Shown: one piece after another, positions 1 through 40,360 of the stretch
Layout of the letters: each line of letters starts with the position of its first letter
How positions within the stretch are numbered: the first letter of the stretch is position 1
Assembly: GCA_024408085.1 (NCBI GenBank)
Contig: JAKSVH010000009.1
Span: 1 to 40,360, forward strand
Direction: 5' to 3'
DNA: 40,360 nt
Origin: Bacilli bacterium
GTDB lineage: Bacteria; Bacillota_I; Bacilli_A; RFN20; CAG-826
Program-made: the position numbers and the translations under genes
Notes under the pieces: generated by a model
The model's database searches: none
What the model was told of the DNA's origin: nothing
What the model saw: the letters and a program-made list of their open reading frames with translations, nothing else

Positions 1-266
<266 letters not shown>

Positions 267-541
267 ATGGAGAAAGAAATTTTAGATTAGGGAAGACCTA
301 ATCTGTACATTAAAACCTAAATTTTTTAGTTAATTACTGGTGACGTTAGTTTCGGTGCAATCTGTTTAGTTTTGAGAGATCAGTTCTCTCAAGCTGTTCT
401 TTGAAAACTGGATATTATAAAACATGTTCTTTCTGTTATGTTGCAACAATTATTGATTTCATCAATATGTTGAGAATGCGTAACAAATAATAAGCAAAAT
501 TGCTTAAAAGCAAGACAATTACAAAAACCTATATTTTACGA
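267..541 (+). other. 16S-23S internal transcribed spacer without tRNA genes
   Basis: The spacer is about 275 nt and I find no tRNA cloverleaf in it. It holds several hairpins: AGATTAGG/CCTAATCT at 284-304, TTGAGAGA/TCTCTCAA at 372-392, and TATTGAT/ATCAATA around 451-467. A Bacillota-type sequence TGTTCTTTGAAAACT sits near 395-409 and resembles the spacer antitermination (boxA-like) region. The last part, 533-541, belongs to the 5' arm of the pre-23S processing stem. Confidence 0.85.
372..392 (+). repeat. Spacer hairpin, copy 1 (16S-23S spacer)
   Basis: Stem TTGAGAGA (372-379), loop TCAGT, stem TCTCTCAA (385-392). A closely related hairpin stands before the 5S gene at 3537-3559. The two share most bases over about 30 nt but differ by a G-C to C-G swap in the stem, which keeps pairing intact. 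The sites are seen directly; a role in rRNA processing or antitermination is inferred. Confidence 0.75.

Positions 542-548
<7 letters not shown>
533..548 (+). other. Pre-23S processing stem, 5' arm
   Basis: ATTTTACGAAGTTAAG at 533-548 pairs with CTTAATTTCATAAAAT at 3430-3445, apart from one C/A mismatch and one G-U pair. The two arms enclose the 23S RNA, the usual arrangement cleaved by RNase III in pre-rRNA; rnc is encoded downstream at 8088. The pairing is read directly from the sequence and the processing role comes from general knowledge. Confidence 0.75.
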
Positions 549-3429
<2,881 letters not shown>

Positions 3430-3436
<7 letters not shown>

Positions 3437-3445
3437 TCATAAAAT
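3430..3445 (+). other. Pre-23S processing stem, 3' arm
   Basis: CTTAATTTCATAAAAT pairs with the 5' arm at 533-548 to close the helix around pre-23S rRNA. The mature 3' end of 23S lies inside this stem. Confidence 0.75.
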
Positions 3446-3536
3446 TTAATCGATTTTAAATCCGAGAAAATATACAAAGTAAAATTTGGGTTTGTTGTAA
3501 ATAACTTGAGAACGTGTTTAAATTATAGTATCTAGT

Positions 3537-3559
3537 TTTCAGAGATTAGTTCTCTGAAA
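3537..3559 (+). repeat. Spacer hairpin, copy 2 (23S-5S spacer)
   Basis: Stem TTTCAGAGA (3537-3545), loop TTAGT, stem TCTCTGAAA (3551-3559), just before the 5S RNA. It is related to the hairpin at 372-392: the flanking TAGTTTT and the loop core are shared, and the third stem pair is flipped from G-C to C-G. Confidence 0.75.
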
Positions 3560-3566
3560 TTGAAAA

Positions 3567-3682
3567 AGTCTGGTGGTGATGGCGCGGTGGACACACCTGT
3601 TCCCATCCCGAACACAGAAGTTAAGCACCGTAGTGGCGAAGGTATCCCATTCGTGGGGGAGAATAGCGAGCTGCCGGGCTTT
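3567..3682 (+). rRNA. 5S ribosomal RNA
   Basis: The core CCCATCCCGAACACAGAAG (3604-3622) and the region GGCGAAGGTATCCC are typical of bacterial 5S. The closing helix pairs AAAAGTCTGG with CCGGGCTTTT. It runs straight into a T-rich tract (TTTTTCTTTTT, 3680-3690), so the 5S closing stem itself seems to serve as the terminator stem of the rRNA operon. The exact ends are uncertain by a few bases. An open frame that begins in this gene (3560) is the downstream CDS read too far upstream. Confidence 0.93.
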
Positions 3683-3700
3683 TTCTTTTTATGCAGATTT

Positions 3701-3709
3701 TGGTATAAT
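3701..3709 (+). promoter_or_regulatory. Extended -10 promoter, predicted leaderless
   Basis: TGGTATAAT is a perfect extended -10 (TGnTATAAT). Only six bases separate it from the ATG at 3716, so transcription should start at or next to the A of the start codon. There is no SD. It lies directly after the T tract that ends the 5S gene. Confidence 0.75.
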
Positions 3710-3715
3710 ATAGTT

Positions 3716-4915
3716 ATGAATAAAATTAATTTTATATTCCTTAGATCTAAAGTAGGCGAAAACGAGAGATTTAAGGATGCTGAAAAGGCTAAATTCTTAG
3801 ATGAGTTAAATGCTCACGGGGACTTTAAAATCGCTCCAGATGGCCAGGAAATTTTCTTTATAGAAACAGGTGGAACTGAAGAACAATTTAGATCCATTTA
3901 TGAAGAGCATAAAGAGCCATATTTTATTCTCGCGACAGACGCGAATAACTCCCTTCCAGCAAGCCTTGAAATCGCTACTTTTTTGAAAAATAAAGGCAAG
4001 AAATTTTACTTAATTCATGGCACTGCAAGTGAAGTTAAAGAACAACTAAAAACCGAGAATTTTTCAAAAAAAGCAATAAAATCAAGTGAATTCAAAGATG
4101 CAAAAATCCTTAAAAATAAACGCTATGGAGTCGTTGGAAAACCTTCCGATTGGCTCATCGCAAGCGACACAAATTACAAAGAAGCTGAAGAAATATTAGG
4201 TGCTGTTTTAGTGGATATTTCTACTGAAGAATTTTTAGATGAAATTAAGAACGCTAAACCAGTTTTAGATCCAGTTATTTTTGAACCTCTTGTTAATGAG
4301 AAAGTTAGCAAAGAAGTTATCGATGGTGCACTCATAATTTATGCAGCACTTCGTAACATTATTATTAAACACGATTTAGCAGGCATCACTGTTCGCTGCT
4401 TTGATTTGCTTACATCTGTGAAGAACACCTCTTGTTTAGCTCTCGCAATGCTAAATAAAGATGGTTACATTGCAACATGTGAAGGTGATGTTCCTGCAAT
4501 GCTTACGATGGCACTGGTTAGAGAAATCACTCATCAGAGCGCTTTCCAAGTAAATCCATCATACATAAATATTGAAAAGAAATTTGCATATTTTGCACAT
4601 TGTACTTTGCCTCTCGACATGTGTCTTTCTTACGAGTTTGATACACACTTTGAAAGTGGAATCGGACTCGGTGTAAAAGGCCGTTTAAATTTAGGAAAAG
4701 TTACCATTTTCAAGATTAACCGAAACTTAAAAAGTTTCGAATTATTCGAAGGAAAAATTGTTGAGAACCTTAAAAAACCTAATTTATGTAGGACTCAAGT
4801 TAAGGTTGTATTTGATGAAGATATTAGCGAGATGTTTACGTCTCCGAACGGCAACCATTTGATTATTTTCTATGGTGCGCACAAGCAAGAAATTCTAGAA
4901 AAACTTACTCACTAA
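3716..4915 (+). CDS. L-fucose isomerase-related (COG2407-type) protein
   Basis: A 399-residue protein resembling the fucose/arabinose isomerase-like fold. Visible family features are GGTEEQ (52-57) and NNSLPASLEI (77-86) in the N-terminal part, then CEGD (255-258), AHC (294-296) and THFESG (310-315) in the C-terminal part. The Glu and Asp of CEGD match the metal-binding region of this family. Known members interconvert aldoses and ketoses, but the substrate cannot be read here. The start at 3716 was chosen because the longer frame runs into 5S rRNA and because the -10 sits exactly one start-site distance upstream. The gene stands alone between the rRNA operon and asp23, with no transporter or kinase next to it. 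It could feed the kinase/aldolase operon at 35126 onward, which is speculation. Confidence 0.7.
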   Translation: MNKINFIFLRSKVGENERFKDAEKAKFLDELNAHGDFKIAPDGQEIFFIETGGTEEQFRSIYEEHKEPYFILATDANNSLPASLEIATFLKNKGKKFYLIHGTASEVKEQLKTENFSKKAIKSSEFKDAKILKNKRYGVVGKPSDWLIASDTNYKEAEEILGAVLVDISTEEFLDEIKNAKPVLDPVIFEPLVNEKVSKEVIDGALIIYAALRNIIIKHDLAGITVRCFDLLTSVKNTSCLALAMLNKDGYIATCEGDVPAMLTMALVREITHQSAFQVNPSYINIEKKFAYFAHCTLPLDMCLSYEFDTHFESGIGLGVKGRLNLGKVTIFKINRNLKSFELFEGKIVENLKKPNLCRTQVKVVFDEDISEMFTSPNGNHLIIFYGAHKQEILEKLTH

Positions 4916-4929
4916 GAGTGAGTTTTTTT
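4907..4929 (+). terminator. Terminator overlapping the stop codon
   Basis: ACTCACT / AAG / AGTGAGT followed by a run of T. The TAA stop of the isomerase-like gene (4913-4915) lies at the top of the hairpin, so the stem begins inside the coding sequence. Confidence 0.88.
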
Positions 4930-4962
4930 GATTTTATATTTATATTATGATATATTATTCGC

Positions 4963-4980
4963 AAGATAATTTATTATCTT
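4963..4980 (+). repeat. 8-bp inverted repeat upstream of the asp23-family gene
   Basis: AAGATAAT / TT / ATTATCTT forms a near-perfect palindrome ending 9 bases before the ATG at 4990. It could be an operator or an mRNA hairpin. No clear SD follows, and several AT-rich -10 candidates (for example TATTAT, 4972-4977) overlap it, so I do not assign one promoter. Confidence 0.6.
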
Positions 4981-4989
4981 TTACAATAT

Positions 4990-5346
4990 ATGCCAGTTAA
5001 TAAGCAAACAGACTTAGGAAAAATAAATATTACCAATCAAGCAATAGCAACCCTTGTAGCAGACGCTTCAATGGAATGTTATGGCGTTGTTGGTTTGACT
5101 TCAAAGAACTACTCTGAGAAAGCCTCAGCTGTTTTAAAACGTGAAGATTTAGAAAAAGGCATTGTTGTCAAAAACAATAAAACAAATATTGATATTTCAG
5201 TTTATATAATCGTAGCTGCAGGAATTAAAGTTACTGAAGTTTTACGAAATGTTCAGCAAAAAGTTAAGTATGTTGTGGGCAAACAATTAGAAATTTCCGT
5301 AGGAAAAGTTAATGTTTATGTCCAAGATCTTAAGAAGGTAGACTAA
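4990..5346 (+). CDS. Asp23/Gls24 family envelope stress protein (YloU-like)
   Basis: A 118-residue protein of the Asp23/Gls24 (DUF322) family. It has the pattern 'GKINITNQAIATLVADASMEC', a GVVGLTSK segment, and an alternating-strand C-terminal half ending in VNVYVQDLKK. In Bacillota this small cytosolic protein is encoded just before the fatty acid kinase gene fakA (yloU-yloV in B. subtilis), and the same holds here: its stop overlaps the fakA start as TAATG. Family members are linked to membrane or envelope homeostasis; the exact role is not settled. No signal peptide or membrane segment is seen. Confidence 0.85.
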   Translation: MPVNKQTDLGKINITNQAIATLVADASMECYGVVGLTSKNYSEKASAVLKREDLEKGIVVKNNKTNIDISVYIIVAAGIKVTEVLRNVQQKVKYVVGKQLEISVGKVNVYVQDLKKVD

Positions 5347-6989
5347 TGAAAACTATTAGTGCAAAACTATTGAAAGAAATGCTCATTTCAGGAGCAAATA
5401 ATTTATATAATCACTATCCAGAAATCGACGCTTTAAACGTCTTCCCAGTTCCAGATGGTGACACAGGAATGAATATGAATCTTACTTTAGCAAGTGGTGC
5501 TAAAGAAATTCAAAATAGAAATGACAGCGATGTTTATTCAATCGCTTTAGCGTTCTCTAAAGGCTTACTTATGGGCGCTAGAGGAAACTCTGGTGTTATT
5601 ACTTCCCAAATCTTTAGGGGATTTGCCCAAGCTTTAGAAGGCAAGAAAACCATAAACGCCCAAGCATTCGCAGATGCATTCCAAAAAGGTGCAGAAGTTG
5701 CTTATAAAGCAGTTATGAGACCTGTTGAAGGAACAATCCTCACAGTCATCCGTGAATCTTCCAGTGCACTCGCAGGCAACGTAAACGAAGACATCGAAAA
5801 GTCTATGAAGTATCTCCTTAGCGAAGCTAAAGCTTCATTAAAACGTACTCCAGACTTACTCCCAGTCTTAAAAGAAGTTGGCGTTGTTGACTCAGGCGGT
5901 GCTGGTTTAGTTAAGATCATGGAAGGCTTACTTTCAGGCTTACAAGGCAAGTTTATTGAGAAAAAAGAAATCTCTGCAGAATCAGTTGATGCATCCGCTC
6001 AACAAGCTGTTGAATCAGATGAATTTGGTTATTGTACAGAATTCATTCTTCGTCTTGATCCAGAGAACAAAAAACCATTTATTGAAAATAGATTTAAATC
6101 AGTACTTCAAAGCCATGGTAACTCACTTGTAGTTGTCCATGATGATGACATTGTAAAAGTCCACGTTCATACACTTCATCCAGGTGCTGTATTGACCTAT
6201 GGTCAATCATTCGGTGAATTCGTCAAAATTAAAGTTGAGAATATGACCGAACAACATACAGCCTTAATGGAAGAAAAAGCATTAGCTGAAGAAGCACCAG
6301 CAGAAGAAGAAAAATTTGAACCACAAAATGATGTTGGTTTAGTCGCTGTTGCAGCAGGTAAAGGTGTTGCAGATGCATTTACAGAGCTTGGCGTTAACGA
6401 AATCATTACTGGTGGCCAAACAATGAACCCATCAATTAATGACATCGTTGCAGCCATTAAGAAAGCAAACGCAAAAACAGTCTTTGTTTTCCCAAATAAC
6501 TCAAACATTGTTATGGCAGCTCTTCAAGCAAAAGATGTTCTCCATGATGAAGTTGAAGTTATCGTTATTTCATCTAAAACAATACCTGAAGGTATTGCTG
6601 CAGTCTCACAATTCTCTCCAGACCTTTCAAATGATGAGAACGTTAAGAACATGAAAGAAGTTCTCAAAAACATTATTTCTGGTGAAATTACTTACGCTGT
6701 TAAGGATACAAATATCGGTGGTGTTGAAATCAAGAAAAACAACTACATGGCAATTATGAAAAAGAAAATTATTTGCTGTGAAACTAAATCCGATAGAGCA
6801 CTTGAAAAAATGCTCAAGAAAGCAATCAAAGAAGACAATTATCTCGCAACAATCTTTGTTGGAGAATCTGTCTCAGATAAAGTTCTAAAAGAACTTAAAG
6901 AAGAACTTCCAGAAACCTATCCAAATATCGAATTCGATATTAGACGTGGTGATCAGCCAGTTTACGACTTCCTAGTCGGTATTGAATAA
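5346..6989 (+). CDS. fakA: Fatty acid kinase catalytic subunit FakA (YloV/DAK2 family)
   Basis: A 547-residue protein. The N-terminal DhaL/DAK2-like nucleotide-binding domain shows NVFPVPDGDTGMNMN (31-45), whose aspartates bind Mg-ATP, and GARGNSGV (77-84). An Ala/Glu-rich linker near 307-327 leads to a C-terminal domain ending in 'RRGDQPVYDFLVGIE'. With a FakB fatty-acid-binding partner, FakA phosphorylates fatty acids to acyl-phosphate. No fakB is seen in the window. The gene follows the Asp23 protein by a 1-nt overlap and precedes plsX, whose product also handles acyl-phosphate. It ends before a strong terminator. Confidence 0.93.
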   Translation: MKTISAKLLKEMLISGANNLYNHYPEIDALNVFPVPDGDTGMNMNLTLASGAKEIQNRNDSDVYSIALAFSKGLLMGARGNSGVITSQIFRGFAQALEGKKTINAQAFADAFQKGAEVAYKAVMRPVEGTILTVIRESSSALAGNVNEDIEKSMKYLLSEAKASLKRTPDLLPVLKEVGVVDSGGAGLVKIMEGLLSGLQGKFIEKKEISAESVDASAQQAVESDEFGYCTEFILRLDPENKKPFIENRFKSVLQSHGNSLVVVHDDDIVKVHVHTLHPGAVLTYGQSFGEFVKIKVENMTEQHTALMEEKALAEEAPAEEEKFEPQNDVGLVAVAAGKGVADAFTELGVNEIITGGQTMNPSINDIVAAIKKANAKTVFVFPNNSNIVMAALQAKDVLHDEVEVIVISSKTIPEGIAAVSQFSPDLSNDENVKNMKEVLKNIISGEITYAVKDTNIGGVEIKKNNYMAIMKKKIICCETKSDRALEKMLKKAIKEDNYLATIFVGESVSDKVLKELKEELPETYPNIEFDIRRGDQPVYDFLVGIE

Positions 6990-7000
6990 AAACAAAAATG

Positions 7001-7026
7001 AGCCATCCTTAGGATGGCTTTTTTAT
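7001..7026 (+). terminator. Rho-independent terminator after fakA
   Basis: AGCCATCC / TTA / GGATGGCT followed by TTTTTTATT. An 8-bp GC-containing stem with a U tract. Confidence 0.93.
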
Positions 7027-7095
7027 TGCGTATTTTCAAACAAAGTTATCAAGAAGTAAACATAATATGTTTTTATAGTGATATTTATTTTTGTG

Positions 7096-7115
7096 TGCTA
7101 CAATACGTGCGGAGG
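7096..7115 (+). promoter_or_regulatory. plsX promoter and SD
   Basis: TGCTACAAT (7096-7104) is an extended -10. The predicted start near 7111 falls on the first G of the SD GGAGG (7111-7115), which is 7 nt before the ATG at 7123. The 5' leader would be about 12 nt and would begin with the SD itself. Confidence 0.7.
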
Positions 7116-7122
7116 TTTTATT

Positions 7123-8091
7123 ATGGTCAAACTAGTTATTGATATGATGGGCGGCGACAATGGTTCACAAGCAACCGTTGGTGGCGTAAAGAAGTTTTTA
7201 GCATCGCACAAAGATTGCGAAATCATTGCAGTTGGTGATGAAAACGAACTTGATTCAATTAGAGACATTGTTAAAATCATCCCTTCACAAAGCGTACTCC
7301 CAATGGAATGTGGAGTTTTGCAAGCTATGAGACAAAAAGATTCAAGTGTCTATAAAGCTGTTAGTGCTGTTAACGAAGAGAAAGCAGATGGAGTTATTTC
7401 TGCCGGATCTACTGGTGCGTTCCTTTCGTTAGCCACATTAATCACTAAAAAGATTGAAGGTGTTGAAAGACCAGCTTTAATAAGTCCGTTTCCTACTAAA
7501 GTAGCAGGAAAATATGCAGTCTTATTAGATATTGGTGCTTCAAGTGAAAACTCACCTGAAGATTTAAAACAATTTGCTGTCATGGGCCAAGCTTACTGCA
7601 AAGCAGTATTTGGAAATGAAAACCCAAAAACCTATCTTATTTGTAACGGTACAGAAGAAGGTAAAGGCAATGACCTTTCAAAGAGAACTTACGCTCTTCT
7701 AAAAGATGATCCAAACTTCAAAGGTTATATTGAAGGACGCCATGTTTTAGATGGCGATGCTGATGTAGTAGTTTTTGATGGATTTACTGGAAACGTATTC
7801 CTCAAGACTGCTGAAGGTGTTGCTAAGATGATGGGCGGAATGATGAAAGATGCCTTTAAACACAGTTTATGTACCAAAATTGGCTACTTATTTGCAAGAC
7901 GTGGGTTCAAACCAATGCTTAAAACCATGGACTATAAGAAAGTTGGTGGCGCATTACTCGTCGGTGTGAACACCGTTGCAGTCAAAGCACATGGTAATTC
8001 TGATCCAGATTCGTTTGCAGCTTCTATTGAAGTTGCATACAAACTTTGCAAAAACAATGTAGTTAGCAAGATCAAAGAAAATTTAAAATGA
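7123..8091 (+). CDS. plsX: Phosphate acyltransferase PlsX
   Basis: A 322-residue PlsX starting VKLVIDMMGGDNG (MGGD motif, residues 9-12), with 'SAGSTGAFLSLA' and 'VVFDGFTGNVFLKTAEG' typical of the family. It interconverts acyl-ACP and acyl-phosphate, the acyl donor for PlsY in phosphatidic acid synthesis. The start was chosen at 7123 because it has GGAGG at good spacing; an upstream in-frame start at 7078 would lie across the promoter. It heads the run plsX-rnc-ftsY-ylxM-ffh. The fabD, fabG and acpP genes that separate plsX from rnc in B. subtilis are missing. Its stop overlaps the rnc start (ATGA). Confidence 0.95.
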   Translation: MVKLVIDMMGGDNGSQATVGGVKKFLASHKDCEIIAVGDENELDSIRDIVKIIPSQSVLPMECGVLQAMRQKDSSVYKAVSAVNEEKADGVISAGSTGAFLSLATLITKKIEGVERPALISPFPTKVAGKYAVLLDIGASSENSPEDLKQFAVMGQAYCKAVFGNENPKTYLICNGTEEGKGNDLSKRTYALLKDDPNFKGYIEGRHVLDGDADVVVFDGFTGNVFLKTAEGVAKMMGGMMKDAFKHSLCTKIGYLFARRGFKPMLKTMDYKKVGGALLVGVNTVAVKAHGNSDPDSFAASIEVAYKLCKNNVVSKIKENLK

Positions 8092-8771
8092 AAGAATTAA
8101 AAGATTTATTTGAAAAGTTAGGAATCACTCCAAAGCACGTAGCTCTCTACGAGCAAGCTTTCACACACTCATCTTACAATGCTGATGCAAACACAAAGCA
8201 CCACGATTATGAAAGACTTGAGTTTCTAGGTGATGCCGTTATTGATTGTGTTGTTGGAGAAATGGTTTTTGTCGCAAGACCAGAACTAGATCAAGGTCCT
8301 TTAACAAAGTTAAGAGCAGCACTTGTTTCAACACAAGGTTTATCTGAAATCTCAAGAACAATGGGACTTTATGAGTACATTCGCTTAGGAAATTCGTTCT
8401 CAGGAGATATTAAACAAGCAAATCATATTTTAGAGGATGTTTTTGAATCATTTATTGGTGCAATGTATCTTGATCAAGGTTTTGCAAAAACAAGAGGCTT
8501 TTTGGCAGATTTATTTATTGATGCTGTTAAAAACTTTGATGTCGATTCATTAACTGACTATAAGTCAAAGTTACAAGAAGAGATTCAAAGCGAACATAGA
8601 GAATCAGTTTCATATGAACTCGTTTCAGAAGAAGGACCAGCTCATGATAGAACTTACACTATCAAAGTAGTGTTCGATGGAATTGAAATGGGAATTGGAA
8701 CCGGAAAGACAAAACAACAAGCAGAACAAATGGCTGCAAAAGAAGCATTACAAAAGGAAGCAAGAAAATAA
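8088..8771 (+). CDS. rnc: Ribonuclease III
   Basis: A 227-residue double-strand-specific endonuclease. The signature ERLEFLGDA (42-50) carries the metal-binding acidic residues, a second acidic motif EDVFESFIGAMYLD lies near 120, and a C-terminal dsRNA-binding domain covers about 158-224 (KSKLQEEIQ ... TGKTKQQAEQMAAKEAL). It should cut the pre-23S stem seen at 533-548/3430-3445. It overlaps plsX by 4 nt and ftsY by 1 nt (TAATG), so translation is probably coupled. The smc gene that usually follows rnc in Bacillota is absent. Confidence 0.96.
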   Translation: MKELKDLFEKLGITPKHVALYEQAFTHSSYNADANTKHHDYERLEFLGDAVIDCVVGEMVFVARPELDQGPLTKLRAALVSTQGLSEISRTMGLYEYIRLGNSFSGDIKQANHILEDVFESFIGAMYLDQGFAKTRGFLADLFIDAVKNFDVDSLTDYKSKLQEEIQSEHRESVSYELVSEEGPAHDRTYTIKVVFDGIEMGIGTGKTKQQAEQMAAKEALQKEARK

Positions 8772-9976
8772 TGGGTTTATTTAAATTCTTAAAAGAAAAG
8801 TTTGGCAAAAAGCAACAAGAAACTGAAACTACTGAAGAAGAAGTTAAGGTTGAAACTTTAAGCGAACCAGAACAACCTGAAGCAAAAGAAAAACCAGCTC
8901 CAGTCGTTTTAGAAACCAAACCTGTTGAAGAAACCCCAGAAGAAAAGCCAGTTGTGGTGGAACAACCTAAGGTTGAGGAAGTTAAAAACACAGAACCTGC
9001 TCCTAAAAAAGAAAAGAAACCAGCAAAAGTAGAAGAGGCTAAAAAGACCGAAACCTATGTTAAAGGTATGGAAAAGTCTCGTGAAAACTTTGCTGCAAAG
9101 ATAGAAAAACTTTCTAAGAAATACAAAAAGATTAATCAAGAATACTTTGAACAACTCGAAGAGATTCTTATTGAAGCTGATGTTGGCGTTAATTTAACCT
9201 TAAAGGTTATTGATGAAGTTGTAGCAGAAAGCAAGGCCAAGAAGATTGACGATGCTGAAGCAATTAATGAATTAGTTATTGATAATCTTTTCGAAGGCTA
9301 TATGAATAGTGGAGAAAAGGTTGGCAATGATGTTAGATTCCAAAGCGAAGGTACAACAGTTCTTTTAGTTGCTGGTGTTAATGGTGTTGGTAAAACCACA
9401 ACAATTGCCAAATTAGCAAATCGTTATATTAAACAAGGCAAGAAAGTCATGCTTTGTGCTGCTGATACATTTAGAGCCGGTGCAATTGAACAACTTTCTA
9501 TTTGGGCTGAAAGACTTGGCTGTCCTATCGTTGTGGGCAAACCAGAGTCCGATCCAGCATCAGTTGCTTTCGAAGGCGCAAGACGTGCAAAACAAGAAGG
9601 TATCGATTTACTTATCGTTGATACAGCCGGAAGACTTCAAAACAAGATTAACTTAATGAATGAATTAGCAAAGATTTCTAGAGTTATTTCAAAGGAAATT
9701 CCTGATTCTCCACATGAAGTTTTCTTGGTTATTGATGCAACCACAGGACAAAACGGTGTAGTCCAAGCAAAACAGTTCTTAGACTGCATCAAATTGACCG
9801 GAATTGTTATTACTAAAATGGACGGAACAAGTAAGGGCGGAATCATTTTAGCAATTCGTGATGAACTTGGTATTCCTGTAAGATTTATTGGTCTTGGAGA
9901 GAAGATGGATGACCTCCAAGAATTTGATTTAGAAAAGTACTTAGTTGGTTTACTTATTGGAGATGTAAATGAATAA
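8771..9976 (+). CDS. ftsY: Signal recognition particle receptor FtsY
   Basis: A 401-residue SRP receptor GTPase. After a short basic/hydrophobic N-terminus, residues 15-95 form a Glu/Pro/Lys-rich acidic tail. The NG domain follows, with P-loop GVNGVGKTT (202-210), DTAGRLQ (284-290) and TKMDGTSKGG (348-357). It docks SRP-ribosome complexes (Ffh, encoded at 10261) to the membrane. It lies between rnc and ylxM, overlapping ylxM by 8 nt. The acidic A-domain is longer than in B. subtilis FtsY. Confidence 0.96.
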   Translation: MGLFKFLKEKFGKKQQETETTEEEVKVETLSEPEQPEAKEKPAPVVLETKPVEETPEEKPVVVEQPKVEEVKNTEPAPKKEKKPAKVEEAKKTETYVKGMEKSRENFAAKIEKLSKKYKKINQEYFEQLEEILIEADVGVNLTLKVIDEVVAESKAKKIDDAEAINELVIDNLFEGYMNSGEKVGNDVRFQSEGTTVLLVAGVNGVGKTTTIAKLANRYIKQGKKVMLCAADTFRAGAIEQLSIWAERLGCPIVVGKPESDPASVAFEGARRAKQEGIDLLIVDTAGRLQNKINLMNELAKISRVISKEIPDSPHEVFLVIDATTGQNGVVQAKQFLDCIKLTGIVITKMDGTSKGGIILAIRDELGIPVRFIGLGEKMDDLQEFDLEKYLVGLLIGDVNE

Positions 9977-10271
9977 CGTTGAGAAGACAAATCACATTAA
10001 TAGATTGCTCGACATTTATGGTCGTCTTTTAACCAAACAACAAAATGAAATTATGTGTGATTATTACTATTTTGATTTGTCATTAAGCGAGATTTCTGAA
10101 CTTAGGAAAATCTCTAGAACAGCTGTCTCAGACGCTATTAAAACAGCAACTAAGAAATTACAAAATTATGAAGAAAAAGTGGGGATTTGCAGGGTTTTTG
10201 ATAAAAATACCACTGAAAACTCCAGTGAAATTATTAAGAAGATAGAAGAGGAAATTAAGAATGGCATTTGA
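9969..10271 (+). CDS. ylxM: YlxM-like helix-turn-helix protein (SRP-associated)
   Basis: A 100-residue protein with a sigma-like helix-turn-helix: INRLLDIYGRLLTKQQNEIMCDYYYFDLSLSEISE, then RTAVSDAIKTATKKLQNYE. This matches the YlxM/P13 family, nearly always encoded directly before ffh in Bacillota and Mollicutes and linked to SRP function. It overlaps ftsY by 8 nt and ffh by 11 nt. The C-terminal 30 residues are charged and look weakly conserved. Confidence 0.88.
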   Translation: MNNVEKTNHINRLLDIYGRLLTKQQNEIMCDYYYFDLSLSEISELRKISRTAVSDAIKTATKKLQNYEEKVGICRVFDKNTTENSSEIIKKIEEEIKNGI

Positions 10272-11625
10272 ATCTTTAACTGAAAAATTCCAACGCATCC
10301 TTAAGAAAGTTCGCGGACAATCTAGACTTACTGAAGCTAACATGGATGACATGCTTAGAGAAGTCCGTGTTGCACTCTTAGAAGCAGATGTTAATTTTAA
10401 GGTCGTTAAGGCCTTTATTGAGCATATCAAAGAGAAGGCTCTTGGTGCTGAAGTTTACACCAAATTAAATCCTTCTCAAATGGTTGTCAAAATTGTTCAT
10501 GATGAGTTAGTAGAACTCCTTGGTTCAGGTGATTCAGAACTTAATTTTGAAGCACATAAGCCAACCATCATCATGTTAGTAGGTTTGCAAGGTACAGGTA
10601 AGACAACTTCTGCTGGTAAATTAGCCTATTTGATGAAGAATAAGATGAACAAAAAGGTTCTTCTTGCTGCAGGCGACGTTTATCGTCCAGCCGCTATTGA
10701 TCAATTAGAACAAATTGGTAAATCAATCGATGTTCCTGTTTTAGCAATGGGCACAGATGTTTCACCAGTTGAGATTGCAAAGAAAGCAAAAGAAAAAGCA
10801 TATAATGAACACTTTGATGTTCTTATTATTGATACCGCTGGTCGTTTATCCATTGATGAACCATTAATGAAAGAACTTAATGACATTACTGATGCAGTTC
10901 ATCCAAATGAAACATTGCTTTTAGTTGATGCAATGTCTGGTCAAGATGCAATTAATGTTGCAAACGCATTCCATAGTGCACTTAATCTTACCGGTATTAT
11001 TATGTCAAAACTTGATGGCGATGCCCGTGGCGGTTCGTCTTTATCAATTAAACATTTAACTGGTATTCCAATTAAGTTTGCTGGTGTTGGTGAAAAAGTC
11101 AGCGATTTAGATGTTTTCCATCCAGATAGAATGGCAGATAGAATTCTTGGAATGGGTGACGTTGTTACTCTTGCAGAAAAAGTCCAAGAAGAAATTGATG
11201 AAAAAGAAGCTGCTAGAGAAGCTAACAAGATGATGGAAGGTAAGTTCACCCTTGATGATCTTGTTAAAAATATGAAACGTATTCAAAGAATGGGTTCTTT
11301 AGGTGGATTACTTAAACTTATTCCTGGAATGCCAACTTTAACAGATGAGCAAAAGGAACAAGGCGAAAAAGAAATGAAAGTCATGGAAGCAATCATTAGC
11401 TCAATGACTCCATATGAAAGAGCACACCCTGAAGTATTAAAGAATTCTCGTAAAGTTAGAATTGCAAAAGGATGCGGTAAGACAAATGCCGACATTAATA
11501 GACTTCTTAAGAAGTATGAACAAATGCAAGAAATGATGAAGAGAATGCAACAATATAAAAAGACCGGCCGCATGCCTCCTGGTGGTATGGGATTGCCTCC
11601 TGGAATGGGCGGTGGAATGTTCTAG
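10261..11625 (+). CDS. ffh: Signal recognition particle protein Ffh (SRP54)
   Basis: A 454-residue SRP54 GTPase. The N domain is at 1-95, the P-loop GLQGTGKTT at 108-116, followed by DTAGRL and SKLDGDARGGS, then a methionine-rich M domain (about 325-454) that binds 4.5S RNA and signal peptides. The C-terminus is Met/Gly/Pro-rich (PPGGMGLPPGMGGGMF). It is the last gene of the plsX-ffh unit and converges on trmD across a shared terminator. Confidence 0.97.
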   Translation: MAFESLTEKFQRILKKVRGQSRLTEANMDDMLREVRVALLEADVNFKVVKAFIEHIKEKALGAEVYTKLNPSQMVVKIVHDELVELLGSGDSELNFEAHKPTIIMLVGLQGTGKTTSAGKLAYLMKNKMNKKVLLAAGDVYRPAAIDQLEQIGKSIDVPVLAMGTDVSPVEIAKKAKEKAYNEHFDVLIIDTAGRLSIDEPLMKELNDITDAVHPNETLLLVDAMSGQDAINVANAFHSALNLTGIIMSKLDGDARGGSSLSIKHLTGIPIKFAGVGEKVSDLDVFHPDRMADRILGMGDVVTLAEKVQEEIDEKEAAREANKMMEGKFTLDDLVKNMKRIQRMGSLGGLLKLIPGMPTLTDEQKEQGEKEMKVMEAIISSMTPYERAHPEVLKNSRKVRIAKGCGKTNADINRLLKKYEQMQEMMKRMQQYKKTGRMPPGGMGLPPGMGGGMF

Positions 11626-11627
11626 AA

Positions 11628-11653
11628 AAAAAGCTCCGCGATGGAGCTTTTAT
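11628..11653. terminator. Bidirectional terminator between ffh and trmD
   Basis: AAAAGCTCC / loop / GGAGCTTTT with an A run on one side and T-rich sequence on the other, so it can end transcripts from both strands. The trmD stop codon (11650-11652) lies inside it. Confidence 0.88.
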
Positions 11654-12423
11654 TTTGTGAATTTTTTGCCTTTATTTAAGGCATCTTCTAACCACTTTGG
11701 ATTGTCGTCGTTTTGGTCTAATTCTTGAACCAATTTTTTGTCTTGTTTTGTAAGTTCATGTTTGGCATACAAATCAGGGCGATATTCCCTAGTAATTTTA
11801 AGTGATTCTTTTCTTCTATATTTCTCAATAGCAGTGTGATTTCCAGTGTAGAGGATATCAGGCACTTTATGGCCGTCAAAGTCCTTTGGTTCTGTGTATT
11901 GAGGATACTCTAGAAGGTTATCGTTGAATGATTCTTCATTAAGCGAAACATCAGTGATTGCACCATCTTGAAGTCTAATGATTGAGTCTGCAATTGCCAT
12001 TGCTCCAATCTCTCCGCCGGTTAAAACATAATCCCCGATTGAGATGGTTTCATCAATGTAATTATTAACTCTTTCATCAACTCCTTCATAGTGTCCGCAA
12101 ACTAAAACAATTTCGTCTAATTTTGCAAATTTCACTGCAAATTCCTGGGTAAATTGCTTTCCGCGAGGTGATAGAAGAATCTTTCTAGCACCCTCAGATG
12201 CATTAGCTTTTAAGGCATCGACAATTGGTTGGCATTTCATGATTAAGCCAGCGCCTCCGCCTACTGGTGGAGTGTCAACACGTCCGTATTTATCAAGTGT
12301 GTAATCACGAATGTTTACAATGTTAACTTCAACAACTTTCTTTCCGATTGCACGTTTAATAATCGAGTTCGTTAGGAACCCGTCAAACATTTCTGGAAAT
12401 AAGGTTAAAATAGTTATTTTCAT
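11650..12423 (-). CDS. trmD: tRNA (guanine-37-N1)-methyltransferase TrmD
   Basis: A 257-residue SPOUT methyltransferase. It has PPVGGGAGLIMKCQPI, LSPRGKQFTQEFA, LVCGHYEGVDERV and SIGDYVLTGGE, the residues that form the trefoil-knot SAM site. It methylates G37 of tRNAs reading CUN, CCN and CGG; the tRNA-Pro(CGG) at 34699 has the required G37. It is last in the minus-strand unit rpsP-khpA-rimM-trmD and overlaps rimM by 4 nt (ATGA). Confidence 0.96.
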   Translation of the reverse strand: MKITILTLFPEMFDGFLTNSIIKRAIGKKVVEVNIVNIRDYTLDKYGRVDTPPVGGGAGLIMKCQPIVDALKANASEGARKILLSPRGKQFTQEFAVKFAKLDEIVLVCGHYEGVDERVNNYIDETISIGDYVLTGGEIGAMAIADSIIRLQDGAITDVSLNEESFNDNLLEYPQYTEPKDFDGHKVPDILYTGNHTAIEKYRRKESLKITREYRPDLYAKHELTKQDKKLVQELDQNDDNPKWLEDALNKGKKFTK

Positions 12424-12926
12424 AGTAAACCTTCAATGTAATTAACAATGATTTTCTTCTCTTCAAGTGAGACAGATTTTACGAATGCTTGAACGAATGG
12501 AATTAACACATCTTTTTCGGTAGTTTTTACCCTTAAAGTTGCGTATGAATTGTACTCTTCAATTTTGATAACTTTTCCAATAGTTTTTCCGTTATCAAAT
12601 TCGCAGGTCATGCCTACTAAATCTGTATAGAAAAATTCGCCATTTCTGAGGAACTTTTGATCCTTCTCAACGTAGAGAAATTTTTGATTAATTTTCTCTG
12701 CTTCTTCAATAGTGGATATTTCCTCAAAAATGAGGTTATCGCAATCGCCGTTTGTGCGGTGTAGTTTGATGGTAAGTTCACGTTCAATTTCGTTCTTATC
12801 ATTTAAAAGAAAAACGCGACTGCCTTTTGAAAAACGGGTGTCGCGAAAATGAGTAGAGGGATAAATTTTAACTTCACCTTTAAGGCCGATTGTTCTAACA
12901 ATTTGACCTACAGTAAGAAATTCCAT
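12420..12926 (-). CDS. rimM: Ribosome maturation factor RimM
   Basis: A 168-residue 16S processing factor. The N-terminal RimM barrel starts FLTVGQIVRTIGLKGEVKIYPSTHFRD, and the C-terminal PRC-like barrel contains DLVGMTCE and VLIPFVQAFVKSVSLEEKKIIV. It binds S19 and assists 30S assembly. Between khpA (2-nt gap) and trmD (4-nt overlap), as in other Bacillota. Confidence 0.94.
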   Translation of the reverse strand: MEFLTVGQIVRTIGLKGEVKIYPSTHFRDTRFSKGSRVFLLNDKNEIERELTIKLHRTNGDCDNLIFEEISTIEEAEKINQKFLYVEKDQKFLRNGEFFYTDLVGMTCEFDNGKTIGKVIKIEEYNSYATLRVKTTEKDVLIPFVQAFVKSVSLEEKKIIVNYIEGLL

Positions 12927-12928
12927 GC

Positions 12929-13189
12929 TTATTTATTTTCTTCTTCGAATGATTCGAATTTTAAATGAATATGTTTTCCTTCATTCTTACCGGTAACAGA
13001 GATGATTTCTCTGAGTGCGTTTGCGACGCTACCTTTTTTACCGATTAATCTGGCTGTGTCTTCACCTTCAGTACAAATGAGAAGGACTATGTCCTTTTCA
13101 TTATCAGATGGCATTTCACGAACCATTAAAGCATCAGGATTAATTAAGAAAGGATCAACAATTGTATGAATGATCTTCTCGTAGTCCAT
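12929..13189 (-). CDS. khpA: KH-domain RNA-binding protein KhpA (YlqC)
   Basis: An 86-residue single KH-domain protein. The GxxG-type loop is GKKGSVANALREII, preceded by CTEGEDTARLI. The family (YlqC/KhpA) binds RNA, often with KhpB, and affects cell division or elongation in streptococci. It overlaps rpsP by 1 nt and lies before rimM, its usual position. Confidence 0.92.
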   Translation of the reverse strand: MDYEKIIHTIVDPFLINPDALMVREMPSDNEKDIVLLICTEGEDTARLIGKKGSVANALREIISVTGKNEGKHIHLKFESFEEENK

Positions 13190-13464
13190 TATTTTGCTTC
13201 CTTTTTAGCTTTGTTGTACTTTTCCATTAAGCCCTTCTTTGTAAAGAGAGTCTTAATTGAATCAGATGGAGTAGCACCTTTCATGAGCCATTTTAATGCT
13301 AATTCTTCATTAATTTCTGCTGCTTCTTCTGGTTTTGCTGGATCATAGAATCCAATTTGTTCAACATAACGTCCGTCTCTTGCGCTTCTTGAATCTGCAA
13401 CAACGACACGGTAGATGGCGTCTTTATGACGACCGATTCTGGTAAGTCTAATTTTAACTGACAT
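13189..13464 (-). CDS. rpsP: 30S ribosomal protein S16
   Basis: A 91-residue S16 starting [40 protein letters not shown], the standard N-terminus. It heads the minus-strand unit, with an AAAGGAG SD and its own consensus promoter at 13495-13522. In B. subtilis rpsP points the same way as ffh and rplS; here it is reversed. Confidence 0.97.
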
Positions 13465-13494
13465 AGTAGTAATCTCCTTTTTTTACCGCCATCT

Positions 13495-13522
13495 ATTATA
13501 TATAGATTATTAGTGGTGTCAA
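13495..13522 (-). promoter_or_regulatory. rpsP promoter
   Basis: On the minus strand: TTGACA (13522-13517), a 16-bp spacer, TATAAT (13500-13495). Both hexamers are perfect consensus. It is divergent from the SDR promoter, with 18 bp between the two -35 boxes, so the two units could compete. Confidence 0.85.
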
Positions 13523-13540
13523 GTAAAAATACTTAACACC

Positions 13541-13569
13541 TTGTATTTGAATACATATTTGATTAAGAT
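13541..13569 (+). promoter_or_regulatory. SDR gene promoter, predicted leaderless
   Basis: TTGTAT (13541-13546), a 17-bp spacer, TAAGAT (13564-13569), then 7 bases to the ATG at 13577. There is no SD. The -10 is weaker than consensus, so confidence is moderate. Confidence 0.55.
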
Positions 13570-13576
13570 ATTAGCC

Positions 13577-14458
13577 ATGATTAAGTATCAGAAATGGATT
13601 TCAAAACATTGTGAAAATTCGTTAGAAAACAAGACCATTTTTATCACAGGCGGAAATTCCGGAATTGGGTTTGAAGCAACACGTAATTTTGTTTATCTTG
13701 GAGCATCAATTATTTGGGGTTGTAGAAACCTTGAAAAAGCTGAAGTAGCAAGAGCAAAAATTGTTGAAGAGTTTGCTAAAGCAAATATTTCAATAGTTCA
13801 AGTTGATTTAGCAGACACAAATTCAATTAAAAAATGTGTTGAAAATTTAGTTAAAAATAATACCAAAATTGATGTCATTTACAACAACGCTGGAGTGTTC
13901 AGAATTCCACAGGGAAAAACTAAACAAAATTTTGATTTAGTTATCGGCACAAACTTGGTCGGAACATATGTTTTGAACAAATTGCTTTTGGAGCATTATA
14001 AAAATTCTCAATTCATTTTTACAACCAGTATTACTGCAATGTTTGCAAAATTGAATCTCAAAGATCCGTTTTTCGAAAAGACCAGATATGGAAACTTCAA
14101 AGCTTATGGTAGATCGAAGTTTGGTATTAACCAACTTGTGTCATATTGGAATGAAAATTGTGTAGCAAATTTTGCACTTATTCACCCAGGTATTACGTAT
14201 ACTCCGCTCATCAAAAAAGCCTACAAATCCCGTATATTTTGCGCATTAGCTGCTGGTTTTATGAAATTATTCTTCCATACAGCCGAGAAAGCATCACTAA
14301 CAGCATTGTTAGCTGTTGAAGAGAATAAAAAGTTTGCTTATTATGGACCTCGAGGTCCGTTTGCAATTAGCGGTTATCCAAAGAAAAGAAGGCTCATGAA
14401 GAGGTACTTAAAAGGTAATAAAAATACCTTTGATTTCCTTGAGAGTCTGAAATATTAA
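13577..14458 (+). CDS. Short-chain dehydrogenase/reductase, unknown substrate
   Basis: A 293-residue classical-type SDR. It shows the NAD(P)-binding TGGNSGIG (24-31), NNAG (103-106), a catalytic Ser near 151, and YGRSK with Tyr177/Lys181. The closest overall look is the retinol-dehydrogenase/WWOX-like group, often membrane-associated; residues 218-234 are hydrophobic. The substrate is not predictable. The start at 13577 is preferred; a longer frame opening with TTG at 13541 would start on the -35 box. It sits between the inverted rpsP block and rplS, a place where B. subtilis has no such gene, and looks like an insertion. Confidence 0.8.
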   Translation: MIKYQKWISKHCENSLENKTIFITGGNSGIGFEATRNFVYLGASIIWGCRNLEKAEVARAKIVEEFAKANISIVQVDLADTNSIKKCVENLVKNNTKIDVIYNNAGVFRIPQGKTKQNFDLVIGTNLVGTYVLNKLLLEHYKNSQFIFTTSITAMFAKLNLKDPFFEKTRYGNFKAYGRSKFGINQLVSYWNENCVANFALIHPGITYTPLIKKAYKSRIFCALAAGFMKLFFHTAEKASLTALLAVEENKKFAYYGPRGPFAISGYPKKRRLMKRYLKGNKNTFDFLESLKY

Positions 14459-14469
14459 TTAATTATTTG

Positions 14470-14498
14470 TTGCATCTCTTATAGAGAAAGAGTATTAT
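14470..14498 (+). promoter_or_regulatory. rplS promoter
   Basis: TTGCAT (14470-14475), a 17-bp spacer, TATTAT (14493-14498). The predicted start near 14505 leaves a leader of about 90 nt before the rplS ATG, unlike the leaderless units around it. Confidence 0.75.
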
Positions 14499-14504
14499 CT
14501 TGTT

Positions 14505-14594
14505 TGCGAGTTTTATAACTCGATTAGGGCGTCCCGCTTTCAAGTGATGATATGAACGTACCGAACAATTACTAGAAAAGAAGGAGGAAAAGAC
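14505..14594 (+). promoter_or_regulatory. Structured 5' leader of rplS (possible L19 leader)
   Basis: The leader starts with the hairpin CGAGTT / TTAT / AACTCG (14507-14522), then GGGCGTCCCGC and further short complementarity, and ends with the SD AAGGAGG (14581-14587), 7 nt before the ATG. Bacillota rplS leaders include a known autoregulatory family (L19 leader in Rfam). Position and size fit, but I could not test the consensus. Confidence 0.5.
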
Positions 14595-14942
14595 ATGAAC
14601 ACAAATATCGTTAACGAAGTTACTGCACGTCAAATTAAGAAAGATGTCCCAGAATTCAAAGCTGGTGATACAGTCTCAGTTTCCGTCAGAATTACTGAAA
14701 ATAACAAATCACGTATCCAAGTCTTCCAAGGCGTCGTAATCCAACGCCGCGGCTCCGGTGTCAGCGAAACCTTCACTGTTAGAAAAATTTCTTCAGGTGT
14801 CGGTGTTGAAAGAACTTTCCCAATCAACTCACCAGCAGTTGCTGCTATCAAAGTTGAAAAACACGGTAAAGTTCGCAGAAGTAGAATCTTCTACTTACGT
14901 AATCGTTCTGGCAAAGCCGCTCGTATTAAAGAAGTTCTTTAA
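14595..14942 (+). CDS. rplS: 50S ribosomal protein L19
   Basis: A 115-residue L19. Typical motifs are 'VPEFKAGDTVSVSVRI', 'RIQVFQGVVIQRRGSG', 'ETFTVRKISSGVGVERTFP' and the C-terminal 'KVRRSRIFYLRNRSGKAARIKE'. It has a strong SD AAGGAGG. In B. subtilis it follows trmD; here trmD, rimM, khpA and rpsP are inverted and an SDR gene intervenes. Transcribed alone from its own promoter to its own terminator. Confidence 0.97.
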   Translation: MNTNIVNEVTARQIKKDVPEFKAGDTVSVSVRITENNKSRIQVFQGVVIQRRGSGVSETFTVRKISSGVGVERTFPINSPAVAAIKVEKHGKVRRSRIFYLRNRSGKAARIKEVL

Positions 14943-14956
14943 TATTAGAAGCTTAG

Positions 14957-14985
14957 AAGAACCCGAGAAATCGGGTTTTTCTTTT
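14957..14985 (+). terminator. Terminator after rplS
   Basis: AACCCGA / GAAA / TCGGGTT followed by TTTCTTTT. A 7-bp stem with a GNRA tetraloop. Confidence 0.9.
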
Positions 14986-15016
14986 ACTCATTTTTAGGTA
15001 AATTAAACTATGTTTC

Positions 15017-15045
15017 TTGTAGTCTAAACTAGATGTGCGTATAAT
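15017..15045 (+). promoter_or_regulatory. lepB promoter, predicted leaderless
   Basis: TTGTAG (15017-15022), a 17-bp spacer, TATAAT (15040-15045), then 6 bases (AATTGC) and the ATG at 15052. The predicted start coincides with the start codon. No SD is present. Confidence 0.78.
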
Positions 15046-15051
15046 AATTGC

Positions 15052-15765
15052 ATGGACGAAAACGTAAGTAATGAAAAACCGATTAAAAATCGAAAAGGAT
15101 TAAGCGTCTTTTTCAATATTTTAATTACGCTTTTAAGCATCATTGCCCTCACTATTGCGGGTGTTTTGATCTACCAAAAACGTTATTTGTCGCCTTTCTG
15201 GGTTAATGGGCAATCAATGTATCCAACTTTAAATAAGTATGCTCTTGATCCAAACGGCCAACTCTACAAAGAAAATGGTTCAACAACATTGGCTGGCTCC
15301 AAAAATGTTGATTATGGTGTCATGGACAAGCATGAACGCGCACTGAAGAAAATTAAAAGATTTGACATTGTTGTTTGCAAGTACAGCAAAGATGACGCAA
15401 GCGACAAGATTAAAAGAGTCGTTGGTTTACCAGGTGAAACAATTAAGTTTGGCCAAGGAAACATAAACGGAACGTTGTTTGTTAAAAACGGAAACGAATT
15501 TTATGCAACCGAACAACCAGTTGATAATGAATATGTTGTTGCAGGAAATTATCCAGTTAATGAAATTACTTTAGGCAATGACGAATACTATGTTTTAGGT
15601 GACAACAGAGCCCATTCAAGTGATAGCCGCACCAATGGAGCAATTAAGTATGAATGGCTTATTGGTAAGGTTGTTTGCGTTTGTGCACATTGCGAAGTTC
15701 GTCAAGCAGCTGATGGTAGTCTAGAGCCATTTAATATTAAACACTTTATACCGAGATTTTTATGA
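15052..15765 (+). CDS. lepB: Signal peptidase I
   Basis: A 237-residue type I signal peptidase. One N-terminal membrane segment (about 17-40) is followed by the catalytic Ser55 in GQSMYPTL, Lys121 in KIKRVVGLPGE, and the conserved GDNRAHSSDSR near 183-193. It removes signal peptides on the outer face of the membrane. Compared with short Bacillota homologues it has an insert of about 35 residues after the Ser box (near 65-98). It heads lepB-rbgA-rnhB and overlaps rbgA by 4 nt. Confidence 0.95.
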   Translation: MDENVSNEKPIKNRKGLSVFFNILITLLSIIALTIAGVLIYQKRYLSPFWVNGQSMYPTLNKYALDPNGQLYKENGSTTLAGSKNVDYGVMDKHERALKKIKRFDIVVCKYSKDDASDKIKRVVGLPGETIKFGQGNINGTLFVKNGNEFYATEQPVDNEYVVAGNYPVNEITLGNDEYYVLGDNRAHSSDSRTNGAIKYEWLIGKVVCVCAHCEVRQAADGSLEPFNIKHFIPRFL

Positions 15766-16616
15766 AACAAATACACTGGTTTCCAGGCCATATGAAAAAG
15801 GCCCAAATAGAGGTTCAAGACAAGATTAAATTGGTTGATGTAATTGTCGAACTTTTGGATGCTAGAATTCCTCTTTCAAGTCGTAACCAAGTGTTATACA
15901 AATTAACCAAAGATAAAACCCGTTTAGTGGTCTTAACTAAGAAAGATTTAGCAGATTCTAAAATCACAGAAACTTGGATAAATTACTTTAAATCCCAGGG
16001 ATTTGCGGCTGTTTTTGCAGATTTAAACAATCCTAATGATGTTAAAAATATTGTTCGTCATGTCGAAGAACTTGGTTCAATTAAGAATGCAAAATATGCA
16101 GCAAAAGGTATGAAACCACAACCAGTCAGAGCAATGATTGTTGGCATTCCAAATGTTGGAAAATCCACACTCATAAACAAGATATCTGGGCGCAAGGCTG
16201 CATCGGTCGAAAATAAGCCTGGACATACTAAGGCTCAACAATGGATAAAAGTGTCCGAAAAATTCGAACTTTTAGATACCCCGGGAATTCTCCAACCAAA
16301 CTATAATGATTCTAAAAATGCAATTAACTTAGCACTTGTTGGATCAATGAACGAAAACATTCTTCCTAATGACCAACTTGCAACAATTGCATTCTTGTAT
16401 TTACTCCAAAATTATAAGAAACAACTCACCGATAGATTTAATTATTTAGACTTCGATGCATGTGTAGAAGAGAACTTTAAGTTAATCGCGAGAAAACGCG
16501 GCTATTTAACAAAAGGTGGGGAAGATATAGAGAAAGCCTATAAAGTCTTCTTGAATGAAGTTAAAAATGGGGTTTTAGGTCCAATTAGTTTCGAAAGAGT
16601 TGAACAAAATGCTTGA
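15762..16616 (+). CDS. rbgA: Ribosome biogenesis GTPase RbgA (YlqF)
   Basis: A 284-residue circularly permuted GTPase. The N-terminal HWFPGHMKKA precedes G4 (LTKKDLAD, near 58-65), which comes before G1 (GIPNVGKST, 128-136) and G3 (DTPG, 172-175). RbgA drives late 50S assembly (incorporation of L16 and others). It is in the usual place between rplS and rnhB, although lepB has been inserted or moved here. Overlaps lepB by 4 nt and rnhB by 8 nt. Confidence 0.95.
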   Translation: MKQIHWFPGHMKKAQIEVQDKIKLVDVIVELLDARIPLSSRNQVLYKLTKDKTRLVVLTKKDLADSKITETWINYFKSQGFAAVFADLNNPNDVKNIVRHVEELGSIKNAKYAAKGMKPQPVRAMIVGIPNVGKSTLINKISGRKAASVENKPGHTKAQQWIKVSEKFELLDTPGILQPNYNDSKNAINLALVGSMNENILPNDQLATIAFLYLLQNYKKQLTDRFNYLDFDACVEENFKLIARKRGYLTKGGEDIEKAYKVFLNEVKNGVLGPISFERVEQNA

Positions 16617-17235
16617 TTACCAAGAACAATTCTATTCTGATAAAGTAAAACTAATCGTAGGAGTTGATGAAGCTGGACGAGGTCCTTTAGCAGGACCAGT
16701 CGTCGCAGCAGCTTGTATTCTCCCGCGCGCGTATATAAATAAAGAAATAAACGACTCAAAACAGCTCACCGAAAAGAAACGCGAGGAACTTTTTGAGATT
16801 ATCAAAAAAGATGCTATCGCCTATGGCGTTGGCATTGTTTCAGCAGAAGAAATTGATGCAATTAACATTTATGAAGCCACTAAAAAAGCTATGAAAATGG
16901 CGATTGATAATTTGAAACATGAATACGACTTAATCCTTACGGATGCAATGCCTCTTAAAGGTTTTGATGTTGAAGTTGTTCCAATTATTAAAGGCGACGC
17001 AAAAGCTTTACCAATTGCAGCAGCATCAATTATTGCAAAAGTTACTCGTGATCACATGATGATTGAACTTGGTAAGAAATATCCAGAGTATGGTTTTGAA
17101 GTTCATAAGGGTTATGGAACTGCAAAACATATGGAAGCATTAAAAGAACACGGACCTATTAAAGGAATCCATCGATTCACATATAAACCTATTCAAAAAA
17201 TCACACTTCAAGAGATGAATATCTTCGATTTGTGA
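16609..17235 (+). CDS. rnhB: Ribonuclease HII
   Basis: A 208-residue RNase HII. IVGVDEAGRGPLAGPVVAAA carries the catalytic Asp20-Glu21 pair; LTDAMPL and AAASIIAKVTRD supply later active-site residues. It removes ribonucleotides and RNA from RNA/DNA hybrids. I chose the ATG at 16609; a TTG at 16600 would add three residues. It overlaps the rbgA stop (ATGCTTGA). Confidence 0.95.
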   Translation: MLDYQEQFYSDKVKLIVGVDEAGRGPLAGPVVAAACILPRAYINKEINDSKQLTEKKREELFEIIKKDAIAYGVGIVSAEEIDAINIYEATKKAMKMAIDNLKHEYDLILTDAMPLKGFDVEVVPIIKGDAKALPIAAASIIAKVTRDHMMIELGKKYPEYGFEVHKGYGTAKHMEALKEHGPIKGIHRFTYKPIQKITLQEMNIFDL

Positions 17236-17243
17236 AAAAAAAC

Positions 17244-17271
17244 AAGTCACTTTGTGACTTAAAAATTTTTT
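17244..17271 (+). terminator. Weak terminator after rnhB
   Basis: AAGTCAC / TTT / GTGACTT followed by AAAAA and then TTTTTT. The T run is offset from the stem by five A, so it may extend the stem (AAAAAA upstream pairs with the T run) rather than be a simple U tract. Confidence 0.6.
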
Positions 17272-17319
17272 CAGCGAAAATGCCAAATCTACCTGAAATA
17301 AGTAGTAGAGGTATTTTTT

Positions 17320-18111
17320 ATGAAAGCTAGAGAAATTTTAATTTACTTATCTACTATTTATAAGGGAGATTGGAATCAAATTTTTGAGACAATTACTGCA
17401 AAGAAGCAGCTTGACGAAAAAGAAATTAAAAAGGTTCTTAAAAATCTCAAGTCTAAAGTTGTTACGTGTTTTGATGACGATTACCCTCAACAATTAAAAA
17501 CAGTTCAAAAGCCACCTTTTGTTCTTTATTACCATGGAGACCTCTCCTTGGCTAGAGATAAACATAAGTCAATTTCGGTTGTAGGTAGTAGAAAAAACAG
17601 CCCATATGGCGAGGCAGTAACTAACAAATTAGTAAAAGATTTATGTAAAGAATTAGTTATTGTATCGGGTATGGCGCGCGGAATTGATGGAATTGCACAT
17701 AGGGCGTGCATCGCGAATGGCGGAAAGTCTATCGCAGTTTTGGGGTGCGGGATAAATGTTTGTTATCCCGCTAGTAACCTGGATGTGTATGATGAAATGA
17801 AGAAACATCACCTTATTTTATCTGAATACCCAGATTTAACTGAGCCTAATCCGTTATATTTTCCAATTAGAAACAGAATTATTGCAGCGTTATCAGATTG
17901 TTTACTAGTTACTGAAGGCCAGAGAAATTCAGGCACATCAATAACTGCTACAATAACATTAGAAAATGGCGGGAATGTGTGCTGTGTTCCTACTAGAATT
18001 GGTGAAAATTCAGTGTGCAATCACCTCATTGCTTATGGTGCTGCATTAGTTGAAACAGCTGAAGACATCTACCTCGAGATGGGTTATCGCAAGAATGAAA
18101 CTGCTTTCTAA
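17320..18111 (+). CDS. dprA: DNA processing protein DprA
   Basis: A 263-residue Rossmann-fold DprA/Smf. The family core is VVGSRKNSPYG, SGMARGIDGIAH, AVLGCGINVCYPASN and FPIRNRIIAALSDCLLVTEGQRNSGTSITA. DprA loads RecA on single-stranded DNA during transformation and is also kept in non-competent species. The protein is slightly short: an N-terminal helical region (1-60) replaces a full SAM domain and there is no C-terminal winged helix. An AGAGGT SD lies about 8 nt before the ATG. Directly upstream of topA, as in B. subtilis. Confidence 0.94.
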   Translation: MKAREILIYLSTIYKGDWNQIFETITAKKQLDEKEIKKVLKNLKSKVVTCFDDDYPQQLKTVQKPPFVLYYHGDLSLARDKHKSISVVGSRKNSPYGEAVTNKLVKDLCKELVIVSGMARGIDGIAHRACIANGGKSIAVLGCGINVCYPASNLDVYDEMKKHHLILSEYPDLTEPNPLYFPIRNRIIAALSDCLLVTEGQRNSGTSITATITLENGGNVCCVPTRIGENSVCNHLIAYGAALVETAEDIYLEMGYRKNETAF

Positions 18112-18178
18112 AAAAAAGTTCAAATTTTGTTAAAGAATATAACTATATCTTTAATATATATAAAAGGAAAATTAGGCT

Positions 18179-18207
18179 TTGACTTATGTGTTTTAAATGC
18201 CTATATT
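18179..18207 (+). promoter_or_regulatory. topA promoter, nearly leaderless
   Basis: TTGACT (18179-18184), a 17-bp spacer, TATATT (18202-18207), then 10 bases to the ATG at 18218. The predicted leader is 3-4 nt and there is no SD. Confidence 0.72.
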
Positions 18208-18217
18208 ATATGGACTT

Positions 18218-20281
18218 ATGAAGTTAGTTATTGTTGAATCTCCAAATAAATGTCACACCATCTCCCGTTACTTAGGAGAAGGTTATCAAGTTCTTGCTAC
18301 AGTCGGACATTTACGTGACCTTTCCACTAGTGGAAAAGGTGGTTTTGGAGTTGACATTGAGAATGATTTTAAGCCTACATACGTTGTTTCTAGTTCAAAA
18401 AGATCAACAGTCTATGAATTAAAAGAAGCTGCTCGTAAGGCTGAAGAAATCTATCTCGCAACCGACCCTGACCGTGAAGGAGAAGCTATCGCCTGGCATC
18501 TTACCCAAATTTTAGGTTTGGACCCAAAAACAACAAAGCGTTTAGAGTTCCACGAAATTACAAGAGTTTCAATCAATGCTGCTATCAAAAAACCAAGAGT
18601 AATTGATATGAATCTTGTGGAATCACAAGAAACAAGAAGAATTATGGATAGAATTATTGGATTTAGACTTTCCAATATTATCCAAAAAAAGATTAAATCC
18701 CCATCCGCTGGTAGAGTTCAATCTGCAACACTTAAATTAATTTGTGATCATGACCAAGAAATTGCTGATTTCAAACCAGAACCTTATTGGACATTATCAT
18801 TAGAATTAAAGAAAAATAATGCAAAAATCGCTGCAAATTTCGCATCTTTTGGTGATGTGAAGAAAATTGAAGACGAAAAGACCAATGCTGAAATCGTTTC
18901 TAAACTTAGCGGAAATGCAAAAGTTGTCTCTATTAAAAAGTCAGTTAGAACAACTGAATCAAAACCAGCATTTACAACCTCAACTCTTCAACAAGAAGCA
19001 TTTAATACATACAAATTTTCAACAAAGAAGACTTCTAGTCTTGCTCAACAATTATATGAAGGTGTCCAAATTAAAGGTGAACACACAGGTTTAATCACAT
19101 ACATCCGTACAGATTCAACTTATTTATCAGATACATTTGTTGAAAGAGCAGAAGCATTTATTGCAAAGAAATTTGGTCCAGAATACTGTGGTAAACGTAA
19201 AGTTGTCGCAGTTGCTGGTGCCCAAAACGCACACGAAGCTATTAGACCAACTTCAAATCATACAACTCCTGAATCAGTTCGCGCATACCTTACGCCTGAT
19301 CAATATAAGTTATATAAATTGATTTATGAGAGAGCCGTTGGCTCACTCATGGCTCCTAAAAAAGAGTCAGTACAAGTCGTAACTTTTGATGTGAATGGAG
19401 TTACATTTAAAGCTGAAGCAGCACAAGTTGTTTTTGATGGTTATACAAAACTTGGTTCAAGTGAAAAAGAAGAAACTTACCACTTCCCAGCATTAACTGA
19501 AGGTGAAGAAGTAAAGATTAACAAAGTTAATAATGAACAAAAAATAACCGAAGCTCCAGCAGCTTACACTGAAGCTAAGATTGTTAAACTTATGGAAGAC
19601 AAAAAGATTGGTCGTCCATCAACTTACGCTTCAACAATTGCAACATTACTTAAAAGAGAATACGTTGCTTCTAAATCTGGCTCACTAACTTCTACAGAAG
19701 TTGGCCAAAGAACAACAATTGTTCTCCATAAATATTTCCCAGATTTTGTTGATGTTAAATACACAGCTCAAATGGAAGAAAAACTTGACCAAATCCAAGA
19801 AGGCGAAGTTTCAAGAACCGAAGCATTAACTGAGTTCTACTATCCATTTATTAAGTCAGTTGAAGATGCATCTGCAAAAATGTACAAAGATGACGACGAA
19901 CCAACTGGACGTAATTGTCCAATCTGTGGAGCACCTCTTGTTTACAAGAAATCCAAATACGGAAATTTCATTGGCTGTTCAAACTTCCCAACCTGTAAAT
20001 ACAGAGAAAAAGAGGAAGAAGAACTCGAATACACAGGAGAAATGTGTCCAAAATGCGGCAAGCCTCTCGTCTATAGAGTTGGTAAAAAGAATAAAAAATT
20101 CATTGCATGTTCTGGTTATCCAGATTGTGATTATGTAAAGAAGGAAGAATCCGAGCTCGAAGTAGTAAAGAAATGTCCTGAATGTGGTGGAGATCTCGTT
20201 GTGAGAGGTCGTGGAAAGAAGAAATTCTTAGGTTGTACAAACTATCCAAAATGTCATCACATTGAAAAATTAGACAATTAA
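18218..20281 (+). CDS. topA: DNA topoisomerase I
   Basis: A 687-residue type IA topoisomerase. The Toprim domain starts LVIVESPNKCHTI, keeping the Glu and Lys equivalent to E. coli E9 and K13, and has TDPDREGEAIAWH (82-94). The active-site Tyr295 is in TGLITYIRTDS. Three C-terminal four-cysteine zinc motifs follow: CPICG...CSNFPTC, CPKCG...CSGYPDC, CPECG...CTNYPKC. It relaxes negative supercoils. I placed the start at 18218; a longer frame from 18197 would cross the -10 box. The usual AKAK after ESP is NKCH here, a mild variation. Confidence 0.96.
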   Translation: MKLVIVESPNKCHTISRYLGEGYQVLATVGHLRDLSTSGKGGFGVDIENDFKPTYVVSSSKRSTVYELKEAARKAEEIYLATDPDREGEAIAWHLTQILGLDPKTTKRLEFHEITRVSINAAIKKPRVIDMNLVESQETRRIMDRIIGFRLSNIIQKKIKSPSAGRVQSATLKLICDHDQEIADFKPEPYWTLSLELKKNNAKIAANFASFGDVKKIEDEKTNAEIVSKLSGNAKVVSIKKSVRTTESKPAFTTSTLQQEAFNTYKFSTKKTSSLAQQLYEGVQIKGEHTGLITYIRTDSTYLSDTFVERAEAFIAKKFGPEYCGKRKVVAVAGAQNAHEAIRPTSNHTTPESVRAYLTPDQYKLYKLIYERAVGSLMAPKKESVQVVTFDVNGVTFKAEAAQVVFDGYTKLGSSEKEETYHFPALTEGEEVKINKVNNEQKITEAPAAYTEAKIVKLMEDKKIGRPSTYASTIATLLKREYVASKSGSLTSTEVGQRTTIVLHKYFPDFVDVKYTAQMEEKLDQIQEGEVSRTEALTEFYYPFIKSVEDASAKMYKDDDEPTGRNCPICGAPLVYKKSKYGNFIGCSNFPTCKYREKEEEELEYTGEMCPKCGKPLVYRVGKKNKKFIACSGYPDCDYVKKEESELEVVKKCPECGGDLVVRGRGKKKFLGCTNYPKCHHIEKLDN

Positions 20282-20304
20282 GTAAGCCAAGTGCTTACTT
20301 TTTT
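20280..20304 (+). terminator. topA terminator overlapping its stop codon
   Basis: AAGTAAGC / CAAGT / GCTTACTT followed by TTTT. The stem starts within the topA TAA (20279-20281), and the last T of the tract is the first base of the next promoter's TGn element. Confidence 0.88.
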
Positions 20305-20312
20305 GTTATAAT
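20304..20312 (+). promoter_or_regulatory. trmFO extended -10 promoter, predicted leaderless
   Basis: TGTTATAAT is a full extended -10, followed by AATTCGC and the ATG at 20320. The predicted start falls on or next to the ATG. No SD. Confidence 0.78.
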
Positions 20313-20319
20313 AATTCGC

Positions 20320-21609
20320 ATGAAGAAAATTAACATAGTTGGTGGTGGACTTGCAGGCGCAGAAGCCTGTTACTTTTTTCTAAAAAGAAACTATGAAGTC
20401 CACCTCTATGAGAAACGTCCAAAAGTAATGACTCCAGCACATGTTACTGGTAATTTTGGAGAACTTGTTTGTTCTAATTCTTTGAAGTCTAGCAAGCTTG
20501 ATAATGCATGCGGATTGCTCAAGGAAGAAATGCGCCACATGGACTCACTAACTATGAAAGTTGCAGCTGAAACAAGTGTTCCATCTGGTAATGCTTTAAG
20601 CGTAGATCGTGAGGCTTTTTCAGCAAAAATCACGCAAATTCTCAAGGATTTTCCAAATTTAGTTATTCATGAAGAAGATGTTGAAGACTTCTTGGAAGGG
20701 CCTACTATTATCGCAACAGGCCCGCTTACAAGTGATGTGCTCGCAAAGAAAATTTCTGAAACAATTGGTCAAGATTCTTTGTTCTTTTTTGATGCCTCTG
20801 CACCGATTGTGTTGAAGGATACAATCGACATGAATATCGCCTACAAAAAATCACGTTATGATCAAGGCGATGATAGCTACATTAACTGTCCATTTTCGGA
20901 AGAACAATATGATAAATTCTATGACGAACTTATTCATGCAGAAGTGGCAATGATTCACGACTTTGATAAAAACTATTTTGAAGGTTGTATGCCTATTGAA
21001 GTAATGGCGAAACGCGGAAAAGAAACTTTAAGATTTGGGCCAATGAAACCAAAAGGTCTTCAAGTTCCAACAAGAGAAAAATTCCATGCTGTTATTCAAT
21101 TAAGACAAGACAATCTTAATGGAGATTTATATAACATTGTTGGTTTCCAAACTAACCTAACCTATCCAGAACAAAAGCGTGTTTTCAGAATGATTCCAGG
21201 TTTAGAACATGCTGAATTCGTGCGCTACGGACTTATGCATCGTAACACTTATGTGTGTTCGCCAATTGCATTAAATGCAGACTTTTCTTTAAAAAAGAAA
21301 GATAATACATTTTTAGCAGGTCAATTAATTGGAGTTGAAGGCTATGTAGAGTCTGCTGCTATGGGTATTTTGGCGGCGGTTTTCGCATTCCAAAGAATGG
21401 AAAATGTCGAAATACAAAAACCGCCATTAGAGAGCATAATTGGTTCTTTATATAACTATGTTATCAATGGTAATCCAGAGACTTTCCAACCAATGAATGC
21501 TAACTTCGGAATTTTATATAATTCAAACAAACATAATCGTGAAGAATCAATAAATAAATCTCTGGATTTAATCGATAAGTATTGGAGCAAGATTAATGAA
21601 AGAGATTGA
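20320..21609 (+). CDS. trmFO: Methylenetetrahydrofolate-tRNA-(uracil-54)-methyltransferase TrmFO
   Basis: A 429-residue folate- and FAD-dependent tRNA methyltransferase. The FAD-binding GGGLAGAEA is at 8-16, followed by 'ELVCSNSLKSSKLDNACGLLKEEMR', 'FGPMKPKGL' and 'GQLIGVEGYVESAAMG', all typical of TrmFO/Gid. It makes m5U54 in the T-loop; all three tRNAs in this window carry TTC at 53-55 of that loop. It precedes xerC with a 14-nt overlap, as in B. subtilis. Confidence 0.95.
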   Translation: MKKINIVGGGLAGAEACYFFLKRNYEVHLYEKRPKVMTPAHVTGNFGELVCSNSLKSSKLDNACGLLKEEMRHMDSLTMKVAAETSVPSGNALSVDREAFSAKITQILKDFPNLVIHEEDVEDFLEGPTIIATGPLTSDVLAKKISETIGQDSLFFFDASAPIVLKDTIDMNIAYKKSRYDQGDDSYINCPFSEEQYDKFYDELIHAEVAMIHDFDKNYFEGCMPIEVMAKRGKETLRFGPMKPKGLQVPTREKFHAVIQLRQDNLNGDLYNIVGFQTNLTYPEQKRVFRMIPGLEHAEFVRYGLMHRNTYVCSPIALNADFSLKKKDNTFLAGQLIGVEGYVESAAMGILAAVFAFQRMENVEIQKPPLESIIGSLYNYVINGNPETFQPMNANFGILYNSNKHNREESINKSLDLIDKYWSKINERD

Positions 21610-22507
21610 TTTATTTATTGAACATCTTCACTATGATTTGAATTATTCTGAGAAGACAATCAAATCGTATAGAAATGATATAGAAAGTTTTCTTTTCTTT
21701 ATTTTTAATCAAGGTATTTCCATTGATGATGTCGATACCCAGACAATAAGAAATTATCTGTATACAGAAATGCAGAATGGCAAATCTAAGACAACATGTT
21801 GTCATAGAATTGCAGTTTTAAGGCATTTCTTTGATTTCTTACTAGATAAAGAATTCATTCACGAAAATTGTTTCTTATATATAACCGCACCAAAGAAAGA
21901 TGTAAGGTATCCAGAAGTTTTATATATTGAACAAGTTGAAACTTTGTTAAATAGAAATAGATTAAGAACTGATGGCCTTATGTTACGTGATCATGCCATA
22001 CTTGAACTTCTTTACGCTTCAGGTCTTCGTGTGAGTGAACTTGTAAACGTAAAATTATCAAATATGGACGTTAGAAATAGAACAATTCGTGTACTTGGTA
22101 AAGGAAGAAAAGAAAGACTTGTCATGTTTTCAAAATCTTGCCAAGCTACACTCATTGACTATTTAAAAAATAGTCGTGATGAATTATTAAGAAGAAATAA
22201 AAGCGACTTTTCGCTTGATTATCTCTTCTTAAATTCACAAGGTAAGCAACTATCTACAAGAGGCGTTCAATACATTCTGGAAGACATCGAAAACAAGACT
22301 GGATGTCATTATGGTTTACATCCACATTTGCTTAGGCATACGTTCGCCACACATCTTCTTGAGGGTGGTGCGGATTTGCGCGTCATTCAAGAACTTTTGG
22401 GACACGAATCCATCAACACAACCCAAATTTATACTCATGTTACTGAGGAAGCAATGAAAGCTCAATTTAACATGTCTCATCCACGTGCTAAAAAGCACGA
22501 TAATTGA
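21596..22507 (+). CDS. xerC: Tyrosine recombinase XerC
   Basis: A 303-residue site-specific recombinase. The N-terminal SAM-like core-binding domain covers 1-100. The catalytic set is Arg145 (GLRVSEL), Lys169 (GKGRK), His244 and Arg247 (HPHLLRH), His270 (LGHESI) and Tyr279 (IYTH). Placement after trmFO matches B. subtilis codV/xerC, which resolves chromosome dimers at dif with a partner. No integrase-like neighbours or att repeats are seen, so a mobile-element role is unlikely. The hslV, hslU and codY genes that follow in B. subtilis are absent. Confidence 0.92.
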   Translation: MKEIDLFIEHLHYDLNYSEKTIKSYRNDIESFLFFIFNQGISIDDVDTQTIRNYLYTEMQNGKSKTTCCHRIAVLRHFFDFLLDKEFIHENCFLYITAPKKDVRYPEVLYIEQVETLLNRNRLRTDGLMLRDHAILELLYASGLRVSELVNVKLSNMDVRNRTIRVLGKGRKERLVMFSKSCQATLIDYLKNSRDELLRRNKSDFSLDYLFLNSQGKQLSTRGVQYILEDIENKTGCHYGLHPHLLRHTFATHLLEGGADLRVIQELLGHESINTTQIYTHVTEEAMKAQFNMSHPRAKKHDN

Positions 22508-22519
22508 TACTATTTTTGC

Positions 22520-22547
22520 ATAGTTTATAAAAACTATTTGTTTTATT
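22520..22547 (+). terminator. Weak terminator after xerC
   Basis: ATAGTTT / ATAA / AAACTAT followed by TTGTTTTATT. The stem is AT-rich. Its U tract overlaps the -35 of the rpsB promoter. Confidence 0.55.
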
Positions 22548-22566
22548 AATGCTGGAGTGTTAGAAT
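22538..22566 (+). promoter_or_regulatory. rpsB promoter
   Basis: TTGTTT (22538-22543), a 17-bp spacer ending in TGT, TAGAAT (22561-22566). An extended -10 with a -35. The predicted start is near 22573. Confidence 0.75.
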
Positions 22567-22573
22567 ACTAACG

Positions 22574-22702
22574 CTCTTTTTCTTTAAGAGAAAGAGAAAT
22601 ACACACATCATGAATTCAATTTCCGAGTCCCGTGACCACGGGGTCGAAAACGGGGGAGATTGTTCGAAGTGATGGAGGCTAAAACGAATGGAGGCCAAAA
22701 AT
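22574..22702 (+). promoter_or_regulatory. Long structured 5' leader of rpsB (candidate S2 autoregulatory leader)
   Basis: About 125 nt of non-coding leader. A 10-bp hairpin closes 22574-22596 (CTCTTTTTCT pairs with AGAGAAAGAG around TTA). A second hairpin CCCGTG / AC / CACGGG is at 22629-22642, and an alternative stem GACC / ACGG / GGTC at 22634-22645 is mutually exclusive with it. Two SD-like GGAGG sites follow (22674-22678 and 22690-22694). The structure suggests control by S2, but no named family can be assigned by eye. Confidence 0.5.
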
Positions 22703-23788
22703 ATGGCAGAAGAAAAGAAAGTCGAAGCACCAGTTGCTGATGCTGAGAGCGTCATGGAAATGGTAATGCATGACGAAAACGCACCAATCATTACCGTCAG
22801 AAAATTACTCGAAGGTGGAGTCCACTTCGGACATCACACCAGAAAATGGAATCCAAAAATGGGCAAGTACATCTACGGTGCTCGTAATGGAATCTACTTA
22901 ATTGACTTAGTCAAATCCGCAGCATGCATTTCAGAAGCATATGTTGCATTAAAGAAAATCGTTGAAGAAAACGGTAAAGTCTTATTTGTTGGTATTAAAC
23001 CACAAGCAAAAGAACTCGTCGAAGCACAAGCAGTTCGTTCAGGTTCATTCTACATCACCAATCGTTGGTTAGGTGGTACATTAACAAACTTCAAGACAAT
23101 TCAATCAAGAATTCGTCGTTTAAAAGAACTCGAAACAATGGAAATTGATGGTTCATTCGAACGTCTTCCAAAGAAAGAAGTTGCTCTTTTAAAGAAAGAA
23201 GCTGAAAAACTTGCCAAGAACCTTGGTGGTATTAAAGAAATGAGAAAGATTCCAAACGCAGTTGTCGTTTGTGATCCAATGCTCGAACACAACGCAGTTG
23301 CGGAAGCAAAGAAACTCGGAATCCCAGTATTCGGTATCTGTGATACCAACTCCGATCCAGACAGAGTTGACTTTGTTATCCCAGGAAACGACGATGCACT
23401 TCGTTCACTCAAGGTTTTAGTTACAGTCTTAGCAGACGCAGTTGTCGAAGCAAAAGGTGGTATCACCGAAGTTGCATATACTAAAGATGAATTAGAAGAA
23501 GCAACAATGAAAGACGCTGTCCGTTTAGCAGACAAAGAAAATGCTGAAAGAATTGCAGCAATTCGTAAAGCTCGTGCTGAAAAGCAAGAAAGATTCGAAA
23601 AAGCTCAACAATTCAGAAAACAAAGAGAAGAAGCAAAAGCTGCTAAAGCAGATGCTCCAAAAGCAGAAGCACCAGCAGAAGAAGCAAAAGCTGAAGTAAA
23701 AGAAGAAAAACCAGCTGAAGAAAAGAAAGCCCCAGCAAAGAAAGCTCCAGCAAAAAAGGCTCCAGCAAAGAAAGCTGAGGAAAAATAA
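22703..23788 (+). CDS. rpsB: 30S ribosomal protein S2 with N- and C-terminal extensions
   Basis: A 361-residue S2; the family is usually 240-260. The S2 core begins near residue 26 with ITVRKLLEGGVHFGHHTRKWNPKM and includes NRWLGGTLTNFKTI and GIPVFGICDTNSDPDRVDFVIPGNDDA. It is preceded by an acidic extension and followed by a charged segment (about 265-310) and an Ala/Lys/Glu/Pro-rich tail ending in AKKAPAKKAEEK. I chose the ATG at 22703 with GGAGG at 8 nt; the ATG at 22688 is also possible, with its own GGAGG at 9 nt. It heads rpsB-tsf-pyrH-frr. Confidence 0.94.
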   Translation: MAEEKKVEAPVADAESVMEMVMHDENAPIITVRKLLEGGVHFGHHTRKWNPKMGKYIYGARNGIYLIDLVKSAACISEAYVALKKIVEENGKVLFVGIKPQAKELVEAQAVRSGSFYITNRWLGGTLTNFKTIQSRIRRLKELETMEIDGSFERLPKKEVALLKKEAEKLAKNLGGIKEMRKIPNAVVVCDPMLEHNAVAEAKKLGIPVFGICDTNSDPDRVDFVIPGNDDALRSLKVLVTVLADAVVEAKGGITEVAYTKDELEEATMKDAVRLADKENAERIAAIRKARAEKQERFEKAQQFRKQREEAKAAKADAPKAEAPAEEAKAEVKEEKPAEEKKAPAKKAPAKKAPAKKAEEK

Positions 23789-23790
23789 TT

Positions 23791-24657
23791 ATGCCAAGCA
23801 TGATTGAACTCATTAAAGAATTACGTGATCGTACAGGCGCAGGCATGATGGACTGCAAAAAAGCTCTTGAAGCTACAGGTTCAGATGTCGAAAAAGCAAT
23901 TGACTGGTTACGTGAAAAAGGCATCGCAAAAGCCCAAGCAAAATCATCAAGAATTGCAGCTGAAGGCTTAGCAGGTGTCGTTGTCGATGGCGATAAAGCA
24001 GTTATCCTTGAAGTTAACTGTGAAACCGACTTCGTCGCAAAAGGCGACAAATTCCATCAACTTGTTGATGATGCCGCCAAAAACACATTAGCAAACAACT
24101 ATGCATCAATTGAGGATGCAAAAGTTGGTTGCGCTCAACTTTTCACTGATGCAACAGTTTCCATGGGTGAAAAGCTTGATTACCGCCGCTTTGAACTTGT
24201 TTCAAAAGCAGCAGGTAATGGTTTTGGTTCTTACATCCACATGGGTGGTAAGATTGCAACCTTAGTTGTCCTTCAAAAGGACGATGCAGAACTTGCAAAA
24301 GGTCTTGCAATGCACATCGCAGCCAACGCTCCAAAATACGTTGTTGATTCAGAAATTCCAGCAGACGTTATTGCTCATGAAAAAGCAATCGCTATGGAAA
24401 ATATGAAAGCTGATCCAAAGATGGCTGGTAAACCAGAAGCTATGTTAAATGGCATCTGTGAAGGAAAAGTTAAGAAATTACTTTCCGAATCAGTCTTAGG
24501 CGCACAAGTCTTCTTAATGGATGGCGAAAAGACAGTTGCCCAAGTTCTCAAAGAGAAAGGCAACAACGTTATTAAATTCGTTCGTTTCGCAGTAGGCGAA
24601 GGAATTGAAAAACGTAAAGATGACTTTGCTGCAGAAGTAATGTCACAAGTTAAATAA
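23791..24657 (+). CDS. tsf: Elongation factor Ts
   Basis: A 288-residue EF-Ts, the nucleotide exchange factor for EF-Tu. The N-terminal UBA-like part IKELRDRTGAGMMDCKKAL and the core motif VNCETDFVAKGDKF are diagnostic. It lies 2 nt after rpsB, so the two are cotranscribed as in nearly all bacteria. Its codon use is that of a highly expressed gene (frequent GTC, CCA, AAA), like rpsB. Confidence 0.97.
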   Translation: MPSMIELIKELRDRTGAGMMDCKKALEATGSDVEKAIDWLREKGIAKAQAKSSRIAAEGLAGVVVDGDKAVILEVNCETDFVAKGDKFHQLVDDAAKNTLANNYASIEDAKVGCAQLFTDATVSMGEKLDYRRFELVSKAAGNGFGSYIHMGGKIATLVVLQKDDAELAKGLAMHIAANAPKYVVDSEIPADVIAHEKAIAMENMKADPKMAGKPEAMLNGICEGKVKKLLSESVLGAQVFLMDGEKTVAQVLKEKGNNVIKFVRFAVGEGIEKRKDDFAAEVMSQVK

Positions 24658-24672
24658 TTTGAAAGGAGCCTT

Positions 24673-25383
24673 ATGTATTCAAGAATCTTAGTTAAACTAT
24701 CTGGCGAATCACTTGCTGGAAAAGGTAAAGAAGGAATCATTGAAAGTGAGGCTCTTTTAAATTCCGCAAAAGTAGTCAAAGCAATCGCTGATAAAGGCAT
24801 TCAAGTTACAGTCGTTATTGGTGCAGGCAATATTTGCCGCGGTGCTATTATCGAAAAAACTGGAATTGACCGTGTCAGCGGTGACTACATGGGAATGCTC
24901 GGTACAGTTATTAACTGTATCGCATTAAAAGAAGCTTTAGTGAAGCTTGGACAAAAGGCTGTTGTTTTATCAGCAGTTGATGTCACATTTTGCGAAACTT
25001 ACTCCCCAGAACTTGCGGATAAGTATTTAAAAGAAAATTATGTTGTAATGTTTGGTGCCGGCACTGGTAAACCATTCTTCACAACAGATACATGCGCAAC
25101 ACTCCGCGCTATTGAAGTTAAAGCAAATGCTATTTTAATAGCAAAGAACGGTGTTGATGGCATTTATTCAGATGATCCAAGATTCAACAAAGACGCTAAA
25201 CTTTATAAAGAAATCAAGTGCTCTGAAATTATTGCAAAAGATCTCAAAGTAATGGATTTAACAGCAGTCGAAATGTTGAAAGACAAAGACATTGATGTTC
25301 GTGTATTTAACGCTTCAAAACCTGAAAATTTCCTTAAGGCAGCAAGCGGTGAAGACATCGGAACAACAATCAAGAAAGGATAA
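24673..25383 (+). CDS. pyrH: UMP kinase
   Basis: A 236-residue bacterial UMP kinase of the amino-acid-kinase fold. It shows RILVKLSGESLAGKGKEGI at the N-terminus, VVIGAGNICRGA, DYMGMLGTVINCIAL and 'NGVDGIYSDDPRFN'. It phosphorylates UMP to UDP. An AAAGGAG SD sits before the ATG. Gene order tsf-pyrH-frr is the standard one. Confidence 0.96.
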   Translation: MYSRILVKLSGESLAGKGKEGIIESEALLNSAKVVKAIADKGIQVTVVIGAGNICRGAIIEKTGIDRVSGDYMGMLGTVINCIALKEALVKLGQKAVVLSAVDVTFCETYSPELADKYLKENYVVMFGAGTGKPFFTTDTCATLRAIEVKANAILIAKNGVDGIYSDDPRFNKDAKLYKEIKCSEIIAKDLKVMDLTAVEMLKDKDIDVRVFNASKPENFLKAASGEDIGTTIKKG

Positions 25384-25387
25384 GAAA

Positions 25388-25933
25388 ATGGACCCAATCG
25401 CATTAGAAGCAAAGGAAAGCATGGCTAAGACAATTCAAGCTTTCCAAAATGAACTTACAACACTTAGAACTGGAAGAGCCACACCAGCAATGTTAGATAG
25501 AGTTGAGTGTGAATATTACGGAGATAAAATTGCAGTCAATCAAATCTCCTCAATCTCATCTCCAGAACCACGTCAATTACTCGTTAAACCTTATGATAAA
25601 GGCGATGTTAAAAACATCTGTGCTGCTATAGCAGCAGCTAACCTTGGAGTTAACCCAATTAACGAAGGTGATTGCATCAGAATTACAATCGCACCTCTAA
25701 CAGAGGAAACACGTCGTGACTTAGTTAAAAAAGCTAAGGCAATGAGCGAAGATAGTAAGGTTGCAATTCGTAACATCAGACGTGACTTCATTGATTTAGT
25801 TAAAGCAAGTGATGAAATGACTGAAGATCTCCAAAAACGTGTTCAAGAAGAAATTGAAAACGTTACAAAAGATTCAGTTGCTGAAATCGATTCAATCCTT
25901 GCCAAAAAAGAATCAGAAATTATGGCAATATAA
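25388..25933 (+). CDS. frr: Ribosome recycling factor
   Basis: A 181-residue RRF. Typical motifs are ELTTLRTGRATPAMLDRV, 'ISSPEPRQLLVKPYD' and 'LTEETRRDLVKKAKAMSEDSKVAIRNIRRD'. With EF-G it splits post-termination ribosomes. The true start is the ATG at 25388, four bases after the pyrH stop, with an AAAGGA SD; a longer open frame from 25292 overlaps pyrH and is not real. Confidence 0.96.
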   Translation: MDPIALEAKESMAKTIQAFQNELTTLRTGRATPAMLDRVECEYYGDKIAVNQISSISSPEPRQLLVKPYDKGDVKNICAAIAAANLGVNPINEGDCIRITIAPLTEETRRDLVKKAKAMSEDSKVAIRNIRRDFIDLVKASDEMTEDLQKRVQEEIENVTKDSVAEIDSILAKKESEIMAI

Positions 25934-25962
25934 GAGAGGCTAATGCTTCTCTTTTCTTTTTA
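25932..25962 (+). terminator. Terminator after frr, overlapping its stop codon
   Basis: AAGAGAGGC / TAAT / GCTTCTCTT followed by TTCTTTTTATT. The stem begins with the last two bases of the frr TAA. One G-U pair in the stem. Confidence 0.88.
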
Positions 25963-25996
25963 TTAAAGAATTCATCACATTATTTTGCTTATACGC

Positions 25997-26026
25997 TTGC
26001 AAGATTTTCGTGTGCCTGTGTATAAT
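25997..26026 (+). promoter_or_regulatory. uppS promoter, nearly leaderless
   Basis: TTGCAA (25997-26002), an 18-bp spacer, TATAAT (26021-26026), then 9 bases to the ATG at 26036. The predicted leader is 0-3 nt. No SD. Confidence 0.76.
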
Positions 26027-26035
26027 ATACGCACT

Positions 26036-26776
26036 ATGGCAAACGAGATTACTTTAAATAAACCAATCAACCACGTTGCAATCATTATGGATGGCAACGG
26101 TAGATGGGCTAAAAAACGCGGTCTTCCAAGGACAATGGGTCATAAGGAAGCCTGCAATAGAATCGTTGAAATTTTCGACTACTGTGTTGACTATGACATT
26201 AAAGTAGTGTCGTTTTATGCTTTCTCAACCGAAAACTGGAAAAGACCAGCTTCCGAAATTAAGTTCTTGTTCCAATACTTAGAACTATTTTTTAAACGTG
26301 AAATCGATAAAATCATGAAAGATGGAACAAGGATTATTGTCTCTGGTGATATTTCAAAATTGCCGGCAAAAACCAGGAAAACTACTGAAGAAGCCATTGA
26401 AAGAACAAAGAATAACAAGAATTACGTAATGAATATTTGTCTTAACTATGGTGGTAAGGAAGAACTCACTAGAGCTGCAAGACTAATCGCAGAAGAAGTG
26501 AAGGGTGGCAAACTTAAAGTTGAAGATATCGACGAACAAGTTATGGAAAATCATCTTTACACAGCAGGACTCCCGAATGTTGATTTAATGATTAGGACAT
26601 CAGGAGAAGTAAGAACATCAAATTTCTTACCATGGCAAATAGCTTATGCAGAATATGTGTTCACACCGGTGTTATTTCCAGATTTTAAAAGGAAAGAATT
26701 TGTTGATTGTTTAATTGAATTTAATAAACGTAATAGAAGATATGGAGGGCTAGACAATGAAAAAGATAACAAATGA
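26036..26776 (+). CDS. uppS: Undecaprenyl-diphosphate synthase (cis-prenyltransferase)
   Basis: A 246-residue UppS. Asp19 in IIMDGNGRWAKKRGLP, 'MGHKEACNRIVE', 'SFYAFSTENWKRP' and 'LMIRTSGEVRTSNFLPWQIAYAE' are the family blocks. It builds the C55 lipid carrier for cell-wall and surface polymers, which implies the organism still makes at least one undecaprenyl-linked polymer. The start is the ATG at 26036; a longer frame from 25985 would run through the promoter. It overlaps cdsA by 20 nt. Confidence 0.95.
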   Translation: MANEITLNKPINHVAIIMDGNGRWAKKRGLPRTMGHKEACNRIVEIFDYCVDYDIKVVSFYAFSTENWKRPASEIKFLFQYLELFFKREIDKIMKDGTRIIVSGDISKLPAKTRKTTEEAIERTKNNKNYVMNICLNYGGKEELTRAARLIAEEVKGGKLKVEDIDEQVMENHLYTAGLPNVDLMIRTSGEVRTSNFLPWQIAYAEYVFTPVLFPDFKRKEFVDCLIEFNKRNRRYGGLDNEKDNK

Positions 26777-27791
26777 TATTAGCGGTTCAGCTAAGAAATC
26801 CATGTTAACCAGAATTATTACTGGTGCAGCTTTAGCAATTGTCTGTATTCCATGTTTAGTTCTTGGCTCCTGGTGGTTCTTTGGATTAACAGTGCTCATT
26901 ACATTCTTTGCAGCATTTGAAATTGTTAAAGCCACCAACTTAAAAGGCTTAATCAAAATATTAATTTATTTCTTAACAATTATATTTGCACTGGGAATTA
27001 TTTATTATTGTATGTTCTCTAAGAACATTGAAGCAATACAAGACCAGGGTGGCAAAGCGTTTAATAATCCAGATTTCTTGGTAAATTCATTTAATGACAT
27101 CACATTATCAATTATGTTGATTACATTCATGTGTGCTGTTTATTTCCTTATTTCATTTGCTGTTGAATCATTCTCAATTGCATACGTTTTCTACTTCATT
27201 TCAATGATTTTAGTTCTTGCAATTGGTGTTCAATCATTCCTATTTTTACGCTATTCTCCATTCTATTTCTTTAAGAAAGACTGGGGAATTGAGGCGAGCA
27301 AAGTCTACACAGATGAGTTTAAATATGGTCAATCCATGTTCTTATTTATCTACGTTATTTTAGGCACAATTATGAACGATATTGGTGCCTATTTCATCGG
27401 ATTACTCTTTGGAAAACATAAAATGAATGAACGTATCTCACCAAAGAAAACTTGGGAAGGATTTATTGGCGGTGTTGTTTTTAGCTTAATTTTCTCATTG
27501 ACATTTGCTCTTATTTGCGCTGCTTTAGGTAAACCAATTCTTCCTATTTTTGATTTACCACATCTCTATTTCTTAATTATCATTTCAATTTTGTTACCTT
27601 TGATTGCTGATGTCGGAGACTTCGTTTTCTCCTCAGTTAAGAGATCATTTGGAGTTAAAGACTTCTCTCAACTTCTACCAGGACACGGTGGAATTCTCGA
27701 TAGAATTGATTCCCTTATCTTCGCTTCAGCACTTGTTTCTTGTTTAATTATCTTTATTAATCTTATTCTTAATGGAGCATTTAATGGATAA
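26757..27791 (+). CDS. cdsA: Phosphatidate cytidylyltransferase CdsA
   Basis: A 344-residue multi-pass membrane enzyme making CDP-diacylglycerol from phosphatidic acid and CTP. The C-terminal signature is seen in full: SPKKTWEGFIGGVV and later 'SSVKRSFGVKDFSQLLPGHGGILDRIDSL'. At least seven hydrophobic segments are visible. It is longer than typical CdsA (about 270) because of additional sequence between helices near residues 80-185. Overlaps uppS by 20 nt and dxr by 8 nt. Confidence 0.94.
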   Translation: MKKITNDISGSAKKSMLTRIITGAALAIVCIPCLVLGSWWFFGLTVLITFFAAFEIVKATNLKGLIKILIYFLTIIFALGIIYYCMFSKNIEAIQDQGGKAFNNPDFLVNSFNDITLSIMLITFMCAVYFLISFAVESFSIAYVFYFISMILVLAIGVQSFLFLRYSPFYFFKKDWGIEASKVYTDEFKYGQSMFLFIYVILGTIMNDIGAYFIGLLFGKHKMNERISPKKTWEGFIGGVVFSLIFSLTFALICAALGKPILPIFDLPHLYFLIIISILLPLIADVGDFVFSSVKRSFGVKDFSQLLPGHGGILDRIDSLIFASALVSCLIIFINLILNGAFNG

Positions 27792-28926
27792 AACAAAAAA
27801 AGTTTTATTACTTGGAGCTTCTGGATCTATCGGCGGTCAAACCATTGATATAATCAATGAAGCTAAAGGTAAGTTTGAACTTACCGCTTTTTCCGTTGGA
27901 GAAAAATGGGAAATTGCAAAACAGCTTCTTGAGAAATATAAAACTGTTAAGCACGTTTATATTAAAAACTGTAGCGACGCTAAAAAGTTACAAAAGCTAT
28001 TCCCAAATGTTAAATTCTATTCTGGTAAACACGGATTAGCTTCAATTACCCGTAAAGGTGATTATGACATCTGTGTTGATGCATTAGTTGGCTTTGTTGG
28101 CTTAGAACCTGCAGTTATCGCATTAAAACGCAATAAAGTTCTTTGTTTAGCAAATAAAGAAGCTTTAGTTGCCGGCGGAACAATTATCAACAGCATTCTT
28201 TCCAAAGGAAAAGGAAAATTGTATCCAATTGATTCTGAACATGTTGCTTTGGCAAAATGTTTAGCAAATTGTGATCCTAAAGATGTTAAACGTTTAATTA
28301 TTACCGCTTCAGGTGGAGCTTTAAGAAATATTCCATTAGATAAACTTTCAGATGTTAAGGCTGAAGAAGCTTTGAAGCATCCAACATGGAAAATGGGCAA
28401 CAAAATTACTATTGATTGTGCAACCATGATGAACAAAGGTTTTGAAATAATTGAAGCGTTCTATCTTTATGGCTATCCATTAGACAAAATTTATGTTCAA
28501 ATGCACGATGAATCGCTTGTTCATTCAGCAGTTGAATTAAATGATGGAACCTTGGTGGTGGACTATGGAAAACCTGATATGCATAACCCAATTAGATGGG
28601 CTTTGTATGAAGGAAAATGCGATTATGAAGTCCTCAAAATTAAGTCTTTTGATGAACTAAAAGATTGTCATTTCCACGATTACGATCCTAATAGATATCC
28701 ATGCACTGAAATTGCAAAACAATCCTTATTAGCAGGCGCTTCAAAAATGATTGCGCTTAATGCTGCTAATGAAGTTTTAGTACATAAATATTTAAGAGAT
28801 GAAATTAAATTTTTGGACATTGCAAAAAATGTTCAAATTGCTGTAAATAACACAAAAATCCATGCAAAACCCTCATTATTTCAGGTTAAACGCATTGATA
28901 GAAAAGTGAGAAAGGCGGTCGAATAA
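27784..28926 (+). CDS. dxr: 1-deoxy-D-xylulose-5-phosphate reductoisomerase
   Basis: A 380-residue DXR of the MEP isoprenoid pathway. Motifs: NADPH-binding LLLGASGSIGGQT, LANKEALVAGG, metal-binding IDSEHVAL, ITASGGAL and MMNKGFE. It converts DXP to MEP with NADPH; the product feeds the UppS substrate made by the adjacent gene. I chose the ATG at 27784 with GGAG 6 nt upstream; the ATG at 27772 is possible. Overlaps cdsA by 8 nt and rseP by 1 nt. Confidence 0.95.
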   Translation: MDKTKKVLLLGASGSIGGQTIDIINEAKGKFELTAFSVGEKWEIAKQLLEKYKTVKHVYIKNCSDAKKLQKLFPNVKFYSGKHGLASITRKGDYDICVDALVGFVGLEPAVIALKRNKVLCLANKEALVAGGTIINSILSKGKGKLYPIDSEHVALAKCLANCDPKDVKRLIITASGGALRNIPLDKLSDVKAEEALKHPTWKMGNKITIDCATMMNKGFEIIEAFYLYGYPLDKIYVQMHDESLVHSAVELNDGTLVVDYGKPDMHNPIRWALYEGKCDYEVLKIKSFDELKDCHFHDYDPNRYPCTEIAKQSLLAGASKMIALNAANEVLVHKYLRDEIKFLDIAKNVQIAVNNTKIHAKPSLFQVKRIDRKVRKAVE

Positions 28927-30302
28927 TGGCTTGGTACGAATGGCTTTTATCCATCTTATTATTCATTGTTTCGCTTGGTGCTTTAATCACAATTCATGAA
29001 GCGGGGCACCTTTCGATGGCAAAACTTTTCAAGGTTTATTGTCATGAATTTTCTATTGGTTTTGGGCCAAAACTTTTGCACGTTAAAAAACAAGGACACG
29101 AAACTTATTTCTCAATTAGGGCTATCCCTCTTGGTGGATATGTTTCAATGTATGGTGAAGGAGCAGAAGAACTTCCTGAATTTAAAGACATTCCTCAAGA
29201 TAGATCACTAGAAGGCATTAAAAAATGGAAGAAAGCAATTATTGTTTCTGCTGGCGTTATTTTGAATGCAATTTTAGCTTTCGTTTTAATCTTTATATCA
29301 AATATGTGTTTCCCAGTAATGGGCCATACAACACGCACCGTTATTGCTGAAAATTCAATTGCAGCGGTGGCTGGAGTTAAGACAAACGATAGACTCAACT
29401 TCATTTCCCCAAGCATGTGCGAGCAAGATGGAAGTATTTTCCCAATCGAATATGACTACACAACTGATGATAAATTAATCCACGCCGGTAATTTCTACAT
29501 TGTTGACAACTCAATTGAAATGGCTCCTGAGGCAACCCCAGGTGTTACAAAACATTTTACATTGGTATTTATGTTTACCGGAAACAAGGATAGTTCCAAA
29601 TTTTCAGACTGCGTTAAACTTCTTCCAGCTGTAACCAAGGATGAGATTAGAAATAATCAGTATTTAATTGGAAATAAATTCTATTCTAATTGGATTGAAG
29701 AAGAAGGAAGTCCAGATTATTATCCAGACTTTACAGTTCCTACTTATACACCTAGTGAAAAGACCGAATTTGTGACCCGTCTTAGCTTTAAAGCTGAAGA
29801 TGAGACTGTTTATTCGAAAGAATTTACAATGGTTACTGTAGCTGATGGAAACAAATACAAGTGGGCTGATTTAGGAATCTCGTTCCCAATTGTTAAAGAA
29901 TGGTTACCAGCAGGTGATAGATTTAAACAAACATTTGTTGATTATGGAAATGCTGCAAGTGCTGTATTTAGAGGTTTAGGCGTTTTGTTCACTGGAGGCA
30001 TTAGAAACATGTCCGGAATTGTCGGAATATTCGAAACCAGTGCCACCTTATTCACAAATTATACGTTTGCAACATATCTTTATTTCTGGGGTTTAATCTC
30101 CGTTAACTTAGCAATATTTAACTTATTGCCGTTCCCGGGACTAGATGGTTGGCAATTACTTGTTACCGCAATTGAGGGAATAAGCAAAAAGAAAATACCG
30201 AATAAATTCAAACAAACAATGTCTTTGATTGGCCTAGGATTGTTATTTATGTTGATGATTGCCATTGTTGTATTGGATATCGTAAGAATTGTGGGGGCCT
30301 AA
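28926..30302 (+). CDS. rseP: Site-2 protease RseP/RasP family zinc metalloprotease
   Basis: A 458-residue membrane metalloprotease. HEAGH (HExxH) lies in the first membrane helix (about 3-30). A second helix is KAIIVSAGVILNAILAFVLIFIS. The C-terminal LDG site is NLLPFPGLDG, followed by a last helix. It cuts membrane substrates such as anti-sigma factors and signal peptides. The soluble region between helices (about 135-320) is longer than in B. subtilis RasP and its PDZ domain is hard to recognise. It overlaps dxr by 1 nt (TAATG). The proS gene expected before polC is absent. Confidence 0.92.
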   Translation: MAWYEWLLSILLFIVSLGALITIHEAGHLSMAKLFKVYCHEFSIGFGPKLLHVKKQGHETYFSIRAIPLGGYVSMYGEGAEELPEFKDIPQDRSLEGIKKWKKAIIVSAGVILNAILAFVLIFISNMCFPVMGHTTRTVIAENSIAAVAGVKTNDRLNFISPSMCEQDGSIFPIEYDYTTDDKLIHAGNFYIVDNSIEMAPEATPGVTKHFTLVFMFTGNKDSSKFSDCVKLLPAVTKDEIRNNQYLIGNKFYSNWIEEEGSPDYYPDFTVPTYTPSEKTEFVTRLSFKAEDETVYSKEFTMVTVADGNKYKWADLGISFPIVKEWLPAGDRFKQTFVDYGNAASAVFRGLGVLFTGGIRNMSGIVGIFETSATLFTNYTFATYLYFWGLISVNLAIFNLLPFPGLDGWQLLVTAIEGISKKKIPNKFKQTMSLIGLGLLFMLMIAIVVLDIVRIVGA

Positions 30303-30304
30303 AA

Positions 30305-33300
30305 ATGAATGATAAGATGACTAGATTTCTAACTTCAATCAAGCTCGAAAACCTTGATCGTTTTGACATGGATTTTGACCTTGTTGCCCGCAACCAATAC
30401 AACCGTGATCAAGTTGATATGTTGATTGTTAAAAATACTCCTTGGGATGCTGATCTTCTCGAAGAATTTCAAGATGCATTAGAAACAATTCAATACCCTT
30501 ATTCAATGAAGTTTTCATACGTCCAAAAACCAACTGGTTCAGACGCAGAAAAATTGTTTGAATATTGGCATTATAGACACAATCATTTTAAGAGTAATTT
30601 AAAAGTAAAAGGCGTTGGTTCAAACATTAATTTCTACTTTGATGACGAAGAGCAAAAAGATAAAAATAAATTAGTAATTAAGGACTTCAAAGAGTTCCTT
30701 GACTTTATTGGTTATAATTTGAAAATAATGGAGAATTTGAGCGAAAAAACCCCTGAAATCCCGGTTATTTCTAAAAATGATGATCCAGTAAAAGTTGAAA
30801 TTACTAAAGAAGAAGAGAGCGCAATTAACGCTTATAAAACCACAATTTCCGAGATGCGTCACGATAAAGAATTACACGCAAAAGGACAATCTTGGAGAGA
30901 TAGAATTCCATACAAGAAAATTGATGATTTTTCAAAGATAGACGAGAACTGTTCAAACGTTGATATTGAAGGTCAATTATACGGTATTGATAAACCAAAA
31001 ATTATCAAATCTGGATTAACACTTTTAACATGCGGAATCGGCAAAGGCGACACAGGAATTTCTCTTAAGATTATGGAGAATGAACATGACTCTGCTGAAC
31101 TCATTGAATCACTAAAAAACGAGATGTGGGTTAGAGTCCTTGGATACGTCCAAAGAGATACATTCAAAAATACATTAGTTATTGATGTTAGAGCAATCAC
31201 TCAAATCGAAGGTCCAGAACTTAGAAAAGATGAAGAGCCAGAGAAACGTGTTGAGTTGCATTTACATACAAAAATGTCGTCAATGGATGGTGTTACAAGC
31301 ATCGACAATTACATCAAACTTGCAAGAAACATGGGCCATAAAGCATTAGCTTTAACCGACCACGGTGTTGTTCAGGCTTTCCCAACAGCTCAAAATGTTG
31401 TAAACGAAATTTATAAAAAAGAATGCGATAAAGCTAAAGCAAACAACCTTCCAACGCCTGAAAAACTTAAAATCCTTTATGGATGTGAGTTCTATGCCGT
31501 TAATGATGAACTTCCATTTGCGTTAAATCCTGTTGATGTTCCTTTAAATAAAGCTACTTATGTCGTATTCGACTTAGAAACAACAGGTCTTTCTACAAGA
31601 TATGATTCAATCACTGAATTTGGTGGTATCCGCTTTGAAAATGGTCAAATTGTTAAGACTTTAGACTTATTAATCAATCCAGGAAGACCAATTCCACAAA
31701 AGATTATTGAAAAAACGCATATTACTAATGAAATGGTTGCAGATAAACCACACATTGAGGATGTTATTGATCAAATCCTCGAATTTATGGATGGCGCAAT
31801 CATTGTTTCGCATAACATTACATTCGACTACGGCTTCTTAAAAGAGGTTATGAAGAAACTCGGCAGGGGAGAATTTGTTAAACCTGCTATTGATACACTT
31901 TCATTATCTCGTTACATGTTCCCTGATGCTACAGCACATAGATTAGGAAACTTATCAAGGCACTTAGGCATGGACATTTATAACGATGAAGAAGCTCACC
32001 GTGCTGATTACGACGCTCGTATTTTAAATGATGTTTGGCTCGCAATGTTAGCAAGGCTAACTAAGACAAACGAAAATCTCAAACACAGTGATTTAGCAAA
32101 GATTAAAACTACAAACGCTATGCTTAAGCATATGCGTGCTTCTCACATTACAGCACTTGCTAAAAATGAAGCTGGCGTAAAAGACATGTTTGAGCTCGTT
32201 TCATTATCACATATTAATTATCTTGCAGATGTTCCAAAGACACCAAAACGTGAAATTGCTAGATTAAGAGAAAACCTATTACTTGGTTCAGCATGCTGCA
32301 ATGGTGATATTTTTGAAATCGAAATGACAAGGTCAAAAGACGAACTCATTGAAGCAATGAAATTCTTCGATTATATCGAAGTTCAACCTCCAGAGAACTA
32401 CATGCACTTAGTTAATAGAGGCGTTATTGACTCTATCGATAAAGTAAAAGCATTTATTACAGACATTGTCGAAACTGCACAATCAATTGGCAAGATTGTT
32501 GTTGCAACTGGTGATGTTCACTATGCAAACCCAGAAGACAAGATTAGCCGTGATATTTATATTTCAGCTAAAGCTGTTGGTGGTAAATACCATCCACTCC
32601 GTATGAGAGATCCAAATATTGAAAATCCAAATCAGCATTTTAGAACTACTCGCGAGATGCTTGACGCATTTGAATTCTTAGGCAAAGTCAAAGCTTATGA
32701 GATTGTTGTTAAGAATACAAATTTAGTTGCTGATATGTGTGAACCAATGGATCCAATTCATACTTTACTTTGTAAACCAGAAATTAAAGACAGCGATAAG
32801 ATGCTTGTTGATTCATGTTTTAAGAAAGCAAAAGAACTCTTTGGTGATGATTTACCACAAGACATCGTTGATAGATTAAACAAGGAACTCGATGGTATTA
32901 ACGGTAACGGTTATTCTGTTACTTATTACATTGCTCATGAGATTATTGAAACAGCTGCTAGAGATGGCTACATGGTTGGCTCACGTGGATCTGTTGGATC
33001 TTCACTTGCAGCCCATTTATACGGCATCACTGAGGTTAACCCATTAGCACCTCACTATAGATGTCCAAAGTGTAGACATTTCGAGTATTCACACGACCCG
33101 TCTATATACTCAGGCTCAGATTTGCCAGAGAAAAAGTGCCCAGTTTGTGGTGAACCAATGGTCCATGATGGACAAGATATTCCGTTTGAAACATTCCTAG
33201 GCTTCCATGCTGAAAAAGTTCCAGATATTGACCTTAACTTTCCATCAGATTATCAAGCTGATGCACATAACTTAACTAAAAAGATTTTCGGAGCCGAAAA

Positions 33301-34696
33301 CGTTTTCCGTGCTGGGACAATTGGTACGGTTGCGGATAAAACAGCATTCGGTTACGTTAAAAACTACTTTGAATATAAACTCAATACACTTGATACAAGT
33401 ATGATTCCAACCGAAAGAATTGCATACATGGCATCACATTGTACTGAAGTTAAACGTACAACAGGACAACACCCAGGCGGAATCGTTGTTCTTCCAAAAG
33501 GTAGATCTATTTACGAATTTACCCCAGTTCAATACCCAGCTGATGACAATACAGCGGATTGGCTTACAACTCACTTTGATTACCATCCAGCCCTTGAACC
33601 ACAACTATTAAAACTTGACCTGTTAGGCCACGTTGACCCTCTTGCATTGCGTCTAATGTCGCTTTTAACAGGTGTTGATGTTAAGAAAATTCCTCTTAAC
33701 GATAAGAAGGTTATTTCCTTATTTACATCAACTGATGCTTTAAACTTAGATGAGAATTACCTTAAATCCAAAACAGGTAGTAGTGGACTTCCTGAATATG
33801 GTACTGATACATGTAGTGATATTTTAGTTAAAGCAAAACCTAAATCATTCGCTGATGTTGTCGCTATTGCAGGTTTAGCTCACGGTACTAACGTTTGGCA
33901 ACATAACCAAGAAGATTTAATTAAGAACGGAACGATGACTCTTCACGACTGCATTGCAGCTCGTGATGACATTATGAAGTACTTAATCTCACATGGAGTA
34001 CCACCTGAGGTAGCATTCGATACCATGGAAAAGGTTCGTAAAGGAAAGAAAATTCCTCTTAAACACATTCCAGTTTTAAAGGAACACAACATTCCTGATT
34101 ACTACATAGATGCATGTAATAAAATCAAATATCTATACCCTAAAGCCCACGCTGTTGCTTACGCTACAATGGCTGTACGTGTTGGATATTTCAAGGTCTA
34201 TTACCCACTTGAGTTCTATGCTGTTTGGTTCTCAGCTCGTTGTGATGCATACGATATTTACGCCATGTTAGGTGGTAAAGAACGTATTATTTCACGTTAC
34301 GAAGAGATTGAAAGAGCAATGAAAGATAGAAGTATTAAAGTATCAAATAAGGATAAAGCAATACACGCCATGCTTGAAGTTGCAATCGAAATGGCAGAAC
34401 GCGGATTCAAGTTTGAAAACATCGATCTTTATAAGTCTCACGCAACAGACTTTATATTAGATAAAGAAAATGGTGCATTAATCCCACCATTCATCGTTAT
34501 TGATGGTTTAGGAGAAGCTGCTGCTCAATCAGTAGTGGAAGCTAGAAAAGATGGAGAATTTACTTCTAAAGAAGATTTACTCCGTAGAACTAAACTAAAT
34601 GGTACTAACGTTGATGATTTAGACACATTAGGCGTCCTAAAAGGATTAGGCGATACCGACCAAATGTCATTATTTGAGTTTGGTCTTGATGCATAA
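30305..34696 (+). CDS. polC: DNA polymerase III alpha subunit, PolC type
   Basis: A 1463-residue replicative polymerase. In order: an N-terminal domain with an OB fold (about 220-310); a PHP domain beginning ELHLHTKMSSMDG (near 317); an inserted DEDDh 3'-5' exonuclease starting VVFDLETTGLS (near 420); the rest of PHP; a zinc site CPKC...CPVC (near 918-955); and the palm with PDIDLNFPSDYQ (near 972). The exonuclease residues Asp and Glu are intact, so it should proofread. PolC is limited to low-G+C Gram-positives and a few relatives. A GGGGG SD precedes the start. tRNA-Pro begins 2 nt after its stop. Confidence 0.97.
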   Translation: MNDKMTRFLTSIKLENLDRFDMDFDLVARNQYNRDQVDMLIVKNTPWDADLLEEFQDALETIQYPYSMKFSYVQKPTGSDAEKLFEYWHYRHNHFKSNLKVKGVGSNINFYFDDEEQKDKNKLVIKDFKEFLDFIGYNLKIMENLSEKTPEIPVISKNDDPVKVEITKEEESAINAYKTTISEMRHDKELHAKGQSWRDRIPYKKIDDFSKIDENCSNVDIEGQLYGIDKPKIIKSGLTLLTCGIGKGDTGISLKIMENEHDSAELIESLKNEMWVRVLGYVQRDTFKNTLVIDVRAITQIEGPELRKDEEPEKRVELHLHTKMSSMDGVTSIDNYIKLARNMGHKALALTDHGVVQAFPTAQNVVNEIYKKECDKAKANNLPTPEKLKILYGCEFYAVNDELPFALNPVDVPLNKATYVVFDLETTGLSTRYDSITEFGGIRFENGQIVKTLDLLINPGRPIPQKIIEKTHITNEMVADKPHIEDVIDQILEFMDGAIIVSHNITFDYGFLKEVMKKLGRGEFVKPAIDTLSLSRYMFPDATAHRLGNLSRHLGMDIYNDEEAHRADYDARILNDVWLAMLARLTKTNENLKHSDLAKIKTTNAMLKHMRASHITALAKNEAGVKDMFELVSLSHINYLADVPKTPKREIARLRENLLLGSACCNGDIFEIEMTRSKDELIEAMKFFDYIEVQPPENYMHLVNRGVIDSIDKVKAFITDIVETAQSIGKIVVATGDVHYANPEDKISRDIYISAKAVGGKYHPLRMRDPNIENPNQHFRTTREMLDAFEFLGKVKAYEIVVKNTNLVADMCEPMDPIHTLLCKPEIKDSDKMLVDSCFKKAKELFGDDLPQDIVDRLNKELDGINGNGYSVTYYIAHEIIETAARDGYMVGSRGSVGSSLAAHLYGITEVNPLAPHYRCPKCRHFEYSHDPSIYSGSDLPEKKCPVCGEPMVHDGQDIPFETFLGFHAEKVPDIDLNFPSDYQADAHNLTKKIFGAENVFRAGTIGTVADKTAFGYVKNYFEYKLNTLDTSMIPTERIAYMASHCTEVKRTTGQHPGGIVVLPKGRSIYEFTPVQYPADDNTADWLTTHFDYHPALEPQLLKLDLLGHVDPLALRLMSLLTGVDVKKIPLNDKKVISLFTSTDALNLDENYLKSKTGSSGLPEYGTDTCSDILVKAKPKSFADVVAIAGLAHGTNVWQHNQEDLIKNGTMTLHDCIAARDDIMKYLISHGVPPEVAFDTMEKVRKGKKIPLKHIPVLKEHNIPDYYIDACNKIKYLYPKAHAVAYATMAVRVGYFKVYYPLEFYAVWFSARCDAYDIYAMLGGKERIISRYEEIERAMKDRSIKVSNKDKAIHAMLEVAIEMAERGFKFENIDLYKSHATDFILDKENGALIPPFIVIDGLGEAAAQSVVEARKDGEFTSKEDLLRRTKLNGTNVDDLDTLGVLKGLGDTDQMSLFEFGLDA

Positions 34697-34698
34697 GT

Positions 34699-34774
34699 CG
34701 GGGCATAGCACATCTGGTAGTGCGCTAAGTTCGGGACTTAGAGGTGGTGAGTTCGAGTCTCACTGCTCCGACCA
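34699..34774 (+). tRNA. tRNA-Pro (anticodon CGG)
   Basis: Full cloverleaf. Acceptor CGGGGCA pairs with TGCTCCG, D-stem GCAC/GTGC, anticodon stem CTAAG/CTTAG with loop TTCGGGA, T-arm GTGAG/CTCAC, discriminator A and encoded CCA. C34 restricts it to CCG codons, which are rare in these AT-rich genes. G37 is the target of TrmD. It starts 2 nt after the polC stop, so it is probably cut from the polC transcript or its tail. Confidence 0.96.
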
Positions 34775-34777
34775 TTC

Positions 34778-34854
34778 GCGCCTGTAGCTCAAATGGATAG
34801 AGCGTCCCCCTCCTAAGGGGAAGGTTGAACGTTCAACTCGTTTCAGGCGCGCCA
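34778..34854 (+). tRNA. tRNA-Arg (anticodon CCT)
   Basis: Acceptor GCGCCTG/CAGGCGC, D-stem GCTC/GAGC, anticodon stem TCCCC/GGGGA with loop CTCCTAA, T-arm GAACG/CGTTT with one G-U, discriminator G and encoded CCA. It reads AGG. It lies 3 nt after tRNA-Pro, so the two are cotranscribed. Confidence 0.96.
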
Positions 34855-34873
34855 ACTGCATCGCATGTTTCTA

Positions 34874-34906
34874 TTGAAAATAGATAGAAATATAGTATTA
34901 TATAAT
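34874..34906 (+). promoter_or_regulatory. tRNA-Ala promoter
   Basis: TTGAAA (34874-34879), a 16-bp spacer, TATTAT (34896-34901), overlapping a second -10 candidate TATAAT (34901-34906). The start would fall a few bases before the mature tRNA at 34915. Confidence 0.6.
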
Positions 34907-34914
34907 TCGTTGCT

Positions 34915-34990
34915 GGGCCTGTAGCTCACCTGGGAGAGCGCCTCCATGGCATGGAGGAGGTAGCCGGTTCGATCCCGGTCAGGTCCACCA
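34915..34990 (+). tRNA. tRNA-Ala (anticodon GGC)
   Basis: Acceptor GGGCCTG/CAGGTCC contains the G3-U70 pair that identifies alanine tRNA. D-stem GCTC/GAGC, anticodon stem CCTCC/GGAGG with loop ATGGCAT, T-arm CCGG/CCGG, discriminator A, encoded CCA. It has its own promoter and terminator, separate from the Pro-Arg pair. Confidence 0.97.
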
Positions 34991-35002
34991 TTAGTAAGTA
35001 AT

Positions 35003-35029
35003 AGATTCGGTGATTCCGAATCTTTTTTT
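35003..35029 (+). terminator. Terminator after tRNA-Ala
   Basis: AGATTCGG / TGATT / CCGAATCT followed by a run of T. An 8-bp stem. Confidence 0.93.
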
Positions 35030-35060
35030 ATTTTTTATTAATGATAAAACCGCTTACATT

Positions 35061-35069
35061 TGGTATACT
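35061..35069 (+). promoter_or_regulatory. Promoter of the aminotransferase operon
   Basis: TGGTATACT is an extended -10; no clear -35 is seen. The predicted start near 35076 gives a leader of about 50 nt. Confidence 0.65.
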
Positions 35070-35081
35070 TTAATTAACAAA

Positions 35082-35125
35082 GTGCGAAAGCACATAAAGG
35101 AGGATACCAACTGGTATAAAAACAT
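35082..35125 (+). promoter_or_regulatory. Leader with SD between two hairpins
   Basis: Hairpin GTGC / GAAA / GCAC (35082-35093), then the SD GGAGG (35099-35103), then at once the inverted repeat ATACCA / AC / TGGTAT (35104-35117), then 8 bases to the ATG at 35126. SD and ATG are 22 nt apart in sequence, but 8 nt apart if the second hairpin folds. The second arm also reads as an extended -10 (TGGTATAAA, 35112-35120) 5 nt before the ATG, so an alternative leaderless promoter is possible. Confidence 0.65.
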
Positions 35126-36649
35126 ATGGCTTATAATGGATTCGCTATTGATGAGTATTTAGATGCTATTCAAGTTACTAAAGATCTCGATGAATTAATT
35201 AAAAAACCAATTTTCTCTATTAAACCAGATGCTTTAAAGGTTTATGAAGAAGAATACTTCGGTAAGAAGTGTCAAAAATCTAAGGAAATGATTGATAAGG
35301 CTAAGAATATTATTCCTGGTGGTGTTCAACATAACCTTGCATTTAACTATCCATTCCCAATTGTTATGACTAAAGCTTTAGGCAACAAGTTATACGATAT
35401 TGATGGAAACGAATACTTTGACTTGCTTCAAGCTGGTGGACCTACACTTTTAGGTTCAAACGACCCATTTGTTAGAGAAAAAGTTATTGAATTGCTTAAT
35501 ACATGTGGCCCTTCAACAGGTTTATTCCATGAATATGAATACAAACTTGCAGAACTCATTCATCAATGTGTTCCATCAGTTGAAAAATTCAGAATGTTAG
35601 GTTCTGGAACTGAAGCTTGTATGTGTGCTTTACGTATCGCAAGACTTAAAACAGGACATAAGAACGTATTAAAAATGGGTGGAGCTTACCATGGTTGGTC
35701 AGATCAAATGGCCTATGGTATGAGAGTTCCAGGAACTAAAAACATCAAATCTGGTGGTGTTCCAATGTTCGTCTTCAAACACACAGATGAATTCTTCCCA
35801 GGAGATTTAAAATCACTTAAACGTAAATTAAGAAGAAATAGATTACGTGGTGGTACAGCCGCAGTTTATATTGAACCAATCGGCCCAGAATCAGGTACAA
35901 GACCAGTTACAAAACAATTTGTTCAAGGATGTGAAAAATTAGCACATAAGTATGGTGCATTGCTCGTTTGTGACGAAGTTGTTTCAGGTTTCAGAATTGG
36001 TGTTGGTGGTGCCCAAGCATATTATGGCATTGACCCAGATTTAACAATTTTCGGTAAGATTGTTGCTGGTGGTTATCCAGGTGCTGGTGGTGTCGGTGGA
36101 CACGCTGACTGTATGGCTCACTTAGGCGCAGGACTTGATACAGGTGGTGCCAAAAAGGGCAAAAAGAAACAAAAGAAGATTAAAAAAGCAATGTGCGGTG
36201 GCACAATGGCTGCTACACCAATCAGCTGTGTTGCTGGTTATTATGCTATTAGCGAAATTATTAAACGTAACGCTTGTGAAGTCGCAGGACGTATGGGCGA
36301 TCGTTTAACAAAAGGCTTACAAGAATTAATTAAGAAGTATAACTTACCATTCGTTGCATTCAACATTGGTTCAGTCTGTCACTTAGATACAGTTGGTACA
36401 ATGCATTTCTGCATTAACTGGAAGAAGATTTGGACAATTCCTCATGTCTTAAAGGAAACAACCAAGAGACAAAGAGAAATGGAACACATGGGTGCTGCCT
36501 ATATGGCAGAAGGTATTGTTACCCTTGCAGGTTCAAGACTTTATACTTCAGCAGCTTATACTGAAGCAGACATTGATGAAGTTTTAAGAAGATTTGAAAA
36601 TGTCTTCAAAAACTGTGCTCAACTTGAATTCCCAGATCAAAAGAAATAA
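35126..36649 (+). CDS. Class III PLP-dependent aminotransferase (GSA-aminomutase-like)
   Basis: A 507-residue fold-type I enzyme. It shows GSGTEACMCALRIAR, 'GGAYHGWSDQMAYG', 'VCDEVVSGFRIG', and the PLP Schiff-base Lys311 in IFGKIVAGGYPGAG. These resemble glutamate-1-semialdehyde 2,1-aminomutase (HemL), but no tetrapyrrole genes are nearby and the protein is about 70 residues longer. A Lys-rich insert lies near 342-356 (GKKKQKKIKKAM) before the conserved GGTMAATPIS. Followed 2 nt later by a class II aldolase and then a sugar kinase, so it probably acts on a sugar-derived amine or ketone. An in-frame stop at 35117 fixes the start. The substrate is unknown. Confidence 0.85.
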   Translation: MAYNGFAIDEYLDAIQVTKDLDELIKKPIFSIKPDALKVYEEEYFGKKCQKSKEMIDKAKNIIPGGVQHNLAFNYPFPIVMTKALGNKLYDIDGNEYFDLLQAGGPTLLGSNDPFVREKVIELLNTCGPSTGLFHEYEYKLAELIHQCVPSVEKFRMLGSGTEACMCALRIARLKTGHKNVLKMGGAYHGWSDQMAYGMRVPGTKNIKSGGVPMFVFKHTDEFFPGDLKSLKRKLRRNRLRGGTAAVYIEPIGPESGTRPVTKQFVQGCEKLAHKYGALLVCDEVVSGFRIGVGGAQAYYGIDPDLTIFGKIVAGGYPGAGGVGGHADCMAHLGAGLDTGGAKKGKKKQKKIKKAMCGGTMAATPISCVAGYYAISEIIKRNACEVAGRMGDRLTKGLQELIKKYNLPFVAFNIGSVCHLDTVGTMHFCINWKKIWTIPHVLKETTKRQREMEHMGAAYMAEGIVTLAGSRLYTSAAYTEADIDEVLRRFENVFKNCAQLEFPDQKK

Positions 36650-36651
36650 TT

Positions 36652-37431
36652 ATGGCTTACACAATTGAAGAAGCTAAAAGATTAATCATTAAGGCTGGCT
36701 TAGAGCTTTGCGAAAAGCAACTTATTGCCAGAACTTGGGGCAATATTTCAGCTCGTATTTCTGATACTGAGTTTGTAATTACCCCAAGTGGAATCCCTTA
36801 TGATAAGGTTAATAATGACAATTTAGTTGTTGTTAAAATTGAAGATTGTTCATGGAGTGGTGAAGTTAAGCCAAGTGGTGAAAAAAAGGTACATGCTGCC
36901 ATTTATAAAGCCCTTCCAGGGGTTAATTTCATTCTTCATACACATCAAAACTACGCTACTGCTATCTCAGTAGATGGAAAAGACAAGGACTTTGTTCCGG
37001 TTGCCAAATATGGACTTCCTTCAACAAAGAAACTTGTTAAGAACATTGCAAAGGCAGTTGTTGCAAACCCAGATAAAAATGCTGTTTTAATGGCACGTCA
37101 TGGTGCAGTAATTTATTCTGACAACTTTGATGATGCTTTTAAGATTGCTTTAGATCTCGAAGAACAATCAAAAGCTTTATTTGATAAGGTTGCTACTAAA
37201 AAGACTGCAAAGCAGGAAGCAAAACCTTATTTAGATGATTACGCTCAAATGTTTGGTCATTCAAGTAAAGCAGTTGAAGAAGATAAAGAAGCTGTTGAAT
37301 TAATAAAATTCAAGAACTCTTTAGCTGCTTCATACCAAAGCAAATTAAAACCAATGAAATGTTTAGACGTTACATTACAACATTTTATTTATAAAAAGAA
37401 ATACTCAAAATTAGCAAAGAACGCTAAATAG
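36652..37431 (+). CDS. Class II aldolase/adducin family protein
   Basis: A 259-residue zinc aldolase of the L-fuculose-/L-ribulose-phosphate family. Zinc ligands are His96 and His98 (HTHQNYAT) and His150 (ARHGAV); the likely catalytic Glu77 is in PSGEKKVHAAIY. 'RTWGNISAR' and 'ITPSGIPYDKV' bind the substrate phosphate in relatives. Such enzymes cleave ketose-1-phosphates to DHAP and an aldehyde, or epimerise them. A C-terminal Lys-rich stretch of about 60 residues goes beyond the usual end. It starts 2 nt after the aminotransferase and ends 9 nt before the kinase. Confidence 0.87.
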   Translation: MAYTIEEAKRLIIKAGLELCEKQLIARTWGNISARISDTEFVITPSGIPYDKVNNDNLVVVKIEDCSWSGEVKPSGEKKVHAAIYKALPGVNFILHTHQNYATAISVDGKDKDFVPVAKYGLPSTKKLVKNIAKAVVANPDKNAVLMARHGAVIYSDNFDDAFKIALDLEEQSKALFDKVATKKTAKQEAKPYLDDYAQMFGHSSKAVEEDKEAVELIKFKNSLAASYQSKLKPMKCLDVTLQHFIYKKKYSKLAKNAK

Positions 37432-37440
37432 GAGAATTAT

Positions 37441-39042
37441 ATGAAATATGTAATTGCGTATGACATAGGTACTACCGGAGTAAAGACCTGTATTTTTAAA
37501 GTTGCAGACTCAATTGAATTGGTCGCAGGTTGTTCTGCAGCGTATCCTTTATTCGTTTTGCCAAATGGTGGTGCCGAACAAGACCCAAATGACTGGTGGA
37601 AAGGAATGTGCGATTCTACTAAAGCAGTTTTAGAGAAAAGCGGAGTCAAACCAGAAGAAATCGAAGGTTTATCATTCTGTTCCCAGGCACAAGGTGTTGT
37701 TTTAGTAGATAAAGAAGGAAAACCAGTAAGACGCGCTATGTCTTATATGGACCAAAGAGCTACTGAAGAAGTTAAAAAGGGTATCTCATATGGTTTACAA
37801 ATTGCTGGTGCTAACATTTTTAAACTTTTACCAAGCTTAGTTATTACTGGTGCTGTTACTTCATCTGCAAAAGACCCAGTTTGGAAATATAAATGGGTTG
37901 AAGCACATGAACCAGAAGTATTTAAAAAGATTTATAAGTGGCTAGATGTTAAGGATTATTTGATATGTCGTTGTACTAAAGAGTTCACCATGACTGATGA
38001 TACAGCTTTCGGAACTCTAATTTATGATAATCGTCCAGGAAAAGGCGGGGTTTTTAGCAAGAAAATGTGCAAAATGTTTAATATTAATATGGATCATTTA
38101 CCACGCATTATCCGTTCTACCGATGTAGCGGGAAAACTTTGCGAAGAAGCTGCTAAAGATTTAGGCCTTAAAGCCGGAACCAAGGTATTTGGTGGTGGTG
38201 GAGACTCTAGTTTAATAGGTATTGGCGCAGGCGCTACACAAGTTGGAGACACCCACGTATACGTAGGAACTTCTGGTTGGGTAATTACCGTTACAGATAA
38301 ACGTATGGTTGACACATCTGCTATGATTGCAGCTATTACAGGTGCTGATGCAGGTAAATTTAACTACTTTGCTGAAATGGAAACTGCAGGTAAGTGTTAC
38401 GAGTGGGTTCATGACCACTTAGCATTAGACGAAATTAACATTTATCTTGAGCAATATGGCAAACATCCAGGCTTTGAAGGCGAAAGAAGAACAATGTATG
38501 AGTTCTTAAATGAAACAATTAAGGATGTTAAACCAGGAAGTCATGGTGTTATCTTTACTCCATGGCTTCATGGCAATAGATGCCCATTCGAAGACCCACA
38601 TTGTACAGGCATGTTCTTTGGATTAAAAATTGATACAGGCAAGCGTGATATGATTCGCGCAGTCCTTGAAGGTATCTATTATCACTTAAGATGGATGATG
38701 GAATGCGAAAGCAAGAAATTAGACCTAAAAGACACAGTTAGATTCTGTGGTGGTGGAGCATTATCCCCTATCGCATGTCAAATTTTATGCGATATTCTAG
38801 GTAAAAAGCTTGAAGTTGTTGATCATCCGCAAAACGTTGGTGCAATGGGTGCAGCAGCGGTTATGGGAATTGGTTTAGGCCTTATTAAAGACTTTGATGA
38901 AGTTAAAGGTTACATTCCAGTTAAATCAACTTTTGAACCAAATATGGAAAATCATAAACTTTATGAACCTTACTATCAAACATTTAAGAAGTTACATAAA
39001 GCAAACAAAAAGATGTTTACATTAATTGAAGGAGACAAATAA
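37441..39042 (+). CDS. FGGY-family carbohydrate kinase (xylulokinase-like)
   Basis: A 533-residue sugar kinase. The N-terminal ATP-binding motif is AYDIGTTGVKT (6-16). 'SMYMD'-like SYMDQRATEE (101-110), GGGGDSSLIGIGAG with the catalytic Asp255, and GGGALSPIACQILCDILG near 435 follow, the pattern of FGGY kinases. It probably phosphorylates the ketose or polyol later cleaved by the adjacent aldolase. Sequence alone does not tell xylulose, fuculose, rhamnulose or a tetrulose apart. A GGAG SD lies before the ATG. The next gene starts 1 nt after its stop. Confidence 0.88.
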   Translation: MKYVIAYDIGTTGVKTCIFKVADSIELVAGCSAAYPLFVLPNGGAEQDPNDWWKGMCDSTKAVLEKSGVKPEEIEGLSFCSQAQGVVLVDKEGKPVRRAMSYMDQRATEEVKKGISYGLQIAGANIFKLLPSLVITGAVTSSAKDPVWKYKWVEAHEPEVFKKIYKWLDVKDYLICRCTKEFTMTDDTAFGTLIYDNRPGKGGVFSKKMCKMFNINMDHLPRIIRSTDVAGKLCEEAAKDLGLKAGTKVFGGGGDSSLIGIGAGATQVGDTHVYVGTSGWVITVTDKRMVDTSAMIAAITGADAGKFNYFAEMETAGKCYEWVHDHLALDEINIYLEQYGKHPGFEGERRTMYEFLNETIKDVKPGSHGVIFTPWLHGNRCPFEDPHCTGMFFGLKIDTGKRDMIRAVLEGIYYHLRWMMECESKKLDLKDTVRFCGGGALSPIACQILCDILGKKLEVVDHPQNVGAMGAAAVMGIGLGLIKDFDEVKGYIPVKSTFEPNMENHKLYEPYYQTFKKLHKANKKMFTLIEGDK

Positions 39043-39043
39043 A

Positions 39044-39538
39044 ATGGAAGCAGCAAAAAAGAAAGAGTTATTAAGAGCACTGAAATTCTTCTTATTCTCA
39101 GTATCAGCAGGTGTTATTCAAATTGTAGTTACTACATTACTAGGTTTAGCACCGTTACCAACTTCAGCAGTTTATTTAATTGGTTTAGTTTGTTCTGTTG
39201 TATGGAATTTCACATTCAATAGAAAATTCACATTTAAAGCTGCAAATAACGTTCCAAAAGCTATGCTTTTAGCATTCTTATTCTACGTTCCATTTGCACC
39301 AGCATCAACATTGTTTACTGCTTATTTAACAAATGGCGATGTTCTTGGATTATTTACATTAACAAACCATTTAGGCATTTTAGGATCTAACGTTGCAAGT
39401 GCTGATATTCCACTTGGAGCAACATTGGTTACTACATTCTGCTGCATGGTTCCAAACTTAATTCTTGAATTCTTATGGCAAAAATTTGTTGTATTTAGAA
39501 ATTCAATTGACCAAACAGAAAAGAAAGATAATCAATAA
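39044..39538 (+). CDS. GtrA-like membrane protein
   Basis: A 164-residue membrane protein with about four hydrophobic segments. The GtrA hallmarks are the loop NFTFNRKFTFK (near 57-67) and the C-terminal 'FLWQKFVVFRNS'. GtrA proteins are thought to flip or help flip undecaprenyl-linked sugars. I chose the ATG at 39044, 9 nt after the GGAG; a TTG at 39026 would overlap the kinase. Its place at the end of a sugar-metabolism operon is unusual and the link may be to surface glycosylation or to transport. Confidence 0.85.
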   Translation: MEAAKKKELLRALKFFLFSVSAGVIQIVVTTLLGLAPLPTSAVYLIGLVCSVVWNFTFNRKFTFKAANNVPKAMLLAFLFYVPFAPASTLFTAYLTNGDVLGLFTLTNHLGILGSNVASADIPLGATLVTTFCCMVPNLILEFLWQKFVVFRNSIDQTEKKDNQ

Positions 39539-39541
39539 AAC

Positions 39542-39578
39542 AAAAAGCATCTCGATCAATCGAAAGAGATGCTTTTTT
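39542..39578. terminator. Bidirectional terminator between gtrA-like gene and phosphatase
   Basis: AAAAAGCATCTC (39542-39553), a 12-base loop, GAGATGCTTTTTT (39566-39578). A and T runs on both sides allow termination on both strands. The stop codon of the minus-strand phosphatase (39577-39579) overlaps the distal arm, the same layout as at ffh/trmD. Confidence 0.88.
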
Positions 39579-40023
39579 ATTTCAAATTTTTGATTATATC
39601 TTCACAACATTGCCATATTTCATTGATGACAATTTCATATTCTCCAGAATACCACGGATCATCAATATAATGGAGATTTTGCGTGTATTTTGAAATAATT
39701 TCGAACTTTTTGTCATAATCATCAAGCAGATAATTTAGGTAGTTTAAGTTGTTACTATCCATGTAAAAAATGACATCTGCTTTTTCGTAATCTGAACGAG
39801 AAATTCTAGTTGCGTGATGTTCACCAAAAGGAATATTGTGTTCTCTTAAAGCTAGCTTCATTGGTGGGTAGATATCTTTTCCAATTTCTTCAGTTGAAGT
39901 TGCTCGAGAATAAACTTTGAATCTATCTTCCATTTGATATTTTTGCATCAATAATTTAAAAATCCATTCAGCTGCAACTGAGCGACAAATATTGCCGTGA
40001 CACACAAAAATAATTGTTTTCAT
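39577..40023 (-). CDS. Low-molecular-weight protein tyrosine phosphatase
   Basis: A 148-residue LMW-PTP. The N-terminal P-loop CHGNICRS has Cys8 and Arg14 (CX5R), and the general-acid loop DDPWY is near residue 120. Such enzymes remove phosphate from Tyr or arginine residues and often control polysaccharide synthesis. The start at 40023 is preferred; a longer frame from 40047 adds eight residues with no support. It is transcribed alone, divergent from the collagen-like lipoprotein and convergent with the gtrA-like gene. No cognate BY-kinase is visible. Confidence 0.9.
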   Translation of the reverse strand: MKTIIFVCHGNICRSVAAEWIFKLLMQKYQMEDRFKVYSRATSTEEIGKDIYPPMKLALREHNIPFGEHHATRISRSDYEKADVIFYMDSNNLNYLNYLLDDYDKKFEIISKYTQNLHYIDDPWYSGEYEIVINEIWQCCEDIIKNLK

Positions 40024-40083
40024 ATAAAATATTAAAACACATTTCAAGATTTGTGGTAAGATATTATGCGAGGTTTTAGAAAC

Positions 40084-40360
<277 letters not shown>

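Follow-up and report, generated by a model that had tools for sequence, protein, structure and literature searches.

Promoters adjoining the start codon predict leaderless or nearly leaderless mRNAs in the bacterial family CAG-826

In the genome analysed here, which is placed by inference in the genus Candidatus Fiminaster (family CAG-826, order RFN20), transcription units were found whose first genes lack an SD and carry a -10 box a few nucleotides before the ATG. It is highly probable that housekeeping-sigma promoters have here been fused to start codons, which would give rise to leaderless or near-leaderless mRNAs. Such mRNAs had been predicted by a sequence-only reading of one window, that is, the whole stretch of 40,360 nt that was analysed, and the prediction is supported by a spacing peak across the genome, by promoter anatomy, by conservation and by the contrast between lineages. 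The window contains six start-proximal promoters:

3701..3718, forward strand: isomerase-like gene (399 aa); TGG-TATAAT with the -10 at 3704-3709, 6-nt gap ATAGTT, ATG at 3716
13541..13579, forward strand: SDR-like gene; TTGTAT at 13541-13546, TAAGAT at 13564-13569, 7 nt, ATG at 13577
15017..15054, forward strand: lepB; TTGTAG at 15017-15022, TATAAT at 15040-15045, 6 nt, ATG at 15052
18179..18220, forward strand: topA; TTGACT at 18179-18184, TATATT at 18202-18207, 10 nt, ATG at 18218
20282..20322, forward strand: trmFO; TGT-TATAAT at 20304-20312, 7 nt, ATG at 20320
25997..26038, forward strand: uppS; TTGCAA at 25997-26002, TATAAT at 26021-26026, 9 nt, ATG at 26036

When re-measured, the gaps from the -10 to the ATG were 6, 7, 6, 10, 7 and 9 nt, all as claimed, and an SD was indeed absent before all six start codons. 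The two TGn extended -10 boxes (genes at 3716 and 20320) were found as described, as were the four best -35 hexamers at 17-18 nt, namely topA TTGACT, uppS TTGCAA, lepB TTGTAG and SDR TTGTAT, which share 5, 4, 3 and 3 of 6 positions with TTGACA, respectively. The TAAGAT box of the SDR-like gene is weak and the poorest of the six; the other five promoters are convincing. For topA, there is an alternative -10 (TATTAT, 8 nt from the ATG), and its message is more likely to be nearly leaderless, with a predicted leader of about 3-4 nt. The names lepB, topA, trmFO and uppS are supported by NCBIfam, while the isomerase-like and SDR proteins have family matches that fall under the curated NCBIfam cut-offs. 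A 5S rRNA gene lies immediately 5′ of the isomerase-like gene.

The window also carries SD-led genes and the anti-SD:

257..261, forward strand: anti-SD CCTCC, intact, at the 3′ end of the 16S rRNA
7111..7125, forward strand: plsX; GGAGG SD, 7 nt, ATG at 7123
13462..13477, reverse strand: rpsP; GGAG SD, ATG at 13464; GGAG retained in 8/8 genus relatives
14583..14597, forward strand: rplS; GGAGG SD, ATG at 14595; SD retained in 8/8 genus relatives
22674..22705, forward strand: rpsB; GGAGG at 22674-22678 before ATG 22688, and a second GGAGG at 22690-22694 before ATG 22703

The SDs reported earlier for plsX, rplS, rpsB, pyrH and the FGGY kinase gene were confirmed, and rpsP, a gene outside that list, bears one as well. 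ATG 22703 is a likelier start of rpsB than ATG 22688.

A sample of 534 kb (46% of this genome) comprised 247 unit heads, 124 of them SD-less and 123 with an SD. An exact TATAAT was located 6-10 nt from the start in 27 of the 124 SD-less heads (9, 10, 2, 3 and 3 at gaps of 6, 7, 8, 9 and 10 nt), compared with 4 in total, 0-1 each, at the 11 flanking positions (0-5 and 11-15 nt) and with a mean of 1.3 (maximum 6) in 300 shuffles. Similarly, a -10-like hexamer was observed 5-10 nt from the start in 46 of the 124, whereas six equal control windows averaged 10.3 and dinucleotide shuffles gave 9.0 ± 2.7 (maximum 18 in 300); about 10 of the 46 box-bearing heads are expected by chance. Roughly 15-19% of the unit heads in the genome would be leaderless-like, SD absence being a selection criterion for this genome-wide set. 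The plot of distances from the -10 to the start, proposed earlier as a check, therefore shows a clear excess at 6-10 nt before SD-less heads, and the peak predicted at 6-8 nt also emerged from a whole-genome scan free of gene calls with TGNTATAATN{0,20}ATG, where 33 sites included 3 at 6 nt, 8 at 7 and 0 at 8 (11 vs 4.7 expected, p 0.005).

No box-spacing peak was seen at out-of-frame ATGs, and only 7 of 175 operon-internal genes had a near box, compared with 5.2 in control windows. Heads with an SD had a box at 5-10 nt in 0/123 cases in the sample, 3/55 in ten genus genomes and 5/88 in other genera, a contrast that is partly inherent, as the SD sits where the box would be. A third class, 78 of the 247 heads, has neither an SD nor a near -10, and in these 78 remaining SD-less heads the weaker box TANNNT showed no excess at 6-8 nt. 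ORF-free scans with TGNTATAATN{6,7}ATG in 117 and 120 genomes gave, by eye, values above a backward-read control in most, also outside the order, but gene-anchored counts are preferred because this control destroys the promoter word itself.

The start codons themselves might be misplaced, in which case ordinary promoters would be followed by translation beginning downstream, behind an SD. The starts were taken from ORFs and from a home-made caller that missed the lepB start (it chose 15217) and lets in doubtful ORFs (e.g., one of 62 aa), and rpsB illustrates that the leftmost ATG can mislead. However, misplaced starts would not yield a peak bounded at 6 nt and seen with in-frame ATGs only. In addition, start codons align with those of outside orthologues at topA, Sir2 and MutS2 and are at most one residue off at trmFO and prfA (residue 1 matches residue 1 outside the genus in topA, Sir2, MutS2 and one of two trmFO comparisons), and lepB, trmFO, uppS and topA retain the ATG and a near-constant spacing across the genus. 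We regard misplacement as very improbable.

The anatomy of the boxes, studied in 63 exact TATAAT boxes across the family, is that of a promoter. A TTGACA-like hexamer (4 or more of 6) occurs at a 17-nt spacer in 12/63, the commonest spacing, while the other 26 spacers have a mean of 3.2 and the runners-up, at 24 and at 29, have 9; TTG alone is found at 16-18 nt in 15 boxes, compared with about 1.2 per other spacer. The TGn extension is no commoner than in boxes of SD heads (12/63 vs 9/38). At position -1, a pyrimidine is present in 55/63 box heads vs 194/272 SD heads (p 0.0099), and C in 22/63 vs 28/272; the pyrimidine is as expected if the A of the ATG were +1, and lends indirect support to a transcript 5′ end at or near the start codon. 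The start-proximal boxes therefore look like sigma-70/sigma-A-type promoters, with the -35 at 17 ± 1, at unit heads. It could be argued that the TATAAT-like motif is instead an AT-rich translation signal, with the real transcription start farther upstream. AT-rich signals do precede SD-less genes in other phyla, according to the available portion of PMC5397173, and the failure to find bS1 in this genome makes unusual initiation plausible. The -35 boxes at sigma-70 spacing, the near absence of the motif before operon-internal genes and the unvarying 6 nt of lepB nevertheless make a translation signal a most unlikely account.

Regarding bS1, a Firmicutes-type S1 model gave nothing over the cut-off in 41 genomes, other families included, while controls passed it in 8/14; the weaker matches, among those listed, each cover a single stretch of an ORF of at least 474 aa. 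As bS1 was not found in other families either, its absence does not track the trait, and its loss was rejected as the specific cause of leaderless use. bS21 is present in 39/41 genomes and IF3 in 117/120.

Within the genus, box and spacing remain constant while the letters separating the box from the ATG vary. TATAAT lies at exactly 6 nt from lepB in 9/9 relatives, and trmFO retains its T-run, TATAAT and a 6-7 nt gap in 10/10. For topA, whose boxes are weaker, a -10-like hexamer is found 8-11 nt from the ATG in 10/10, with TTTGAC upstream of the box in all ten (by eye). Counting the own genome, 22 genus genomes were examined for uppS: 21 have an exact TATAAT 7-11 nt from its ATG and the remaining one has GATAAT at 8 nt; a pyrimidine occupies -1 in all 22. 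In the loci searched, no homologue of the isomerase-like (3716) or SDR (13577) gene turned up. Among orthologues of leaderless-like genes within the genus, 4 are leaderless-like, 2 SD-led, 6 neither and 1 internal, and the corresponding numbers in other genera of the family are 4, 2, 2 and 2; two of the "neither" orthologues within the family have TATAAT at 11 nt.

A further alternative is that the start-proximal box produces a minor leaderless transcript, most protein being made from longer SD-less or read-through messages. Upstream promoters of the same units may indeed make leadered messages, and read-through is possible because some units closely follow another gene (trmFO lies 38 nt after topA). 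Against this, trmFO lies behind the terminator-like hairpin of topA and its T-run (about 20282-20304), which merge into TGT-TATAAT, and, as described above, box and spacing stay constant despite the varying letters. We consider such dual promoters unlikely, if less so than the two preceding alternatives.

Start-proximal boxes occur in most sampled genera of CAG-826, a family for which the absence of a cell wall has been predicted in print; they are rarer elsewhere in RFN20, and 17 code-11 genomes from other orders showed no detectable excess. Reciprocal-best orthologues in other RFN20 families comprise 12 SD heads, 2 leaderless-like heads and 5 internal genes. Relatives outside the family mostly have SD leaders before these genes: uppS has the box in 0/8 loci and a G-rich SD-type leader in 8/8 (by eye), and topA is preceded by a purine-rich SD-type sequence in 4/4 more distant relatives, two of them without assigned kinship. 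Because the counterparts of leaderless-like genes in sister families are SD-led, leaders appear to have been lost promoter by promoter, most likely inside CAG-826 or on the branch leading there. Genome compaction was rejected as the driver, since same-strand upstream gaps do not differ (medians 124.5 nt for leaderless-like and 124 nt for SD heads; n=16 and 65). Divergent placement of leaderless heads is significant in the own genome, other genera and other families, and not in ten genus genomes.

The sequence-only reading had also proposed a two-class rule, in which single-copy housekeeping heads are leaderless and ribosomal-protein units keep SDs. Its second part holds: among 30 ribosomal-protein/elongation-factor genes of the sample, found by BLAST with E. 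coli queries and blind to leader type, an SD precedes 15/15 heads and 14/15 internal genes (heads vs leaderless-like heads, Fisher p 0.012), and family-wide such heads comprise 21 with an SD, 1 leaderless-like (rplA, in another genus) and 2 with neither. The first part is refuted by the many SD-led housekeeping heads, including secA, dnaA, dnaN, valS, leuS, asnS, serS, infB, pnp, efp, greA and a gyrase-type B subunit. SD use instead tracks codon adaptation, which replaces that split. With ribosomal and elongation-factor genes omitted, median codon adaptation is 0.590 for leaderless-like vs 0.676 for SD heads in the own genome (p 2.8e-4), and 0.535 vs 0.599 in ten other genus genomes (p 5.8e-4). 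The contrast is between SD and no SD, rather than between leaderless heads and the rest, because heads of the neither class are equally low (0.561 own, 0.529 genus).

Elsewhere, translation of leaderless mRNAs starts on a 5′-terminal AUG through 70S or IF2-assisted initiation. Here, RNA polymerase at the -10 would begin transcription 6-10 nt on, at or near the A of the ATG, a placement that would leave no room for an SD in the mRNA, and the 5′-terminal AUG would presumably be read in the same 70S or IF2-assisted manner. This mode would coexist with an ordinary SD system and an intact anti-SD, with genes of high codon adaptation staying SD-led.

Within the literature searched, no earlier description of leaderless mRNAs was found for this lineage, in agreement with the sequence-only reading. 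CAG-826 is a newly documented lineage rather than a new phenomenon, since leaderless genes have long been known, including in Mycoplasma and Lactobacillales. In the available text of Zheng et al. (PMC3160421), they are predicted to occur in 56 of the 209 Firmicutes genomes, with a concentration in those two groups, where, as here, a TATAAT-type box puts the message start at the AUG and SD genes coexist; a TG extension is seen in several low-GC genomes, and five Mycoplasma genomes average 18.3% leaderless, with a denominator that may differ from that of the present 15-19%. CAG-826, by contrast, belongs to a different order, and the same genes can be traced from an SD-led state in sister families to a leaderless state in a single one. 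In Deinococcus-Thermus the -10 also adjoins the start codon, reporter-tested there and involving about 30% of ORFs (PMC12340547, in part), whereas the CAG-826 host is low-GC, uncultured and known here from sequence alone. Mycobacterium and other bacteria likewise mix leaderless and SD genes; start sites are mapped in the former (PMC3898074, in the portion available), while those of CAG-826 are predicted. By gene finding, 21.6% of bacterial species are predicted to use leaderless expression (PMC9581028, in part, citing Lomsadze 2018).

The gain or loss of SD leaders is usually inferred across phyla; here the comparison involves sister families within one order. As topA, trmFO, uppS, prfA and Sir2 are SD-led outside and promoter-fused inside, the switch is traceable at single promoters. 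Gene finders that expect an SD may also place starts wrongly in this uncultured gut lineage, in whose small genomes the leaderless mode seems to have replaced SD leaders gene by gene. The chances are about even that, in CAG-826, many genes of low codon adaptation switched in this way from SD-led to leaderless while strongly expressed genes stayed SD-led. If so, leader type would be a lineage-specific, expression-graded translation setting, within an order in which bS1 went undetected, and the states before and after the switch would survive in neighbouring families.

The window covers a whole contig (G000:C37) from a 93% complete genome of 1.15 Mb, assembled as 37 contigs, and CCTCC is intact at the 16S 3′ end in the window. 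Among named relatives, its TrmFO is closest to that of Candidatus Fiminaster equi (93% identity). This genus, listed taxonomically as Bacilli incertae sedis, is reported to belong to family CAG-826, order RFN20 (PMC8957277), and the family has been predicted to make neither peptidoglycan nor spores (PMC10868615).

The sequence-only reading had placed -10 boxes next to the starts of six genes, and all six boxes and gaps match the sequence as written:

Isomerase-like gene, 3716: exact TATAAT, 6 nt to start
SDR-like gene, 13577: TAAGAT only
lepB, 15052: exact TATAAT, 6 nt to start
topA, 18218: TTGACT-17-TATATT, 10 nt to start, and therefore a predicted leader of 3-4 nt
trmFO, 20320: exact TATAAT, 7 nt to start
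uppS, 26036: exact TATAAT, 9 nt to start

The 38-nt gap between topA and trmFO (20282-20322) holds a stop codon, a terminator, a promoter and the next ATG, the terminator-like T-run of topA continuing directly into the extended -10 and start codon of trmFO; T-run and box are both retained in 10/10 genus relatives (L032-L039, L043, L047). Elsewhere in the window, an aminotransferase-like gene (35100-35126) has GGAGG ~20 nt upstream of its ATG, beyond the normal SD distance, and an ORF at the contig end (40076-40348, - strand) with the tandem peptide repeat DLVHQFRLL may be a repeat region interrupted where the assembly ends. In rpsB (22688-22705), the leftmost ATG is probably not the true start: the nearest start of 9/11 genus relatives falls on or close to the second ATG (22703) in the alignment, and this ATG is preceded by a GGAGG of its own.

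In a first 276-kb sample of the genome (217 ORFs), exact TATAAT preceded in-frame ATGs at 6, 7, 8, 9 and 10 nt in 6, 6, 2, 2 and 1 cases and at 0-5 or 11-17 nt in none, and the peak was absent from out-of-frame ATGs. In a larger sample (534 kb, 422 genes, 247 unit heads, 124 of them SD-less), starts were chosen by coding potential, SD and start-codon preference, hence blindly to -10 boxes. Here a -10-like hexamer lay 5-10 nt before 46 of the 124 SD-less heads (termed leaderless-like), against a mean of 10.3 in six control windows and an average of 9.0 (maximum 18) in 300 shuffles. SD heads gave 0/123, a contrast that is partly built in because the SD occupies that position, and operon-internal genes 7/175 (control 5.2). 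The spacing comparison that had been suggested revealed an excess near start codons, with 27 exact TATAAT at 6-10 nt vs 4 at 0-5 and 11-15 nt in this sample, while a gene-call-free scan of the whole genome returned 33 TGNTATAATN{0,20}ATG sites, of which 3 have a 6-nt gap and 8 a 7-nt gap. After background subtraction, about 36/247 heads (15%) count as leaderless by this strict box; as the caller picked a wrong start for lepB and lost it, genuine leaderless heads are also missed. Another 78 heads (about one third), of low codon adaptation, have neither SD nor near -10, and may be wrongly called starts or a third initiation class.

A start-near box could also be read as a pure translation signal, but the anatomy of 63 exact boxes aligned family-wide argues against this. 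TTGACA-like hexamers peak at a 17-nt spacer (12/63; 26 other spacers average 3.2, with runners-up of 9 at 24 and 29), and TTG lies at 16-18 nt in 15/63 boxes vs about 1.2 per spacer elsewhere. Additionally, a pyrimidine immediately precedes the start codon in 55/63 vs 194/272 SD heads, which is what initiation at the A (+1) would predict. The TGn extension (12/63) is not above that of SD-head boxes (9/38). At SD heads, TATAAT is scattered from about 17 nt upstream outward, which is the pattern of ordinary leaders.

Leaderless-like heads/all heads (mean of control windows)
Own genome: 46/247 (10.3)
Ten other genus genomes: 29/120 (5.7)
Ten other genera of the family, summed: 40/206 (10.0)
Genus g23, within that sum: 2/17 (1.0), little signal
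Genus g25, within that sum: 1/13 (0.3), little signal
Family f2: 6/48 (1.3)
Family f3: 4/64 (1.7)
Family f4: 1/69 (0.3)
Family f5: 10/80 (3.3)
Families f6-f7: 0/6
Family f8: 4/41 (0.8)
Other families of the order, summed: 25/308 (7.4)
Other orders of the class: 3/170 (3.2)

Leaderless-like heads amount to about 19% in the family vs about 8% in the remaining order, the latter still above control; SD-less heads amount to 41-64% inside the family and 17-35% outside. In other orders (17 code-11 genomes, 20 kb each) no excess was detectable. In three stretches better translated with code 4, and hence probably Mycoplasma-like, the 45 ORFs have 5 exact boxes at 5-10 nt, a number too small for dating the origin. 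One stretch of family f2 (L105, G032) carries three convincing start-fused TATAAT boxes within 20 kb; leaderless genes are therefore not restricted to CAG-826. Divergent placement is commoner for leaderless-like than for SD heads in the own genome (22:16 vs 19:65, p 3e-4), in further genera of the family (p 0.003) and in other families (p 0.006); in the ten genus genomes the difference was not significant.

Individual boxes are conserved within the genus. For uppS, readable in 22 of the 24 genus genomes searched (the own genome among them), exact TATAAT lies at 7-11 nt in 21/22 loci and GATAAT at 8 nt in the remaining one, with a pyrimidine before the ATG in 22/22; outside the family the box is found in 0/8 loci, and a G-rich SD-type leader, by eye, in 8/8. 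Among genus relatives, lepB has TATAAT at exactly 6 nt in 9/9, trmFO a box at 6-7 nt in 10/10 and topA a weaker box at 8-11 nt in 10/10, while rplS and rpsP each retain their SD in 8/8. The named and unnamed sets of genus genomes overlap, and their counts are not summed. Outside the family, a lepB-like gene (L183) carries TATAAT with a 7-nt gap to a GTG, an uncertain start.

Reciprocal-best orthologues of the own leaderless-like genes were 4 leaderless-like, 2 SD, 6 neither and 1 internal in the genus; 4, 2, 2 and 2, respectively, in other genera of the family; 12 SD, 2 leaderless-like and 5 internal in other families of the order; and 1 SD and 2 internal in other orders. The switch of leader is clear against orthologues outside the family; inside the family, either leader type varies or start calling blurs it. 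Leaderless-like genes above NCBIfam cut-offs include prfA, mutS2, ispG, ispH, fmt, def, a Sir2 deacylase and TnpB; the identities of lepB (despite its missed start), topA, trmFO and uppS are also above them. Two near-identical own genes (L076:2702, TnpB by NCBIfam, and L164:11988) show a hairpin-like repeat continuing into a TATAAT 6 nt upstream of the ATG, so the leaderless format seems to occur in a mobile element too.

It had further been proposed that housekeeping heads are leaderless and ribosomal-protein units SD-led. The second half holds: ribosomal-protein and elongation-factor genes, located by BLAST (39 E. coli queries, 3 window queries), comprise 15 SD heads (15/15), 14 internal genes with SD, 1 without and no leaderless-like case in the own sample, and 5 SD, 1 leaderless-like (rplA) and 2 neither in other genera of the family. 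The first half does not, as heads for aminoacyl-tRNA synthetases, replication, secretion and RNA decay also have SDs. Leaderless-like heads have lower codon adaptation than SD heads, measured relative to the ribosomal and elongation-factor genes, which are themselves excluded from the comparison (own, 0.590, n 45, vs 0.676, n 100, p 2.8e-4; genus, 0.535, n 29, vs 0.599, n 50, p 5.8e-4). Other SD-less heads are equally low or lower (0.561 own, 0.529 genus) and, therefore, the contrast is one of SD vs no SD, which we infer to reflect expression level.

IF3 and bS21 are both present. In the own genome, S1-domain matches fall in a PNPase, a 127-aa ORF and, weakly, a 565-aa ORF, the last two of which we take to be a YabR-like protein and NusA; a Firmicutes-type bS1 model gave 0 matches above cut-off in 41 genomes, own included. 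In Mollicutes, S1 loss with S21 retention has been tied to leaderless mRNAs (PMC4014445). By contrast, bS1 absence does not track the trait across families in these 41 genomes.

A 2011 survey of start-fused -10 boxes reported leaderless genes in 207/953 bacterial genomes, the Firmicutes share being 56/209 genomes, mostly Lactobacillales and Mycoplasma (PMC3160421), and in Deinococcus-Thermus such boxes are reported with reporter tests (PMC12340547). The open-access literature searched yielded no description of leaderless mRNAs in CAG-826, RFN20 or UBA3207, and on Fiminaster only its taxonomic description, with nothing closer among the papers listed on leaderless genes; within that literature, the statement that none was known for this lineage stands. 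Leaderless genes recognized from a -10 box fused to the start are thus a familiar kind, and what is new here is another lineage that appears to have them, with an informative boundary.
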